IMG/VR virus record: IMGVR_UViG_3300008448_000066
Span: 1 to 64,000 of that record
Reading direction: 5' to 3' (one strand)
DNA length: 64,000 nucleotides
Origin: a virus
Both the position numbers and the translations under genes were made by a program. Below are positions 1 to 64,000 of the stretch, one piece after another (the stretch's first letter is position 1; each line of letters starts with the position of its first letter). Below the pieces are notes generated by a model. The model did no database searches. It saw nothing but the letters and a program-made list of their open reading frames with translations, and was not told the DNA's origin.

Positions 1-1566
1 TATCCAAGTTTTCAAAGACAGGCTTTGGAAGAGTTTTTAAATGATCCTTGTGCGATTAAAGATGATGATGAACTAACAGATCCTTCTCCATTAGCTGGAG
101 CAGTAAAAATACCTACTGTTAGACTTTTGATAAGAAACCATATTATGAAATTTTATAATATGTTTTTAAATACATTGTATTTTTATAAAACAGAAAGAAT
201 GTATGAAAACTCAGAAATATACATTCAATTTTTAATTCAAACATTTAAACAAGATATTAAAAAACTATCACTTACGGGTGGTAGATTATCGCTTGGATTT
301 TATGATTTATATTTTGAATATTTAAATGAATATTTTGAATCACAAATAACAATGAGCAATGGACTTTTTGATCCATTAACTGGACAAAAGGTAGATTTAA
401 ACCAAGACTTTAGTGAAGATTATAAATTAAATTATTTTTTCAAATTAGAACTTCAATTTTTAAAAAATAGATATGATCTTTTCCTTAATTCTGTTCGTAA
501 TGAAGATGCTTCTTTAATTCAAATGTTGAACGGATTGTTTATACCAGAAGTATATGAAAAACAACTGTTCTTAAAATTTGTAATAGTAAATGAAGATGAT
601 GTAATAATGTTAACAAGCGACACAGAATCTGCTTTTAAAGACATAAAGAAAGCTTTTTATGGTGTAGCAATATATGTGAAGGATGGTTCTTCAATAAAAC
701 CAATTATAGTAAAAAAACAATCTACACCGTTTTCTACTGATAAAAAAGTTCATAAATCAAATGTATTGTCTTATTTACTTGGTTATAGCATTTCTCAAAC
801 TCATTTAGATGTGTTTAAAGTTTTAAAAGAAGATAAAGAATTTAAAATTTTATTTGATTATACATTTTCTCTTTCTAAAATATTATCAACAATTCACATT
901 GAAAATTGTTTAGAAATTATAGAGTACGATCAGTTTGCTTCAAATATGCTTATTGCTTCTGATGAAGCAATAAGAAACGTAGCTGTTAGAGGCTCAAATA
1001 AAAGAGTAAATAGAAATGGATTCTTGGAAGACCCAGCAGAACAATCAGATTGTTGGAATCCTACTTCTAATCTAGATAGTTTGGACTTGTTTGATCTTGA
1101 TAATGTAAATGTTAGTGGTATGATTAAAAAATTAATATACAAAATAATCATACAAACACCAATAGTTATTCTAAAATCATTAGTAGAAATGACAGATCCT
1201 AACATTGCTATTGCATCAAAACTTAGAACAGCAGCAAGTACAATTACTTGTGAACCTTTACCTGTTTTACCATTTTCATTATCATTGCTACCGTTTACTT
1301 TAATACCTTCTCCATTTTCAATTGGACCACCAGTATTGCCACCATTGGGCCACATTTATCTTGGAGTTGATATGGCAGAATATTTCATAGCCAAAAAGAG
1401 TGGTACAAAAACAGCATGTGCCTCTCTTGAGTTTGGAGAAAGTGGTGATTTAAACAAGCCTGCATCAACAACATTGTGTAAAAATGGTTGCTCAGAGGCT
1501 AAATATAAAAATTATAAACTTGGCATTGATGTTTCATTAGGGACTGATGATTGCCCAGAAGAATAG
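1..1566 (+). CDS. Virion/baseplate-associated protein, 5'-truncated by the window edge
   Basis: The frame is open from base 1 (YPSFQRQ... precedes the TTG at 25), so the true start lies upstream and the TTG is not needed as a start. About 520 residues are visible. The N-terminal two thirds is rich in Phe, Tyr, Leu and Lys without a motif I recognise. Around visible residues 400-450 there is a hydrophobic, proline-rich stretch (PVLPFSLSLLPF followed by repeated P-F/P-L and a PPLGHIYLG turn), which may be membrane-interacting or an extended structural arm. The C-terminus is Cys-containing and acidic. It ends nine bases before the gp25-like gene, so it probably belongs to the baseplate operon. 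Function is not assigned; a baseplate or tail structural role is inferred only from position. Confidence 0.6.
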   Translation, partial: YPSFQRQALEEFLNDPCAIKDDDELTDPSPLAGAVKIPTVRLLIRNHIMKFYNMFLNTLYFYKTERMYENSEIYIQFLIQTFKQDIKKLSLTGGRLSLGFYDLYFEYLNEYFESQITMSNGLFDPLTGQKVDLNQDFSEDYKLNYFFKLELQFLKNRYDLFLNSVRNEDASLIQMLNGLFIPEVYEKQLFLKFVIVNEDDVIMLTSDTESAFKDIKKAFYGVAIYVKDGSSIKPIIVKKQSTPFSTDKKVHKSNVLSYLLGYSISQTHLDVFKVLKEDKEFKILFDYTFSLSKILSTIHIENCLEIIEYDQFASNMLIASDEAIRNVAVRGSNKRVNRNGFLEDPAEQSDCWNPTSNLDSLDLFDLDNVNVSGMIKKLIYKIIIQTPIVILKSLVEMTDPNIAIASKLRTAASTITCEPLPVLPFSLSLLPFTLIPSPFSIGPPVLPPLGHIYLGVDMAEYFIAKKSGTKTACASLEFGESGDLNKPASTTLCKNGCSEAKYKNYKLGIDVSLGTDDCPEE

Positions 1567-1575
1567 GAGCACAAA

Positions 1576-1968
1576 ATGGCTAGAATAACGTTTGGACCAA
1601 GTATACCTCTTTCACAAGGAGCTGAATATGCTCATTTTAATATGATTAAGGATATTCGCTCATTAGCAAGACAAAATATTGAAATGATTATTAGAACAAT
1701 ACCGGGTGAAATAAGAACTGACATAAATTTTGGTGTTGGTGTAGAAAGATTTTTGTTTGAAAATGAAAGATTACAAAATGACGAATTTGGCATTTTAGAA
1801 AACGTTATTAGAACACAAATTGCTCAATATGCACCATATATAAGAATAGACAGTATAGATATTAATATATCTTCTGATGAAAATGCGGCAACTTTGTCTA
1901 TGCTTTATACAATTACAACTCAAAATATTCAAGATGTTCTAGATCTTAGAGTTAACTTTCCGCAATAG
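1576..1968 (+). CDS. gp25: Baseplate wedge protein, gp25/GPW family
   Basis: A 130-residue protein, the usual length for T4 gp25 (132). Family hallmarks are visible: an early 'DIRSLARQNIEMIIRTIPGE' segment matching the 'N-I-x-x-L-L-x-T-x-P-G-E-R' core, followed by 'FGVGVERFLFE', the conserved loop and helix start of gp25, and a C-terminal beta-rich part. In T4, gp25 joins gp6 and gp53 in the baseplate wedge and nucleates sheath assembly. An AGGAG lies seven bases before ATG. It is followed immediately by a gp6-like gene, the expected partner, which strengthens the call. Confidence 0.9.
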   Translation: MARITFGPSIPLSQGAEYAHFNMIKDIRSLARQNIEMIIRTIPGEIRTDINFGVGVERFLFENERLQNDEFGILENVIRTQIAQYAPYIRIDSIDINISSDENAATLSMLYTITTQNIQDVLDLRVNFPQ

Positions 1969-1971
1969 TAC

Positions 1972-1979
1972 CTATTTAT
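1972..1979 (+). promoter_or_regulatory. CTATTTAT candidate late promoter element
   Basis: Exact CTATTTAT 14 bases before the gp6-like ATG at 1994; AGGG lies between. Confidence 0.5.
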
Positions 1980-1993
1980 CATAGGGTTTATAA

Positions 1994-3790
1994 ATGCAAA
2001 AGAAAGTACCTATAAGATATACATCTAGAGATTTTAATAGTATAAAGACAGACTTAGTAGAATATGCTAGAAGATATTATCCAGACACTATAAACGATTT
2101 TACACAAGCATCTTTTGCCTCTTTGGTTCTTGATTCTGTTGCATATGTTGGTGATATACTTTCTTTTTATCTTGATTATCAAGTAAATGAAAGTTTTCTT
2201 GATACAGCTATTGAAAGAGAAAACATAATAAAAATAGCTAGACAAATGGGCTATAAATTAAACAGAAAGCCTCTTTCTTATGGAACAATAGCGATATATG
2301 TATTGGTTCCTGCTTCTTCAGTAGGTCTTGGAATAGATACTGCGTATATACCAATAATAGTAAGAGGAAGTTCGTTTACATCTGTTTCTGGAACTAGATT
2401 TACATTAATAGAAGATATTGATTTTTCTAAAAGTCGAAATAAAATAGTTCCAGCAAGATTAGATGAAACCACTGGAAAACCAACATTTTATGCTATTAAG
2501 GCTTACGGAACTATCGTATCTGGCGAAGAAGCCTCAGAAACGATAAATATTGGAGATTATCAAAGATTTAGAAAAGTTGCACTCTCAAGACAAAATATAG
2601 TAGAGATAATATCTGTAATTGATTCAGAAGGCAAAGAGTATTATGAAGTTGATAATCTATCTCAAGATGTTGTTATGAAGGAAGTAAAAAATATAGCAGA
2701 TTCTACCAATGGACCTTCAAGTATTATGAAGATGATCCCAGTTCCAAGAAGATTTGTTGTGGAAAATGATATTAACACAACTTATTTACAATTTGGTTAT
2801 GGTTCAGATAATCAACTTACAGACGATACAATAGCAGAACCATCACAAGCAGTTTTACAATTGCATGGAAGAGATTATATCTCTGATTCTTATTTTGATC
2901 CCTCAGATATTATAAAAACTGATAAATTTGGAGTAACACCAGTAAACACAACACTAACCATTACATATAGAATAGCAAATTCAGAATTTTCCAATGCAGC
3001 ACCAAATTCAATAACAAGACCTACTGATGTTCGTATGCGTTTTAAAGACAGGGGTTCTTTATCCAATTCAATTGTTAGTGAAATATTGGGAAGTATAGAG
3101 TGTACAAATGATGAACCAATTGTTGGTGATATAACAAATATTGATATAAGTGTTGATGAACTAAAGACAAGAGTAAACAACTTTTATTCCGCACAAGGTA
3201 GAGCGGTAACTAAGCAGGACTATACTTCACTTATTTATTCAATGTCTCCAAAGTTTGGTGCGATTAAAAGATGTAATGTTGTTGAAGACAATAATTCTTT
3301 TAAAAGAAATATAAACATTTATGTTATATCTGAGGATTCTAATGGATTTTTAACACAAACAAATTCAATTATAAAACAAAATTTAAAAACTTATTTATCA
3401 AACTATAAAATGATAAACGACACAATTGATATACTAGATGTAAAAATAGTTAATATTGGAATAGAATATCAAGTTGTTGGTGTTAAAGATTTTCCAAAAC
3501 AAGAAGTAATACGTAACTGTATTTTAACTTTAAACAATAGATTTGGCAAAAAATTTGATATTGGAGAACCAATAAGTATATCTGACATATACACAGAGTT
3601 AAGTAAAACAACAGGTGTTTCTGACGTTATATCAGTCGATGTTGTTTTAAAAACTGGAACTGGTTATTCTGATACGTTTGTTAGTTTAAAAAATTTACTA
3701 TCACAAGATGGAAGATTTTTAAGATGCCCTAAAAATGTAATCTTTGAAATTAAGAGTATAATAAACGATACGAAAGGAACCGTTGTATAA
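1994..3790 (+). CDS. gp6: Baseplate wedge protein, gp6 / baseplate J-like
   Basis: 598 residues, close to T4 gp6 (660). The N-terminus 'PIRYTSRDFNSIKTDL' and the following 'TQASFASLVLDSVAYVGDILSFYLDYQVNESFLDTA' are characteristic of gp6/gpJ wedge proteins (the 'D.NDFT..S...L.L...AYVGD.L.YYLD...NE.FL.TA' signature, then 'I...A..MGYK'). A central beta domain and a C-terminal region containing 'RAVTKQDYTSLIYSMSPKFGAIKRCNV' are also typical. In T4, gp6 dimers form the continuous ring of the baseplate inner wedge. It follows gp25 after a 25-base gap that contains CTATTTAT (1972-1979) and an AGGG, and its stop overlaps the next ATG (TAATG). Confidence 0.9.
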   Translation: MQKKVPIRYTSRDFNSIKTDLVEYARRYYPDTINDFTQASFASLVLDSVAYVGDILSFYLDYQVNESFLDTAIERENIIKIARQMGYKLNRKPLSYGTIAIYVLVPASSVGLGIDTAYIPIIVRGSSFTSVSGTRFTLIEDIDFSKSRNKIVPARLDETTGKPTFYAIKAYGTIVSGEEASETINIGDYQRFRKVALSRQNIVEIISVIDSEGKEYYEVDNLSQDVVMKEVKNIADSTNGPSSIMKMIPVPRRFVVENDINTTYLQFGYGSDNQLTDDTIAEPSQAVLQLHGRDYISDSYFDPSDIIKTDKFGVTPVNTTLTITYRIANSEFSNAAPNSITRPTDVRMRFKDRGSLSNSIVSEILGSIECTNDEPIVGDITNIDISVDELKTRVNNFYSAQGRAVTKQDYTSLIYSMSPKFGAIKRCNVVEDNNSFKRNINIYVISEDSNGFLTQTNSIIKQNLKTYLSNYKMINDTIDILDVKIVNIGIEYQVVGVKDFPKQEVIRNCILTLNNRFGKKFDIGEPISISDIYTELSKTTGVSDVISVDVVLKTGTGYSDTFVSLKNLLSQDGRFLRCPKNVIFEIKSIINDTKGTVV

Positions 3791-5211
3791 TGGCTATCAA
3801 GAAATATTACGCATCAGCAGATACAACCATAACAAATGCGTTTAAAACTAATGCAATTCTTCGCGGTGTTAGTGGAAATATGGGCGCGTCTGACATATTA
3901 GAAGTATTTTCTCTTTATGGCGATGTGAATACAACAAGCTCAGAATTGTCTAGAGTTTTAATAAAATTTCCTGTATCAGACATTCTTGCAGATAGAAACT
4001 CTGGTTTAATACCAGCTAGTGGCTCAGTTTCGTTTATTTTAAAACTTTTTAATGCTCCAAACAATAAATCAATGGCTAAAAACTATACTCTTTCTGTCTT
4101 ACCAGTTTCTGGTGCTTGGGAAGAAGGTATTGGTCTTGATATGGAAGATTATTCCGATATTGATGCAGCAAACTGGATTTATAAAGTATCATCAAGTGCT
4201 CAACAGTTAACTTGGTCTAACCAAGGTGGTGACACACACAATTCACCACAATTCACGCAATCATTTACTGTTGGAAATGAAAATCTTAATGTTGATATAA
4301 GTTCATTGGTAGAACAATGGATTGCAGGTACAAAACAAAATGATGGTGTAATAGTAAAACTAACTTCTTCATTAGAAGCAGAGACAAACTCTTATTATAC
4401 AAAAGAATTTTTTGCTAGAGGTACAGAATTCTTTTTTAAACAACCAGCAATAGAAGCTCAATGGAATTCAGCTAGAAAAGATCAAAGAGGAGCTTTTTAT
4501 GCTAGCTCTTCTTTGTCTGACAATAACAACAATACAATATACCTCTACAATCGAATCAGAGGTCAATTAAAGAACATTCCAGCAGTAGGTACTGGTAGTA
4601 TATATGTAAGAATATACGATGCTCCAACGGGCAGTAATTTGATTACAAACACTGTCATAACAGGTGGCTGGAGTTCAACAGGCATCTATACTGCTTCCTT
4701 TGCTCTCAATACAACAGCATCAGAAGTATTTGATAGATGGTTTAGTTCTGGTTTATCTACTTGCTTTCATACTGGTGCTATTACAGTAATTCCACAAGAA
4801 GCAGAAGAGTATGATGTAACAAATAATTACGTAATTTCTTTAATAAATGGTACGCCATTTTATTCTGAAAATGAAACTGCAAGATTTAGATTCTTTATTC
4901 GCAATAAAGATTGGAACCCCACTATTTACAGTGTAGCCACTTCTGAAGTGGAAACATTGACGATAGAGAGTGCATCTTACAAAGTAGTCAGAGTATCAGA
5001 TAACTTAAAGGTAATTGATTATGGAACTGGTTCCAACTTGCACACAATGCTTTCATACGATGTATCGGGAAATTACTTCGACTTGGATATGAAATTATTA
5101 GAACCAGATTATATGTATCAAATTTACTTGACATTCTTTGATTCACAGGCTAATACTTGGAAAGAGCAAAAAAATAGTTTCAAATTTAGAGTAGAAAAGA
5201 ATGAGCCTTAA
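3790..5211 (+). CDS. Tail/baseplate structural protein with DNRLRE-like N-terminal domain
   Basis: 473 residues. The start 'KKYYASADTTITNAF' and later 'SSELSRVLIKFPVS' and 'VDISSLVEQWIAG...NDGVIVKL' match the pattern of DNRLRE/carbohydrate-binding beta-sandwich domains ('a.kDt.i.....g...L.VG......R.LL.Fdls', 'v..w..g..ndGv.l'). The remaining residues look all-beta, with a C-terminal segment ending 'FFDSQANTWKEQKNSFKFRVEK'. It overlaps gp6 by one base and the giant gene downstream by eleven bases, so the three are probably translationally coupled. A baseplate-periphery or fibre-attachment role is inferred from position and beta-sandwich character; it is not shown. Confidence 0.6.
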   Translation: MAIKKYYASADTTITNAFKTNAILRGVSGNMGASDILEVFSLYGDVNTTSSELSRVLIKFPVSDILADRNSGLIPASGSVSFILKLFNAPNNKSMAKNYTLSVLPVSGAWEEGIGLDMEDYSDIDAANWIYKVSSSAQQLTWSNQGGDTHNSPQFTQSFTVGNENLNVDISSLVEQWIAGTKQNDGVIVKLTSSLEAETNSYYTKEFFARGTEFFFKQPAIEAQWNSARKDQRGAFYASSSLSDNNNNTIYLYNRIRGQLKNIPAVGTGSIYVRIYDAPTGSNLITNTVITGGWSSTGIYTASFALNTTASEVFDRWFSSGLSTCFHTGAITVIPQEAEEYDVTNNYVISLINGTPFYSENETARFRFFIRNKDWNPTIYSVATSEVETLTIESASYKVVRVSDNLKVIDYGTGSNLHTMLSYDVSGNYFDLDMKLLEPDYMYQIYLTFFDSQANTWKEQKNSFKFRVEKNEP

Positions 5212-8200
5212 AGAATTATTTCAAGACACACAAAAAAATGAAAGTTTTTCACAAGAGCAGGTTGAGCAAGAAGTTCAATCTGAGGACTACTTAAACGAAT
5301 TTGTTGATAAAACAAATGAATTTATTCCACAGGTCGATTTTTCAAAACCAGAAAACTTTGCTTTCTTTGGATCTGCTGAGAAATACTATTCTGACGCATT
5401 TGATAGAATAATCAATCTTTATCCATATGATGGCTCTAAGTCAGAGAAACTAAAATGGCGTAATGAATCAACTTTAATTGATCGTTGGGTATATGATAAT
5501 AAGTATCCAAAGTCAACTGGTTATGCTGCATTCTCAGCCAATGGTTGGGGCACTCTAGCAACTTCAAAAGCTTCTGGTTATGGTAGTCCAACAACACAAG
5601 AGTACATTTACGTTAAAGGTGGGCCAAACACTGGTTCTACAACATCAGCTACTCTCAAAGATACGTTTACTGCTGCCAACATTTATGATGCTACAAACAA
5701 GCAAACGTCTAATCTTTTATTTGATTTAGCATCATCTGATGGTGGTATGACAGTAGAGTTTTGGCTTAACAAAACAGCGTTTGACAACACAAAGACTGAA
5801 AAAGAAGTAATATTTGATCTTTGGAATGGTGAAGCAAGTTCAAGTACAGGCTACGGACGCTTTACTCTAGAACTTACTTCTAGTGGTAGCCCATTCTTAA
5901 TTACTGCACAATCTGGTACAAGCGGCGTGTTTCAAGCCGCAGTTGGTTCTAGCATAAACTCTTCTTATATCCTAGATGGTTGGCATCATTACTCTTTCAC
6001 GGTATTTAATAATTCTTCACAAATTGGAATAAACTTCTATACTGATGGTCAACTGTCTGAGCAAATATCAACTGGTACTTCTATTAATGAAGTAACAGGA
6101 ACTCTAACAGCTTATGTCGGTGCTTTAAGAACTGCTGTATCTGGAACTTCCACAGGTACTGGTTGGGGCAAGCTTTCCGCTTCATTAGATGAATTTAGAT
6201 TTTGGAAAACCAAGAGAACATCTAAGGACATTGGTAGATACTGGTGGACAAATGTAGACGGTGGTTCTAATACTGATGATTATGGTATTTATCTTGGCAT
6301 TTACTATAAGTTTAACGAAGGTATCGTAGGCACAACCTCAAAAGATCAAATAGTAATTGACTACTCTGGTCGTACTACAAATGGATATTGGTTTGGATAC
6401 GGTAGTAACTCAAGAAACACAGGAAGTGCGTTTACAGCTTATACTAGTGCTTCTTATGTTGAAGTTGGCGATCCAATACTCTATTCATCACATTCAGAAT
6501 ATACCAATCAATTAACTGCTTTAACCGTTACAGGTTCAATACACGATTCTCAAAATAATTCAAAATTGTATACCTTCTTCCCTTCTTGGGTTGTGGACAG
6601 TGATATACAACATGGTGAAGAGCTAAGTAAATTAACTCAAATAGCAGCAAGTTATTTTGATACTCTCTACCTACAAGTCAAATCTTTAACAGAAATAAAG
6701 AATAATTTTTCCACAATTGGTAGACAAGAAGGCGTTTTAGATGGAACTAATGAGTTAAACCAAATAACTGGTACGCTACCAACTTATGATAAGCCACTAC
6801 CATTTGCTAAAGCATTATTAGATTCTAGCGGCTTAATAACGCCAGAAATTTTAACAGATGCAACTCTAATAGAGACACTTTTAAATCGTAATGAAAATAT
6901 TAATTATGACGATACAATATCAGATATAAAGAATACAATATATTTCAATCTTTATTCAACACTTATTAATGCATTTAAAACAAAGGGAACAAAACGCTCT
7001 TATAATAATATTTTGCATTCTTTTGGTATTGATGAAAAATTAGTTAAAATAAATACTTATCCAACAAATACAACCTTATATTTTGATGATAATACAAACT
7101 TAATTTCTCAAAAAAGAAAAGTTGTAGATTTTAACAATTCAGATAGATATATGGGAACTGTGCATCAGTATTATGATGCTTCAAACACAAATTCAATATC
7201 TTTTATCTCTGGTTCAATTGTTAATTCTTCTTTGACAGTTGAATGTGAAGCCTTGTTCCCATATAAAATCTTTAATGATGATAAAGTGTCAAGAGCTTTC
7301 TTCACAGAATCATCTATATTTGGTGGTCACACAGCCCAATCAAATACAGATTTAAGTTGGGCTACAAACGATTATTTTAACTTTGTTGTCAAAGCGCACA
7401 GACCAAATCTAGAAAGTACAGATGCATACTTTGAATTATCTTCTTCAGTATTTGGTTCTTTAACTTCAAGTCTTTACTATGATGTTTATAACAATGAAAA
7501 GTGGAACTTTGCCGTTAAGGTATATCCAACTAAATATGAAAACATTGATCTTGTAAGTGGTGCAGATGGAACTTATACAGTAGAGTTTTATGGTGTAAAT
7601 GCGGTATCAAACGCTGTACAAAATGTCTTTACTGTTACTGGAACAGTTTCTAATACCGCTGGTGATAATGCAGTAACAAGCAATAAAAGACTGTTTGTTG
7701 GCGCACACTACAACAACTTTACTAGCTCAGTATTACAATATTCAGACACTAAAGTATCTTACTTAAGATACTGGAATACTGAATTGACCAATGATTCAAT
7801 TTTACAACACGCATTTGACACATATAACTACGGAACAGATAAGCCAGCTAATAGTGCATATCTAAACACAACTGGTTCTTATATACCAGAAATTGAAACA
7901 TTAACATTAGAATGGTCATTCAATCAAGTAACTGGTTCTGATGTAAGTGGACAATTCATTGTCCAAGATTTAACTTCTGGTTCTGTAACACAAAGCAAAG
8001 GTTACCCAAATTGGTTTAATAATATTTCTAAATATCAATATACAGGTAGAGGCTTTGAATTCCCAGAAAGTAGCACGCAAGTTATAGATACAGAATATTT
8101 TGCAACTGAAAAACTTAAACTCCCAGAAGTAGTAAACAGTTCAGATATGATCAATATCTTGTCAGAAGACGACGAAGCTTTTACAACCGATTCAAGACCA

Positions 8201-11200
8201 GAGCTTTATATTACTAGATTTGAAAAGAGTATGTATCAAAACATTTCTGAAGAAATGATAAATATGTTTGGTACTCTTGTAGAGTTTAATAATTACATTG
8301 GTAGACCAATACACAAGTATCGTACAGAATATAAAGATCTGCGTTATTTAAGAGAATTGTTCTTTTCTAAGGTTCAAAATGAACCAGATCTAGATAGATA
8401 TTTAGAACTATACAAGTGGTTTGATACTTCAATTGGTGTTTTCTTAGCACAATTAACTCCAACAACTTCACAAGTTACAACAAAATTAGAAAATGTAATT
8501 GAAAGCCATATACTTGAAAGACCAAAATACCAACACAAATATCTTGCTATTAACTCTAAGGCACAAGATCCAGAAGATTCAGCAAGCGGTATCAACAAGC
8601 ATTTATATAACTGGAAGGTTGGTCACAGACCTTTAACCAACTCAGAACAACAAAATGCTTTGTACTGGAAAGAAAGAGCAGAAAGAACTGGCGCAAGAGC
8701 CGCTATACACTCTGCTTCTTTACAAGTTTTTGATAGAAAACAATCATCACCATATAGATTTGCATTAGAAAGTAAACCAACAATAAAGGGTGGTGTAAAC
8801 TTTGAGTCAAACAAAAATTTAGATTTTGTTAAAATCAATACTGCTCCACATGGCGCATTAGATGCGGACGAAATGATACAACCACCAGCAAATTACTTGT
8901 TTGTTGGTGTTGAAAATACATCTTCTTTATTAAAAGTTGAAGACACACTAGATCCAACAAAGAAGAGAAAATATAGCTTTAAAGTAGTATCTGGCAAGGA
9001 ATTCAATCCTTCTTCACAAGGCTATAGCGAAGTAATTGATAGCACAATAGCATTACCAGCTAACTTCATTAGCGGTACTGTTGTTGGCGGTTATCACGAT
9101 CAAGTAGCAGAACAATTTATAAGTGGTGTAATAATAACCAATATACACAATGATACTTATGGTTCTTCTAATGAAATTCCAATGCAAGGTCCATTTACTG
9201 CTCAATGGGTTGGCGGAAATCAATCAAGACACATTGATTTAAATACTGGTAACGATTCTTATCTAACAAGACCAGAAGCTTGGAAAATATTACTTGGTTT
9301 AGGTATAAGTGGTAGTGCTGGTGTTGTTGGAAATGAGGAATATCAAGCTGCACTTGGATGGGTTGGAGCAGATTATCCGTTCCCAGAAGGTAATGATTTT
9401 GATCCATCATATCCCGTAGTAGCACATAAGAGAGCTACATATCTAAGAGAAGAAACAGCCAAACGTCCAGTAAACATTAAGAATATTCAATCTACAACAA
9501 CTACTGCTTCTAGATTAGGCAATTATAGATCAAATTACGAAGTTATTCATACGTTTGGTAGAACAAACAATGATAGAGAACTTATTGATGCCGTCAATCC
9601 CGGTACTGAAACAGAACTATCTGGTGTTTTAAGAACCAATACAACAACAGGAAGAGTTGATTTTACTCTACCAACAAGACAAATACTAAAGACGGTTGTT
9701 GGTTCAAGATTCTCCGCTCCCGGTGGTTATAGATATTCTTCAAGAGGATACCTCAATAGATATGCAGAAGAACTGTCTGCATATAATGCTATGTCATTTA
9801 GAAACAGAGAAGTTATAGGTTCTCCACACGGCTTAGGCTCAACACCAAATGTTGAAGTAGTATCTGGTGCATTGGGAACTGGCTCTTTGGTGGCTTTAGC
9901 TTTACATTCAGAAAATGGTTATGTAAGTGGAACAACAATTCCTTCTTTCCATAAGGTAAATAAGAATCCTGTTTACTCTGTTGTAGAAAATACAGAAGTC
10001 CTTGAAGCAGACTACGATAATGGTTATTTCCAACACCCAATACCACAAATGGATGCTGGTTATTCTTGGATCAGAAAATCACTATCTAATGGTGCTATAT
10101 CTGGTAACTTAGCCTATATTGGTGCCAATATGGGTTATACAGTACCATCTGGCTCTACTTCTGGTTCAATAACACAAAATTATTCTTTTTTAACCTCTGG
10201 TGAGGTTGGTATTAATGTAAACGAGTTTGGAGAACTTTATAATGGTGTTTCTTCTAGCGAATTTACACCAGTAGATTTTATAGGCTTACATACATCAATA
10301 AGAGATGAACTTTATGGTTCTGAATATCCTAAAACATTAGGAACAACAAATTTTGAAAATTATTATTTTGAAGGTATAAACTATAACGATCATCAGATAA
10401 TAGGTGCAGTAACAGATAAATTTTACAGTAATGGTATTTTGTCAACTTTATCAGAAACTGGTTCTTCTGGTCGGTCTGCGTTGCAATTCTATAACTACAG
10501 TGTCTTCGGCGGGCCAATTCCAGAACATTTTCTTAAAGATGTAAGCACAACTGGTGGACAAGAATTAAGTAGTTTTGTTTTTTCTCCACCAACATATATG
10601 AAACCAGATGGTACTGGTTATTACGTACTTGGAATTTATAACCAAGCTTCTACGAACAATGCAGCTAGTAACTTTTCAAAAATATCAGAATTTAATAGAC
10701 ATTTAATTTTTCAAATTAACAATGAACAACCATATGATTTTGACAATTCTTTGGTAACTAAATATCAAAGTGTTAATATAAATTTTTCTTCTCAACCAAG
10801 TGCTAGTACAATTATTAAATCTTTTACATTCCATCCTTCTGGAACTTATCTTTATTTATTTGAAACAGAAAATAGAACAATAGTTCAATTACCATTAAAT
10901 ACACCTTGGGAAATAGATTCTATTCCCTTTACTTCTTCTATAATCACATCATCAAACTATAGTAGTTTAGGATTTACTTCAACATCATCTATCACACCAA
11001 TAGTAAGCACATTAGAAAGTAGTTCTTTTAGTATTTTAACAGAATTAACTGGTGTAAGTGATCTTTTACTTAAATCATTTCCAATAGCTTTTGATCCACA
11101 CTCTATTCCACAGAGAGTCAGTTCTAGTTTTTATAACATGAACTGGAAACCAGATGGAACTAAATTATTTTTTGGTATACAAAATAAATTACTTGAATAT

Positions 11201-14200
11201 AGTGCTTCTGTACCTTGGGAAGTTTCAAGTCTATCTTATTCTGGATATTTAAACAGTCCTTTTAGTAGTTCTATTGCTAGAGTGGAGTATGAATTTACTA
11301 AAGATGGAAAAAATATCTTCTTTGTAAATAATAGTTGTAGTATTGCTGATGCTGGTATATCGGGTACTGTTTACCTTTATGATTACACTTTTCAAATAGC
11401 AAAACAAAATTTATCTAATACTTGGACAGTTTATAATGAAACTGGAAGTTATGAACTTTTACAAAATGTTACAATTAAAAATGCAAGCGACACATCTGGT
11501 ATTGAATATCCGGCATATCTAAATGATCGATTGGGAAAAAATTATGTTATTACAAGACATTTTGATCAAAAAAATAAATATAGTTATCAAAGTTTGTTTA
11601 TGTTACCTAGAAAAAATCAATTAACAACTAAAATTGATATGATAAGGAATAAATTAATATACGAAGATGACACTCATATGTTATTAAACGGCATACTTCT
11701 TAACAGAAATGGTCCTTATGGATATCCAACATTTAAACAAATAAGAACAGGAGAAACAAAAGCAGTAAGAGATTCAAAGAAAAATCTTTATTTAACAAAT
11801 ACAAAAGAAGAAAGAATAAAATTAAATCAAAATGTAGTAACCGATGTAACAAATTATTATAAAGAACCTGTTATTAATATAAACAAACCTGTTGTTTCAA
11901 TTATAAAAGATACACAAACTAATTCTCTTGTATTTATCAAACACACACAAGATAACAATATAAATTATTTTTCCAATAAAGAACTAAATTCTGATCTTGG
12001 TTTACCAAATAAAAAAGACGAATTACAAACCGCAGATCAAGTATTGTCTCTCTTATCCGATCCAACAAATACAAGATATAAATTAAAAAAGACTGTTTAT
12101 ACAGAAGAAATATATCCAAAAATTGAAAACTATTCTTTGATTGATTCAAGAATTAGAACAGTATTTGATTTTCCATATTATACAAATAGAAGTGATAGAG
12201 ACACAGAACTTACCTCTCCAATGTTTAATTTAGATGGAGAAGCAAAACAATATGCAAACTATGATTTTAATACATCAGAACTACAAGATAATATTTATTT
12301 AAAAGATTATATTTATGGTAATGAAGTAATATTTTCTCGACGTACATCGGTATCCACTAGTAAAGTACATGAGATAATAAGCTTATTTTATGATAATAAA
12401 AATAAAATATTTTTTAAACCAGATGGTAAGTATTTGTACTGTCTTAACTCTGTTTCATCAATAACAAAAAATTCTTCTTCTATAGAAAATAAAAATAGTT
12501 TATCAGTTATTCCACTATCTGTACCTTGGGATATTAGCACAATAAATGTTCAAGAAATTAATAATATAATATTTAATGATTATAGAGTTAATAATTTTGT
12601 TGGTTTTTCACCACCTTATGCACCTTATGGAAATTATACCTCTTCGTTAAATTATACAGATTTTTGTTTTTCCTCAGATGGAACAAAAATGTTTCTTTGT
12701 ACACCATTTATTGATAATTCTACCACAACAGTATATGACAGCACTCTTTCTGTTGCGTCTGTTCTCTTTTTTACTCAAAATCTTATTCTATCTTCTTCTT
12801 ATATATATTCTTTTGATGTAAATCCACCTTGGGCCACAGGATCATCGGCTGTTCTTACAAGAACAAGTAATAATGCACCAAGCATAACAGGATCTTTTAC
12901 TATAGCTTCTCCAAATAAACTATTTTTTAAACCAGATGGAACTTCTTTTTATGTAGCATATGCTTCTGGAAATTTACAAAATTCATCTTATCGAGAGAGT
13001 ACTGCACCTTATAGAAACATAAATCAATTTAATTTATCAACCGCTTGGACGTTACCAACAGGTTTATCAGAACCATATGAATCAAATGTTCTACTTCCTA
13101 CATCTGATAACGGAGAAATAGAATTTTCTTTTGATGAAAAAGGCAGTAATTTAATTGTTTTTACACTTGAAAATGAAAAAACAAAAACTTCATTATATTC
13201 TTTATCTACACCTTGGGATATACGAACTTGCTCTTTTATAACATCAAGTATTAGTGATTTAAAATTTTATAAAAATATATTCTTAAGACAAGATACAAAT
13301 AGAGAAAGAATGCTGTTTGCTAATACAGAAACTTATGTTAGTTCCTCAGATACAAGTGATTGGAGTATGCAACATGGTCAACTTTATTTACAAAAATTTA
13401 CACCTATTGAAGCAGTTAAGAATCCTTTATTGTCTCAATCTATTTGGCCTCTTGATGGAGCCTCGGAATATACTACATCTTCTATGGGTCTAAATTCTGT
13501 AGTAGGTATCTTACAAAACAATAACACACTAGTTTCTTCATCTACCGAAGATGTTGTAATTAATAGTAACAAGAAATATTTATTTCCCTCTCCTTTGTAC
13601 GCTCATAAACTAACTTCTTATTCTTATTATTCCGCCATTAGCCCAACATTGCCAAACTCTTCAAAAAATAATGTATTTTATAGTCAATCTTTCGGAACCT
13701 CATTTGCACAATTAGATTCTACTTTAACTTCATCATTAGCGTCAGATCGAGTGTTACAAAGTACACAAATCATATATAACAACACACCTTGGACTGCTGC
13801 AAACTTAAGAGGAAAGGGTCCATTTAATAATTCTTACGAAGATGCAACTATATTATCAAAATATAAAACACAAGAATATTCAATTTTACCAGAGTTTACA
13901 ATTTCAGATAAAGTTGTAGAATATGATACAAAATTTAATAATTCAAGTAGCTTTGTAGATAATTCATTTTTAACTTTAACAGGTTCTTTGTTGAGTTCTT
14001 CTTTAGATAATGAATTTTATGAAAGATATGCTTATACCAACAACATAGAAGGTTTATTAACATATAATCGTAAGATAAATAACAAAAATTTACCAAACAC
14101 AAAACTAAAGAAAAGCCTCAAATTAACATTTGAAGGATTATTAAAGTTTATTCCTTACAACGGATTTTACCCAGTTCAAAGAAGCCTTGATATTGTTGAA

Positions 14201-16417
14201 AGATTTAATGAATCATATAAAGATGGTTTAAGCTTTTTTTCTGTCGCGGCTAGTGGCTCTGGAACTCCTTCAAGCGGCAGTGAAATGTTTTCATCTAGTG
14301 TTGCGTTTGATGAAAATAAACAATTTGGATTACGTTCATTCATAACTCCTCTTTTTGCTCCCGGTTTGTTATATAATACTATTAAAGCAGGTATTGCAGT
14401 TGATTATCCAATTCTTACTTCATCTTTAAGTTCATCAGAATATTATCTAGTTTCTGGTTCTGCTGCACGTAATAGAAATAGCAAAACTGCTCTGATAAAC
14501 AATTCGCAATTTGATTTAAGATTACCATTCGAAACCTTAGTGGAACCAGAAAATTATATCAAGGGTATTAATATAATTGATCAAATCCCATCAAGTAGTG
14601 TTGGAAATCTAAACATAAACGTAACCTCTTCATGGAATGGAGAGGGTGATGATTATTACAAATACATGATCAACAATTATTTGGCAGAAATACCAAACTT
14701 CTTCCTAAAAGAACAAAAGATTAGTGCTATAAAATCAGTTCCAGTAGTTGGTCAAGGTATTACAATCAATACAAATCAAGTTAATAGAGAGTTCAGAGCA
14801 GTTGTTAAACTAAAGAAAACAACTTCTGAACTACCAAGATTTACAAGTGCTATTATAAATTCTATTACAGATGAATCTAGCAAAAATAACGTTATTGAAT
14901 TAAGTAAGAATCAATATCAATATCCAAGACCACAAAAATTTGGTGAAGAAACAATAACTGTTTATTCTAATCCAAGCGCATTTGGCCCTCCTGTTGCTGC
15001 TGGTTTTATATCTGCATCTACTGGACAGTCGGACAATTATACATTTAATCTGTTTGATTCTACAAATGGTTATTATTCGCCATATACCCCACCATATCAA
15101 GATGGTGAATCATGGATATTGTTGACTTATAAACCAACAACAGTTGGTAAGTTCACACTAGATGACGTTATAGCCAATACTTCAGCTTCATTCTTAAGAT
15201 ATGAGCTTGATCAATATTCCGGTATACCAATACAAAAAGGATTTTATACTGTAAATGGTGTTCAAGCTTCTTCTTCTGGTCCTATGGCATTGTACTCAAG
15301 TTCTGCTGGTATTGTAGACAGATTAAACACAAATGCAATGCAATTATCAGCCAGTATATTTATAAGTGTAGACAATATCTCTGCTGGTGAAAGAGCAGGA
15401 AGAACAATCGATGGTGGTGATCAAGTTTCTGTAGCAGATAAGAGACAATTGGTTATATCAACTAAATTTGAGACACCAATTCTTGATTTTAATTATGCAA
15501 GAATGGTCCGCGAACTTACAGCTTCACATACGCAAGTTATGGGTGCTTTTGAGTCCCATCCTAGTGGTGCCATTAGCTCTTCTACAGCAATACCAAAAGA
15601 TTTAGGTATGTGGCATCAATATGGCCTAATACCAAGAGACAAAGCTGGTATTTATATGTCTATCGAAAACGTACCAAACAGTTATAGACGTTATGGTAGA
15701 GAAACAGGTCTTGTTTTGACAGCATCTAGTGCAATACCAAATAGAAATCCTGCTCTTACTGGCTCTTTAATAGATTTAATTGGTGGTTTTGAAAATTCAT
15801 CCACAAAAATTGGTGTCTTAGCTGATACAAAAGAAATTAAAGAAGCAGTAGTCGCTATACCATTTGTTATTAAAAACAACAGAAGAAAATTCTTTATAAT
15901 CAATAAAGAAACAGTTAGAAATTATAAACAAAATCAAACAGGAAGTATTTCTAATTCATTAATGCAACAATTTAATGCAATGAAAGAATATGTTTTCCCA
16001 CCACAATTTGATTTCTTAAATTATAAAGTTGCTGCTACAGCTATGTATGTTTTTGAATTTACTCACACACTATCCAAGAGAGATCTCCAAGATATATGGC
16101 AAAACATAATGCCAGAGATAGGAGAACACGATAAATGGAAGATTGAGCAAAAAGTTATTAAACATGAACTTAATAACAATGAGATAATCACTCCTACTCA
16201 ATTTGATAAATCAGAAGAAATACGTTGGTTAGTATTTAAGGTTAAAAAACGCGCTGCTTCTAGCTACCACGAAATGGTTGGTAAAAACTTTGTTAATAAA
16301 GAAGAGTGGGTAGACACAAGTATTCCAAAGATAACTTATAATTGGCCTTATGACTTCTTTACGATAATTGAAAGCGGTAAGCTAACCGCTGAATTAGAAA
16401 TTGAATCAACAGACTAA
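5201..16417 (+). CDS. Giant (3,738-residue) baseplate/tail structural protein with LamG-like and beta-propeller-like segments
   Basis: One uninterrupted 11.2-kb frame. Visible parts in order: charged N-terminus; a LamG/concanavalin-like sandwich at about residues 180-375 ('GGMTVEFWLNK', 'DGWHHYSFTVFNN', 'SASLDEFRFWKTKRTSKDIG', then 'YYKFNEG'); a second, weaker LamG-like stretch at about 675-880 ('SLTVECEALFPYK', 'VSYLRYWNTELTNDSI'); a long region with a conserved-looking core near 1000-1180; two clusters of propeller-type 'F-x-x-DGT...PWD/E-(I/V)-S' repeats at about 1800-2050 and 2400-2680; and a C-terminal block (about 3610-3738) with 'FEFTHTLSKRDLQDIWQNIMP' and 'EEIRWLVFKVKKRA'. Position just after gp25 and gp6 is where T4 carries the largest baseplate gene region (gp7, gp8, gp10). 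A peripheral baseplate or receptor-contact role is an inference. Confidence 0.7.
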   Translation: MSLKELFQDTQKNESFSQEQVEQEVQSEDYLNEFVDKTNEFIPQVDFSKPENFAFFGSAEKYYSDAFDRIINLYPYDGSKSEKLKWRNESTLIDRWVYDNKYPKSTGYAAFSANGWGTLATSKASGYGSPTTQEYIYVKGGPNTGSTTSATLKDTFTAANIYDATNKQTSNLLFDLASSDGGMTVEFWLNKTAFDNTKTEKEVIFDLWNGEASSSTGYGRFTLELTSSGSPFLITAQSGTSGVFQAAVGSSINSSYILDGWHHYSFTVFNNSSQIGINFYTDGQLSEQISTGTSINEVTGTLTAYVGALRTAVSGTSTGTGWGKLSASLDEFRFWKTKRTSKDIGRYWWTNVDGGSNTDDYGIYLGIYYKFNEGIVGTTSKDQIVIDYSGRTTNGYWFGYGSNSRNTGSAFTAYTSASYVEVGDPILYSSHSEYTNQLTALTVTGSIHDSQNNSKLYTFFPSWVVDSDIQHGEELSKLTQIAASYFDTLYLQVKSLTEIKNNFSTIGRQEGVLDGTNELNQITGTLPTYDKPLPFAKALLDSSGLITPEILTDATLIETLLNRNENINYDDTISDIKNTIYFNLYSTLINAFKTKGTKRSYNNILHSFGIDEKLVKINTYPTNTTLYFDDNTNLISQKRKVVDFNNSDRYMGTVHQYYDASNTNSISFISGSIVNSSLTVECEALFPYKIFNDDKVSRAFFTESSIFGGHTAQSNTDLSWATNDYFNFVVKAHRPNLESTDAYFELSSSVFGSLTSSLYYDVYNNEKWNFAVKVYPTKYENIDLVSGADGTYTVEFYGVNAVSNAVQNVFTVTGTVSNTAGDNAVTSNKRLFVGAHYNNFTSSVLQYSDTKVSYLRYWNTELTNDSILQHAFDTYNYGTDKPANSAYLNTTGSYIPEIETLTLEWSFNQVTGSDVSGQFIVQDLTSGSVTQSKGYPNWFNNISKYQYTGRGFEFPESSTQVIDTEYFATEKLKLPEVVNSSDMINILSEDDEAFTTDSRPELYITRFEKSMYQNISEEMINMFGTLVEFNNYIGRPIHKYRTEYKDLRYLRELFFSKVQNEPDLDRYLELYKWFDTSIGVFLAQLTPTTSQVTTKLENVIESHILERPKYQHKYLAINSKAQDPEDSASGINKHLYNWKVGHRPLTNSEQQNALYWKERAERTGARAAIHSASLQVFDRKQSSPYRFALESKPTIKGGVNFESNKNLDFVKINTAPHGALDADEMIQPPANYLFVGVENTSSLLKVEDTLDPTKKRKYSFKVVSGKEFNPSSQGYSEVIDSTIALPANFISGTVVGGYHDQVAEQFISGVIITNIHNDTYGSSNEIPMQGPFTAQWVGGNQSRHIDLNTGNDSYLTRPEAWKILLGLGISGSAGVVGNEEYQAALGWVGADYPFPEGNDFDPSYPVVAHKRATYLREETAKRPVNIKNIQSTTTTASRLGNYRSNYEVIHTFGRTNNDRELIDAVNPGTETELSGVLRTNTTTGRVDFTLPTRQILKTVVGSRFSAPGGYRYSSRGYLNRYAEELSAYNAMSFRNREVIGSPHGLGSTPNVEVVSGALGTGSLVALALHSENGYVSGTTIPSFHKVNKNPVYSVVENTEVLEADYDNGYFQHPIPQMDAGYSWIRKSLSNGAISGNLAYIGANMGYTVPSGSTSGSITQNYSFLTSGEVGINVNEFGELYNGVSSSEFTPVDFIGLHTSIRDELYGSEYPKTLGTTNFENYYFEGINYNDHQIIGAVTDKFYSNGILSTLSETGSSGRSALQFYNYSVFGGPIPEHFLKDVSTTGGQELSSFVFSPPTYMKPDGTGYYVLGIYNQASTNNAASNFSKISEFNRHLIFQINNEQPYDFDNSLVTKYQSVNINFSSQPSASTIIKSFTFHPSGTYLYLFETENRTIVQLPLNTPWEIDSIPFTSSIITSSNYSSLGFTSTSSITPIVSTLESSSFSILTELTGVSDLLLKSFPIAFDPHSIPQRVSSSFYNMNWKPDGTKLFFGIQNKLLEYSASVPWEVSSLSYSGYLNSPFSSSIARVEYEFTKDGKNIFFVNNSCSIADAGISGTVYLYDYTFQIAKQNLSNTWTVYNETGSYELLQNVTIKNASDTSGIEYPAYLNDRLGKNYVITRHFDQKNKYSYQSLFMLPRKNQLTTKIDMIRNKLIYEDDTHMLLNGILLNRNGPYGYPTFKQIRTGETKAVRDSKKNLYLTNTKEERIKLNQNVVTDVTNYYKEPVININKPVVSIIKDTQTNSLVFIKHTQDNNINYFSNKELNSDLGLPNKKDELQTADQVLSLLSDPTNTRYKLKKTVYTEEIYPKIENYSLIDSRIRTVFDFPYYTNRSDRDTELTSPMFNLDGEAKQYANYDFNTSELQDNIYLKDYIYGNEVIFSRRTSVSTSKVHEIISLFYDNKNKIFFKPDGKYLYCLNSVSSITKNSSSIENKNSLSVIPLSVPWDISTINVQEINNIIFNDYRVNNFVGFSPPYAPYGNYTSSLNYTDFCFSSDGTKMFLCTPFIDNSTTTVYDSTLSVASVLFFTQNLILSSSYIYSFDVNPPWATGSSAVLTRTSNNAPSITGSFTIASPNKLFFKPDGTSFYVAYASGNLQNSSYRESTAPYRNINQFNLSTAWTLPTGLSEPYESNVLLPTSDNGEIEFSFDEKGSNLIVFTLENEKTKTSLYSLSTPWDIRTCSFITSSISDLKFYKNIFLRQDTNRERMLFANTETYVSSSDTSDWSMQHGQLYLQKFTPIEAVKNPLLSQSIWPLDGASEYTTSSMGLNSVVGILQNNNTLVSSSTEDVVINSNKKYLFPSPLYAHKLTSYSYYSAISPTLPNSSKNNVFYSQSFGTSFAQLDSTLTSSLASDRVLQSTQIIYNNTPWTAANLRGKGPFNNSYEDATILSKYKTQEYSILPEFTISDKVVEYDTKFNNSSSFVDNSFLTLTGSLLSSSLDNEFYERYAYTNNIEGLLTYNRKINNKNLPNTKLKKSLKLTFEGLLKFIPYNGFYPVQRSLDIVERFNESYKDGLSFFSVAASGSGTPSSGSEMFSSSVAFDENKQFGLRSFITPLFAPGLLYNTIKAGIAVDYPILTSSLSSSEYYLVSGSAARNRNSKTALINNSQFDLRLPFETLVEPENYIKGINIIDQIPSSSVGNLNINVTSSWNGEGDDYYKYMINNYLAEIPNFFLKEQKISAIKSVPVVGQGITINTNQVNREFRAVVKLKKTTSELPRFTSAIINSITDESSKNNVIELSKNQYQYPRPQKFGEETITVYSNPSAFGPPVAAGFISASTGQSDNYTFNLFDSTNGYYSPYTPPYQDGESWILLTYKPTTVGKFTLDDVIANTSASFLRYELDQYSGIPIQKGFYTVNGVQASSSGPMALYSSSAGIVDRLNTNAMQLSASIFISVDNISAGERAGRTIDGGDQVSVADKRQLVISTKFETPILDFNYARMVRELTASHTQVMGAFESHPSGAISSSTAIPKDLGMWHQYGLIPRDKAGIYMSIENVPNSYRRYGRETGLVLTASSAIPNRNPALTGSLIDLIGGFENSSTKIGVLADTKEIKEAVVAIPFVIKNNRRKFFIINKETVRNYKQNQTGSISNSLMQQFNAMKEYVFPPQFDFLNYKVAATAMYVFEFTHTLSKRDLQDIWQNIMPEIGEHDKWKIEQKVIKHELNNNEIITPTQFDKSEEIRWLVFKVKKRAASSYHEMVGKNFVNKEEWVDTSIPKITYNWPYDFFTIIESGKLTAELEIESTD

Positions 16418-16444
16418 TAAATGATGTTAGCAACTAATTAAAAC

Positions 16445-17599
16445 ATGGCTACCTTTTTTGATTTTAAAGAAGAAGTATTAGATTTTGAACTAACCTCATA
16501 TGGCAAGCTACTTTTATCCAAGGGAATGCTTAAGCCATCTTATTATTCTTTTCACGATGAAACTGTAATATACGATAAAAAATATGCAGGCATAGCAGAC
16601 AACACCCAAAATAATATAGAGCCAAGAATACAAGAAGAAACACCAATGCTTAAAGTATTGGCAAACGACTTCAGCATTGAAACAGCAAGAAAAGAAAAAT
16701 TAAACATAGAAGAAAAAAAGTTATATTCTAAACTCTTTTCTCTTTCTACTGCTCCAACACAAATTCAAAATGCTCCAAGTTGGAATGTTGTAGCACTAAA
16801 AAACACTTTATTATCTGCAAGCTATACAACAACAAGCACAACTGGACAAAATTTTAATATCCCTCAGTTGTTCTTCTCTTGTTCTTACAAGGAAGAAATA
16901 AGGCTTGATAAACAATATTTACAAGTTGTTAAAGACTATGGTTTAAATTCTTTTAACGATGATACAATTACTCTTGAAAATTCACCATTTGGTAGTTTTT
17001 CAATTGATGGTATTTCAATAACAACTTTAGAACAAAAATCAGAAGTTGATAAAAAATTCAATACATTTTTAGTTTCTAAACATTTTCAAGATGGAACAAT
17101 ATACACAATTGAAGAAGATGAAATTATAATTGATTTAACGCAAGAAAATGTTGGAATTGAAGAAGAATATGAAATTGAAATTTTTAAATATGAAAAAGAT
17201 AAAAATGGAAATGAAATAGTTGTTCCTCTTGATTTTATAATGAAAGAGAATGAAATGATTGTTGATGATCTTCTGGTTGATGTTGATGAACAATTTAAGA
17301 TATTAAACTTTGATAAAAATAAAGTTGAATATTATTTCAATCTAACAACAGATCAAGAAATAGATCAAAAACTTATATGCAATATAATACAACCATTAAC
17401 AAAAAATAAAGGTATTAACAACAACCTTAGATGTAAAAATGCAGATGGACGAATCTCTACTGACGGTTTGTATAACAATAATTTAGTTGGTGGTTCAAAT
17501 GTTACTAGTGATGGTGCTAATGGTGGTGTATTGATCAATACAGATAACCAAACGGGAGTCTTAGATCCAACTAAAAGTGATGGTATAGTTATTTGCTAA
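16445..17599 (+). CDS. Unknown structural protein, paralogue of the gene at 23441
   Basis: 384 residues. The first 80 residues ('FFDFKEEVLDFELTSYGKLL', then LSKG, 'YYSFHDETVIYDKKYAG', 'ETPMLK') align by eye with those of the 304-residue protein at 23441 ('DIILDAVLTDTGRARLARG', 'FAFADDEINYRLYDK', 'QTPILEAF'): a shared 'D-x-x-LT-x-x-G-(K/R)-x-x-L-(S/A)-(K/R)-G' motif followed by an aromatic 'F-x-D-(D/E)-x-x-x-Y' motif. The C-terminal half is acidic and ends in Gly/Asn-rich repeats. It lies between the giant protein and two further large structural genes. Function is unknown; tail or baseplate association is inferred from context. Confidence 0.6.
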   Translation: MATFFDFKEEVLDFELTSYGKLLLSKGMLKPSYYSFHDETVIYDKKYAGIADNTQNNIEPRIQEETPMLKVLANDFSIETARKEKLNIEEKKLYSKLFSLSTAPTQIQNAPSWNVVALKNTLLSASYTTTSTTGQNFNIPQLFFSCSYKEEIRLDKQYLQVVKDYGLNSFNDDTITLENSPFGSFSIDGISITTLEQKSEVDKKFNTFLVSKHFQDGTIYTIEEDEIIIDLTQENVGIEEEYEIEIFKYEKDKNGNEIVVPLDFIMKENEMIVDDLLVDVDEQFKILNFDKNKVEYYFNLTTDQEIDQKLICNIIQPLTKNKGINNNLRCKNADGRISTDGLYNNNLVGGSNVTSDGANGGVLINTDNQTGVLDPTKSDGIVIC

Positions 17600-17611
17600 G
17601 GAATAATAAAA

Positions 17612-20287
17612 ATGGCTAATTTATTACCAAAAATAATATTTGATAAAATAACATTAACTAGTGATAATTCAAAAGCATTAGTCGTAGACGATCCTCATGT
17701 ACAAAGTTCTTTAGAGGGAACATATAAAAGAGGAACAAATGTATTTTCTATGGCTGTTAATCTATCTGCTTTTGATGTAGGTGATGAACTTGCAGAATCT
17801 GGTTGGTTGTCATTTTTGACAGAATTTCAACAATACTTGTCATATATTAAAGTTGCTTTTGCAATAACTTACAAAAAAAGTGATGCAGACAATTTTAATT
17901 CTAATATAGCTAAAAATGATATATCACTTCCATACTCAATAATTGTTAAGTCAAAAAAAGAATCAGAAAAACTAATATCAAAGGGAACTAACCGCATTCG
18001 TGCATACCCCGGTGGAATCTCTTATGGCACATTTGGATTTGAATCTTTACAAAAAAAAGAATTAAATTTATCTTCTTTTTTAGATGCCAATAACAACTAT
18101 AAAGTTCCAATAAATTTTACTGTTTACGATATACCAAAAAATATTGAACATTTAGAAATTTTTGCTTTTCCATATTTAGATGTTTTAGATGATAAAACAC
18201 TTAATTTAGAAGTTACCCAAGCGTTGGCTAAATTATCTGAAACATTAGAAACACCATATGGCTACTCTTTTAATGTAATAAAAAATTCAGAAGTTCAAAA
18301 ATTAGAAATTATAAACAACTCAATTATAACAGATGATGTTGTTAAGTTAAAACTTAAATTACCTAAAGATAATATTATAGACAAGTTGAATCTAACTTAT
18401 AATTCTAACTTAAAAAGAAATTCAATATCTGAACTTTACGAATCTAAGAGCGAAGAAAATCAACAAACTTTATTCTTTTTTATAAATAAAAATAAATTAA
18501 AGTTAGATAATTCAATTTTTTCAAACTCTTTTAAAAATAGAGAACAAATTCCACAATCTGTTTTGAATGTTTTGAGTAGTTCTTATTTTGAAATTCAATT
18601 AGTAAAAACTGAAATAAATGAGAATGATGAAAAAATAACAAAGAGTAACAAATACTTAAACGTTATAAATTACAGCTTAAGTACTGATGTAGTAAATATT
18701 GATTATAAATTTAATTTTATACCAAACGTATTTGAAAATATAGATTTGTATTATTTTACACAACAATCTAAAGATGAATACAATATAAATACAACATATG
18801 GCTTGAGTATTAATTTATTTGATTCGTTAGTTGATAAATTAAGAGAATATAATAGCGTATTATTAAAAAATTTGAGTTCGTTAAGAGATTATTATGAATT
18901 TATAAATAAACCAGTTTCATCTGGTGGGTTCTATGATTTAAATACAAATAGTATAAAAAACATACAAGTTCTTCAAACTATGTTTTCCACTATCAATCAA
19001 AATTCAAGTAATAAATTTTATGTTCCAAATCCAAATACAGCAAAACAACCAGCTTTGTTGTTTTCAGAACAAATAACAAAATCATTTATAGATTCTTTAA
19101 GTTATGTAAAAGATCTTTTTAATTTAAATGTTGACATACCTAATTTAGAAATTGTGATTAAAAATTCTTTGATACCAGAACTAACAAACTTAGAAGGAAT
19201 ACAATTTGTCATTAACTTACATGAAAATTTGATTGAAAATTTGTCACCAATTTTAAATAAAATTAAAAACTCACAATCAAAAAAAGCTAACAAAAATGGT
19301 GTAAGCAATCCAAATAGTGGTACAGGAGGCAAATTTTTTGTTACTCTAGAACATCAGTTTGTTTACAAATCAAAAACAACATTTTATAATGATTTTAAAA
19401 ATAATAATTTATTACTTACTATTTTTCAAAATCTTAATTTTATAATTGAAAATAGTGAATATCCAAAAATTACTTCCTTTTCTAATGTTCCAACTCAAGC
19501 ATTTTACCCACAAAATGTAAAACTGTACAATAGGGAGTTGCAGATTAGAAGTACCACACCGGCATTGGATTCTGCTTATACAGACTCAGCAAAGTTTCTT
19601 TTTATGTTTTATAATGATTTAATCAAGAATTCTGTTTCTACTGAAAGTTCTTTTGAATTTTCAAAAGACTTAGATGATATAAATTATGATTCTGTCTCTT
19701 CCGTATTGGCAAGTAAGTTTAACATTATATCAACTGATATATTGTTAGATGATTCAACGGCACAACAACAAATACAAAACTTTTCTTATAAATCTCTGAC
19801 TAAGTTTGATAGTAATTCTGGTATTGAACAAGTAGAAGAAGATTCCTCGTTTGCAACAGATAAATCTGATCTAATTACAAGACAGCTTGAAACAAGAGAT
19901 AATCGATTAAGTCCTAACAATTTTAACACTTTTGGCGTCGGTGCAAAAAAAGACATTAAGCAATCTTTGATAAACAAGAATTTGTCTCAAATCGCAGATA
20001 GTGTTGATTATTTGATATATAATATTGCTCTAAAAAATTTAAATATAAATATCAATCAACAAACATCAGTACAACTATTTTTACCATTGTTCAAAATTCA
20101 AATACTTAAATCATTTGACTCAAATATATTATCAGCACCTGTATGGGAAGATTTAGGACAATCTACAAATTTAACTGGTATAAAAATGGCAAGAATAATT
20201 TTTACACGACCAAACGATGAATATGTTAGAAAAGCCTTGAAAAATTTTGAATATCCAAATAAATACTTTATAATAGGAACTCCATAA
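17612..20287 (+). CDS. Unknown 891-residue virion-associated protein
   Basis: A large protein beginning MANLLPKIIFDKITLTSD, rich in Asn, Lys, Ser and Ile, with no motif I can assign. Predicted character is mixed: beta-rich up to about residue 300 (including a 'RAYPGGISYGTFGF' turn), then alternating helical parts (about 400-560) and an acidic linker near 745-770. An AAGGA lies before the ATG. It is tightly packed between two other unknown structural genes and was probably co-transcribed with them. No membrane segment or signal peptide is evident. I infer a tail or baseplate component only from the neighbourhood. Confidence 0.55.
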   Translation: MANLLPKIIFDKITLTSDNSKALVVDDPHVQSSLEGTYKRGTNVFSMAVNLSAFDVGDELAESGWLSFLTEFQQYLSYIKVAFAITYKKSDADNFNSNIAKNDISLPYSIIVKSKKESEKLISKGTNRIRAYPGGISYGTFGFESLQKKELNLSSFLDANNNYKVPINFTVYDIPKNIEHLEIFAFPYLDVLDDKTLNLEVTQALAKLSETLETPYGYSFNVIKNSEVQKLEIINNSIITDDVVKLKLKLPKDNIIDKLNLTYNSNLKRNSISELYESKSEENQQTLFFFINKNKLKLDNSIFSNSFKNREQIPQSVLNVLSSSYFEIQLVKTEINENDEKITKSNKYLNVINYSLSTDVVNIDYKFNFIPNVFENIDLYYFTQQSKDEYNINTTYGLSINLFDSLVDKLREYNSVLLKNLSSLRDYYEFINKPVSSGGFYDLNTNSIKNIQVLQTMFSTINQNSSNKFYVPNPNTAKQPALLFSEQITKSFIDSLSYVKDLFNLNVDIPNLEIVIKNSLIPELTNLEGIQFVINLHENLIENLSPILNKIKNSQSKKANKNGVSNPNSGTGGKFFVTLEHQFVYKSKTTFYNDFKNNNLLLTIFQNLNFIIENSEYPKITSFSNVPTQAFYPQNVKLYNRELQIRSTTPALDSAYTDSAKFLFMFYNDLIKNSVSTESSFEFSKDLDDINYDSVSSVLASKFNIISTDILLDDSTAQQQIQNFSYKSLTKFDSNSGIEQVEEDSSFATDKSDLITRQLETRDNRLSPNNFNTFGVGAKKDIKQSLINKNLSQIADSVDYLIYNIALKNLNININQQTSVQLFLPLFKIQILKSFDSNILSAPVWEDLGQSTNLTGIKMARIIFTRPNDEYVRKALKNFEYPNKYFIIGTP

Positions 20288-20291
20288 CATT

Positions 20292-23200
20292 ATGTCTTTT
20301 ACAGGAATATCAAAAACAAATTATATTGTTTCTCAAGGCTCTTATGGAAATCCACAAGATATAAGAGATAGATTTATTCAAAGATTATTTGTTGATAATG
20401 GTCTTTTGTTACAATTAAAATTATTTGATGCTATTATACCCGAATTAAACGCTCAAGGGATCACCACAAACGAAGGTGAAAAATTAAGGAACCAATTAAG
20501 AGAAGAATTGCGACAACAATCACAAAATAATAATTTATCACAAGGTATTGTTGGAACAGGTCAAGATGGGCTTGTTGGTTCAATTGGTCCACAAGTAATT
20601 TTTGATGGTAGTAGTAATGTTTCTCAAATAACAATAGATAACAATCAACTTCAAACACTAAACATAACGACACCAACTATACAATTATTAAACGATATAT
20701 CTTCATCTGCTGTACCAGATATAGTAGATTCAAACTTATTTACAAACGATAGAGTTGGTAAAGATATTAATCTAATTGACGACTATGAATTAATTTTACA
20801 ACAAATTGATGCTGATGTACAAAATATTAAAAATTTTGATGATTTTGCTGCTTTATTATTTAAAATTGGTGGGAATATAGCTGATCCAATAAAATCAATA
20901 AGAGGAAATTATTTCATTATTGTTAATAATACTGTTGAAAGAATAAAGCCAACAGATTTAATTTCACAACTTTTTGAGGTAGCATCCTATAAAGTTAGTT
21001 CTCAACAAAAAAATCCTCCTCCAAGAGAAATAGAATTAAAGCATAGAAAATATTATGCCATGTATCCAAATATACCAAAATTTATAAATTTATTATCGAC
21101 ATATTTTAATAAATTTATACTTAATTCTTATTATTCTACTTCTTTAATTGTAAGATTATCAAGAGCTTGTTTAAAATATGTATTAAATAAATCTTTGCTT
21201 AATAGAAGAACTTATGAGGAATATGCTTTTTCTTATCAAACTCCTTTAGAGGCTGATCTAGTACAAAAAACTAATTTTGGTAATTCTTTGTTTTATGACG
21301 TAAAAACAGAATACAATTTTTATAGTCAACTTTATGAAGAAACAATAAAGTCAAATAATGTGTCTGAAACATTGCTTCCAAATTTATATTTAGTAACTCA
21401 CCCTTCTGTATCGGAAAATAAAGACGGATTACCACTTGAGCATGTAACTTTGAAAAAAAATATGATTCCAAGATACGATCAATTTTACTTTGAAAATTGG
21501 GCCAAAGCAGTAAGTAAAATTACAGATATTAACAGTTTGCAATCGTTAAAATCTTCTATGACTAATATTGGTATACAAAGACAAGATTTTATAACATTAT
21601 CTGATAAAAATCTTGATAGAGAAGATTTTCCAATGTATACAACTATAAATTTTTCTACAACAAACGTAGATGATAAATATAGTTTTATTGATGTTATAAA
21701 CAAAGATCCATTTGTAGTACGTGCATTTTCATATGGTTTTTCAAACTTTTCTGTTCCTAATTTTATAAATACTCTTGAAACTCGTTTATTTAATAACCTA
21801 CATGATAATCCAACTTTGATTGAACAAGGAATCAAAATCATTAAACAAAATGAGTTTATAACTGTGCAGAGTGTTTATAGTTCAAGTACAAAGCCTTTAA
21901 TTTGTTTTGGATTAAATATGGAATTAGGCGCAGTATTAGAATACACAGGCAGTCCTATTAGAGATTATTTTTTTACAGCAAAAGATAATAAATCAAATGA
22001 TTTATTTACTTTTTTAAATCCTCTTGAGTTTAGTAACAACGGTATTTCTAATAGATCAAGACTTGTAGAACTTATTGAAAGAACAAAACAAGATCAAAAC
22101 AAAATAAATTATTTTAGCAATCGTCGTATTGATTTATTTAATCCACCAAAAGAAATACAGAACTCAGAAACAATGTTATATAGAATAGCAAAATATCGTG
22201 TTTCTTTTGTTAATGGACAAAAAACAAGACAATTAATACAAAATTATTATGTTCCAAATTTTTCTGATGTTGCAAACTTTTCAATGTACGATACTCAAAT
22301 AAAATATGGATTTAGTTATGAATACGAAGCAACTGCATTGCAACTGTTCTTTTCCAATACCTATACCTATTATCCAATTATAAAAGAAGAATTTCCATCG
22401 GGACGTACCCCAGTTCTTATAACAGATAATGGTGCTAGTCTAGAGGTTACTACTGCTGTTGAACCAACTCGCGTAGGAGATCAAAATTTTATTTATAGTA
22501 ATCCAGTTAAATATACAATAGGTTCATTCAAAAATGTAGAAATTTCTACACCATATGTGTTTTTCTTTCTTAACGATATGAATACGCTTGATAATATTTC
22601 ATTTTTAAAACTTATGGAAACTCCATATTTTACAAAACAAATACTTGTGAGAGATAGTCCACCAATCACACCAGATGTAAGTGTCGTATTTTTTAAAGAT
22701 GTATCAAATGTAGTTAAATTTATGTTTAATTCTCAAACTGGCTTAAAGTATGAAGAGCCAATCATAGTGGAAAATGCAGATAAACAAATGTTCGATACTA
22801 TCAAACTAGCACAAGAAAGATATGAAGAAAAAACAATAAAGTTTGAATCAGAAGACCCACCATCTTACTTTGAAGTATATAAACTAACAACAAAACCAAC
22901 AAGTTATAAAGATTTTCAAGGCTCAAGAGTTTATCAAGTTTTACCAAAGTTTGAAAGTTTTGCTGGTGATGTTGTAGATTTAATAATACCAAATACAAAA
23001 AATTATTATATGTTTAGAGTAGTAGACGTACACAATCAAGTATCTAATCCAACTTCTTGTTTTGAAATTGAAATTGTTAACGATAATGGTAAAGTTTATC
23101 CAATATTAAACATAATAGATTTAAAACCAAAACCAGAAGAAGAAAACAAAACCAAAAAATTAAAAAGATTCTTACACATTAAACCATCAACAAATCAAAA

Positions 23201-23396
23201 AGAAATAAGATATCAAAACAATAATGATTCATCTGCTCTAACAAACAAAATAGATATTGGTGCAAATGATTCTGTATGGGGAAGAAAGTTTAAAATTCGT
23301 GTTAAATCTAAGTTATCGAATAAAGTAGTGGATTTAAATGTGACTTTTGATAAACAACATATAATTTCAAAAGATGAAAAAGATTTAACATCTTAA
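20292..23396 (+). CDS. Unknown 1,034-residue virion-associated protein, Fn3-like C-terminal part
   Basis: Starts four bases after the preceding stop, with no clear Shine-Dalgarno, suggesting translational coupling. Residues about 60-130 are Gln/Asn/Gly rich; a helical region follows (about 150-330). The C-terminal third has beta-sandwich character, with an 'SYFEVYKLTTKPTSYKDFQG' strand and a 'YYMFRVVDVHNQVSNPT' strand pair like a fibronectin type III repeat. It ends in a basic tail. No catalytic motif is visible. It closes a block of three long unknown genes; the next gene is preceded by a CTATTTAA element, so it is likely the last gene of its transcript. Confidence 0.55.
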   Translation: MSFTGISKTNYIVSQGSYGNPQDIRDRFIQRLFVDNGLLLQLKLFDAIIPELNAQGITTNEGEKLRNQLREELRQQSQNNNLSQGIVGTGQDGLVGSIGPQVIFDGSSNVSQITIDNNQLQTLNITTPTIQLLNDISSSAVPDIVDSNLFTNDRVGKDINLIDDYELILQQIDADVQNIKNFDDFAALLFKIGGNIADPIKSIRGNYFIIVNNTVERIKPTDLISQLFEVASYKVSSQQKNPPPREIELKHRKYYAMYPNIPKFINLLSTYFNKFILNSYYSTSLIVRLSRACLKYVLNKSLLNRRTYEEYAFSYQTPLEADLVQKTNFGNSLFYDVKTEYNFYSQLYEETIKSNNVSETLLPNLYLVTHPSVSENKDGLPLEHVTLKKNMIPRYDQFYFENWAKAVSKITDINSLQSLKSSMTNIGIQRQDFITLSDKNLDREDFPMYTTINFSTTNVDDKYSFIDVINKDPFVVRAFSYGFSNFSVPNFINTLETRLFNNLHDNPTLIEQGIKIIKQNEFITVQSVYSSSTKPLICFGLNMELGAVLEYTGSPIRDYFFTAKDNKSNDLFTFLNPLEFSNNGISNRSRLVELIERTKQDQNKINYFSNRRIDLFNPPKEIQNSETMLYRIAKYRVSFVNGQKTRQLIQNYYVPNFSDVANFSMYDTQIKYGFSYEYEATALQLFFSNTYTYYPIIKEEFPSGRTPVLITDNGASLEVTTAVEPTRVGDQNFIYSNPVKYTIGSFKNVEISTPYVFFFLNDMNTLDNISFLKLMETPYFTKQILVRDSPPITPDVSVVFFKDVSNVVKFMFNSQTGLKYEEPIIVENADKQMFDTIKLAQERYEEKTIKFESEDPPSYFEVYKLTTKPTSYKDFQGSRVYQVLPKFESFAGDVVDLIIPNTKNYYMFRVVDVHNQVSNPTSCFEIEIVNDNGKVYPILNIIDLKPKPEEENKTKKLKRFLHIKPSTNQKEIRYQNNNDSSALTNKIDIGANDSVWGRKFKIRVKSKLSNKVVDLNVTFDKQHIISKDEKDLTS

Positions 23397-23416
23397 TTTG
23401 TTTTTAATTTTTCATA

Positions 23417-23424
23417 CTATTTAA
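23417..23424 (+). promoter_or_regulatory. CTATTTA(A) candidate late promoter element
   Basis: CTATTTAA, one base off the CTATTTAT element found before twelve other genes here, lies 16 bases before the ATG at 23441 in a 44-base intergenic gap and is followed by a GAGG ribosome site. Confidence 0.45.
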
Positions 23425-23440
23425 ATGAGAGGTAATAATA

Positions 23441-24355
23441 ATGGCATTTTTAGATAACAGCGGCGACATTATCCTTGATGCCGTTCTAACTGATACAGGC
23501 AGAGCCAGATTAGCTAGGGGTGATGGTACATTCCAGATTGCAAAGTTTGCTTTTGCTGATGATGAAATCAATTATCGTTTGTATGACAAAAATAGTGCAA
23601 GCGGTTCTGCTTATTATGACCTCAGTATCTTACAAACACCAATTCTTGAAGCATTTACAAACAATACTTCAACAATGAAAAATTTGCTTCTATCAATCAC
23701 AAGAACTAACTTGCTTTATCTACCAGTAATGAAGATTAACGCAAACGGAGCAGGCACTCCCGGTGTAGATGCTGGTTCAAGATTAAGCACACTAAATTCA
23801 TTTTATGTTGGTGTTGATACAGACACAAAAACTGCTCTATCTACAACTCAAGGATTTTTGGATGGTGTTGAGTTATCAACGTTACCAATAAGAATAGATC
23901 AAGGTTTAGACACATCAGAAATTCCTCCATTTTTTGGAATTGATGCAGATCTAAATGAAACTCAATATATTATTGAAATTGATAATAGATTGGGTAGAAT
24001 TTATAGCAAATCTGGCGCACAAGGAACACTATCGTTTATAGATGATGACAATATCGCCACTTATTTCGTAACAAATACAGATTTTATAACACCAATTGGT
24101 ATTCCACCAACTAATACGGCTACCACAGCCTTACAAACCAATCACGTTATTCAAGGCCCAAGAGGAACCGCATTATTATTTAAGATTCAAGCTTCAATTG
24201 AATTAAACTCTTCAACTTTCTTGTTCAACACACTTGGTAGTACTACAACAGTTGGCTCTACTAGTTGTTACTATATTGATTCAAATGTGAGAGTTAGAGG
24301 CGCAACCACTGGATTTACACTAGACGTTCCAGTTAGATTTCTAAAGAAGGTATAA
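23441..24355 (+). CDS. Unknown structural protein, paralogue of the gene at 16445
   Basis: 304 residues starting MAFLDNSGDIILDAVLTDTG. The first 90 residues share the 'D-x-x-LT-x-x-G-R-x-x-LARG ... F-x-DDEINY ... QTPILEAF' pattern with the 384-residue protein at 16445, so the two look like paralogues with different C-termini. The C-terminus here is beta-rich and ends 'TGFTLDVPVRFLKKV'. GAGG lies eleven bases before ATG and a CTATTTAA element upstream, so it may open a new transcript that also covers the next two genes. Function is unknown; small copy-number tail or baseplate protein is a guess. Confidence 0.6.
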   Translation: MAFLDNSGDIILDAVLTDTGRARLARGDGTFQIAKFAFADDEINYRLYDKNSASGSAYYDLSILQTPILEAFTNNTSTMKNLLLSITRTNLLYLPVMKINANGAGTPGVDAGSRLSTLNSFYVGVDTDTKTALSTTQGFLDGVELSTLPIRIDQGLDTSEIPPFFGIDADLNETQYIIEIDNRLGRIYSKSGAQGTLSFIDDDNIATYFVTNTDFITPIGIPPTNTATTALQTNHVIQGPRGTALLFKIQASIELNSSTFLFNTLGSTTTVGSTSCYYIDSNVRVRGATTGFTLDVPVRFLKKV

Positions 24356-24357
24356 CA

Positions 24358-25371
24358 ATGGCTACAACATATAAAACATTTTCTGCTACCGACGTTGCAA
24401 CTACAAAAACATTGTTAAACGAGTCAATCCCAATAACTGGCTCTATTGCTTCTGGCACATATTCTGATAGTAATATCAAGAATTACTCTCACCAAATGTT
24501 TCAATCAGTTTATGATTATCCTTATTTAAGCTCTTCAGCTAATCATATTTTTGATATTACATTTGGTCATTCATCTGCATCTGCTTTAAGTGGAACATCT
24601 GCTACACACGTAGCGGTAACAAAAAAAATAAATATTTATAATCAATTTGCACAACTTTTAGTTGGTTATGATGCAACTGGTAGTATACTTAGATTTGATC
24701 AAGATGGTGACTTAACTGGTGGTACAAAACATGATAACTTATTCTTTTTGGCATTCTCAAGATTGTTAGTAAAAGATGAAATTAAAAAAGGTTCTTTTCA
24801 ACTATCATTAGGTACTGGTTCTAGCACGACTCCATTTTCTGGTATTAGAACTTTATATGATGCTGGTGCTGCAACTGAGTATCGAATAAACTCACCAGCA
24901 GGAGAATATGGTTTACTCTACACTAACTCGGCTGGTACTGGTACGCCTGTTGGTCTTGTATACTACCAAGCTGGTATAGCTGCATTTACATCTTCTATGT
25001 TTCCAACAGCATCATTTAGTGGAAGTTTTTCATTAAGCGCATCGCTATCCGGCAATAACCAACAAGAAATAGCTAATCAATTTAGAAAAAGATTATATAA
25101 TATTCAATTTAATAATACTACAGAACTAAATTCAACAATTTATTTCTGTCGTGCAAATCACAATGAGTTTAATTATTCATCAAATCCAACTTATGTTTCT
25201 TCAAGTAAGATTGTTGTCAAGAATACCTCAACCGACGCACCAGTTTCTTATGTAACTACAGTCGGTCTATATTCCGCAGATAACGAACTATTAGCAGTAG
25301 CTAAACTATCAGAACCATTAAAGAAAGACCCAACAAACGAACTAACAGTCCGTGTAAGATTGGATTATTAA
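24358..25371 (+). CDS. Unknown structural protein, paralogue of the following gene
   Basis: 337 residues, Ser/Thr rich. It begins two bases after the previous stop with AAGG upstream. Its architecture matches that of the next gene: N-terminal 'Y-K-x-F' start, an internal 'KGSFQLSLGTG' versus 'KGSIILKYFITG' strand, an 'NEFNYSSNPTYVSSSK' versus 'NELNNSSNPTFKSYTT' motif, and a C-terminus 'VGLYSADNELLAVAKLSEPL' versus 'INVYDENKNLIGIAKVSKPV', both ending in a Leu-Asp-aromatic/Leu tail. These matches show an ancient tandem duplication. Function is not known; both are probably tail or baseplate parts. Confidence 0.65.
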   Translation: MATTYKTFSATDVATTKTLLNESIPITGSIASGTYSDSNIKNYSHQMFQSVYDYPYLSSSANHIFDITFGHSSASALSGTSATHVAVTKKINIYNQFAQLLVGYDATGSILRFDQDGDLTGGTKHDNLFFLAFSRLLVKDEIKKGSFQLSLGTGSSTTPFSGIRTLYDAGAATEYRINSPAGEYGLLYTNSAGTGTPVGLVYYQAGIAAFTSSMFPTASFSGSFSLSASLSGNNQQEIANQFRKRLYNIQFNNTTELNSTIYFCRANHNEFNYSSNPTYVSSSKIVVKNTSTDAPVSYVTTVGLYSADNELLAVAKLSEPLKKDPTNELTVRVRLDY

Positions 25372-25392
25372 ACTAAACTAAAGGTTTATGTT

Positions 25393-26550
25393 GTGTCATA
25401 TTACAAATTTAAAAGCCACGACATTCTCATAAACAACTTAAAAACTTTCCCATCTTATAACTTTTATGTTTATGATGGGAAAGTTTATCTTGATAATAAG
25501 CCAAGAATTTCTGGTTCATTTACAAATGATATTGGATTAATTCCAACTGGACATTTAAGTTTGTATGAAATAAACGTTGATAGGAATACTAATCAAACTG
25601 GTTTAATTTATCCATTTATGACCAAGGATAATGCAAGAGAAGGTTTTGATTCTGTCAGTAGCACTTCGTTTAATACCCTTGGATTTGGTGATATTATAAC
25701 TGGTTCTTATTTGTTGTCCTCTTCTTTAAGTAGAGATTTTTATACTACTGGTGAAACTAGAAGTAGAATTGATGCTTTAAGAAATACAATTGATTATTAT
25801 AAAAAATATTCACAAAGATTTAGTTATTCCTCAAGTTATTTTGATTTTTCAAATGAAAAAATAAATCTTCTAAGTGTACCATCAATTTTTTATGGTGAAC
25901 AAATAAAAAAAGGTTCAATAATATTAAAATATTTTATTACAGGAACCCTTATTGCACAAGCAGAAGATACAAAAAGAAATGGTGAATTAATACAGACTTT
26001 ACCTGTTGGTTCTCCCGGTTCTGGTTCTGTTATTGGTTTGTGTTTGTATAATGAAGGATTTTTATTATTAACTTCCTCAACTGCTCTTGATGCAACAACA
26101 AACGATTATGGCCCAGAAAATGGAAATCCAAGTTGGATTTATTTTGGAACTCACATAAGCGGTAATGTTGATTATAGTGGTATTTCAATTGGACAAGAGA
26201 GTTATTCAATTTATTTTGAAGGTATCAATACCGTACCAACGATGACAATGTTTATGAATGCGCCAAAAAATGAATTAAATAATTCAAGCAATCCAACGTT
26301 TAAATCATACACAACTGCTTCTTTATTTACAACATCTTCAAATTCATTTATTGAAACACAAAGAGAAATAAAGAATACAGTTTATTCACAATATGCAGAT
26401 CCAACGGGTTCATTTGAAAAACATACTTATATTACAAGAATTAATGTTTATGATGAAAATAAAAATTTAATTGGTATTGCAAAAGTTTCAAAACCAGTTA
26501 AAAAAACAGAAGGTCGTGACTTAACGTTCAAAGTAAAACTGGACCTATAA
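25393..26550 (+). CDS. Unknown structural protein, GTG start, paralogue of the preceding gene
   Basis: 385 residues read from GTG (MSYYKFKSHDIL), with AAAGG about nine bases upstream; no in-frame ATG fits better. It shares the 'N-E-x-N-x-SSNPT-(Y/F)' motif and the C-terminal 'GIAKVSKPVKKTEGRDLTFK' region with the preceding 337-residue protein, which reads 'AVAKLSEPLKKDPTNELTVR' there. Gln/Ser/Tyr content and lack of catalytic motifs suggest a structural protein. It is the last gene before the nucleic-acid metabolism island, from which it is separated by one base. Confidence 0.65.
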   Translation: MSYYKFKSHDILINNLKTFPSYNFYVYDGKVYLDNKPRISGSFTNDIGLIPTGHLSLYEINVDRNTNQTGLIYPFMTKDNAREGFDSVSSTSFNTLGFGDIITGSYLLSSSLSRDFYTTGETRSRIDALRNTIDYYKKYSQRFSYSSSYFDFSNEKINLLSVPSIFYGEQIKKGSIILKYFITGTLIAQAEDTKRNGELIQTLPVGSPGSGSVIGLCLYNEGFLLLTSSTALDATTNDYGPENGNPSWIYFGTHISGNVDYSGISIGQESYSIYFEGINTVPTMTMFMNAPKNELNNSSNPTFKSYTTASLFTTSSNSFIETQREIKNTVYSQYADPTGSFEKHTYITRINVYDENKNLIGIAKVSKPVKKTEGRDLTFKVKLDL

Positions 26551-26551
26551 T

Positions 26552-27094
26552 ATGAATACAAAACCAACTTATTTAGGTGTTGACATTAGCACCTCTAAAA
26601 TAGGCATTGCTCTTATAGACGAAGATAAAAAAGTTTTAGTTAGTGAAGTAATAAAACTAAAACCAGAAAACAGTTTAGAAGATCGTGCTCTAATGTTTGA
26701 GAACAAACTATTAAAATTACAGAAGTATTATTATATCTCAGATATCTTTGTGGAAGAAGCTTTTATTGCTTTTGGTGGTGGTAAAACAACCGCACAAACA
26801 ATGGCTAAACTTCAAAGATTTAACGGTATGTGTTGTTATGTAATACGAAAAGTATTTGAACGAGATTCAGTTCCAGTAGCCGTTAGAAGTGCAAGAAGTA
26901 AATTAGGAATCAAGATACCAAAAGGCGTAAAAGATAAAGACGCTAAACAAGTTATTATTGAATGGGCTACATCAAACTTTCAAGATTTTAAATATGATGT
27001 TACTGCACACGGCAATCCTTTGCCCGGTACAGACGATAGAGCAGACGCATTAGTAATAGCTGTTTATGGTTTAGATAGCCTAATTAATGTATGA
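26552..27094 (+). CDS. RuvC-like Holliday junction / branched-DNA resolvase
   Basis: 180 residues, typical RuvC length. An RNase H-like fold is indicated by 'YLGVDISTSKIGIALID' with the first catalytic Asp (D11), a second acidic position in 'DIFVEEAFIAFGGGKTT' (E68/E69), and the C-terminal 'GTDDRADALVIAVYGL' helix supplying acidic residues (D161, D162, D165). The 'G-GG-KTT-AQTMAKLQRFNG' helix is also RuvC-like. In phages such enzymes resolve recombination and replication branches before packaging, a role T4 gives to gp49 (endonuclease VII), an unrelated fold. It starts one base after a structural gene without an SD and overlaps the next gene (ATGA), so the two are coupled. Confidence 0.85.
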   Translation: MNTKPTYLGVDISTSKIGIALIDEDKKVLVSEVIKLKPENSLEDRALMFENKLLKLQKYYYISDIFVEEAFIAFGGGKTTAQTMAKLQRFNGMCCYVIRKVFERDSVPVAVRSARSKLGIKIPKGVKDKDAKQVIIEWATSNFQDFKYDVTAHGNPLPGTDDRADALVIAVYGLDSLINV

Positions 27095-27714
27095 ATCTCA
27101 AGTATATAAAAAAGAAAAATGAAAAGTTAATACTTGAATTAAATTATCTTTTTGTCGATCTAGAATACCACGAAGAAGTATATAAAGAAGCGCAAGAAGA
27201 ATTTAAAAAGTCTTTTTATGAAGAAGCTCAGAAATTAAATCTTAATGTAAAAAAACCAGAAAACAATAATGCTACTACTGAAACTGGTATTTCTACAATT
27301 GTTCTTGAAAGCAACAATACAGTAACCGATCCAATCGAAGAAGTCGAAGAAGAAAATGATGATGATATTTTTACTTCCTTATTTAAAAAAATAGTAAAGT
27401 TGACACACCCAGATACATACGATAAGAATGATAGTGAAAATACCAAAGAAAAAAAACTGCAAACATTCTTGAAAGCAAAGAAAGCAGTTGATACAAAAAG
27501 TTGGTATGACATACAGAAAATAGCACTTGAACTTGGAATTGAACTACCAGAACCAAGTAAAGAACAAATTAAGTGGTTAGAAAAAGAAATAACAAGAATA
27601 AGAGAAAGAATAACTTTTATAACTTCCACTTATGCTTGGGTATGGTTTCATAAAGAAGAAAACAAAGAAAGTATGATGCACGATTACTTCAAAGTGGTTA
27701 AGCTATACCAATGA
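27091..27714 (+). CDS. J-domain-like (DnaJ-type) protein with coiled-coil N-terminus
   Basis: 207 residues. Residues 1-50 are strongly charged and helical (coiled coil), then an acidic linker (EEVEEENDDD) at about 85-92, then 'FTSLFKKIVKLTHPDTYD', which carries the HPD tripeptide in the right place between helices II and III of a J-domain ('LFKKIVKLTHPD' then 'LQTFLKAKKA' as helix III). Such domains stimulate Hsp70/DnaK ATPase. The gene overlaps both neighbours by ATGA, lying between the resolvase and the primase, so a role in replication-complex assembly or in recruiting host DnaK is an inference. The fold call rests on the HPD and helix spacing only. Confidence 0.6.
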   Translation: MNLKYIKKKNEKLILELNYLFVDLEYHEEVYKEAQEEFKKSFYEEAQKLNLNVKKPENNNATTETGISTIVLESNNTVTDPIEEVEEENDDDIFTSLFKKIVKLTHPDTYDKNDSENTKEKKLQTFLKAKKAVDTKSWYDIQKIALELGIELPEPSKEQIKWLEKEITRIRERITFITSTYAWVWFHKEENKESMMHDYFKVVKLYQ

Positions 27715-28634
27715 ACAAAACACAAATCCTAAAATCTGCACTTGGCGAGTTTCGTCGGTCAAAAGACGAACTGTTGTTTCTTTGTCCTTTCTGTAAACAT
27801 CATAAACATAAGTTTAGTGTAAATACAAACACTGATAAATATAAGTGTTGGGTTTGCGATACAAAGGGTGCCAATATTCGTCGTGTATTGAAGCGGTTTG
27901 TAAATGCTTCAATCTTGTTTGAGTGGGATAAGATTACTGGTCGTCTTAGTTTGGGTGACCTTGATGGAATGTTTGAACAACAAACAATTCAATCAGAAAC
28001 TCTTGTTGATCTTCCAAAAGAGTTTGTATCTCTTGCAAACAAGAATCTTCCAAAGACCTCTCTTGCTCCATTGAAGTATCTGCAAGATCGTGGGATATCA
28101 AGAGGAGATATCTTAAAATGGAAGATTGGTTATTGTTCCAGCGGTCCTATGGAAAATCGTGTTGTAGTTCCTTCGTTTAATTTGCAAGGATATTGCAACT
28201 ATTATATTGCTCGCTCTATTACAGATGCATGGCCCAAATACCTCAACCCAGAAGCCTCTAAAGACATTTGTTTTAATGAGCTATATCTCGATTGGGATAA
28301 AGACGTAACGCTTGTAGAGGGCGTGTTTGATGCGGTTAAATGCGATAATGCAATACCACTTCTTGGTTCAACATTAAACGAAGCTTCTCTGTTGTTTAAG
28401 AAGATTGTGTTTAACGATCCAAAGCTGTATATCGCTCTTGATCCAGATGCGGAAAAGAAAGCAAGAAGAATGATCGATAAGCTAATCGAATATGATCTTG
28501 AAATCTATAAAGTTGATGTATCTGGATATGCAGATGTTGGCGAAATGACAAAAGAAGAGTTTTTGAGAAGAAAAGAGTCCGCTACACTAATTAATGATGA
28601 ATGGCTTTTAGAAAGCCAGCTATTGGCGGTTTGA
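27711..28634 (+). CDS. DNA primase, CHC2-type zinc finger plus Toprim
   Basis: 307 residues. A zinc ribbon is formed by C25-P-F-C28 and C46-W-V-C49 near the N-terminus, as in DnaG/gp61-type primases. The middle has a 'LKYLQDRGISRGDILKWKIGY' segment seen in DnaG-type RNA polymerase domains, and the C-terminus is a Toprim fold: 'DVTLVEGVFDAVK' (catalytic Glu) and 'KLYIALDPDAEKKARRMID' (D-x-D motif). It would make RNA primers for lagging-strand synthesis. It is short compared with DnaG (about 580) and near T4 gp61 (342). No helicase is in the window. It overlaps the J-domain-like gene by ATGA. Confidence 0.88.
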   Translation: MNKTQILKSALGEFRRSKDELLFLCPFCKHHKHKFSVNTNTDKYKCWVCDTKGANIRRVLKRFVNASILFEWDKITGRLSLGDLDGMFEQQTIQSETLVDLPKEFVSLANKNLPKTSLAPLKYLQDRGISRGDILKWKIGYCSSGPMENRVVVPSFNLQGYCNYYIARSITDAWPKYLNPEASKDICFNELYLDWDKDVTLVEGVFDAVKCDNAIPLLGSTLNEASLLFKKIVFNDPKLYIALDPDAEKKARRMIDKLIEYDLEIYKVDVSGYADVGEMTKEEFLRRKESATLINDEWLLESQLLAV

Positions 28635-28637
28635 TGA

Positions 28638-29852
28638 ATGAAACTAAAGATTTTATTAAAAGAAACTGGCGTTTATAGACCAAGCGTTCCACAAAACTTA
28701 AAAGAATCAGATCTACAAAAAGTTCAAGATTATTACAAGTTAAAAGTAATAGCCCCAATAAGCGTTGAGCTAACTGCTTTTTCTGATGTTTATTTAGTTG
28801 AACCAGCAGATGTTTCAAACTACCCACAAAAAGAGTTGGTATTAAAACTTTCTACAGATTCAAATGAATACAGAGCATATAGTGGTATTAAAAATATAAA
28901 ATCTAAAATGGTTGCTTCTGGTAACCCAGAACACGTAAAAGCCTCTTTGTATTTGCCAAATATCTATACAGCAGAAACATTATCAGCAGAAATTGCTAAT
29001 GTTTATGAATCTATTATAATAATGGAAAAACTTCTTCCATTTACTGGTATATTAAAGCAAAAGCAGTTAACAACAACTCTAACAGGCAACCCAGCAAGAT
29101 CTACTAAAACTTTGTTATATATGCTTGGTGATGAAGCGTTTATCGATAGAACAATGAAATATTTGTTTAAAGTTATGGAACAAAGTCCAGACATAGAACT
29201 TGGCTATAGAACTTTAAGCCCAAGTGCTTTCTTGATCAATAAGATTGTTGGCGACATTGTTAGTGGAAAACAGATAGCTATTGACACCAAGAATCAAAAC
29301 ATCAATATAGCAACAAACAGTCTTAGAAGTATGATAAGAAAGAAAGTAGCACCCGGTCTTATGGCAAAAGTAGACAATCCTGCTCCTGCTTCTTACTATA
29401 TGGATAAAGAAAAAAGAACTCCAGAACAGCAAAAAGAAGTAGAAAAATATCTTGCATCATCTGACAAAAATGACAGAATATTCCTTGAAGAAATGAAACA
29501 AGTTCAAAAAGAAATGTATAGAATAGGTGATATATTTATTTACTATGCTGATAGATATGGCGATTTAAATAACGTAGAGTTGATGTTTGATACCTTTTTA
29601 GATATACTAAAAAAGTCAACACCAGTTGCTCCTGTATCTGCTGTAAATCCATACCCACAAAATCCAGAAACAAGACCAGAAGAAGTCGTTCCCGGTGCAG
29701 AATCTTTTGCTAAAGCATTACAAGTATTAGAAGATTATGGTATGAAAAGATCAGATTTGCACGGCAAAAACTATATGATGCGTGAAAATGGTCAAATAGT
29801 CATATCAGATCCCGGTTTGTTTGAGTTTGTAAATACAAGAAAAGGAATATAA
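28638..29852 (+). CDS. Protein-kinase-like protein with a possible cleavable N-terminal leader
   Basis: 404 residues. Kinase-fold landmarks in order: 'AFSDVYLVEP' (glycine-loop position, glycines lost), 'KELVLKLS' (VAIK-type lysine), 'SNEYRAYSGI' (alpha-C glutamate), 'YESIIIMEKLLPF' (hinge), and near the C-terminus 'YGMKRSDLHGKNYMM' (catalytic loop D-L-H-G-K-N) followed by 'GQIVISDPGLFEF' (DFG-like DPG). The order and spacing match a protein-kinase or aminoglycoside-phosphotransferase-like fold with a long insertion in the C-lobe. The N-terminus 'MKLKILLKETGVYRPS' is a short basic helix with an L-K-E site like those of T4 capsid-targeted proteins. It sits between primase and a small IIKEE protein. 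Activity and substrate are unknown. Confidence 0.6.
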   Translation: MKLKILLKETGVYRPSVPQNLKESDLQKVQDYYKLKVIAPISVELTAFSDVYLVEPADVSNYPQKELVLKLSTDSNEYRAYSGIKNIKSKMVASGNPEHVKASLYLPNIYTAETLSAEIANVYESIIIMEKLLPFTGILKQKQLTTTLTGNPARSTKTLLYMLGDEAFIDRTMKYLFKVMEQSPDIELGYRTLSPSAFLINKIVGDIVSGKQIAIDTKNQNINIATNSLRSMIRKKVAPGLMAKVDNPAPASYYMDKEKRTPEQQKEVEKYLASSDKNDRIFLEEMKQVQKEMYRIGDIFIYYADRYGDLNNVELMFDTFLDILKKSTPVAPVSAVNPYPQNPETRPEEVVPGAESFAKALQVLEDYGMKRSDLHGKNYMMRENGQIVISDPGLFEFVNTRKGI

Positions 29853-29853
29853 A

Positions 29854-30093
29854 ATGGAAATAACCAAATCAAGATTAAAGCAAATAATCAAAGAAGAAAT
29901 GGAAAGACTTTCTGATGATTATGAATCAATAGAAATGGGTCAAGTTTCTGATCTTGAAAGAGCTATGGAAATAGCTGGTGAGTTAGAACAATACATTCGT
30001 GTAATGGGAGAAGCAATGCCAATGGAACTTGTTTCTGAGTTACAAAGTATTTTAGCTAATCTCATTGAGTCAGAAGGATCAGAAATCGGTTGA
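29854..30093 (+). CDS. Small acidic protein with IIKEE-type N-terminal helix
   Basis: 79 residues starting MEITKSRLKQIIKEEMERL. The first 19 residues are nearly the same as those of the 94-residue protein at 35008 (MQITKSRLKEIIKEEIEAM) and the 78-residue protein at 41843 (RLKQIIKEELAALMDEM). The rest is acidic and helical. The I-K-E within the helix fits the (L/I)-x-E cleavage consensus of T4-type prohead proteases. AAGGA precedes the ATG and it starts two bases after the kinase-like gene, so they are likely co-expressed. A packaged internal head protein is the favoured but unproven idea. Its TGA overlaps the -35 box of the downstream promoter. Confidence 0.6.
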   Translation: MEITKSRLKQIIKEEMERLSDDYESIEMGQVSDLERAMEIAGELEQYIRVMGEAMPMELVSELQSILANLIESEGSEIG

Positions 30094-30118
30094 CAAACCT
30101 ACCCCATCGTAGTATATT
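30090..30118 (+). promoter_or_regulatory. Sigma70-type promoter for the SbcD-SbcC fusion gene
   Basis: A perfect TTGACA (30090-30095), a 17-base spacer and TATATT (30113-30118; alternatively TATTAT at 30115-30120) precede the ATG at 30140, with AGGGG as ribosome site between. It is the only site in the window where I saw a consensus host-type promoter in an intergenic gap, and its position before a recombination gene fits early or middle expression. Confidence 0.7.
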
Positions 30119-30139
30119 ATAAATGCTACAGGGGTAATA

Positions 30140-33100
30140 ATGGTAAAGATTGCTCACGTTTCTGATATCCACATTAGAAACTTTAAATATCACGATGTAT
30201 ACGAGAATGTATTTAATCAACTCTATGATAAGCTTCGTGAACTAAAGCCAGACATTATCGTAAATACTGGAGATACTGCACACACAAAGTTGCAGCTATC
30301 TCCAGCTTATTTTGATATGACTGCAAGATTCTTTACAAATCTGGCTGATATCGCACCTCTACACATCATTATTGGCAATCACGATCTTAATCTTAAGAAT
30401 CTTGCTAATATCGATGCAATCACACCAATCGTAGAAGCTCTAAATAATAAGAACATTTTCTTCCATAAGAACTCAACTGTTTTTAATGTTGAAGATATTA
30501 ACTTTCACGTTCTATCTATGGTAGATCCAGATGCGTGGAATACAGATGTAGATCCTAATAAGACCAATATTGCCCTTTATCACGGCTCTGTTGCTGGTGT
30601 AAAGACGGATATGGGCTGGACTATGGATCACGGTGAGATTGAGTATGAAGTCCTAGAGAAGTTTGATTACGCTCTTCTTGGTGATATTCACAAGACCAAT
30701 CAAGCACTAGACTACGAAGGCCGTTGCCGCTACGCTGGTTCTCTTGTCCAACAGAATCACGGAGAGACAAATGATAAGGGTTTCCTATTTTGGGAGATTG
30801 AGGACAAAGAAACATTTAGTGTTAAGCACGTTCGTCTAACAAACCCAAAGCCATTTATTTCTGTAACTCTTACAGATGATGGTAAGATTCCAGATAATAC
30901 AGATATTCCAAGTGGATGCCGTCTGCGTCTTATCTCTACTACAAATCATCCAGCAGAGATTATCAAGAAAGCAGCAGATGTAGCCAAAACAATCTACAAG
31001 CCAGAAAGTATTTCATTCCTCAATAAGAGCATCAATGCTTCTGTTGGAAATAATGACAAACTCCTAATCAAAGAGAATCTGCGAGATATAAAGGTACAAG
31101 AAACTCTTATCAACGAATACTTGAAGGATTACAGCGTATCTGATAGTGTTCTACAAGAAGTCTTTACGCTTAATCGCAAGTACAACACAGTTGTATCTGA
31201 GACAGAAGATATTGCACGAAATATTAACTGGAAACTAAAGCATCTTGAATGGGATAATCTATTCAACTACGGAGAAGGCAACAAGATTGATTTTAATGGC
31301 CTTTCTGGTGTTGTTGGTATCTTTGGTAAGAACTATAGCGGCAAGTCAAGTATTGTAGATGCAGCACTTTACACAATCTTCAATACAACCTCAAAGAACG
31401 AGAGAAAGACAACAAATGTAATCAATCAAGCCAAGCAAAGTGGTAGAGGACAAGTTGTTCTTGAGATTGATGGTTTTGATTATACAATCACTCGTAATGC
31501 AGAAAAGTATATGAAGAAGCTAAAGGGTGAGGTAACAGAAGAAGCAAAGACAACACTTGATCTATCTTGCTTTGATACTATCTCTTGTCAACAGGAGCGT
31601 TCACTAAACGAACTATCCCGTACAGATACTGATAAGTATATTCGTAAACTGTTTGGTACGATTGACGATTTTATGTTGACCTCTCTGTCATCACAGCTTG
31701 ACGCAACTGCATTTATCCGTGAGGGTTCAACACGACGCAAAGAAATCCTAGCAAAGTTTCTTGATCTAGAAATCTTTGATGAAAAGTTCAAGCTAGCCAA
31801 GAATGATAGTGCAGAACTAAAAGGAATGCTTAAGCGATTTGAGGGTGTTGACTATGGTAACGATATTCAACAGCTTGAAGAAAAGCTGAATGATAGTAAT
31901 ATCAAGTTAGCACAAGTTGAGGAAACTAAAAAGATTGTCCTTGAACAAAAAGATTATTATAAGACACTTCTAAACGAAGTACTTAACACTCTAAAGTCCC
32001 ACGGAACTTCTTCTATCGATATTCAGAACATTAATGATCAATACAATATTTTACTCAGCAGATATACGGACAAGCTTACTGAGCAAACCAGTATTGATAC
32101 TGAAACAATCGAGAAAGAAACAACAATCAAAAAAATTGATGCATTTATCAGCGATTTTGATGTTGATGATTTAAAGAAGAAGAAAGATCTTATTGCTGAA
32201 AAGCAAAAGAAACTTGTCAGACTTGCAAATGATCTACAGATAAACAAGCGAGATCTAAATGCACTACAAGAGAAAATTAAACTTCTAGGCGAAGTTCCTT
32301 GTGGTACTCAGTTTGCTTCTTGTAAATTTATCAAAGATGCAATCACAGCAAATGAAAAAGTTCCAAATCAACGTGAAAAGGTTGACTCACTTTCAACTGA
32401 GCACAGCAATCTTACAGCAGAGATTGAAGCATTTGATGCAGACAATGTAACAGATCAACTTTCAAAGTATGACAAGATTGTAGCCAAGAAAGCAACACTT
32501 GAAAATGAAGTTCTCAAACTAAATCTTAAGTCAGAGACAATCAAGGGTGAACTTGAAAAGATCAAGAACACGGTTGCCAATCTTGAATCTCAGATTGAAG
32601 AGCACAAAAAGAACGAAGAGTTGTTCAATAAGATTAGCGAACACCAAGCTACCCGTGATCAATATATTGCTCGCATTGAAGGACTTGATAAGAAAGTGGC
32701 AGAGCTTGATTCAGAAATTAAGTCTCACTACCAGACTATTGGTTCTTGCGAAGCTCGTATTGAGCAAGCAAGGAATCAGCAAGAAGAACTGAATAAGCTA
32801 CGGGATCAATTTGCTGCTTACGATTACTATATGCGCTGTATGCATCCAAATGGTATCTCTTATGATATCATCAAGAAGAAGCTACCAATCATCAATGACG
32901 AGATTGCCAAGAATCTTGCAAACATTGTAGACTTTGAAATCTTCTTTGAGGATGATGGAAACAAGTTGAATATCTTAATTAAGCATCCAAGATTCGATCC
33001 ACGACCAATCGAAATGGGTTCTGGTGCAGAAAAGTCAATAGCTTCTATGGCTATCCGTCTTGCTCTTCTTCAAGTATCTAACCTTCCAAAGAGCAACATC

Positions 33101-33289
33101 TTTATCCTTGACGAGCCAGCAACCGCTCTTGATGCAGAGAATATGGAAGGATTTATCCGTATGATTGATATGATTAAGTCAAACTATGACATTGTTCTGC
33201 TTATCTCGCATCTTGATGCACTCAAGGATATCGTAGATACAACTATCACCATTGATAAGGAAAATGGTTACTCTTATGTAAATGTTTGA
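30140..33289 (+). CDS. sbcD-sbcC: Fused SbcD-SbcC (Mre11-Rad50; T4 gp47-gp46) recombination nuclease/ATPase
   Basis: 1,049 residues. Residues 1 to about 340 are an Mre11/SbcD metallophosphoesterase: D9-x-H11, 'NTGDTAH' (D45), 'GNHD' (79-82), 'ALYHGS' and 'ALLGDIHK'. From about 365 a Rad50/SbcC ATPase begins: Walker A 'GKNYSGKSS' (396-404), a Q-loop-like 'SCQQERS', long coiled coils, a hook apex with C721 and C728, then signature-like 'GSGAEKSIASMA', Walker B 'IFILDEPATALD' and a switch His in 'LISHLD'. In T4 and bacteria these are two proteins that resect DNA ends; here both are in one frame with no stop between. The hook is C-x6-C rather than C-x2-C. It has its own promoter. Confidence 0.9.
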   Translation: MVKIAHVSDIHIRNFKYHDVYENVFNQLYDKLRELKPDIIVNTGDTAHTKLQLSPAYFDMTARFFTNLADIAPLHIIIGNHDLNLKNLANIDAITPIVEALNNKNIFFHKNSTVFNVEDINFHVLSMVDPDAWNTDVDPNKTNIALYHGSVAGVKTDMGWTMDHGEIEYEVLEKFDYALLGDIHKTNQALDYEGRCRYAGSLVQQNHGETNDKGFLFWEIEDKETFSVKHVRLTNPKPFISVTLTDDGKIPDNTDIPSGCRLRLISTTNHPAEIIKKAADVAKTIYKPESISFLNKSINASVGNNDKLLIKENLRDIKVQETLINEYLKDYSVSDSVLQEVFTLNRKYNTVVSETEDIARNINWKLKHLEWDNLFNYGEGNKIDFNGLSGVVGIFGKNYSGKSSIVDAALYTIFNTTSKNERKTTNVINQAKQSGRGQVVLEIDGFDYTITRNAEKYMKKLKGEVTEEAKTTLDLSCFDTISCQQERSLNELSRTDTDKYIRKLFGTIDDFMLTSLSSQLDATAFIREGSTRRKEILAKFLDLEIFDEKFKLAKNDSAELKGMLKRFEGVDYGNDIQQLEEKLNDSNIKLAQVEETKKIVLEQKDYYKTLLNEVLNTLKSHGTSSIDIQNINDQYNILLSRYTDKLTEQTSIDTETIEKETTIKKIDAFISDFDVDDLKKKKDLIAEKQKKLVRLANDLQINKRDLNALQEKIKLLGEVPCGTQFASCKFIKDAITANEKVPNQREKVDSLSTEHSNLTAEIEAFDADNVTDQLSKYDKIVAKKATLENEVLKLNLKSETIKGELEKIKNTVANLESQIEEHKKNEELFNKISEHQATRDQYIARIEGLDKKVAELDSEIKSHYQTIGSCEARIEQARNQQEELNKLRDQFAAYDYYMRCMHPNGISYDIIKKKLPIINDEIAKNLANIVDFEIFFEDDGNKLNILIKHPRFDPRPIEMGSGAEKSIASMAIRLALLQVSNLPKSNIFILDEPATALDAENMEGFIRMIDMIKSNYDIVLLISHLDALKDIVDTTITIDKENGYSYVNV

Positions 33290-33296
33290 TTAACCA

Positions 33297-33304
33297 CTAT
33301 TTAC
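33297..33304 (+). promoter_or_regulatory. CTATTTA(C) candidate late promoter element
   Basis: CTATTTAC ends three bases before the ATG at 33308. The gene has no Shine-Dalgarno, so if this is a -10 element the message would be leaderless or the true start lies further downstream. Confidence 0.35.
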
Positions 33305-33307
33305 TTT

Positions 33308-33670
33308 ATGCTATTCTTTATAAAAGCCAACTGGAAACTCATAGCAGCAGGAGTTTACGCGCTTATCATTCCGCTGTACTTCAATCAATCTTCTAAGTCT
33401 GCCTTTAAGGCTATGGAAGCTTCACAAGAAAGTTCAAAGAAGCAAATCCATATTTTAAAAAATGAAATGGAAGAGCAAAGAAGAGTTTATAATCAAATGT
33501 TTGATGATTATAAAAAGAAACTTGATGAAGCACAAGCAAAATACGATGAAGAGTTGGAATCAATAAAAAAGAATCAAAAGAAACAACAAAAGAAAATGGC
33601 AGAAACATTTAAAAATGATGAAACTGCTATTGACGAAGAACTACAAAAAAGATATGGATTGACACGATGA
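33308..33670 (+). CDS. Single-pass membrane protein with long coiled coil, inner-membrane spanin-like
   Basis: 120 residues: one N-terminal membrane segment (about residues 8-26, 'WKLIAAGVYALIIPLYF') followed by about 80 residues of highly charged coiled coil (Lys, Glu, Gln). This is the layout of inner-membrane spanins (Rz type) and also of some phage envelope proteins. It overlaps the next gene by ATGA, as spanin pairs often do. No sequence signature defines spanins, so the function is inferred from topology and pairing. The start has no ribosome site; the CTATTTAC element lies directly upstream. Confidence 0.5.
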   Translation: MLFFIKANWKLIAAGVYALIIPLYFNQSSKSAFKAMEASQESSKKQIHILKNEMEEQRRVYNQMFDDYKKKLDEAQAKYDEELESIKKNQKKQQKKMAETFKNDETAIDEELQKRYGLTR

Positions 33671-34074
33671 TATTAACATTACTATTATTTACTAATATTG
33701 CAAATGCACAAGATTATGCTCCAATCAAAAAAGGACAAGTTTCTCCTATTGATGGAACTGTATTAAGTCAAAATGCTTTAGCCAACATAATAACTACAAA
33801 TGACGCTATTGTTTTAGAGTGTCAAGCAAAAGCAAAACACGATCTAGAAAAACAAACAATTGAATGTGAATTAGATGTTCAAAAATTAGAGTACGATCTT
33901 GAGGCGATTAAAAGAACAAACGCCTCAATTATTGAGGCGAAAGACGAAGAGATAAATAAACTTCAAACTATAATCAAAAAGAATAATAGAAATCTTGCTC
34001 CTCTTTGGGTTGCTATTGGTTTTGCTGGCGGTATTGCTACTACCTACGGAACTTTTTACTTATTGAGTGAATAA
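33667..34074 (+). CDS. Exported coiled-coil protein with signal peptide and C-terminal membrane segment
   Basis: 135 residues. Residues 1-15 form a short signal peptide ending at an ANA-Q cleavage site. Then comes 'APIKKGQVSPIDGTVLS', a motif I recall from lysis-region and envelope proteins of other tailed phages, an alpha-helical coil (about 50-105) and a C-terminal hydrophobic segment ('PLWVAIGFAGGIATTYGTFYLL'). There is no lipobox cysteine, so it is not a classical outer-membrane spanin lipoprotein. Pairing with the preceding TM/coiled-coil protein suggests a two-component envelope or lysis device; this is inference. The coding region contains a perfect 9-bp palindrome at 33921-33939. Confidence 0.5.
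   Translation: MILTLLLFTNIANAQDYAPIKKGQVSPIDGTVLSQNALANIITTNDAIVLECQAKAKHDLEKQTIECELDVQKLEYDLEAIKRTNASIIEAKDEEINKLQTIIKKNNRNLAPLWVAIGFAGGIATTYGTFYLLSE
33921..33939. repeat. Perfect inverted repeat CGCCTCAAT-T-ATTGAGGCG inside a coding region
   Basis: Two 9-base arms around one central base; a third copy of TGAGGCG lies just upstream at about 33900. It is within the reading frame of the exported coiled-coil protein and has no T-tract, so it is not a standard terminator. Confidence 0.6.
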
Positions 34075-34625
34075 TGAGTAGACACGGTAATTTACCGCAT
34101 CATTTATATGTTTACGTTGATAATAAACAATTAGGACTACCATCTGGATATACAGAAGGTATATGGCACGGAGTATATGCAAGAGAAGGACAAATACTTT
34201 TAAGCCATATATTGTTAGAAACTGGCGCACATTGGACAGGCGTTCCATTGCACGCCATACACCACAAGAGTAGCCCAGAAGCAAGAAAGCCGGGTCAAAT
34301 ACAGCCTTGGGGTAATATGGGAACAGATATAGATGTTACTTATTTGAAACATCTTGATGGTATTGAAGTGGAATACTTTAAAGAAAGTATAAAAGGTATT
34401 GGTACGGGAATGGTAATAGATTGGTACGATGGATTCACTAGATATCCAGAACAACACAAACCATTACACATTATTGCAATGGAAGATGGAAACTATTACT
34501 TATTACCAAACAATTATTTGCGTTGGTTTGATCCATCTTTTACTGTAGATAGTAAATGGCAAGAATGTAAAAATTATAAGAGAGGAAATCAAGTTTGGTT
34601 TCCAGAAAATAAAAATAATAAATAA
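34074..34625 (+). CDS. Unknown 183-residue protein, His/Trp-rich
   Basis: Starts on the last base of the previous stop (TAATG). The N-terminal half is unusually rich in His, Trp, Gly and Tyr ('GYTEGIWHGVYAREGQILLS', 'ETGAHWTGVPLHAIHHKS'), the middle is acidic, and the C-terminus has 'GNYYLLPNNYLRWFDPSF'. I do not recognise a family. The clustered histidines could bind metal and the context with two envelope-type genes would allow a lysis enzyme, but no peptidoglycan hydrolase motif (such as HxH or E-8-D/C-5-T lysozyme pattern) can be supported. No signal peptide or membrane segment. Confidence 0.6.
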   Translation: MSRHGNLPHHLYVYVDNKQLGLPSGYTEGIWHGVYAREGQILLSHILLETGAHWTGVPLHAIHHKSSPEARKPGQIQPWGNMGTDIDVTYLKHLDGIEVEYFKESIKGIGTGMVIDWYDGFTRYPEQHKPLHIIAMEDGNYYLLPNNYLRWFDPSFTVDSKWQECKNYKRGNQVWFPENKNNK

Positions 34626-34634
34626 TGTGATATT

Positions 34635-35033
34635 ATGAAAGATCCAAATCAAGTAGTTAAAATAGAAAAAGCCATAGCAGATAAGTATGGCACAGAAACA
34701 ATATTGAATCCAAAGTCACTTTGGAATGAAGATAAAGAAAAAGAATATCAAGAACAAATAAAAGAACTTCAGCAAAAACAACTTTTTATTGAAGAGAATA
34801 GTCATAAAGTAGAAATTGACGGTGTTTTTATTTCTAAAAAACTACTTAATAAAGACAGCAAAAGAACCTGTCCCGTTTGTTCAATTTATTCTTTTTCTTT
34901 AGAAGACGATATTTATATGAACAAATTTGAATGTTGCAAAATTTGCTATGTTAAATATATAGAAGATAGAGAAGAACGTTGGAAGTCTGGTTGGAGGCCA
35001 AGTAAAGATGCAAATAACAAAGTCAAGACTTAA
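34635..35033 (+). CDS. Zinc-ribbon protein upstream of terminase
   Basis: 132 residues. Residues 30-55 are a Gln/Glu/Lys helix; the C-terminal part has two CxxC pairs, C79-P-V-C82 and C101-K-I-C104 (C100 also present), with aromatic residues between ('IYSFSLEDDIYMNKF'), a zinc-ribbon pattern, then 'YIEDREERWKSGWRP'. It probably binds nucleic acid or a protein partner. It ends 26 bases inside the next gene, so the two are coupled. Its position before terminase, where small terminase subunits or regulators often lie, is suggestive only. Confidence 0.6.
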   Translation: MKDPNQVVKIEKAIADKYGTETILNPKSLWNEDKEKEYQEQIKELQQKQLFIEENSHKVEIDGVFISKKLLNKDSKRTCPVCSIYSFSLEDDIYMNKFECCKICYVKYIEDREERWKSGWRPSKDANNKVKT

Positions 35034-35292
35034 AGAAATAATCAAAGAAGAAATTGAAGCTATGGGTTATGATGACTCAGTATCTGGTCAAGATCAAGAA
35101 CTTGATTATGAAGGTTATATGACAAAATCACAGCTTTACAAAATTGGTCAATATGCTTTGGAACTCCACGATATGATAAACGACGGCGACAATCTTCCAG
35201 AATGGATGCAAGCAAAAGTATCACAAATGGAAAAAGACATTGGTTCTGTTAAACACGCTTTACAATATGATAAAGAAAGAGGTACATTATAA
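35008..35292 (+). CDS. Small acidic protein with IIKEE-type N-terminal helix
   Basis: 94 residues starting MQITKSRLKEIIKEEIEAM, almost the same leader as the 79-residue protein at 29854. GGAGG at 34994-34998, inside the preceding gene, selects this ATG. After an acidic spacer (DYEGY) comes 'MTKSQLYKIGQYALELHDMI' and 'LPEWMQAKVSQMEKDIGSVK', a helical hairpin I have seen in small proteins of many aquatic myoviruses. The leader contains I-K-E, a possible prohead-protease site. It sits between the zinc-ribbon gene and the terminase block. A packaged internal protein is the working idea. Confidence 0.62.
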   Translation: MQITKSRLKEIIKEEIEAMGYDDSVSGQDQELDYEGYMTKSQLYKIGQYALELHDMINDGDNLPEWMQAKVSQMEKDIGSVKHALQYDKERGTL

Positions 35293-35852
35293 TGGCTACA
35301 ACTCTTGAAATAGTTCAAGGACTACATCAAGCCGCTGCTAACGCTTACGACGGCTCACACAATAAAAGATATTCACTTGATGGCGAAGAGCGCAAAGTAG
35401 GTCTTCGCAGAGAAGTTGGCGACCCATTACTAGACTCAAGAGTTATGGATGGATTCTTTATCAAGATTAAAGGTAATATGCTTTGCGTATATTACCAAAC
35501 TGACGTTAAACTTGAACAAATGTCAGATCCAACATTTACTAAACAAGTATCTGATATAATGTCTGACATTATTAAGTTCTTGAAAAAAGAGTACAAAGCA
35601 CTTACAAAGTCTTCTATATCACTAAAAGAAAAGGGTGACGTTAAGATTGAGGGTCAACATATTTCTAGAATAAGAAATCTTGTTACTGCTTATCAAGAGT
35701 TTGAAATTACTTCGCTTAAAGACGTAGTTCCAGTTGGAGAGAAGTCTGAAGATATTACCCGTGACGTAACAAGAAAGTTTTTAGCACAAGGTCGTGAAGA
35801 CGCTAAAAGACCACAAAACGATACAAGAAAGGCCGAGAAGAAAAACGATTAG
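35292..35852 (+). CDS. Conserved-looking unknown protein before terminase
   Basis: 186 residues, starting on the previous stop (TAATG) with GAGG upstream. The sequence has an N-terminal 'IVQGLHQAAANAYDG' helix, a beta strand pair 'DGFFIKIKGNMLCVYYQTDV', then helices and a very basic, disordered C-terminus (REDAKRP...RKAEKKND). I cannot assign a family. Position directly before the large terminase would suit a small terminase subunit or a DNA-end factor, but there is no helix-turn-helix that I can support, so this is only a possibility. Confidence 0.55.
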   Translation: MATTLEIVQGLHQAAANAYDGSHNKRYSLDGEERKVGLRREVGDPLLDSRVMDGFFIKIKGNMLCVYYQTDVKLEQMSDPTFTKQVSDIMSDIIKFLKKEYKALTKSSISLKEKGDVKIEGQHISRIRNLVTAYQEFEITSLKDVVPVGEKSEDITRDVTRKFLAQGREDAKRPQNDTRKAEKKND

Positions 35853-35858
35853 TATGTT

Positions 35859-37439
35859 ATGGCATATAAACTTACCAAGGAACAGGTTCAAAAAGAAATA
35901 ATCAAATGTGGTAAAGATCCTGTTTACTTTATCAATACATACGCCAGAATATCCCATCCACAAAAAGGCCCAATACCATTCAAGACATATGAATTCCAAG
36001 ATGAATCATTAAAAGCTTTTATTGACTTCAGATTCAATGTTGTTCTTAAAGCTCGTCAGCTTGGTTTATCAACAGTAGTTGCTGCTTATATTGCTTGGCT
36101 AATGTTGTTTCACAGAGATAAGAACGTATTGGTATTGGCTACCAAACTATTGTCAGCAGCTAACTTAGTAAAAAAAGTAAAATATATTATCAAGAGTTTG
36201 CCTCCTTGGCTTATGATAGCCGATATTGCAATCGACAATAGAAACTCTTTTGAACTATCAAATGGTTCACAGATTAAAGCTTCTGCTACTTCCGGTGATG
36301 CTGGTCGTTCAGAAGCCCTTTCTTTGCTTGTTCTAGACGAGGCTGCATTCATCGAAGGTATGCAAGAACTATGGACAGGCTTATATCCTACAATGGCAAC
36401 TGGTGGTCGTTGTATAGCTATTTCAACTCCTAACGGCGTTGGTAACTGGTTCCATCAAACTTATATTGATGCAGAATCTGGCAACAATGAGTTTAACCCA
36501 ATCAAACTGCATTGGTCAAGACACCCAGATAGAGATCAAGCTTGGTTTGATAAAGAAACTAAGAACTTGTCTCGTCGTGAGATTGCTCAAGAATACGAAT
36601 GTTCTTTCAATGCATCTGGTGAGACTGTAATAGCCCCAGAAGATATTGAGTATTATTTAACTGTTGCTGGTGAACCTAAGTATCGTTCTGGTGTTGATAG
36701 AAACTATTGGATTTGGAAAGAGTACGATCCAAAGAATGGTCACGTTTTAGTTGCAGACGTAGCAAGAGGCGACGGCTCAGACTATTCTGTATTTCATCTT
36801 TTAAATGTTGATACGATGGAAGTTGTAGCAGAATATCAAGGCAAAATGCCAACTGATGAATATGCAAGGTTTCTTATTAGTGTTGGAAAGGAATACGGGA
36901 ATTGTATGATTGTTATTGAGAACAATAACATTGGTTATGCAGTATTGAAAGAAATGATAGCACTTGGATATCCAAACATATTCCACTCTGTAAAAGGTAA
37001 TAACGAATATATTGATCAAGCTCTTGCAGAAACAATGTCAAATTCAGTTCCCGGCTTTACAACATCATACAAATCAAGACCTTTAATTATTTCAAAATTA
37101 GAAGAATTTTTAAGAAATAAAGCAATCAAACTTCATTCAAAAAGATTGGTTAATGAACTCAATACATTTGTTTGGCATAACGGAAAACCACAGGCAATGC
37201 GTGGTTATCACGATGATTTAATTATGTCACTTGCAATTGCTTGTTGGATCAAAGATACTGTGTTTCAGACTAGTTATAGAGAAACAGAAATAAAGCGCGC
37301 TTTACTTGACGGAATCCAAAAATCGAATACAATACTAAATACAACTATACACGGTATGTCCGGTTATAACAAAAACGATATGATGCGTAAAGAAGCAATA
37401 TCAATGGCTTCACAATATGGTTGGATATTTAAAGGATAA
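35859..37439 (+). CDS. terL: Terminase large subunit, gp17-like
   Basis: 526 residues (T4 gp17 is 610). The ATPase half has a deviant Walker A 'ARQLGLST' (65-72), Walker B 'LLVLDEAAF' with D160-E161, and coupling motif 'CIAISTPNG' (about 185-193). The nuclease half is RNase H-like: 'VLVADVARGDGSDYSVF' (D300, D305 or D308), 'CMIVIENNNIG' (E354) and a C-terminal 'YHDDLIMSLAIA' supplying the last acids. It packages DNA into the prohead through the portal encoded next. The family (T4-like gp17) usually packages by a headful mechanism with no fixed cos ends; that would make the genome circularly permuted. No ribosome site is obvious before this ATG. Confidence 0.95.
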   Translation: MAYKLTKEQVQKEIIKCGKDPVYFINTYARISHPQKGPIPFKTYEFQDESLKAFIDFRFNVVLKARQLGLSTVVAAYIAWLMLFHRDKNVLVLATKLLSAANLVKKVKYIIKSLPPWLMIADIAIDNRNSFELSNGSQIKASATSGDAGRSEALSLLVLDEAAFIEGMQELWTGLYPTMATGGRCIAISTPNGVGNWFHQTYIDAESGNNEFNPIKLHWSRHPDRDQAWFDKETKNLSRREIAQEYECSFNASGETVIAPEDIEYYLTVAGEPKYRSGVDRNYWIWKEYDPKNGHVLVADVARGDGSDYSVFHLLNVDTMEVVAEYQGKMPTDEYARFLISVGKEYGNCMIVIENNNIGYAVLKEMIALGYPNIFHSVKGNNEYIDQALAETMSNSVPGFTTSYKSRPLIISKLEEFLRNKAIKLHSKRLVNELNTFVWHNGKPQAMRGYHDDLIMSLAIACWIKDTVFQTSYRETEIKRALLDGIQKSNTILNTTIHGMSGYNKNDMMRKEAISMASQYGWIFKG

Positions 37440-37444
37440 ACAAA

Positions 37445-39436
37445 ATGGCAGATAATAATAACAGAACTAGAAATACAAAGAATGCCGAGTCACCATTGTT
37501 TAAAAACTTGACTCGTTTGTTTTCTGGTCCAATCGTAAACTATCGTCACGCATATCAAAGTAGATATAAGCGTGGACAACTTGACAAGTTTAACTTTACA
37601 TCTGCTCAAGGTTTAGCGTTTAAGAAATCAACCTATGGACATTATGAGCAATTTTCTTCAAAGATATTAGGTGCTCAAAATCGCGTTCAAAGATACACAG
37701 ACTTTGAACAAATGGAGTATATGCCAGAGATTGCATCTGCTCTTGATATTTATGCAGACGAAATGACAACCTCAAATGAGTTTGCAGAAATGCTAAAGAT
37801 TACTTGTCCAAACGAAGAAATCAAACACGTTCTTCACACACTTTATTTCAAAGTATTAAATCTTGAATCCAATCTATATGGTTGGTGCAGGAATATGTGT
37901 AAGTTTGGAGATTATTTTCTTTATCTTGATATCGATGAACAAATGGGTGTCAAGAATGCAATCGGTCTTCCAACAAATGAAATAGAACGTATTGAAGGCG
38001 AAGATAAAACAAATCCAAACTATGTCCAGTTTCAATGGAACTCTGGCGGTATGGCATTTGAAAACTGGCAGATTGCACACTTCAGAATATTGGGTAACGA
38101 CAAGTATTCACCATATGGAACATCAGTTTTAGATCCTGCTCGTCGTATCTTCCGTCAACTTACACTTTTAGAAGATGCAATGATGGCTTATCGTGTTGTT
38201 CGTTCGCCAGAGCGTAAAGTGTTCTACATTGACGTTGGTGCCATTCCACCAAATGAAGTTGAACAATATATGCAAAAAGTTATGACAACAATGAAGCGCA
38301 ATCAAGTTCTTGATCCAGATACAGGTCGCGTTGATTTGCGTTATAACCCAATGTCGGTCGATGAAGATTACTTTATTCCTGTTCGTGGTGGAGCAGGCTC
38401 TACAAAGATTGAAGCTTTACCCGGTGGTCAATTTACATCTGCTATTGACGATATCAAATATCTTCGTGATAAACTGTTCTCTGCTTTGAAAGTTCCAATG
38501 TCATATCTCTCAAGAGGCGAAGGTGCTTCTGAAGATAAGGCAACGCTTGCACAAAAAGATATTCGATTTGCAAGAACAATCCAAAGACTTCAAAGAGTCA
38601 TAATCTCAGAACTAGAAAAGATTGGCATTGTCCATCTTTATACGCTTGGCTATAGAGGAAATGATTTAATATCATTTAAACTTGCTTTGAGCAATCCATC
38701 TAAGATTGCAGCACTTCAAGAACTTGAGCACTGGAAGAATAAGTTTGATATTGCTTCTGCTGCAACAGAAGGGTTCTTCAGTAAACGCTGGATTGCACAT
38801 AATGTATTTGGTCTTTCTGATGAAGAGTTTGTCAGAATACAACGTGAACAATACTATGATCGTAAGTATGCTAAGGCTCTAGAAGCTATCGGAACTCAAG
38901 AAGAAGGTGCCGGTGGTGGCGGGGGCGGTGGTCCTATTGGCGATTTAACTGGTGGTGGAGAAACCACAGAAGAACCCGGTGCCCTATTAGCATCACCAGA
39001 AAGTCCAGCACCAGAAGGTGCAGGCGGTGCAGAAGGTGGTGCAGAGGCTGCTGGTGGTGGCGAAGAAACACCAGCCGCTGGAGAAGAAGGAGGGGCAACC
39101 TTACTCTCAGCCCCTCCCGGTAAGAGAAATGATAAAGCCTACACTACTCCAAGAGCAAAGGGTAAAATGTATGCTCCAGTAACTATTGATAAGCGTAAGA
39201 TGGGTGCAAGAAATCGCTCAATGCGTTCTAGTGGTGGAGAAAGTTTTGCAGGATTAGACAAATCATTTCCCGGTGCAAGAGAGTTTTCATCACTAGCAAA
39301 CGGCATTTCAGAAAGTATTCAATCTACTTATGATAGAGAAGAAGAGTTATTATTCAATTCAAATCACGAAGTAGATAGATTAATAGAAAGTTTGGAGAAT
39401 AAACAAAATGGACAAACCAAAGTTAAAGCACAATAA
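37445..39436 (+). CDS. gp20: Portal protein, gp20-like, with Gly/Ala/Glu-rich C-terminal extension
   Basis: 663 residues versus 524 in T4. The core shows gp20 features: 'PEIASALDIYADEMTTSNEF', 'FGDYFLYLDID', 'WQIAHFRILGND...YSPYGTSVLDPARRIFRQL', 'EDAMMAYRVVRSPERKVFYID' and 'LSRGEGASEDKATLAQKDIRFARTIQRLQ'. It forms the dodecameric ring at the packaging vertex. From about residue 486 to 558 there is a low-complexity Gly/Ala/Glu/Pro linker, then a basic patch and an acidic helical tail. The reading frame extends 29 bases into the next gene. AAGGA precedes the ATG, six bases after terminase. Confidence 0.94.
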   Translation: MADNNNRTRNTKNAESPLFKNLTRLFSGPIVNYRHAYQSRYKRGQLDKFNFTSAQGLAFKKSTYGHYEQFSSKILGAQNRVQRYTDFEQMEYMPEIASALDIYADEMTTSNEFAEMLKITCPNEEIKHVLHTLYFKVLNLESNLYGWCRNMCKFGDYFLYLDIDEQMGVKNAIGLPTNEIERIEGEDKTNPNYVQFQWNSGGMAFENWQIAHFRILGNDKYSPYGTSVLDPARRIFRQLTLLEDAMMAYRVVRSPERKVFYIDVGAIPPNEVEQYMQKVMTTMKRNQVLDPDTGRVDLRYNPMSVDEDYFIPVRGGAGSTKIEALPGGQFTSAIDDIKYLRDKLFSALKVPMSYLSRGEGASEDKATLAQKDIRFARTIQRLQRVIISELEKIGIVHLYTLGYRGNDLISFKLALSNPSKIAALQELEHWKNKFDIASAATEGFFSKRWIAHNVFGLSDEEFVRIQREQYYDRKYAKALEAIGTQEEGAGGGGGGGPIGDLTGGGETTEEPGALLASPESPAPEGAGGAEGGAEAAGGGEETPAAGEEGGATLLSAPPGKRNDKAYTTPRAKGKMYAPVTIDKRKMGARNRSMRSSGGESFAGLDKSFPGAREFSSLANGISESIQSTYDREEELLFNSNHEVDRLIESLENKQNGQTKVKAQ

Positions 39437-40211
39437 GAAAAGAAATACCGCTTTTCTTTACGAAGCTCTGGTTAAAGAACTAGCAAAAGCAACCGTAGAG
39501 AAAAACGAGATAACAAAAAAACAAATCGTATCTGTATTAAAAGAGTTTTTCTCTGTAGGCAAACCACTTGCTAGAGAACTTGATGTTTATAAAACTTTAT
39601 ACGAAACAAAAGATATCGATAAAGAAACAGCAAAATCTTTGATTAGTGAATCAAAAAGAGTTTACTTTGGTATGAACCAGCCAGATATATTCAACGAGCA
39701 AAGTCGTCTTATATCAAGAGTCAATAAAGATATTGGTAAATCAGTATTCCAACACTTTATGCCAAACTACAAGAATCTTGCTACTATCTCACAAATCTTT
39801 GATCTTGATATTCCAATTAAGACAAGAGTAATACTTGAACAAACTTTGATTGAGTTCCTTACCACACCAGAACCAAAGTCAAAAGATCTTGAACCAATTG
39901 ACAATATCGTTTATAAAACATTCGTTTCTAAGTTCAATGAAAAATATAGCAACTCTTTGCTAGAAGAACAGAAAACACTTTTAACAAGATACATAATGGC
40001 TCAAGACGAACTTGACGTTGATTTTTCAATCTATCTAAACGAAGAGATTGGAAGAATAAAAAATGTAATCACAACTTCACAATCTATAAAATCAAATCAA
40101 AGTTATGACAAGTTAGTTGCTATGGTTGAGGGTTTTAGAAATAGACAAGTTGATGCTAAACTTTTAGAAGATGTTCTTTATCTTCAAGTACTTGTTAAGG
40201 AAGTTGCATAA
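39408..40211 (+). CDS. Unknown protein between portal and protease, possibly prohead core
   Basis: 267 residues, almost entirely helical and highly charged, starting MDKPKLKHNKKRNTAFLYEA within the end of the portal gene; GGAG lies upstream. It contains many (L/I)-x-E tripeptides ('LLEEQ', 'LISES', 'VILEQ'), which prohead proteases cut in T4 core proteins. T4 places core proteins gp67 and gp68 between portal and protease, so a core role is plausible by position, without sequence evidence that I can confirm. It ends on the next start (TAATG). Confidence 0.55.
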   Translation: MDKPKLKHNKKRNTAFLYEALVKELAKATVEKNEITKKQIVSVLKEFFSVGKPLARELDVYKTLYETKDIDKETAKSLISESKRVYFGMNQPDIFNEQSRLISRVNKDIGKSVFQHFMPNYKNLATISQIFDLDIPIKTRVILEQTLIEFLTTPEPKSKDLEPIDNIVYKTFVSKFNEKYSNSLLEEQKTLLTRYIMAQDELDVDFSIYLNEEIGRIKNVITTSQSIKSNQSYDKLVAMVEGFRNRQVDAKLLEDVLYLQVLVKEVA

Positions 40212-40771
40212 TGGATATAAAAATAAAGTTTACAGGCGACGAACAACAACAGCAGCAACAAGAAGAAACACCACAAGCTTCTATAAAACTTAATGTTCGT
40301 AAATCAATCGATGGTAACCTTATAGTTAGAGATCATCCATTGATTGATATTATCGTTATGCCAACAAAAAATAAAATATTAGCATTGTCAAAGAACTCAA
40401 TGGGTGATAGAACATACTATGCCCAAAACAAGTTGTTCGACTTTCTTTACAAGAGAGGCGTTGTAGATCCAGCTTCAATACAAGCAGGCAATATATATGC
40501 AAGTATGGAAGCAACAATACCAAAGCCTGTTGAAGATGTTGACCCAACACAAGTAGCAATATTTAATATCTTTAAGTTTCTAGAAGAAGAGTTGCCAATA
40601 TTTGCATACGAAAAACAGTTTGATCACTTACAAGATGAACAAAACACTAATCCAGATTCTGAACATTCAACAGAGCTTGGAGAAGTTCCACATAAAGACA
40701 GAAAAGGCGTTTTGGGACAAGCAGTACAATCACCACAGTATGCTTACAATTATATGTATTTTGGCGAGTAA
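40211..40771 (+). CDS. Unknown head-region protein with N-terminal glutamine run
   Basis: 186 residues. After MDIKIKFTGD comes a Gln/Glu run (residues 11-19), a beta-rich part ('SIKLNVRKSIDGNLIVRDHP', 'IDIIVMPTKNKILALSKNSM') and helical 'YYAQNKLFDFLYKRGVVDPAS'. The C-terminus is acidic then Tyr-rich ('SPQYAYNYMYFGE'). AAGGA lies upstream within the preceding gene, and the start overlaps its stop. It is expressed with portal and protease, so a capsid-assembly role is the most likely; the family is not recognised. Confidence 0.55.
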   Translation: MDIKIKFTGDEQQQQQQEETPQASIKLNVRKSIDGNLIVRDHPLIDIIVMPTKNKILALSKNSMGDRTYYAQNKLFDFLYKRGVVDPASIQAGNIYASMEATIPKPVEDVDPTQVAIFNIFKFLEEELPIFAYEKQFDHLQDEQNTNPDSEHSTELGEVPHKDRKGVLGQAVQSPQYAYNYMYFGE

Positions 40772-40774
40772 TCT

Positions 40775-41086
40775 ATGTTCTTACTGTTCTTTATTTTAGC
40801 TTGTTTTGGTCTTACGCAAATATTAGTTTATGGTTCTATTTTAGAACCAATAAGACCAAAACAAGGTTTGTTTGGAGAACTATTTAAATGTCCAATGTGT
40901 ATGGGATTTCACGTTGGATATATTATTTCTCTTTTATTATGCGGATCAGAACTATATAATATAAGCTTTAATTTCATTGATATGTTTTTAATGGCTTGTC
41001 TATCATCGGGGACTTCTTATGTTCTTTGTTCGGTCTTTACGGATTTTGGAATTAATATTAAAATCAACAAGTCAGAAAGCGAATAG
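40775..41086 (+). CDS. Small membrane protein with CPMCMGFHVG motif (DUF1360-like)
   Basis: 103 residues, three probable membrane segments (about 1-22, 46-62, 64-88). Between the first two is 'GLFGELFKCPMCMGFHVGYI', the 'C-P-x-C-x-G-F/W-x-x-G' signature of small membrane proteins grouped as DUF1360, present in bacteria and several phages. The CxxC could bind metal or be redox-active. It is odd to find a membrane protein among portal, protease and scaffold genes; it might tether prohead assembly to the membrane, act at entry, or be a morphogenesis bystander. Function unknown. Confidence 0.6.
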   Translation: MFLLFFILACFGLTQILVYGSILEPIRPKQGLFGELFKCPMCMGFHVGYIISLLLCGSELYNISFNFIDMFLMACLSSGTSYVLCSVFTDFGINIKINKSESE

Positions 41087-41091
41087 TTAAT

Positions 41092-41099
41092 CTATTTAT
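41092..41099 (+). promoter_or_regulatory. CTATTTAT candidate late promoter element
   Basis: Exact CTATTTAT in the gap after the small membrane protein, 18 bases before the ATG of a 35-codon reading frame at 41118 and upstream of the prohead protease. GGAG follows at 41108-41111. Confidence 0.55.
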
Positions 41100-41117
41100 T
41101 GATAGTTGGAGTATATT

Positions 41118-41225
41118 ATGATAACCAAACTAACACAAGGTTTTTGGACAAGAAAGTGGGCATTACAGCCAGTAAGACTTTGTTGTAGAGGCAAGAGGTT
41201 CGTGCGGACGCAGGGCCGCTTCTAA
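41118..41225 (+). CDS. Possible 35-residue, very basic small protein
   Basis: ATG with GGAG seven bases upstream and a CTATTTAT element before that. The product starts MITKLTQGFWTRKWALQPVR and continues with CCRGKRF, ending RTQGRF; it has nine Lys/Arg and no acidic residue. The last third of the frame is clearly GC-rich compared with its surroundings. It fills the whole gap before the protease gene (stop 14 bases before that ATG). It could be a small DNA- or capsid-binding peptide, an untranslated leader, or a relic; coding is supported only by the start signals. Confidence 0.4.
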   Translation: MITKLTQGFWTRKWALQPVRLCCRGKRFVRTQGRF

Positions 41226-41239
41226 AGGAATAATAAACA

Positions 41240-41830
41240 ATGAGCAAAGGACTAATCAGAGAATATTTCGAACTATGCCCAAATGGTGTATGTGAGGACA
41301 TTCTTACAGAATCAGATAAACGTTTTATCAAGAACGGTGGTATGATATTATCTGGCGTTATTCAACGTTCAGACGCAAGAAATGGCAATGGAAGAATATA
41401 TCCACACAGTATTCTTGAAAGAGAAATGAAAAGATACAAGTCATTAGTAGAACAAAGAATGGCTCTTGGAGAATTAGATCATCCAGAACATTCAATGATT
41501 GCTCTTGATAAAGTTTCACATCTTGTAACAGAGGTGTGGTGGAATGGAAAAGATGTAATGGGTAAGATTGAAGTATTAAACACTCCAAAAGGTAAGATAC
41601 TTCAAGAGTTAGTAAATGCCAATGTAAAGATTGGTATTTCATCTAGAGGTACAGGTTCAGTAAGAGAAATCAGAGGAGATACAATCGTAGAAGACGATTT
41701 CAATCTAATCTGTTTTGATATTGTATCTGAACCATCAACTCACGGTGCTTTTATGTCAAGACAAAATGAGTCCTTGATAAGAGGCAATCGTATTGATACT
41801 ATTATTCAAGAAATATTAAATAGAAAATAA
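41240..41830 (+). CDS. gp21: Prohead protease, gp21-like (capsid maturation)
   Basis: 196 residues (T4 gp21 is 212). Core motifs: 'SGVIQRSDARNGNGRIYP' at the N-terminus, 'GELDHPEHS' with the catalytic His81, and 'IGISSRGTGSV' with the catalytic Ser (134/135), followed by 'ICFDIVSEPSTHGAFM'. This herpesvirus-assemblin-like serine protease cuts scaffold, capsid and internal proteins after (L/I)-x-E. An 'ILTE-S' site at residue 24 may be an autoprocessing site. AAGGA precedes the ATG. Seven nearby genes encode proteins with candidate cleavage sites at their N-termini. Confidence 0.93.
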   Translation: MSKGLIREYFELCPNGVCEDILTESDKRFIKNGGMILSGVIQRSDARNGNGRIYPHSILEREMKRYKSLVEQRMALGELDHPEHSMIALDKVSHLVTEVWWNGKDVMGKIEVLNTPKGKILQELVNANVKIGISSRGTGSVREIRGDTIVEDDFNLICFDIVSEPSTHGAFMSRQNESLIRGNRIDTIIQEILNRK

Positions 41831-41842
41831 AGGAGTTTTAAT

Positions 41843-42079
41843 ATGTCAGCTACACTAACACAAGAAAGACTAAAGCAAATAATCAAGGAAGAACTTGCTG
41901 CACTTATGGACGAAATGGTAACCGAAGTAGATCCAGAAGTAGCCGCTCTTGAAGCAACAATCGCAGAAGCCAAAAAGAAGCTTGCAGCCGTTAAGGGCAA
42001 GAAGGTGGGCGGCAAAGATCCAAACCAAGTTCCAGCTGGTTTTGGAAAGAAAGGCGTCAAGAAAGCTTCAAAAAAGTAA
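41843..42079 (+). CDS. Small Lys/Ala-rich protein with IIKEE-type N-terminal helix
   Basis: 78 residues, AAGGAG before ATG, twelve bases after the protease gene. 'LTQERLKQIIKEELAALMDEM' matches the leaders at 29854 and 35008. After the leader comes an Ala/Lys helix and a basic tail ('KKGVKKASKK'). It would leave a basic fragment after cleavage at I-K-E, resembling the DNA-binding internal proteins of T4-type heads. A hairpin terminator follows it. Packaged internal protein or core component is proposed on the basis of motif and position. Confidence 0.62.
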   Translation: MSATLTQERLKQIIKEELAALMDEMVTEVDPEVAALEATIAEAKKKLAAVKGKKVGGKDPNQVPAGFGKKGVKKASKK

Positions 42080-42101
42080 TCTAAGCCAACAAAAATGAAA
42101 T

Positions 42102-42130
42102 AGAGGCAGTACAATAAAAGTGCTGCCTCT
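42102..42130 (+). terminator. Rho-independent-like terminator
   Basis: AGAGGCAGTA (42102-42111) pairs with TGCTGCCTCT (42121-42130), nine-base loop, one G-T wobble, followed by ATTTATT rather than a clean T-run. The CTATTTAT element at 42129-42136 begins within its 3' arm. Confidence 0.6.
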
Positions 42131-42136
42131 ATTTAT
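42129..42136 (+). promoter_or_regulatory. CTATTTAT candidate late promoter element
   Basis: Exact CTATTTAT overlapping the end of the terminator stem and lying 20 bases before the ATG at 42157; stop of one transcript and start of the next are fused in about 60 bases. Confidence 0.55.
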
Positions 42137-42156
42137 TATGATAAGGAAAAAGTAAA

Positions 42157-42774
42157 ATGTTGATAACAGAAAAATATGTAAGATCAGTTGTAAGACAAGA
42201 GCTTCTTAAGATATTAAAAGAAGCAGAATTGCCACCAATACCTAAACAACAGTACCTCTCCCCAGAAGAACAATTCTTTGGAAGTACAAAGGCTGCTGGC
42301 CTAGAGAGCGATAAAGTACAACAAGTTCGTGCTCAAGGTGCCAAATATGCTGACACAATGAAAGAGATAGTTCCAATACAAACACAAACAGACATTGCAA
42401 AAGCAATCAAGTATTATCAATCATTACCTCCACAACGAATGATCAATATGGTTATAGCACACGTTTATCATAATTTTAGTTTTTATATGTTTGTACAAAA
42501 AGATAAAAGACTTCTTTCATTATTTAAAGATTTTGTTGACGATGTAATGGAACAAGTATCTGGTGCTCAGATAAAAGAGCAAGCTGTTAAAGAAGAAGAA
42601 TTAACATTTTACAATACAAATGAATATAAGAGATATACTATACCATTACAAATATTACGACCTTCATTAGTTGAATTTGCAAAACTTATTGGTTCTGTTC
42701 CAAATGCTCGCGATATGATAACAAAACAAAAATACTTTTTAGCAATTAAAAATTATGTAGGTTCTTTTAAATAA
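42157..42774 (+). CDS. Unknown protein with (V/L)RQELL...ILKEAEL N-terminal leader
   Basis: 205 residues. The N-terminus MLITEKYVRSVVRQELLKIL, followed by KEAELPPIP, is a diverged form of the IIKEE helix with an L-K-E site. The body is helical with a conserved-looking 'PQRMINMVIAHVYHNFSFYM' segment. AAGG precedes the ATG. It opens a run of three proteins (42157, 42793, 43206) whose N-termini all resemble this helix. Candidate internal or core head protein; no enzymatic motif seen. Confidence 0.58.
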   Translation: MLITEKYVRSVVRQELLKILKEAELPPIPKQQYLSPEEQFFGSTKAAGLESDKVQQVRAQGAKYADTMKEIVPIQTQTDIAKAIKYYQSLPPQRMINMVIAHVYHNFSFYMFVQKDKRLLSLFKDFVDDVMEQVSGAQIKEQAVKEEELTFYNTNEYKRYTIPLQILRPSLVEFAKLIGSVPNARDMITKQKYFLAIKNYVGSFK

Positions 42775-42792
42775 TTAAAACAAGGTAAGATA

Positions 42793-43206
42793 ATGGACCC
42801 AAAACAACTTAAAACTGCTCTTAAACCAATCGTGAAAGAGCTTATATACGAATGTCTCATAACTGAAGGCATTTTATCTTCTGTAGTTTCTGAAGTAACA
42901 AAAGGTGTTGCAGGTAAAGCAATAGTTGAAAATACACAAACACAACTAAAACCAAAAGCAATCCCACAAAGAAGAGTAGAAAACGATACAGAAGCGGTAG
43001 AGAGAAGAAAGAAACTTGAAGAAACACTTGTTGGAAGATTGGGCGTTAACGTGTTTGAAGGAACTACGCCACTTTCAAAAGGCGGTTCTATAGCAGAAGG
43101 TAGAGCACCAGAAGCCGCTAGTCCATTAGCAGGAACAGATCCCGGCGATCCCGGTGTAGACATTTCCGGTCTTCTTAAGATGACAGGCGGCTGGAAACAG
43201 ATCTAA
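42793..43206 (+). CDS. Unknown small head-region protein with LITEG site near N-terminus
   Basis: 137 residues. The N-terminal helix ('LKTALKPIVKELIYECLITE') ends in L-I-T-E-G, fitting (L/I)-x-E cleavage. A middle Lys/Gln/Arg part and a Gly/Pro/Ala-rich end ('GTDPGDPGVDISGLLKMTGG') follow. AAGG lies before ATG; its stop overlaps the next start (TAATG). Not recognised by family. Tight linkage to two other leader-bearing genes and to the protease suggests a head role. Confidence 0.52.
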   Translation: MDPKQLKTALKPIVKELIYECLITEGILSSVVSEVTKGVAGKAIVENTQTQLKPKAIPQRRVENDTEAVERRKKLEETLVGRLGVNVFEGTTPLSKGGSIAEGRAPEAASPLAGTDPGDPGVDISGLLKMTGGWKQI

Positions 43207-43997
43207 TGGTTTACTTAACAGAGCAACAAATCAGACATTTAGTAAGACAAGAGTTGATATCTGTTCTTCAAGACAATCAAATGCTTGAGGAAGGTATAAA
43301 AGATATCTTTAAACAAGTTTTGCAATCTGCTGGTGTTGTTGCTGCTTTGCTTTATCCAAGTGCTCTTGGGGTAGATAAGATAATGGTGCAGCAAGCATCT
43401 GCACAACAGCAACAAAAAATACAAATAGCAGATCAACTTTCTGAAGAAGCACAATCAGATCTAGTATCAATGGGTGCCACGCCAGATTATGCAATGAGAA
43501 TAGTTGCAAGAGCAGTTGATGGTGCTAACAAAGAATATTTTAAACAAGAACAGCCAGCAGAAAGATATGAAGACTTCTTATTAAACTCTTTGAAAAAACT
43601 TAAAGATAAAGAAGTACTATCAGCTATTGCTGGTCTTGATTTTATGAACGAAGCAGAAAGAGTCGGACGTTCACAGCTTGTTAAATCAGCTTATCAACAA
43701 GGACAAAGTGGAACAACAAGTCCAATACTATCTTTACAATTTGCATTCGGTTCTTCACTTTTAAACGATATTCAAGAAGAAAAAATAGATTTCAATGATA
43801 TTTATTCTACGGAAGATGGAAATGCTTTCGTATTCGATCCTATGAAACTTTCTTATTGGGAAGACAAGGTAATCGAAGGAAGTGAGTTACAAAAAGATTT
43901 ATCTGATACATTGGGCAAGGCAGTAGTTCCAAAAGCATTATTTGATTTAGCACAATCAGCAGATATAGAAAATAGAATAAGACAACAAATACAATAG
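43206..43997 (+). CDS. Unknown protein with LVRQELI...MLEEG leader
   Basis: 263 residues. MVYLTEQQIRHLVRQELISV resembles the leader of the protein at 42157, and 'QMLEEG' gives an L-E-E site at about residue 29. A moderately hydrophobic stretch (about 38-53, 'SAGVVAALLYPSALGV') and a Gln-rich patch follow. The rest is helical, with 'DFLLNSLKKLKDKEVLSAIA' and an acidic C-terminus. Candidate internal head protein; the hydrophobic stretch after the proposed cut could matter for membrane passage. The family is not recognised. Confidence 0.55.
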   Translation: MVYLTEQQIRHLVRQELISVLQDNQMLEEGIKDIFKQVLQSAGVVAALLYPSALGVDKIMVQQASAQQQQKIQIADQLSEEAQSDLVSMGATPDYAMRIVARAVDGANKEYFKQEQPAERYEDFLLNSLKKLKDKEVLSAIAGLDFMNEAERVGRSQLVKSAYQQGQSGTTSPILSLQFAFGSSLLNDIQEEKIDFNDIYSTEDGNAFVFDPMKLSYWEDKVIEGSELQKDLSDTLGKAVVPKALFDLAQSADIENRIRQQIQ

Positions 43998-44005
43998 AGG
44001 TAAAA

Positions 44006-44278
44006 ATGTCAAAGAAAAGTACACACGTAAATGTCAAAGTAGATGCAAGAAACTTTGAAAACTTTGAAAGAATGCTCAAAAGATTTATGAAGAAAGTCAA
44101 AAAAGAAAGAATCATTGAGCAAGTCAAAGAACGCAGATACTACGAGAAACCATCTGTAGTTGAGCGCAGAGCAAAACTAAATGGCATAAAAAAAGAGAAA
44201 AAGCGTGTAAGAGAGTTTAATAAGAAGATAAACTCAAATGAGAAACTAAATAGTAATAGAGATAGAGGTAATAGATAA
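44006..44278 (+). CDS. rpsU: Ribosomal protein bS21 homologue
   Basis: 90 residues. 'VNVKVDARNFENFERMLKRF' then 'VKKERIIEQVKERRYYEKPS' and 'VERRAKLNGIKKEKKR' follows bS21 position by position (E. coli: '[28 protein letters not shown]...R.RAKASAVKR'). The F/YYEKP core (45-49) is intact; the C-terminus is a longer Asn/Arg tail. bS21 sits near the anti-Shine-Dalgarno on the 30S subunit and affects initiation. Phage copies are known from aquatic phages and may replace the host protein to favour phage messages. GAGG precedes ATG. It lies in the late structural block, so would be made late if the operon is late. Confidence 0.9.
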   Translation: MSKKSTHVNVKVDARNFENFERMLKRFMKKVKKERIIEQVKERRYYEKPSVVERRAKLNGIKKEKKRVREFNKKINSNEKLNSNRDRGNR

Positions 44279-44712
44279 TGTCACTTAGTTATCCTTATGG
44301 TGTTGGTTTACAAAACGTTGGTTCATATCAAGTATCTGGTATACCATTTTTAACAAGCTCAGTTGCAGCTCCTGTTTCAAGTGGAACACCAGTAAGAATA
44401 GACTTTCCAGAAGTAACTCAAAGAATCATAGTAGAAAACATTGGAACAGAGCATTTAAGAGTTGGTTTTTCTGCTAATGGTGTAAAGGGAACAAACTATT
44501 TCTTAATCCACGAACATCACACTGGAACTCCAACACAATTTAATTCTGTTGAATTAAGAGTTAAAGTATCTTCAATATTTATTTTATCTCACGACGGAAG
44601 TAATGCAACAACTGCAAGTATATCAGCAGAGCTTACAAATATTGATACAGGATTGCTAGAATTGTCTGGTCCATCTGGCTCTAATTGGTCTGGATCTGTA
44701 GGAGTAGGATAA
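44278..44712 (+). CDS. Unknown all-beta small structural protein
   Basis: 144 residues, starting on the last base of the bS21 stop (GAGG upstream). Beta-rich: 'VRIDFPEVTQRIIVENIGTE', 'LRVGFSANGVKGTNYFLI', 'VELRVKVSSIFILSHDG', ending in Gly/Ser repeats. This pattern suits a small virion beta-barrel, for instance a decoration protein or fibre adaptor. It comes directly before the fibre genes. No family is recognised. Confidence 0.55.
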   Translation: MSLSYPYGVGLQNVGSYQVSGIPFLTSSVAAPVSSGTPVRIDFPEVTQRIIVENIGTEHLRVGFSANGVKGTNYFLIHEHHTGTPTQFNSVELRVKVSSIFILSHDGSNATTASISAELTNIDTGLLELSGPSGSNWSGSVGVG

Positions 44713-44713
44713 T

Positions 44714-46210
44714 ATGTCAAGATTTGGTTGGGCTTATGTATCTTCTGTACTGGTTTCTACTGGCTCAGTAGCGAATGGTCCAACTGGATCTTTACAATTT
44801 CACAATGCTTCTCAAACATTATCTGGTTCTCCAAATTTAACTTACAATGTTTCTAGTGGTCAACTTGTTCTAACTGGAACAATGATTGTTAGTGGTACTT
44901 TATACGCAAACGAATATCACACAAATGTAGTATCAGCTTCGATTATTTATAAGTCTGGTTCAACCAAGTTTGGTGACGATGCTGGTGATACACATCAGTT
45001 TACTGGTAGTGTACTTGGTGATATTGTAAGCGGAACTATAGCGCGTTTTACTACAATATCTGGCTCAAATATTACTGGTACTTTTGCAGGTAATGGAACT
45101 AGTTTAACTGGTTTAACTGCTTCAAATATTTTTAATTTTACAAGTGATGTAAGAGGACAATTTAGTGCAGGAACCGGTATACAAATAAATGCTGGCGTTA
45201 TTTCAGCCTCAAGTGTTCCAAATAATTCATTACAAAATAGTTCTCTTGCAATAGGGACTACTTCTATTTCTTTGGGTGCTACTGGTTCAACCATACAAGG
45301 TCTTACAACTTTAACAAGTTCTAATGTAACTGGTACTACCGCACAATTTACAACAATAAGTGCTTCTTTACTATCTGCATCTTCAATTGCTGGATATGCA
45401 ATAGGAACCAATGTACAGGCTTATGATGCAACACTTGCAGCAATAGCTGGTGCATCTACCGTTGCTGATACTTATATTTACTTTACAGCTACCGATACAG
45501 CAGCCGTTGGTACGGTTACGTCATTTGCAAGAACCTTATTAGATGACACAAGTAACACTACCGCCAGAACAACACTTGGCTTAGGAACAATAGCAACTCA
45601 AGATGCTTCAAGTGTTGCAATTACGGGCGGATCAATAAATAGTACTACAATTGGTGCTACAACACAAAGTACTGGACAATTTACTACTTTATCTGCTTCT
45701 TCCACAATAAGAGCTGGTGGAGCAATAACTGGTTCTGCTGGCCTTAACATATCTGGTGGTCCAACAACAATTGGAGGTGGTGCTGGCAACAATATGACAG
45801 TTACAACTGCACTTGTTGTTAGTGGACCAACACCAACATTTAGCAGTCCAATAACATCTTCTGGTTTGATAATAACAGGATCTGAAGGATTAACTGTTGC
45901 AAGTTCTTCTTTTTCTTTTAGTTATTTAAACGTTACAACAAATTATACAATGACAACAGCTAGTTGTATAATAGGTGTTTCTGCATCAGCAGCAATCACT
46001 TTAACTTTACCATCTGCATCTGTAGTAACAGCAGGAAGATATTTTATAATTAAGGATGAAGCTGGTAATAGCGGAACAAACAATATTACAATCAGCTGCT
46101 CCGCTGGTTCTGGTGACACAATTGATAACTTAAGCTCCTCAGTTATAAATGTAAATAACGGCTCTTATACTATCTATCGTGGTGGAGCAAATAGATATTA
46201 TATAGTTTAA
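44714..46210 (+). CDS. Tail fibre protein A, repetitive shaft with 'TIDN/TIDG' tip module
   Basis: 498 residues rich in Ser, Thr, Gly and Ala. The shaft is made of short beta repeats of 'T-G-T-x-A-x-F-T-T-I-S-(A/G)-S' type, as in trimeric fibres. Residues about 330-370 ('GGAITGSAGLNISGGPTTIG') are duplicated in the next fibre gene. The C-terminal 95 residues form a module shared with three other genes: 'IIGVSASAAITLTLPSASVV', 'YFIIKDEAGNSGTNNITISC', then 'DTIDNLSSSVINV' and an aromatic end. It probably forms a receptor-binding fibre or collar fibre. Near the N-terminus 'GPTGSLQFHN' matches a motif of the fibre at 49748 ('GPTGSLQFKS'). Confidence 0.75.
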   Translation: MSRFGWAYVSSVLVSTGSVANGPTGSLQFHNASQTLSGSPNLTYNVSSGQLVLTGTMIVSGTLYANEYHTNVVSASIIYKSGSTKFGDDAGDTHQFTGSVLGDIVSGTIARFTTISGSNITGTFAGNGTSLTGLTASNIFNFTSDVRGQFSAGTGIQINAGVISASSVPNNSLQNSSLAIGTTSISLGATGSTIQGLTTLTSSNVTGTTAQFTTISASLLSASSIAGYAIGTNVQAYDATLAAIAGASTVADTYIYFTATDTAAVGTVTSFARTLLDDTSNTTARTTLGLGTIATQDASSVAITGGSINSTTIGATTQSTGQFTTLSASSTIRAGGAITGSAGLNISGGPTTIGGGAGNNMTVTTALVVSGPTPTFSSPITSSGLIITGSEGLTVASSSFSFSYLNVTTNYTMTTASCIIGVSASAAITLTLPSASVVTAGRYFIIKDEAGNSGTNNITISCSAGSGDTIDNLSSSVINVNNGSYTIYRGGANRYYIV

Positions 46211-46890
46211 TTTTTAATAAGGAATAAGCAATGTCATTTAATACTAACGATAAGTTCAATACATTAAGTGGAACCTTGTTACAAGTTACTACTATTAGCG
46301 CGTCTGCTTTTTCTGCCTCTTCTTTTAGTGCCCCAGTAACGGCTTCAAACATTACAAATTTTACAAACGATGTAAGAGCACAATTCACTCCCGGTACAAA
46401 CATAACTATCGTTGGCGGCGTTATATCAAGTACAGGTGGTGGTGGTGGTGGAACTCCCGGTGGAGCAGACACGCAAGTTCAGTTTAATTCTGGTTCTACC
46501 TTTAGTGGTAGTTCTAATTTAACATATAACTATACGACAAATACATTAAGCGGTACTACTGCACAGTTTACGACTGTTAGTGGTTCAACTATTACTGGAT
46601 CTAGTAATTTATTGATCGGTGGTAATACAACAGTTGCAGGTATTTTATCTGGTTCTACAGTTAGCGGTACTTTATCTAGATTTACTACTGTTAACGCTCT
46701 TAACATTACAAGTTCAATTATTTCCGCTTCATCTACAATACAAGCAGGCGGTGCAATAACTGGTTCTGGTGGTCTTAATATATCTGGTGGTCCAACAACA
46801 ATTGCTGGCGGTGCAGGACAAAACTTAACTGTATCAACATCGCTACAAGTAACAGGTCCAACACCAACGTTTAGCAATACTATCACCGCT
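45690..46890 (+). repeat. Duplicated ~150-bp segment in adjacent fibre genes (45690-45850 and 46727-46890)
   Basis: The two stretches agree closely at DNA level (for example both contain GGTGGTCCAACAACAATTG and CCAACACCAAC at equal spacing) and encode the same 'ISGGPTT-I-x-GGAG-x-N' block. They sit about 1,040 bases apart in the same orientation. Recombination between them would fuse the N-terminus of fibre A to the tip of fibre B. Confidence 0.7.
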
Positions 46891-48744
46891 TCAAGCCCAA
46901 TTGTTGGTATTACTGGTACAATAGCTCAATTTGGAATTGTTACTGGTTCAATCGTGACAAGTTCTAATTTTGTAGGTAACGGTGGTAACGTAACAAACAT
47001 TACTGCTTCAAATATAACTAATTTTATAAACGATGTAAGAAATCAATTTACTCAAGGTACTGGTGTTACGATTTCTGCTGGTCAAATATCTTTAACAAAT
47101 ACATCAGTTACCGTTGGAACAACTGCTATATCTCTTGGCTCAAGTGCAACTACAATCCAAGGCGTTACTGTTTTAACTGGCTCAACTGTTACAGGTTCTA
47201 CTGCTATCTTTACAACCATATCTGGCTCAACTGTTACAGGTTCTGGTAATTTGTTGATTGGTGGAAATGCTACAATAGCTGGTGATTTAACTGTAAGCGG
47301 CACAATTCAATTAGGCAATGCTACAACTGATACAATAAATGTTAATGGCGATTTAGTTGTTGATGATTTATCTACGTTTACTGGAGCCGCTACATTTCAA
47401 AATGCTATAAATGTTACTGGTGCTGCTACATTTGCAAGCACTATAAACAATATGACAGTTAGTTCTTCTGGTATCAACACTACAATAGTTGGAACAAATG
47501 CTCTTGTATCTAACACAAGCGGTTTATATAATACAGCGGTTGGTTATCAAGCGTTAAGTAATGTTATTACTTCTGCTTCCAATACCGCTGTTGGATATCT
47601 AGCTTTAGCAGCTTCTACCGCTGCTGAAAACACAGCAGTAGGTGCCGAAGCGTTAAGAAACAACTCCAGTGGTATACAAAATATTGGTATTGGTTTTCAA
47701 GCTTTAAAAACAAATACAACAGAAGATTTTTGTACTGCTATTGGATATCAAGCTTTAAGTGCTTCTAATGCTGCTGATAACATAGCAGTCGGTGCTAGAG
47801 CATTGTGGAATAATTCTACTGGTATAAGAAATGTTTCAATTGGAAACAGCACTTTAAGAAATAATACTGGTGGAAGTTATAATACAGCAGTTGGTATATT
47901 TGCATTATCCGCAAGTACTGGCGACGGTAATACTGCCGTTGGAAACGAGGCATTAAGAGCTAATACGTCTGGTGTTGAAAATGTTGCAGTTGGTTTTGAA
48001 GCATTAAGAACAGTTGTAACTACAAACGGTAGTACTGCTGTTGGATACCAAGCGTTAAGTGCATCAACTGGCACTGGTAATACCGCTTTAGGTTCAAGGG
48101 CTGGAAAAGTAAATGTAACATCAGATTATATTACAGCTGTTGGGTATGGTGCTTTAAGTTCGTCAACTGGTACTGGTAATACTGGTATTGGTGCTTTTGC
48201 CGGTGATAATATCACTTCTGGCATTAACAATACCATGATTGGTTATACTGCTGGTGGTGACACCATGCAAACTGGTTCTAACAATATGGCTCTTGGATTT
48301 GCTGCACCAATGGCAGCAAGCTCTTCTAACGTAATACGTTTAGGTAATTCTTCTATTACAAGATTTGAATGCCAAGTCGCTCTTTCTGTAACATCTGATG
48401 AAAGAGATAAAACAAACATAGTTGATTTACCAGCAGGACTTTCTTTTATAAAAGAAACAAGACCAGTATCATTTACTTGGAATACAAGAAATGGTGGTCT
48501 TTCTGGAATGCAGGACATTGGTTTTATAGCACAAGAACTTGATGCTCTAGAAAAGAAGTATGATTTAGATAGTTCTTTAAATCTTGTATCACCAACACAA
48601 GTACCAGATACTCTTGGTTTTAATGAAACTAAAATGATTCCAATTGTAGTAAAAGCAATCCAAGAACTTTCTGTTAAAGTTGAAGAATTGAAACAAACAG
48701 TGGAACAACTTAAAGCAGAAATAGAAATTCTTAAAAATCAATAA
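46231..48744 (+). CDS. Tail fibre protein B with YadA-like beta-roll repeats and S74 intramolecular chaperone
   Basis: 837 residues. The N-terminal half has the same T-G-S-T shaft repeats as fibre A. Residues about 430-690 are at least ten copies of a 'NTAVGYQALS...' type repeat of 21-27 residues, the left-handed beta-roll repeat of YadA-type adhesin heads. The C-terminal about 116 residues are a Peptidase_S74 domain: 'TSDERDKTNIVDLPAGLSFI', with the Ser722-Asp723 dyad, then 'IGFIAQELDALEKKYDL' and a coiled coil. In this family the domain trimerises the fibre and cuts itself off before the Ser. Probable receptor-binding fibre. AAGGA precedes ATG. Confidence 0.88.
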   Translation: MSFNTNDKFNTLSGTLLQVTTISASAFSASSFSAPVTASNITNFTNDVRAQFTPGTNITIVGGVISSTGGGGGGTPGGADTQVQFNSGSTFSGSSNLTYNYTTNTLSGTTAQFTTVSGSTITGSSNLLIGGNTTVAGILSGSTVSGTLSRFTTVNALNITSSIISASSTIQAGGAITGSGGLNISGGPTTIAGGAGQNLTVSTSLQVTGPTPTFSNTITASSPIVGITGTIAQFGIVTGSIVTSSNFVGNGGNVTNITASNITNFINDVRNQFTQGTGVTISAGQISLTNTSVTVGTTAISLGSSATTIQGVTVLTGSTVTGSTAIFTTISGSTVTGSGNLLIGGNATIAGDLTVSGTIQLGNATTDTINVNGDLVVDDLSTFTGAATFQNAINVTGAATFASTINNMTVSSSGINTTIVGTNALVSNTSGLYNTAVGYQALSNVITSASNTAVGYLALAASTAAENTAVGAEALRNNSSGIQNIGIGFQALKTNTTEDFCTAIGYQALSASNAADNIAVGARALWNNSTGIRNVSIGNSTLRNNTGGSYNTAVGIFALSASTGDGNTAVGNEALRANTSGVENVAVGFEALRTVVTTNGSTAVGYQALSASTGTGNTALGSRAGKVNVTSDYITAVGYGALSSSTGTGNTGIGAFAGDNITSGINNTMIGYTAGGDTMQTGSNNMALGFAAPMAASSSNVIRLGNSSITRFECQVALSVTSDERDKTNIVDLPAGLSFIKETRPVSFTWNTRNGGLSGMQDIGFIAQELDALEKKYDLDSSLNLVSPTQVPDTLGFNETKMIPIVVKAIQELSVKVEELKQTVEQLKAEIEILKNQ
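47520..48290 (+). repeat. YadA-head-like tandem repeats in fibre B
   Basis: Degenerate tandem repeats of about 65-80 bases coding for '(N)TAVG(x)xAL(x)' units, at least ten copies. Typical of left-handed beta-roll adhesin heads; also a likely place for copy-number change. Confidence 0.8.
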
Positions 48745-48759
48745 TTAGTCTTTTTCTAT

Positions 48760-48767
48760 CTATTTAT
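48760..48767 (+). promoter_or_regulatory. CTATTTAT candidate late promoter element
   Basis: Exact CTATTTAT followed by AAGTA and then the ATG at 48773 with no Shine-Dalgarno. As a -10 element it would give a leaderless message. Confidence 0.45.
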
Positions 48768-48772
48768 AAGTA

Positions 48773-49738
48773 ATGGCAAGAAAAAAGAAAGCTGATACCC
48801 AATGGGAACAACCAGCTAATCCCCCACCACCGCTATTTACAGGTCAAAAAGAAAAAGACTTTGTAAAACAAGTTAACGATGAACTGATCGAAAGAGTTAT
48901 AGGTCAACAAATAGCCTATTTCTCAATCGATGTTGATCGTTCTAATTTTCATCCAATATATGGCGAAGCAATAGAAAAAACATTTCTACCACCAATAAGA
49001 GCTTATGCCCTTGTAAAATGGGAAGGACAAACAAACTTATTCTCAGAAGGAATAGGTATTGATAAAGCAACTTCAATAGAAATTCACTTTCATAAACGTA
49101 GATTGACAGAAGATCAAGATCTCTACGTTCGCGAAGGTGATTTTGTTTTATATGGCGATAGATACTACGAAATAGTATCAACTTCAGAACCAAAACAATT
49201 ATTTGGTCAAGCAGAAAGTAGATTTGAAATTGTAGCTAAATGCATAAGAGCAAGAGACTCTATGTTTGCTCCAAAATTTACTGCTGGTACAGTTCCACAA
49301 AGAAAAGAATACACAACCACCACAACACCAAACGGTGGTGCAAATGGAATTGTAAGACCAAATGGTGGAGCCGGTGGAGGTGCCGTAGGAGCAGGAACAT
49401 TTACAACACTTACAGTAAATGGAATAGCAACATTCAATAGTGCTATGAATTTTGAATCCGTTCTTATATCCTCCAACTATACAGTGTTATCATCAGATTA
49501 TATAATTGGTGTTAATACTTCTGGTGGTCCAATCACAATCACATTACCATTGGTTGCCTCAACAACTTCTGGTAGAACTTTAATTATTAAAGATGAAACA
49601 GGAAACGCAAGCACAAACGCAATAACAGTTAATTGTGCAGGTTCTGACACGATTGATGGAGATAACTCTATATTAATTGACTCTAATCATATAGCAATCG
49701 CTATTTATTGCACATCTACTGGCTGGCATATTATCTAG
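48773..49738 (+). CDS. Neck-protein-like (gp14-type) domain fused to a fibre-tip module
   Basis: 321 residues. Residues 1 to about 175 look like a T4 gp14/head-closure protein: 'IGQQIAYFSIDVDRSNFHPI', YGEA, 'PPIRAYALVKWEGQ...FSEGIGID', 'REGDFVLYGDRYYEIVS'. A Pro/Thr/Gly linker (about 178-205) follows. Residues about 225-321 are the same tip module as fibre A and the genes at 49748 and 50437: 'YIIGVNTSGGPITITLP', 'LIIKDETGNASTNAITVNC', 'SDTIDGDNSILIDSN', 'IAIYC...GWHII'. This suggests a neck protein that carries its own fibre or whisker tip. The gp14 assignment is from remembered pattern, so moderate. No ribosome site. Confidence 0.6.
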   Translation: MARKKKADTQWEQPANPPPPLFTGQKEKDFVKQVNDELIERVIGQQIAYFSIDVDRSNFHPIYGEAIEKTFLPPIRAYALVKWEGQTNLFSEGIGIDKATSIEIHFHKRRLTEDQDLYVREGDFVLYGDRYYEIVSTSEPKQLFGQAESRFEIVAKCIRARDSMFAPKFTAGTVPQRKEYTTTTTPNGGANGIVRPNGGAGGGAVGAGTFTTLTVNGIATFNSAMNFESVLISSNYTVLSSDYIIGVNTSGGPITITLPLVASTTSGRTLIIKDETGNASTNAITVNCAGSDTIDGDNSILIDSNHIAIAIYCTSTGWHII

Positions 49739-49747
49739 GAATTCCCA

Positions 49748-50320
49748 ATGGCTTACAAGTATATAAAAGGCAAGAATAAGATCCGTGGTGAGCAAACGTT
49801 TGTTGATAACGTTTCTGGATCAACTTACATATCTGCTTCTTATTTTGTAGGTGATGGTTCATTATTAACAAATGTATCTGGTACGGGTGGGGGAACAGCC
49901 ACTGGTCAAGGTCCAACAGGTTCTCTACAATTTAAATCTGGATCTTCTGGAGCTATTAGTGGTTCATCAGATTTAGTTTTTGATTATACAATACCAAAGT
50001 TTACAGTTAATTCTGGTTTCGTTGTTAATAGAACTTCTATTTCTGGCAATGCTTCATTAACAGCAGCACAACATATTATTGGTGTTAATACCGCTGTTTT
50101 AACTGGGAATGTAACTTTATCTCTTCCAAATGCTTCTTCACTTTCTAATGGTCAAATGTATATTATAAAAGACGAAGGTGGAGAAGCAGATACATATAAT
50201 ATAATTATCAGTTGTTCTTCTGGTCAAACAATAGATGGTGCTTCAACTGTTACAATTGAATCTCCTTATGCTGCCGTAAACGTTTATTGCAATGGTAATG
50301 ATAAGTATTTTATCTACTAG
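49748..50320 (+). CDS. Short tail fibre C with TIDG tip module
   Basis: 190 residues. The N-terminus 'YKYIKGKNKIRGEQTFVDNV' resembles the starts of fibres at 50437 ('YKFSLGTYRHSGS') and 52176 ('YNYNKGTQVVGD'), probably a common attachment segment. A brief shaft ('GPTGSLQFKSGSSGAISGSS') leads to the tip: 'HIIGVNTAVLTGNVTLSLPN', 'YIIKDEGGEADTYNIIISC', 'QTIDGASTVTIES', 'VNVYCNGNDKYFIY'. It is the shortest fibre and so shows the minimal attachment-plus-tip plan. AGGA precedes the ATG. Confidence 0.75.
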   Translation: MAYKYIKGKNKIRGEQTFVDNVSGSTYISASYFVGDGSLLTNVSGTGGGTATGQGPTGSLQFKSGSSGAISGSSDLVFDYTIPKFTVNSGFVVNRTSISGNASLTAAQHIIGVNTAVLTGNVTLSLPNASSLSNGQMYIIKDEGGEADTYNIIISCSSGQTIDGASTVTIESPYAAVNVYCNGNDKYFIY

Positions 50321-50370
50321 TTCGCTGTAAGATAAAATTTTAAAAAATAACAAACTATCAATTGAACTAA

Positions 50371-50378
50371 CTATTTAT
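50371..50378 (+). promoter_or_regulatory. CTATTTAT candidate late promoter element
   Basis: Exact CTATTTAT 58 bases before the ATG at 50437, in a 116-base gap; the longest leader among the 13 sites. Confidence 0.55.
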
Positions 50379-50380
50379 TC

Positions 50381-50414
50381 TTGAAGCCGCATATTTTTGT
50401 ATGTCGGTTGTCAA
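50381..50414 (+). other. Possible 5'-leader hairpin of fibre D mRNA
   Basis: TTGA-AG-CCGCATA then a T-rich loop then TATG-T-CGG-TTG-TCAA: outer TTGA/TCAA and inner CCG/CGG, CATA/TATG arms pair with small bulges. It lies just 3' of the CTATTTAT element and 22 bases before the AAGGAAC... start region. It may be an mRNA-stabilising or regulatory structure; it has no T-tract after it. Confidence 0.4.
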
Positions 50415-50436
50415 ACAATAAAGGAACTTTTTTAAA

Positions 50437-52089
50437 ATGGCATACAAATTTTCGTTAGGTACATACAGACATTCTGGTTCTCTTGTATCCGAAGAAGCAT
50501 TGACAGTTGATACTGGTGGTTTTACCGTAACCGCTGGTACTACTGCGCTTCAAGGAGTTACATCAACCACTCTATCAGCTTCATCAACATTACAAATTGG
50601 TGGACAAACTACATTAGGACAAACACTAACAATAACTGGAGGTGGTGCTCAAGTTACAGGTAACGTAGGAACTACTGCTGCATTAACAGTTGGTACTTCT
50701 GTTACTGCTGGAAACGGCATTACTGCTACATCTGGCGATATAAAAGCATCATCTGGTAAACTTTCATCATCAGTAGGTATTGAAACTGCTGGTAATATTC
50801 AATCTGCACAAGGGTATACTGCTGCAACTGGCGATATCAAAGCATCATCTGGTAATTTATCAGCTTCAATAGGTGTTCAAACCGCTGGTGGCGTAACTGC
50901 TGGTGGTACTATAGTTGGTGGAACTGTAACTGGTTCAAACGGCCTTCACGCTAATGGTGGTGGTGTAACTGCACAATCTGGTGACATTAAAGCACTTGCT
51001 GGTCAAGTATCGGCATCTACTGGTCTTTCAACTGGAGGTGGCATAACATCTGGTCAAGGTATTACTGCTACAACTGGTGATATTAAAGCACTAGGCGGCT
51101 ATATGACTGCTTCTCTTGGTCTTTTTGTTGGTCAAGCTGGTGGCACACCAGTTGTTCTTGGTGCAGATGGTAGAGTATCTGGCTCTGCTGGTGGTTTATT
51201 TGGTGGTAACTTGACCACTGCTGGTAATGCAACAGTTGCACAACAACTTCGTGTTACTGGTTCTGCATTCTTTAACAATACCATAACTGGTTCAAATACA
51301 GCAACCTTTGCATCCGTAGTTTCTGATAACGTTGACATAAACGGTGGCGCAATTGATGGAACTACTATTGGTGCTTCATCACAATCATCAGTTAAAGCAA
51401 CAACTTTGTCTGCATCTTCAACATTGATAGTTGATGGCATAACAACTCTTAATAGTGCTTTAACAGTTTCTGCTGGTGGCTTAACAGTTTCATCTGGTGA
51501 TTCATCAGTGCAGAAGCTTACAGTCAATGGAGATTTGATCGTACTTGGTAATACCTTCTCAGCTTCTGTTGGAACAATAGTAGTTGAAGATAAACAATTA
51601 GTACTTGCAGACGGTGCATCAAGTGCTGCATTGGCTGATGGTGCAGGATTGTTCATAAGCGGTTCCAATATCGAGTGGACATACAAGCAAAACGGTGAAG
51701 GCGATGCTTCATCATCTGGTAACATCTGGGTTGCTTCTGGTTCAGCTGGTCTTATCGATATTCAAGCTGCAAACTTCTACGGTACACTAGTTGGTTCTAT
51801 GGCTGCAACCGTTACCAATATTGGTAATGCAGATGCAACATTAGTAGTTGGTGTAAACTATGGTGACACTAACTTAACTGCTGCTCGTACTTGGACACTT
51901 CCAGCTTCACCAACAGTTGGTCAATCTGTCAAAGTCAAGGCTCCATCAAACTGCGATGCTACAAATTACATCACAATTCAAAGAGCAGGCACGCAAACAA
52001 TCGACGGTGAAACATCAATTAGACTTGAATCAGCATTTGCTGGTGTTGAACTAGTGTACGTTGCATCAAATCTCTGGAGAGTCTTCTAA
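50437..52089 (+). CDS. Tail fibre D with GDIKA repeats and TIDG tip module
   Basis: 550 residues, Ala/Gly/Thr/Ser rich. Four imperfect repeats of 'A-T-x-GDIKA-x-x-G-x-(L/V)-S-(A/S)-S-x-G-(I/L)' at about residues 100-230 build a beta-helical shaft. After a 'VSGSAGGLFGGNLTTAGNAT' region, residues about 365-450 include 'KLTVNGDLIVLGNTF...VEDKQLVLADGAS', a stretch common in phage and viral fibres. The tip (about 465-550) is the shared module in diverged form: 'WTLPASPTVGQSVKVK', 'NYITIQRAGTQTIDGETSIR', 'VYVASNLWRVF'. A strong terminator follows, so this gene ends a transcript. Confidence 0.78.
   Translation: MAYKFSLGTYRHSGSLVSEEALTVDTGGFTVTAGTTALQGVTSTTLSASSTLQIGGQTTLGQTLTITGGGAQVTGNVGTTAALTVGTSVTAGNGITATSGDIKASSGKLSSSVGIETAGNIQSAQGYTAATGDIKASSGNLSASIGVQTAGGVTAGGTIVGGTVTGSNGLHANGGGVTAQSGDIKALAGQVSASTGLSTGGGITSGQGITATTGDIKALGGYMTASLGLFVGQAGGTPVVLGADGRVSGSAGGLFGGNLTTAGNATVAQQLRVTGSAFFNNTITGSNTATFASVVSDNVDINGGAIDGTTIGASSQSSVKATTLSASSTLIVDGITTLNSALTVSAGGLTVSSGDSSVQKLTVNGDLIVLGNTFSASVGTIVVEDKQLVLADGASSAALADGAGLFISGSNIEWTYKQNGEGDASSSGNIWVASGSAGLIDIQAANFYGTLVGSMAATVTNIGNADATLVVGVNYGDTNLTAARTWTLPASPTVGQSVKVKAPSNCDATNYITIQRAGTQTIDGETSIRLESAFAGVELVYVASNLWRVF
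50735..51115 (+). repeat. GDIKA-type repeats in fibre D
   Basis: Four degenerate direct repeats (GDIKA units at about 50736, 50832, 50973 and 51078) encode the fibre shaft. Spacing is 96, 141 and 105 bases, all multiples of three after allowing for inserts. Confidence 0.6.
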
Positions 52090-52112
52090 CAGATTTTCTT
52101 TGGATTTATTTG

Positions 52113-52142
52113 GGGAGAACCTTTCGGGGTTCTCCCTTTTTT
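52113..52142 (+). terminator. Rho-independent terminator after fibre D
   Basis: GGGAGAACC (52113-52121), loop TTTCGG, GGTTCTCCC (52128-52136), then TTTTTT. Perfect nine-base stem with a T-run. Confidence 0.92.
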
Positions 52143-52152
52143 ATTATTAAAT

Positions 52153-52160
52153 CTATTTAT
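52153..52160 (+). promoter_or_regulatory. CTATTTAT candidate late promoter element
   Basis: Exact CTATTTAT directly after the terminator and 15 bases before the ATG at 52176; GAGG lies between. Confidence 0.6.
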
Positions 52161-52175
52161 TGTTGAGGTTATAAA

Positions 52176-54500
52176 ATGGCATACAATTATAATAAAGGTA
52201 CACAAGTAGTTGGTGACATAGTTGGTGCTGATGATTCTAATAGAGATACAAAAATTGATTTTGCAGATAACCAAATAAATCTACAAACTGCTGGTTCTAC
52301 TGTAATAGCGGTTAAGTCATCAACTGTAGAGATAACAGGTTCTTTAGTAATAACTGAAGCATCTACTACAAGAAACAATTTGGGACTTGGCGATATAGTA
52401 ACTCAAAATTCAAGTTCAGTAACAATTGCTGGTGGCACAATAAACAATACTACAATTGGAGCTACCTCACAAAATTCTGGTAAGTTTACCACCTTGTCTG
52501 CTTCATCAAATTTAAATGTAGCTGGTAATACTGTTCTTGATGGTGCTTTATTTTTTTATGGTAACGGCATTTTTGGCGATGATTCTTCTGATAACATAAC
52601 TGTAAATGCAAGAATAACTGGTTCTTTATTTGCTATTAATGGTGGAGCAATAAACAATACAACTATTGGTAACATAACTCCTTCTACAGCAAACTTTACA
52701 CAACTAACTGGTTCTAATGTTTTAGTTGGTTCAACAAGTACAAGCAATATTACTCTTGGTGGTATTTTATATTCAAACAAAACAGGCTCTGCAACAGCAC
52801 AAGCAACAAATCCAATTGGTTTATTTTTTAAATCAGATGGTACAATAGCTTATGTTGCAGATATTACTACAAATAAAGTTTTTCAGTATACACTCTCAAC
52901 AGCGTGGGACGTATCAACAATGTCCTATGCAAGTAAGACAGCCTCAGTGGCGACCGAAGAATCTGCATTGCAAGACATATTTATTCATCCAGACGGAACT
53001 TATCTTTATGCAATTGGAACTACTGGCGATGATGTGAATCAATATACTCTTTCAACACCTTGGGACATATCAACAGCTACATTTTTTGGTTCATCATCAG
53101 CAAACGGATCTGAAGCAACACCAACTGGTTTATTTTTCAAACCAGACGGAACAAGTGTTTTTATAGTAGGTTCAACAACAGACACTGTTAGACAACACGT
53201 ACTTGGAACTGCTTGGGACGTTAGAACAATGTCTGTTTCTGCTTTAAACAGTTATTCTGTTAGTGCTCAAGAAGGTAGTCCTTCTGGTGTTTCCTTTTCA
53301 TCTGATGGTAAGAAAATGTTCTTAGTTGGTGGAACAGTAGGTGTTAGAACTGTGTATGAATATTTGTTGCCTACTGCTTGGAATTTAAGTTCCATATCAA
53401 AAGTAGTACCACACGACTTGTCAAGCACTGCTTTGTTATCAAACTCTGTTATTACTTGTTTATTTTTAAAAGAAGATGGAACAAGCTTTTATGTCATAAA
53501 TAACATCGGTGACACAGTAATACAATATCAAACAATAACAAGTTCTTTTCAAGTTTATGATGCTCCTATTCAATTAGTAGAAGGAATGACTGCGTTTGGA
53601 GCAGTTGCAGCACCCTCAATATCTACTACAACATTGAAAGCAAGTGCTGCCACATTTAATACTATTTCCAATACATCAACAATAACTTCTGTTGGAACTA
53701 TATCTGGCTCTTCTACTTTATTAGTTGGTGGAGCCATAACTGGTTCTAATGCTTTATTGTCTGGTGCTTTAACGATTAGACAGCAAGATTCTTCAAATGG
53801 ATTTGGTGTTAGATTTTTTCAAACTGGTTCTACCACAAATCATTGGGATATTTATATAAATGCTAACAACGATTTAAGATTTTTATATAATGATAATTTA
53901 TCCTTTGGTGGATTCTTGGATGATGCAGCAAACGTAGCTGCCATTGACTTCACAGGACAACACAGAAATATTGTTGATGTTACAGAACAAAATAGTTTAC
54001 AAGATAAAATTGGTATGATTGTTGTTTCTGCTGGAAGTTATATAAATTCTGATATGACACAAAAACCAAGTATAAACGAATCTTTGCCAACAATTAAACT
54101 ATCTTCTCAAAGAAATGAAAAATCTGTATGGGGTGTTGTATCAAACTTAGAAGATCCAAATGATCTAAGTAGACAGTATAGAATTGGTATATTCGTTTCA
54201 GTTCTTCCAAAGCAAGCAAATGATGATAATCGCGTTGTAGTTAATTCTATTGGCGAAGGTGCTATTTGGGTATGTAATGCAAACGGGAACCTTCAGAACG
54301 GAGATTATATAACAACTTGTGAAGTTCCCGGCCTTGGAATGAAGCAAGATAGTGAGTTTTTGGCTAACTATACAGTAGCAAAGATTACACAAGACTGTGA
54401 TTTTGATTTAAATAATTCAAATTATGATTGCGTAGAATTCGTTCACAACGGTACGACATACAGAAAAGCTTTCGTTGGCTGCACATATCATTGTGGATAA
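52176..54500 (+). CDS. Tail fibre/adhesin E with five-bladed propeller-like repeats
   Basis: 774 residues. N-terminal attachment segment ('YNYNKGTQVVGDIVGADDSN') and shaft repeats resemble fibres A-D. Residues about 214-461 hold five repeats of 51-56 residues: 'LFFKSDGT-x-A-Y-V', 'IFIHPDGTYLYAIG', 'LFFKPDGTSVFIVG', 'VSFSSDGKKMFLVG', 'LFLKEDGTSFYVIN', each followed by 'QYTLST-(A/P)-WD-(I/V)-ST'. The C-terminal part has 'VVVNSIGEGAIWVCNANGNL', 'GDYITTCEVPGLGMKQ' and 'NYTVAKITQDCDF', a terminal domain I recall from other phage and large-virus fibres. The propeller repeats match those in the giant baseplate protein. Likely receptor-binding adhesin. Confidence 0.75.
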   Translation: MAYNYNKGTQVVGDIVGADDSNRDTKIDFADNQINLQTAGSTVIAVKSSTVEITGSLVITEASTTRNNLGLGDIVTQNSSSVTIAGGTINNTTIGATSQNSGKFTTLSASSNLNVAGNTVLDGALFFYGNGIFGDDSSDNITVNARITGSLFAINGGAINNTTIGNITPSTANFTQLTGSNVLVGSTSTSNITLGGILYSNKTGSATAQATNPIGLFFKSDGTIAYVADITTNKVFQYTLSTAWDVSTMSYASKTASVATEESALQDIFIHPDGTYLYAIGTTGDDVNQYTLSTPWDISTATFFGSSSANGSEATPTGLFFKPDGTSVFIVGSTTDTVRQHVLGTAWDVRTMSVSALNSYSVSAQEGSPSGVSFSSDGKKMFLVGGTVGVRTVYEYLLPTAWNLSSISKVVPHDLSSTALLSNSVITCLFLKEDGTSFYVINNIGDTVIQYQTITSSFQVYDAPIQLVEGMTAFGAVAAPSISTTTLKASAATFNTISNTSTITSVGTISGSSTLLVGGAITGSNALLSGALTIRQQDSSNGFGVRFFQTGSTTNHWDIYINANNDLRFLYNDNLSFGGFLDDAANVAAIDFTGQHRNIVDVTEQNSLQDKIGMIVVSAGSYINSDMTQKPSINESLPTIKLSSQRNEKSVWGVVSNLEDPNDLSRQYRIGIFVSVLPKQANDDNRVVVNSIGEGAIWVCNANGNLQNGDYITTCEVPGLGMKQDSEFLANYTVAKITQDCDFDLNNSNYDCVEFVHNGTTYRKAFVGCTYHCG
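52810..53560 (+). repeat. Propeller-type DGT/PWD tandem repeats
   Basis: Five coding repeats of about 155-165 bases with conserved DG(T/K) and (P/A)W(D/N) codons. The same unit occurs in the giant protein at about 10590-11330 and 12405-13240. Confidence 0.75.
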
Positions 54501-54543
54501 AACATAATATATTGAATATTTGGGATTTTTCTAAATATCCCCA

Positions 54544-54551
54544 CTATTTAT
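54544..54551 (+). promoter_or_regulatory. CTATTTAT candidate late promoter element
   Basis: Exact CTATTTAT 33 bases before the scaffold ATG at 54585; GGAG follows. Likely drives scaffold and capsid genes. Confidence 0.6.
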
Positions 54552-54584
54552 TTTTGATTACATATCATTATTGGAGTATTATTA

Positions 54585-55649
54585 ATGTCTTCTCTTCTAG
54601 AACAAGCAATCGTTGATGCAAAGGCTCTTAAAGAAGCAGCTTATAAAAACGCAGAAACAGCAGTATTAGAAAAATATTCTGTTGAAATAAAAGATGCACT
54701 CAAAGCATTGCTAGAACAAGAAGAACCATTAGATCCAAATACTCCAGCAGCACAACCCGGTTCGGCAACTTCTTCTGCAATTACTGGTGAAGATCCAATA
54801 CAAGGTGTACCATCTGCAACAACAGATAACGAAAAGCTTTGTCAATGTCCAGATGAAGAAGAGAAGGTTGAAATTGATCTTGATAAGCTTGCAGCCGCTG
54901 TAAGTACAGAAGAAGAAGATATGGGTGGTCCCGGTAATTCTGCTTCAATGAGTAGAGAAGAAGATTTGTTTCCAGCACTTTCAGAAAACATTTACAAGAT
55001 TGATACTTCCGTATTGAAAGAAGAAGTAGAACTTGAGTTTGATAAGAGTGAATTGCTATCGGTTCTAGAAGAAGAAACAGAATTTCATCTTGATCATAAT
55101 CCACATTACAAAGGCAATAGCTGGTCGCTCGGCGGTGGTGTTACCAATCACGACGAAGATAATCTAAAGCTTGCCAAACTTTCCAAGGGTCTTAAACAAA
55201 AAAATCAAGAAGTTGAGAAACTTGTAAAAGACAATGAAGAACTTAATGAAAAAATTTCAGAGCTTACTGCAATAGCAGAGGCTCTAGCCAATAAGGTTGA
55301 GAAGTACCAAGACGTAGTTCCAGCCCTAAAGGAAAAGCTTGACGCATTTGCTTTGTCTAACGCCAAGCTTCTTTATACAAATCGCGTATTAAGCAATGGC
55401 TCCTTGAATGAGCGACAAAAATCTAAACTTGTCGAAACGCTTAGTAACGCTAAAACACCAGACGAGGCAAAAACAATCTTTGAAACACTTCAAAGTTCCG
55501 TGCAAGGTGCAGTTGTTTCAACATCACCAAAATCATTGAGCGAAGCAGTAACAAAGAATGTTTTAACTTCCATTCCTAGAAGAGAACAAGAAGTTGTTCA
55601 AGTTCCACTTCTTGAAAGAATGCAGATTTTAGCAGGTATTAAAAAATAA
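54585..55649 (+). CDS. gp22: Prohead scaffold protein, gp22-like
   Basis: 354 residues, acidic and mostly helical, directly before the major capsid gene as in T4 (gp22 then gp23). A Pro/Ala/Thr linker (about 50-85), an acidic middle and a long coiled coil (about 200-270, 'KGLKQKNQEVEKLVKDNEEL' and following) are seen. The C-terminal 'NAKLLYTNRVLSNGSLNERQ' and 'VETLSNAKTPDEAKTIFETL' is a motif I recall from scaffold proteins of aquatic T4-like phages. Many (L/I)-x-E sites ('VLEEE', 'LLEQE', 'IAEAL') fit destruction by the prohead protease. GGAG precedes ATG. Confidence 0.78.
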   Translation: MSSLLEQAIVDAKALKEAAYKNAETAVLEKYSVEIKDALKALLEQEEPLDPNTPAAQPGSATSSAITGEDPIQGVPSATTDNEKLCQCPDEEEKVEIDLDKLAAAVSTEEEDMGGPGNSASMSREEDLFPALSENIYKIDTSVLKEEVELEFDKSELLSVLEEETEFHLDHNPHYKGNSWSLGGGVTNHDEDNLKLAKLSKGLKQKNQEVEKLVKDNEELNEKISELTAIAEALANKVEKYQDVVPALKEKLDAFALSNAKLLYTNRVLSNGSLNERQKSKLVETLSNAKTPDEAKTIFETLQSSVQGAVVSTSPKSLSEAVTKNVLTSIPRREQEVVQVPLLERMQILAGIKK

Positions 55650-55667
55650 CATTTAAGGAGTTATAAT

Positions 55668-57359
55668 ATGTCAATCGTACAAAAACTAACAGAAGGCATG
55701 GTAGAACGTGACCTTCAAAAAGAGGGTGCAGCCCTCCTCGCTAAGTGGGAAAAGACCGGCCTCCTAGAAGGTATCGGTGATGACCGCAAGCGTTCCTCAA
55801 TGGCTCGTCTTCTTGAGAATCAAGCCAAGGAACTTCTTCGTGAGTCTTCAACAATGGCAGCAGGCGACGTAGAAGGTTTTGCTTCAGTAGCATTCCCAAT
55901 CGTCCGTCGTGTATTCGCTCAACTCGTTGCTAATGATCTCGTATCAGTACAACCAATGAGCCTTCCATCTGGTCTAATCTTCTTCCTAGACTTCCAATAC
56001 ACCAATACTAAACTTGGCGCAACTGCTGGTGATTCACCATATGCCCAAGGCATTGTTGGTCGTCAAGTAACAGGCGGTGTTAGTCTTAACAACGCAAACA
56101 TTGAAAAAGGCTTTTACAGCTTTAACAATGGTTATACATCACCAACTGGTTCATTCACCACAACTGTTACGAACGTACTTTCACCAACCCAAGTATCTTC
56201 ATTAACAGAAGCACAAAAAGCTTATATCCGTTGGGATCAAGATGTTCTTGATCTTTCATCTGGTTATGTTCAAGTACTTGATGTTGCTCTTTCATCAACT
56301 GATTGGGCAAAAGTCAATAGACAAAACTTTGTTGCTTTCAAGCTTGTTGAAGGAACTTCTGGGCACCTTTCTGGTGCCGCACCAGTTCGTCGTCTTACAG
56401 ACGCAACATCAGCAGCTTACACAGCTCGTTTTGTAGTTTACAAAGATACCTCATTCAGCTCTGTCGCTGCTGGTACATTAAGCGTTGAAGCACCAATTGT
56501 TGATGCCTTCACAACTTCACCAGCTGGTGTTGATGCTCTAGGAGCCATTGCAGGTACAAACACTTGGGGTTTGGAAGCAACTGCCGATATCCCAGAGATT
56601 GATATCAAGGTTGAATCAATCAGCGTAACTGCTATCACCAAGAAACTCAAGGCCAAGTGGTCACCAGAATTGGGTCAAGACCTCAACGCATACCACAACT
56701 TGGATGCAGAAGTTGAGCTTACCTCAATTCTTTCAGAGCACGTAGCTCTTGAAATCGACCGTGAAATCCTTGAGGATCTAGTCAAGGGTGCAACCGCTGG
56801 TACATTCTACTGGTCACGTTCACCCGGCTTGTTCGTCAATAAGACCACAGGTTTAGAGATTGGTGCATCAGCCAAGGCTCCAGACTTCACTGGTACAGTC
56901 TCAATGTGGTATGAAACCCTCATTGAAACCATCAATGACGTATCAGCCCAAATCCACAGAAAGACTCTCCGTGGTGGCGCAAACTTCATCGTTTGCGGTC
57001 CAGAAGTTGCCAACATTCTTGAGTTTACCTCTGGCTTCCGTGCCAAGGTAACTCACGATGACGAGAAGGGTGAAATCGGCGCAGTTAACGTAGGTTCAAT
57101 CTCAAAGAAGTTTGACGTATACGTTGCAGCTGACTTCCTCCGTAACGTAATCCTCGTCGGTCGTAAGGGTAACTCCTTCCTAGAAAGCGGCTACGTTTAT
57201 GCTCCATATGTACCACTACAAATCACTCCAACCATCTTTGGTCAAGAGGACTTTGTACCACGTAAGGGCGTAATGACCCGTTACGCCAAGAAGATGGTCA
57301 GACCAGATATGTACGGTCTTGTCATCGTTCGTGGCCTCCTCGGTGAGAGTGGCGCATAA
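55668..57359 (+). CDS. gp23: Major capsid protein, gp23-like
   Basis: 563 residues (T4 gp23 is 521). The sequence 'AAGDVEGFASVAFPIVRRVF' and 'LVANDLVSVQPMSLPSGLIF' matches gp23 'AAG...GPAVMGMVRRAIPNLIAFDICGVQPMNSPTGQVF'. Later parts ('ALEIDREILEDL', 'NFIVCGPEVANILE', 'LVGRKGNSFLESGYVYAPYV', 'MTRYAKKMVRPDMYG') also fit. Likely maturation cleavage is after 'ELLRE' at residue 59, close to T4's residue 65; the removed delta piece has further LxE sites. AAGGAG precedes ATG. The codon choice is visibly more GC-rich than in neighbours, consistent with very high expression. Confidence 0.96.
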   Translation: MSIVQKLTEGMVERDLQKEGAALLAKWEKTGLLEGIGDDRKRSSMARLLENQAKELLRESSTMAAGDVEGFASVAFPIVRRVFAQLVANDLVSVQPMSLPSGLIFFLDFQYTNTKLGATAGDSPYAQGIVGRQVTGGVSLNNANIEKGFYSFNNGYTSPTGSFTTTVTNVLSPTQVSSLTEAQKAYIRWDQDVLDLSSGYVQVLDVALSSTDWAKVNRQNFVAFKLVEGTSGHLSGAAPVRRLTDATSAAYTARFVVYKDTSFSSVAAGTLSVEAPIVDAFTTSPAGVDALGAIAGTNTWGLEATADIPEIDIKVESISVTAITKKLKAKWSPELGQDLNAYHNLDAEVELTSILSEHVALEIDREILEDLVKGATAGTFYWSRSPGLFVNKTTGLEIGASAKAPDFTGTVSMWYETLIETINDVSAQIHRKTLRGGANFIVCGPEVANILEFTSGFRAKVTHDDEKGEIGAVNVGSISKKFDVYVAADFLRNVILVGRKGNSFLESGYVYAPYVPLQITPTIFGQEDFVPRKGVMTRYAKKMVRPDMYGLVIVRGLLGESGA

Positions 57360-57382
57360 TCTATCTTAGATAGATAAACAAG

Positions 57383-57410
57383 CCCCCGATTAGAAATAAT
57401 CGGGGGTTTT
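57383..57410 (+). terminator. Rho-independent terminator after major capsid gene
   Basis: CCCCCGATTA (57383-57392), GAAA tetraloop, TAATCGGGGG (57397-57406), then TTTT. Perfect ten-base stem. Confidence 0.93.
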
Positions 57411-57423
57411 GTTTTGTTTGTTA

Positions 57424-57431
57424 CTATTTAT
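57424..57431 (+). promoter_or_regulatory. CTATTTAT candidate late promoter element
   Basis: Exact CTATTTAT 53 bases before the ATG at 57485, right after the capsid terminator; GGAGG lies before the ATG. Confidence 0.6.
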
Positions 57432-57484
57432 AAATGATATTGGTTTTAAACCAAATTTAAACAACAATTGGAGGATTTTATAAA

Positions 57485-57889
57485 ATGGCTGGTAAACTTT
57501 CTGTAGCTAGAATGAAGGCTCTTCTCTCTGGCAATTCAATGACTTCTGTTTCTACTACTGGTGATTCTACTGTCGGTTCTGGTTTGGTTCTTAGCGATGT
57601 TGGAACAGTAGCTGCTGCTGGTACAACAATCTCTAATGCCGGTTCTGTTACAACACACGTTACAATTGTAACTGCTGCTGATGGTACAAAGGGTGTTAAA
57701 CTTCCAACAGGTGCAACAACTGGTGAAGTTTATGTTGTTGGAAATCACGCCGCCGCAATATTAAAACTATATGCCACAAGCGAAACGCTTAATGGTATTG
57801 CTGGTGCAACTGGTCTATCTGTTAGTGGTTCTGCTGCTGCTCTTTGTGTAAAGAGTGGAGATTCAACTTGGACAGTTGTACTTCCATAG
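57485..57889 (+). CDS. Probable capsid decoration or small virion beta protein
   Basis: 134 residues, one of the most Ala/Gly/Thr/Ser/Val-rich in the window, with its own promoter element, strong ribosome site (GGAGG) and terminator, as expected for an abundant virion protein. The second half, 'KGVKLPTGATTGEVYVVGN', 'LKLYATSETLNGIAGATGLS', 'ALCVKSGDSTWTVVLP', has the same order of features as the fibre-tip module (LP-x-G-strand, 'TLNG' in place of 'TIDG', final W). Position between the major capsid and neck genes favours a head decoration protein. Inference only. Confidence 0.55.
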   Translation: MAGKLSVARMKALLSGNSMTSVSTTGDSTVGSGLVLSDVGTVAAAGTTISNAGSVTTHVTIVTAADGTKGVKLPTGATTGEVYVVGNHAAAILKLYATSETLNGIAGATGLSVSGSAAALCVKSGDSTWTVVLP

Positions 57890-57915
57890 TATCTGATTAG
57901 TTTAATGATAAGAAG

Positions 57916-57937
57916 CCCTCCAATAAAGGAGGGTTTT
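57916..57937 (+). terminator. Rho-independent terminator
   Basis: CCCTCC (57916-57921), loop AATAAA, GGAGGG (57928-57933), TTTT. Six-base stem with T-run after the small virion gene. Confidence 0.85.
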
Positions 57938-57950
57938 CTTTTGTTGTTAA

Positions 57951-57958
57951 CTATTTAC
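57951..57958 (+). promoter_or_regulatory. CTATTTA(C) candidate late promoter element
   Basis: CTATTTAC 22 bases before the preferred ATG at 57981 (only one base before the less likely ATG at 57960). Confidence 0.5.
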
Positions 57959-57980
57959 AATGACAAGGAGTATCTTCTTA

Positions 57981-59252
57981 ATGGCAGTTCCCACACTTAT
58001 TCCTGCAAGCACTTTAAGTGCTGTAGTTCTTCCAGTTACGGGAAGCCCATCAGAAGTTACACAATATTTACCATTTGCAGTTTATTCTGGTTCAACAGCG
58101 TTTCTATCTGGTGCTGCTGATCAAGTTGCGTATGTTTATAAGAAATTAGGTGGTGATGTATTAGATATTGAATTAACTGTAGGTAATGTTTATGCAGCTT
58201 ATGAAGAAGCAGTATTAGAATACTCTTACCTTATCAATCTTCATCAATCTCAAAACGCTATTTCATCAATGCTTGGTAAAACAACTGGTTCGTTTGATCA
58301 AAACGGAGAGTTAACCAACGACATAGGTGGAAGAGCGGAACTAGCTTATCCAAAGTTTAATGTTAATATAACAAGAAGAGTTGGTGATGCATTTGCCGAA
58401 GAAGCAGCAATAGGAATGAATTCACGTATTTATTCAGCTTCTATTCCTATAACAGATGAAGTTCAAGATTATGATTTATTGGCTATTGTACATTCGGCTT
58501 CTGTTAATAATTACGATCCAGCGACAGGCGGACCCGTTCCTTACTCTGGTTCAGTCGGAGATAAGAAAATAACTGTTAGAAGATTGTATTACAGAACACC
58601 AGCTTCAATGTGGAGATTCTTTGGATATTATGGTGGCCTTAACGTAATTGGAAATCTTTCAACTTATGGTCAATATGCTGATGACAGTACGTTTGAAGTT
58701 ATACCAGCTTGGCACAACAAACTTCAAGCAATGGCTTATGAAACTTCAATCTATACAAGAAACTCCCACTATTCATTTGAAGTTATAAACAATAAACTGA
58801 GAATATTCCCAGTTCCCAATTCGTTTACTCCAAGATACTTCTGGTTTGACTTTAGCTTTGATGAAGATCCTTGGGTTCAAAAGGCAAACGAAAACGATGG
58901 AACAAAAGGTGTTAATAATATAAACACACTTCCATTTGCCAATATACCATATGAGAACATTAACTCAATAGGCAAGCAATGGATTAGAAGATTCTGTCTT
59001 GCTCTTTGCAAAGAAATACTTGGACAAATACGTTCTAAGTTTGCAACCATACCAATACCCGGTGAGTCTGTAACTCTAAATGGATCAGCTTTAATTAGCG
59101 AAGGTAAAGAGCAGCAAAAGGAATTAAGAGAAGAACTCAAGACAATGCTTGATAAGGTTACTTACTCTAAGATTCTTGAGCAAACAGCAGCAGATTCTGA
59201 GAACTCACAGAAGGTTGATAGTAAAGTACCATTCAATATATTTGTAGGATAA
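57981..59252 (+). CDS. Probable neck/head-completion protein
   Basis: 423 residues from MAVPTLIPASTL. The upstream ATG at 57960 would add seven residues, but AAGGAG (57965-57970) lies between the two ATGs with a ten-base spacer to 57981, so that start is chosen. Content: an N-terminal 'DVLDIELTVGNVYAAYEEAV' helix, 'VRRLYYRTPASMWRFFGYYG', and 'PRYFWFDFSFDEDPWVQ'. The gene lies between capsid and gp15/gp18/gp19-type genes, where T4 has gp13 and gp14, so a head-completion or connector protein is likely. The sequence family is not certain. Confidence 0.6.
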   Translation: MAVPTLIPASTLSAVVLPVTGSPSEVTQYLPFAVYSGSTAFLSGAADQVAYVYKKLGGDVLDIELTVGNVYAAYEEAVLEYSYLINLHQSQNAISSMLGKTTGSFDQNGELTNDIGGRAELAYPKFNVNITRRVGDAFAEEAAIGMNSRIYSASIPITDEVQDYDLLAIVHSASVNNYDPATGGPVPYSGSVGDKKITVRRLYYRTPASMWRFFGYYGGLNVIGNLSTYGQYADDSTFEVIPAWHNKLQAMAYETSIYTRNSHYSFEVINNKLRIFPVPNSFTPRYFWFDFSFDEDPWVQKANENDGTKGVNNINTLPFANIPYENINSIGKQWIRRFCLALCKEILGQIRSKFATIPIPGESVTLNGSALISEGKEQQKELREELKTMLDKVTYSKILEQTAADSENSQKVDSKVPFNIFVG

Positions 59253-59253
59253 T

Positions 59254-60051
59254 ATGGAAAAACAACTAGAATCATACACTAACAATATAGAAAACATAGA
59301 TATCGCTTTGTTTGAATGGGTTAATGAAATAGTTGACGTTCATTCATACACACAAGAAGGCTGGAAGAAAGTACCAATAGTTTGGCTATCAGCCGAAAGA
59401 GCCTTTCAACTTAAAGCAGATAAAGATATTAGAGATTCTTCTGGTATGGTTAAGTTACCAATCATAACAATTGACAGAACTTCGATAAATAAAGATCCAA
59501 CAAAGCGTGGTGCTTTTCCAGCCAATTTACTTCCAGTAAATGATGAAAAAGGTGGAGTTGTTGAAGTCTCAAGAAAAATCAATCAAGATAAAAGCAACAA
59601 CTTTACAACCGCTACAGTAGCAAGAAGTAGGTTCTCATTAAGAGATCCAAGAGCAATAAAGAAAACTGTATATCAAACTTCCTCTATTCCAGTTCCAATT
59701 CATTTATCTGTCACATATTCTTTGAATATAAAAACAGAGTTTATGCAACAAATGAATCAAATAATCCAACCATTCTTTACTGTAACGAATAATTCCAGAC
59801 ACTTTGTTTTTACTTCAAAAGACAAGCATAAGATTGAAGGTTTTATCAAGGGCGACTTTGGTACTACAAGTAATGCTAATAACTTATCAGAAGAAAGAAA
59901 ACTATATACTTCAAAGATTGAGATTGAAGTATTAGGAAGAATCATTGGTGCTGCTGAGAATCAAGTTACTCCACGACTTGCTGTTAGAGAAAATGTAGTA
60001 GAAGTGAAGATAACGGGCGAAAGAACCATATTTAACAATAATAACGAATAA
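59254..60051 (+). CDS. Probable tail-terminator/sheath stabiliser, gp15-like
   Basis: 265 residues, near T4 gp15 (272). 'SIPVPIHLSVTYSLNIKTEF' followed by 'MQQMNQIIQPFFTV' is like the strand-helix motif of gp15-type proteins ('P..y.f.l.i.....d..qIieqilpyF.P'). In T4, gp15 caps the tail and stabilises the contracted sheath. It is followed by sheath and tube genes as in T4 (15, then 18 and 19). AGGA precedes ATG and it begins two bases after the previous stop. Assignment is by motif and order, not certain. Confidence 0.6.
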   Translation: MEKQLESYTNNIENIDIALFEWVNEIVDVHSYTQEGWKKVPIVWLSAERAFQLKADKDIRDSSGMVKLPIITIDRTSINKDPTKRGAFPANLLPVNDEKGGVVEVSRKINQDKSNNFTTATVARSRFSLRDPRAIKKTVYQTSSIPVPIHLSVTYSLNIKTEFMQQMNQIIQPFFTVTNNSRHFVFTSKDKHKIEGFIKGDFGTTSNANNLSEERKLYTSKIEIEVLGRIIGAAENQVTPRLAVRENVVEVKITGERTIFNNNNE

Positions 60052-60084
60052 AGTTAATTCGTTGTCTTTTGATAATCCATACTA

Positions 60085-60092
60085 CTATTTAT
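60085..60092 (+). promoter_or_regulatory. CTATTTAT candidate late promoter element
   Basis: Exact CTATTTAT 39 bases before the sheath ATG at 60132; AGGAG precedes the ATG. Confidence 0.6.
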
Positions 60093-60131
60093 TTATGATT
60101 TTCAATATTTCTGTATTAGGAGTGCTTAAGA

Positions 60132-62930
60132 ATGGCTGCAAATAGATTTAAGTTTGTTTCTCCCGGTGTGTTTATCAACGAGATTGATCAATCACAATTA
60201 CCAGCTTTAACATTTGGTGTTGGTCCAACAGTAATTGGTCGTTTTCAACAAGGACCAGCAATGCGTCCAGTACGTATTGGTTCATACGCTGAATTAGTTT
60301 CTATATTTGGCGCACCACTTCCCGGTGGTACAACTGGTGGTGATGTTTGGAGAGAAGGCAACAAACTAGGTCCAACATATGCTGCTTATGCTGCTAAAGC
60401 TTGGTTAACAAACAATAATGCAATCAATATCATAAGACTACTTGGCACCGAGCATTCTTCAGCAGAAACTTCTGGTAAGGCTGGCTGGCAAACAGATGCT
60501 ACTAATCCAGCTACAAGCGGTGGTGCATATGGTCTATTCCTTTGTAATTCAGCTTCCGCAGGTACAGCAGTAACAGGTACTCTTGCTGCTATATGGTATC
60601 TTAACACAGGTTCTATCGCTCTTTCTGGTACTAGAGCAGGTTTCTCAAGTACTGTTTCTGGTTCTAACGTTCTTCTTAAATCACAAGGCGCATACTCAGA
60701 ATTTAAAGCTGAAGTTTATAATGCTGCTGGTACAAAGATTCAAGATATTAACTTTAACTTTAGCCCAACAGATGCTAAGTTCATTAGAAAAGCATTTAAC
60801 ACAAATCCAGTTGCAACCAATTCAAGCGTAACTAGAACTGACAGTAATGCTTACAAAACCTACTGGCTTGGTGAAACATTTGAAAGAAGTGTTGATGAAT
60901 ATGTAACTAATACCGCAACTGGTCAAGTATATGGCTTTATTGCTCCGCTACTTAACGGTACAAATTATGGTGCAGTTCATCGTCGTGCAATTCAACCAGC
61001 AAAAACTGGTTGGGTTTTCTCACAAGACCTAACAACCAATTATGCTTCTTACTCAGCAGAGTCACAAGTTAAACTCTTTAGAATTTCAACACTTGATTCT
61101 GGTGATTGGGAAAGCAAGAATCTAAAGATTGCAATAGAAGATATCAAAGGACCAAGAACAAACTTTGAGAAATATGGCTCATTCACTGTTACAGTAATGT
61201 CAGCCCAACAACTTGATTCAGCAAATCCAATTGCACTTGAAAGATTCTCTAACCTTTCAATGGACCCAAATTCAGAAAACTTCATTGCCAAGAGAATTGG
61301 CGATAAGTACATTGCTTGGAGTGATGATGAAAAGAGTTACAAAGAGTATGGTAACTACGCAAATCAATCTAGATACATTTATGTAGAAGTTGATCAAGAA
61401 GCTGCTCAAGGCTTTACAGATCCACTTTGCTTACCATTCGGATTCTACGGTCCTCCACGTTTCAAGAGCTTCGTTGTTAACAGCGGTTCTTCCACTCCAT
61501 CAGATACATTCGTAGCTAGAACAGCCGTAAGAGCAACAAGCGTATCACCATTCCTTGATGTTAGCACTTTGAACTTTACTGGTTCATTCTTGTTCCCATC
61601 AGTTGGTGTTAGAGTTTCAGCTTCAACTGCACAACTACCACAACCAACTGACGTTTACTTTGGTCTAGACGTTACCAAGAAGTCTGCAAGAAATGAAGTT
61701 GACTACAGCTATCGTGATGTACTTCGTCCACCACCTTCAGCTTATGTAAACTATGTTGCATCTGAAAGCAATAGAGAATACTCATTTGTCTTCTCTCTAG
61801 ACGATCTAAGAAGCACAAGCACAGGTGCAGTATATGCATCTGGTACTCGCGTAGCTGGCAATTCATACACCGCACAAACAGGCTCTTATACAGCTGTTCT
61901 AAATGCAGGTTATGATCAATTCGTAATGCCATTGTTTGGCGGTAATGACGGTGTTGATGTTACCGAGGCAGAACCATTCGGCAATCACTTGCTAACTGGT
62001 ACTCCAACTGAGACAACAAACTATGTTTACTACACTCTTCGCAGAGCAATTGATACAGTAGCAGATCCAGAAGTTGTTGTAACTGATATCATTACACTAC
62101 CCGGTGTAACCAAGGAATCAGTAACTGACCATCTTCTTGAGACTTGTCAAGCAAGAGGCGATGCACTTGGTATTATCGATCTACCAAATGCATACATTCC
62201 AGAAACTGAATCAACAAATTCCGATGCTACCAGAAGAGGTACAACTGTAACTTCTATTGCATCTGCATTTAAGGATCGCTCAATCAATAACAGCTACGGT
62301 GCAGCATACTATCCTTGGGTACAAATTGCTGACGGTTCTGCTAGATTGTGGGTTCCACCATCAGTAGTAGCTCTTGGCGCACTATCATATGGTCAAGCTT
62401 CAAGTGAGTTGTGGTTTGCTCCAGCAGGCTTCACAAGAGGCGGTCTATCTGCCGGTCGTGGTGGTCTTCCAGTAATCGATGTTTCAACCAGACTTACAAC
62501 CGCTCAACGTGACGCACTATACGAAGTTAACATTAATCCAATTGCCAAGTTTGCAAATGAAGGTATCGTAATCTTTGGACAAAAGACACTACAAGCAACT
62601 CCATCTGCTCTTGACAGAATCAATGTTCGTAGATTGCTAATCTATCTAAAGAGAGAAATCTCGTTGATTGCTTCTACGCTTCTCTTCGACCAAAACGTTA
62701 CAACAACTTGGAATCGTTTCAAGGGTCAAGTAGAACCATTGCTAGCAAGTGTTAAGACAAGACTTGGTTTGACAGATTACCGTGTAGTTCTTGATTCCAC
62801 AACCACTACACCAGATCTAATCGATAGAAACATTCTATACGCTAAGATTTTCTTGAAGCCAGCCAGAGCCATTGAATTCATAGTAATTGATTTCAATATT
62901 ACAAGAACTGGTGCATCATTTAATGATTAA
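60132..62930 (+). CDS. gp18: Tail sheath protein, gp18-like
   Basis: 932 residues, much longer than T4 gp18 (659), so surface insertions are probable in the middle (about 110-560). Typical ends: 'FVSPGVFINEIDQSQLP' and 'GVGPTVIGRFQQGPAMRPVR' at the N-terminus; 'YPWVQIADGSARLWVPPSVV', 'QRDALYEVNINPIAKF', 'IVIFGQKTLQATPSALDRIN' and 'VRRLLIYLKREI' at the C-terminus, ending in the strand 'RAIEFIVIDFNIT' used for inter-subunit mesh. Contraction of this sheath drives the tube through the envelope. AGGAG precedes the ATG. Confidence 0.95.
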   Translation: MAANRFKFVSPGVFINEIDQSQLPALTFGVGPTVIGRFQQGPAMRPVRIGSYAELVSIFGAPLPGGTTGGDVWREGNKLGPTYAAYAAKAWLTNNNAINIIRLLGTEHSSAETSGKAGWQTDATNPATSGGAYGLFLCNSASAGTAVTGTLAAIWYLNTGSIALSGTRAGFSSTVSGSNVLLKSQGAYSEFKAEVYNAAGTKIQDINFNFSPTDAKFIRKAFNTNPVATNSSVTRTDSNAYKTYWLGETFERSVDEYVTNTATGQVYGFIAPLLNGTNYGAVHRRAIQPAKTGWVFSQDLTTNYASYSAESQVKLFRISTLDSGDWESKNLKIAIEDIKGPRTNFEKYGSFTVTVMSAQQLDSANPIALERFSNLSMDPNSENFIAKRIGDKYIAWSDDEKSYKEYGNYANQSRYIYVEVDQEAAQGFTDPLCLPFGFYGPPRFKSFVVNSGSSTPSDTFVARTAVRATSVSPFLDVSTLNFTGSFLFPSVGVRVSASTAQLPQPTDVYFGLDVTKKSARNEVDYSYRDVLRPPPSAYVNYVASESNREYSFVFSLDDLRSTSTGAVYASGTRVAGNSYTAQTGSYTAVLNAGYDQFVMPLFGGNDGVDVTEAEPFGNHLLTGTPTETTNYVYYTLRRAIDTVADPEVVVTDIITLPGVTKESVTDHLLETCQARGDALGIIDLPNAYIPETESTNSDATRRGTTVTSIASAFKDRSINNSYGAAYYPWVQIADGSARLWVPPSVVALGALSYGQASSELWFAPAGFTRGGLSAGRGGLPVIDVSTRLTTAQRDALYEVNINPIAKFANEGIVIFGQKTLQATPSALDRINVRRLLIYLKREISLIASTLLFDQNVTTTWNRFKGQVEPLLASVKTRLGLTDYRVVLDSTTTTPDLIDRNILYAKIFLKPARAIEFIVIDFNITRTGASFND

Positions 62931-62932
62931 TA

Positions 62933-62940
62933 CTATTTAT
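62933..62940 (+). promoter_or_regulatory. CTATTTAT candidate late promoter element
   Basis: Exact CTATTTAT 22 bases before the tube ATG at 62963; GGGAG lies between. Confidence 0.6.
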
Positions 62941-62962
62941 GATATAAAGGGAGTAATATAAA

Positions 62963-63595
62963 ATGGCATTCTGGAGCGATAACCTAATAGAACCAAAGAG
63001 AAAGTTTAAGTTTGTTGTAACTTTTGCTGGTGTTACTGAAAATGAAACAATACCATCATTTGTTGTCAAAAAAGCAACCAAACCATCTTTTTCAATAAGC
63101 GAAAGTTCACATCAATTCTTAGGAAACAAGTTTTACTTTCCCGGTAAGCTTGAGTGGAAAGAAGTTGATATTACTCTAATTGATGCAGGCGGTTTTGATG
63201 AAAGCCCACCCGAAAATAATGAAATTGGCACTAAGGCTGTGCAACCAGTAAAAAACGATATAACCAGTAAAATTATCAGTATTTTATCTAAATTTGGCTA
63301 TCAACCACCCGAACAAACCGGAGCTGCGTTAGCTGGTGGTGGTTTTAGTAATGGAACATTAAAGACTTTCTCTAAATTTGCTGCAACTAGCGTTCTTCCT
63401 AGTATAGAAATATTACAGCTTGATAGTAATGGTTCTATAATTGAGTCTTGGACATTACACAATGCTTGGGTTAAAGATGTTAATTTTGGTGAACTTGACT
63501 ACACATCTGAAGACCCAGTAGAAATAACTTTGAAACTTAGATATGATTGGGCCACATTTAGTGACGCTGTACAAAATCCCGCAGGAACAACCTAA
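62963..63595 (+). CDS. gp19: Tail tube protein, gp19-like
   Basis: 210 residues versus 163 in T4. 'EPKRKFKFVVTFAG' and 'FVVKKATKPSFSISESSHQF' then 'FPGKLEWKEVDITLIDAGG' are the standard gp19/tube signature; the C-terminus has 'LHNAWVKDVNFGELDYTSED' and 'EITLKLRYDWATF'. An insertion near residues 75-115 accounts for the extra length. The tube is the DNA channel inside the sheath. GGGAG precedes ATG. It is followed by a second, related gene. Confidence 0.93.
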   Translation: MAFWSDNLIEPKRKFKFVVTFAGVTENETIPSFVVKKATKPSFSISESSHQFLGNKFYFPGKLEWKEVDITLIDAGGFDESPPENNEIGTKAVQPVKNDITSKIISILSKFGYQPPEQTGAALAGGGFSNGTLKTFSKFAATSVLPSIEILQLDSNGSIIESWTLHNAWVKDVNFGELDYTSEDPVEITLKLRYDWATFSDAVQNPAGTT

Positions 63596-63614
63596 TATAT
63601 AAGTAAGGTGATTT

Positions 63615-64000
63615 ATGGCCTCTGGTCCTTTCTTTTTTTCTCAACCATTTAATGAACCAAAAAGAAAATATAAATTCTTTGTTGAGTTTCAAGGTGGAGA
63701 AAATAACCATTCTTTAAGCTATTTTTTCCCAAACGGCGAATATCAATGGTTTATTAAGAGTTGTACAAAACCATCCATAAAAGTTGAAGTAACTCCAAGA
63801 GAAGAAACAATTTCTATTTTTAACACCCCAGTAGCAACTAGAAGAATTAACGAAGGTGCCACTTGGAATCCAATAGCAATTAAGTTTGTCAATCCATACA
63901 GCCATACATTTAAACCAGCAATACAAAATTTAGAAAACACAGATGACTATCGCAAAGCAGTAGATCTTGATCATTTTTTCAGTAATGTAATGTCATCTAT
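63615..64000 (+). CDS. Second tail-tube-like protein, 3'-truncated by window edge
   Basis: 128 residues visible, open to the end of the window; AAGG precedes the ATG at 63615. 'FNEPKRKYKFFVEFQGG' and 'WFIKSCTKPSIKVEVTPRE' followed by 'TWNPIAIKFVNPYSH' mirror the gp19-like protein just upstream ('EPKRKFKFVVTFAG', 'FVVKKATKPSFSISE', 'EWKEVDITLIDA'). Two tube paralogues in tandem occur in some myoviruses, where one may form the tube initiator or a special ring. Role of this copy is not known. Confidence 0.8.
   Translation, partial: MASGPFFFSQPFNEPKRKYKFFVEFQGGENNHSLSYFFPNGEYQWFIKSCTKPSIKVEVTPREETISIFNTPVATRRINEGATWNPIAIKFVNPYSHTFKPAIQNLENTDDYRKAVDLDHFFSNVMSS

Follow-up and report, generated by a model that had tools for sequence, protein, structure and literature searches.

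Exchangeable N-terminal leaders as putative capsid-targeting tags in uncultured T4-like phages with a gp21-type protease

The locus analysed here raises the question of whether proteins encoded around a phage prohead protease gene carry a common N-terminal leader that directs them into the capsid and is removed there by the protease. The locus (positions 28,638–43,997) lies within the window, the 64,000-nucleotide stretch of IMG/VR record IMGVR_UViG_3300008448_000066 that was examined. A first-pass annotation had proposed seven of its proteins as packaged and trimmed cargo: three small proteins with nearly the same leader, three with diverged leaders, and a kinase-like protein. All window features given below with coordinates are on the + strand.

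The product of the gene at 41240–41830 matches the Peptidase S77 family (Pfam PF03420, E 3.4e-28, 98.9 bits) and the structure of T4 gp21 (5jbl, 3.3e-15). The motifs GELDH and GISSRG stand where T4 gp21 has GELNH and GVSSRG, and the His of the first and the Ser of the second align with positions that read Ala in 5jbl. By its family profile and by the His and Ser at its active-site positions, the product is a gp21-type prohead protease, and four of the seven proteins are indeed encoded after it, as the annotation had it. In a gp23-type major capsid protein (55668–57359), L-R-E followed by S occurs at residue 59, immediately ahead of the mature part. Most relatives retain the site as L[RKD]E; the capsid protein conserves L[RK]E followed by A or S at this maturation site, and the T4 gp23 counterpart is L-T-E followed by A. 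A probable scaffold/core protein (54585–55649), for which no family match was found, is encoded directly before the capsid gene, the position occupied by T4 g22 and likewise seen in immuto and Mel-JY01. Synteny points to a probable large terminase subunit at 35859–37439 and, from the order terminase-portal-protease together with one relative, to a probable gp20-type portal at 37445–39436.

We scored the N-termini of the window proteins with a leader profile built from other contigs only. Three proteins have in common a leader (type 1) with the consensus (I/L)T-x3-L(K/R)-x-II(K/R)EE: MEITKSRLKQIIKEE (29854–29898) on a 79-aa protein (29854–30093) scored 38.2 bits, MQITKSRLKEIIKEE (35008–35052) on a 94-aa protein (35008–35292) scored 37.8 bits, and MSATLTQERLKQIIKEE (41843–41893) on a 78-aa protein (41843–42079) scored 30.0 bits. 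Among 20,559 internal windows from the reading frames of the window the top score was 6.9 bits, and shuffled N-termini scored at most 4.8 bits, so that the match of the three proteins, which the annotation had singled out, lies far above chance. The leader at 29854 has a candidate cut only at I-K-E, residue 14. The 35008 gene keeps its position upstream of the terminase in relatives, its orthologues lying some 6 kb upstream from the protease gene. The 41843 gene, which starts with ATG, is directly downstream of the protease and keeps this place in relatives, at +13 to +26 nt from the protease. The leader genes of the window flank the protease, and several of their products are small, acidic or lysine-rich.

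The claim of three diverged leaders held for two. The 205-aa protein at 42157–42774 begins MLITEKYVRSVVRQELLKILKE followed by A (42157–42222), and its orthologue in relative L195 begins MLITESVIRKIIREELINVLQE followed by A; the 263-aa protein at 43206–43997 begins MVYLTEQQIRHLVRQELISVLQDNQMLEE followed by G (43206–43292) and scored 8.2 bits, its orthologues (e.g. in L207) beginning LTEAQVRQVIREELRNYLIQE followed by G. Judging by these orthologues, both carry diverged forms of the type 1 leader. For the 137-aa protein at 42793–43206, which begins MDPKQLKTALKPIVKELIYECLITE followed by G (42793–42867), leader status is uncertain: its family is conserved and has an N-terminus of its own, MKKSELKxxLKPLIKECIKE, with [LI]xE kept in only part of the family. 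Equally uncertain is the 404-aa kinase-like protein at 28638–29852, which does start MKLKILLKE as annotated, followed by T, a possible short leader (28638–28664). Its kinase assignment proved weak, the Pfam match being C-terminal and below the cut-off (E 0.013) and the C-terminal PHROG kinase match covering 39 residues (3.8e-5). A search found no relatives of this protein within reach, and its structure model (pLDDT 38.5) was too poor for use. In relative L331, the gene after the primase (13337) begins MKLLFENWRKYLIE followed by A.

Apparent from the sequences are a shared tag, its modularity, its association with the protease, an extra L/I-x-E site, and one enzyme behind two tags. We consider it probable that the leader is an exchangeable capsid-targeting propeptide, by which cargo would be docked, trimmed by the S77 protease and kept in the head. 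The amphipathic leader helix would dock a tagged protein to the scaffold core while the prohead forms, thereby enclosing bodies that have no other resemblance. The protease would then cut after L/I-x-E and remove the short tag. The cut would fall mostly near residue 22 in type 1 leaders, mostly at residue 14 in a second tag found in relatives (type 2), and after IKE-14 in proteins for which this is the sole site. The freed body would remain in the head. Bodies with enzyme domains, such as the P-loop kinases, Nudix enzymes and HAD-like phosphatases of relatives, would probably be injected with the DNA like T4 Alt, and proteins encoded beside the protease, including those at 41843–43997 in the window, may serve assembly.

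The capsid-targeting sequence (CTS) of T4 IPI, IPII, IPIII and Alt, to which a 1996 study by Mullaney and Black is reportedly tied, is likewise a short N-terminal tag on otherwise unrelated head proteins that ends in L/I-x-E, and T4, like the window phage, combines a protease of the gp21 type with a gp23-type capsid protein to which the same cleavage rule applies. Here too, a short N-terminal segment is common to proteins with unrelated bodies, and the segment appears to end at L/I-x-E in keeping with the gp21 rule. The T4 CTS, MKTYQEFIAE, is clearly different from the type 1 leader, which has about 22 residues and a II(K/R)EE core; type 2 is closer to it in layout only (MK, E at 6, an aromatic residue, LxE), not in sequence. 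Leader copies number up to 15 per contig and often adjoin the protease, whereas the T4 ip genes lie about 30 kb from it. T4 heads take up foreign proteins that bear the 10-residue CTS, and cleavage by gp21 follows L/I-x-E (PMC9026906; PMC9958956). The tags are best read as probable analogues of the T4 CTS with a different sequence. The inner-head and ejection proteins of phiKZ and SPN3US have N-terminal propeptides cut after x-x-E (gp175 and gp245 proteases), and the first 15 residues are the same in two of the SPN3US proteins (PMC5694885); these propeptides are mostly longer than 100 residues and are cut at A-x-E or S-x-E, whereas the tag here is short, has L/I-x-E and is common to very many bodies.

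The tagged proteins might instead be prohead-core (scaffold) parts degraded in assembly, the leader being a core-docking helix and nothing being delivered to the host. We regard this as somewhat unlikely in general; it may hold for the four protease-adjoining proteins of the window even if the cargo reading is true elsewhere. In its favour, leader genes flank the protease in the window and have fixed positions close to it in relatives, a number of their products are small, acidic or lysine-rich, and T4 gp67 and gp68 are encoded at the same place. The genes for the T4 core proteins gp67, gp68 and gp22 likewise flank the protease, a core location being presumed for the proteins here; those T4 proteins are degraded into peptides rather than trimmed of one tag, and no sequence match to them was found. 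Against a core role, the bodies are varied as expected of cargo, one 289-kb contig has up to 15 leader copies far from the protease, and in other contigs domains of the P-loop kinase, Nudix and HAD-like types lie behind the tags.

Such enzymes bear the second tag, MKLL-x-ENWRxYLxE, the search pattern for which contains LxE by construction, so that its candidate cut site is not independent. In one P-loop kinase family, with 62–64% identity across about 210 aa, the L110 protein begins with leader 1 and those of L376 and L411 begin with leader 2; the same enzyme can stand behind either of two tags or lack one (nucleotidase-like L012 and L336). The enzyme domains start at residues 21–28, directly behind the tags. 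The "addressable delivery system" of the annotation finds its best support in these relatives, which suggest it by their enzyme domains. We see about an even chance that a large group of uncultured T4-like phages employs at least two interchangeable N-terminal address tags as a general loading code, the product of any gene that gains a tag being packed into the head, trimmed there by the S77 protease and then delivered, with sets of up to 15 or more injected proteins in a single phage. Because the phage proteins injected with the DNA, among them host take-over enzymes and anti-restriction proteins, lack conserved bodies, they are difficult to identify. If the tags are loading signals, sequence alone would make injected cargo predictable across a large set of uncultured, largely marine phages, metagenomes would directly reveal sets with kinases, Nudix hydrolases and HAD-like phosphatases among their members, and two new, short and testable handles would be at hand for bringing proteins into phage heads. 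A YHxTS protein with tag 2, taken by eye for ADP-ribosyltransferase-like, gave no match in a fold search and was set aside.

The first-pass annotation placed the cut after I-K-E. The L/I-x-E type of site stood, and IKE-14 as the only site did not: the better candidate in the wider family is a second [LI]xE near residue 22. This site lies beyond the part of the leader used for finding the proteins and is a held-out feature. It ends at residues 19–27 in 89 of 154 (58%) and 43 of 72 (60%) leader proteins in two sets, compared with 7–15% for equal-size windows further downstream; [LI]xD, [LI]xQ and [LI]xK showed no comparable rise, and the following residue is enriched for A, G or S (p 1.8e-6 and 0.006). 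A leader that is an uncleaved docking helix for another partner, such as a portal, neck or membrane protein, appears improbable to us, since cleavage is favoured by a position-locked, residue-specific [LI]xE that small residues follow in the large set, by the confinement of the leader to S77 phages and by a capsid maturation site obeying the same rule. Such a helix would fit the conservation up to residue 15, which is far better than that of the second site, and two further observations. In the independent S77 set the rise of [LI]xxE equalled that of [LI]xE, and helix periodicity therefore makes up part of the signal; and a second [LI]xE is missing from about 40% of the proteins with a type 1 leader, among them 29854, 35008 and 41843, so that cutting these would need IKE-14. 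Non-leader N-termini showed a small excess of L/I-x-E (25–33% against 21–28% in internal windows), and tag-free proteins therefore cannot be called cargo by the site.

Linkage of the leader to the protease, which the annotation had proposed to test, was borne out: an S77 protease is encoded in 33 of 50 leader contigs and 3 of 38 control contigs (p 1.7e-8). The 17 leader contigs without S77 were considered as a contradiction and this was rejected, as 16 are devoid of a gp23-type capsid gene too and the remaining one breaks off within that gene; contig G016 stops immediately ahead of the head module. A 125-kb contig (G017) remains odd, with a T4-type portal, one weak leader and no S77 protease found. 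In an independent set, loci chosen by the protease alone were compared with control loci: 117 leaders, all on the strand of the protease, were present in 1053 kb of protease-chosen loci, and none in 668 kb of control loci. By contig, the leader was present in 15 of 22 and 0 of 22, respectively, rather than being equally common without the protease. A leader gene lies at most 130 nt from the protease in 33 of 67 loci. As far as the contigs permit testing, these data support a restriction of the leader to phages with a gp21-type protease. The leader-bearing S77 proteins all fall in one protease clade, with T4 and Kyanoviridae outside, and the linkage is therefore partly common descent. No such leader was found by tblastn in cultured S77 phages outside the clade, and it is absent from some clade members, namely the L261–L268 group and the cultured phages immuto and Mel-JY01, which are without the leader in its strict form. 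That the leader is only a quirk of this clade, unrelated to the protease, is nevertheless decidedly improbable, as lineage alone fails to explain protease adjacency and the L/I-x-E site.

The annotation had described unrelated bodies behind a common tag, and the 271 leader copies collected indeed fall into 215 body clusters. In a 120-member alignment conservation is confined to the leader, and its invariant residues are encoded by several codons, indicating that the peptide is under selection. That the proteins are diverged paralogues of one family, with the leader as its best-kept ancestral part, would accord with tandem runs of leader genes (G019, 53.7–58.2 kb) and with some related bodies (35008 with L389, L061 and L251) but is very improbable given this number of clusters, the unrelated folds that can be recognised after the tag, and the occurrence of the same enzyme behind two tags or none. 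In a Pfam search of type 1 bodies no family recurred beyond a few bodies. By tblastn against INPHARED the window leader matched nothing and consensus leaders matched one uncultured 484-kb phage; a full-text literature search found neither tag sequence. A strict leader codon pattern matched at least 120 IMG/VR stretches. The codon-reversed pattern matched none in the same viral contigs, and control contigs were for that reason drawn with a shorter scrambled pattern. In bacterial genomes totalling 257 Gb the leader pattern matched only 14 stretches, mostly in marine MAG contigs.

The window's three leaders, N-terminal segments of the form (I/L)T-x3-L(K/R)-x-II(K/R)EE, were confirmed in sequence where the first-pass annotation had placed them (29854, 35008 and 41843). 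They scored 30–38 bits against a profile built solely from other contigs; with that profile the best internal window reached 6.9 (n=20,559) and shuffled N-termini at most 4.8. In all three, IKE is the only candidate cut site. Of the diverged leaders that had also been proposed, those of 42157 and 43206 are linked by orthologues to the same leader; 42793 has its own conserved N-terminus, in which [LI]xE is partly kept. No relatives were found for the kinase-like 28638, which stands alone. Within the window, 41843, 42157, 42793 and 43206 are possible components of the prohead core. The window, bases 1-64000 of a record of 68,803 bases in full, contains a module of T4-like type. Its terminase (35859) and its portal (37445) were assigned by synteny; alongside them lie a gp21-type S77 prohead protease (41240), a probable scaffold (54585), a gp23-type capsid protein (55668), sheath (60132) and tube (62963). 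In immuto, Mel-JY01 and T4 the protease region sits next to the scaffold/capsid genes, whereas here a tail-fibre or structural-repeat gene block (44714–54500) sets them apart. One 3738-aa open frame (5201–16417) lies amid tail and baseplate genes.

The leader is widespread and modular. A strict codon pattern for it matched at least 120 stretches in viral_contigs, its codon-reversed form none, and codon choice is free at the invariant residues, indicating that the peptide is what is kept. Clustering the bodies of 271 leader proteins left 215 with <40% identity across the compared region, and in an alignment of 120 of the proteins conservation was confined to the leader. Copies on a single contig numbered 15 in one case and 14 in another. 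EF-hand-like calcium-binding motifs occur in leader proteins of several contigs (e.g. L235:2551-3051; 3 of 120 members scanned). Across 257 Gb of bacterial genomes 14 stretches matched, nearly all on marine MAG contigs that may be misbinned phages; two of these (101 and 306 kb, labelled Halobacteriovorax and Methylococcaceae) hold up to 11 copies within 8 kb.

The leader is also associated with the protease. S77 was found in 33 of 50 leader contigs and 3 of 38 controls drawn by a scrambled pattern (p=1.7e-8; p=0.013 when contigs shorter than 50 kb are excluded). Those leader contigs in which it was not found, 17 in number, are mostly fragments, since 16 have no capsid gene either and the remaining one breaks off within that gene; one contig (G016) terminates just ahead of its head module. 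Conversely, when loci were picked by protease alone and then scanned, leaders appeared in 54 of 80 (117 per 1053 kb, every one on the same strand as the protease), with none in 668 kb of control loci. In 33 of 67 loci a leader gene was no more than 130 nt away from the protease. Counted by whole contigs, the leader is not equally common without the protease, a point on which the proposal of packaged, trimmed cargo had been staked: 15 of 22 S77-found contigs carried it versus 0 of 22 controls (p=1.5e-6). Leader phages fall in a single protease clade, with T4 and Kyanoviridae outside, and common descent is a caveat to the link. Weak S77 matches within open frames of 678-887 aa (G063:C1:42767-43096 and G082:C1:33489-33881) are possibly protease fusions. 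In G017 no S77 protease was found beside the portal gene, near which a frame (L329:9584-11809) opens with a stretch judged by eye to be intein-end-like (VYDLSFDKDNLFF...ECHNT).

In G016 the gene after primase, the slot of the window's kinase-like gene, starts MKLLFENWRKYLIE|A. This second tag, MKLL[LFM]ENWR[KQE][YF]L[NK]E, occurs at about 120 loci (L332-L425; e.g. L376:4267-4986, L411:5984-6754, L406:11721-12236); a pattern for it gave 148 unique proteins in 128 body clusters among the matches listed. Bodies include P-loop kinases, zeta-toxin-like kinases, Nudix and HAD-like domains, with domain matches mostly beginning at residues 21-25. Type 1 leaders were also present in 20 of 36 tag 2 contigs, and S77 in 9, 8 of them with type 1. 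The tag had no match among cultured phages and was not found in the full-text literature searched. One P-loop kinase carries tag 1 in L110 (L110:4786-5502) and tag 2 in L376 and L411 (62-64% identical over about 210 residues), as an exchangeable tag predicts. Nucleotidase-like bodies carry tag 2 in L349 and no tag at L012:775 and L336:2471.

Both tags are best read as capsid-targeting propeptides acting like the T4 capsid-targeting sequence, in two new sequence forms: they fall outside that family by sequence and within it by layout and context. What the sequences show is the tag, its modularity, its association with the protease, the additional site and the swap of tags; tagged proteins would then dock, be cleaved, be packaged and be injected. 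The leader search constrained residues up to 15 only, and a cut site was sought beyond them in two protein sets from which similar bodies had been dropped. [LI]xE ended at residues 19-27 in 89 of 154 and 43 of 72 proteins versus 7-15% in equal downstream windows, with A, G or S enriched after it; residue 21 or 22 was the end point for 68 of the 89 sites in the large set; [LI]xD, [LI]xQ and [LI]xK showed no comparable rise there. In the second set [LI]xxE rose as much as [LI]xE, so helix periodicity contributes to the signal. The [LI]xE site is the same as the T4 gp21 cleavage rule (PMC9026906). At residue 59 the capsid protein of the leader clade retains L[RK]E|A/S; the corresponding place in T4 gp23 reads LTE|A.
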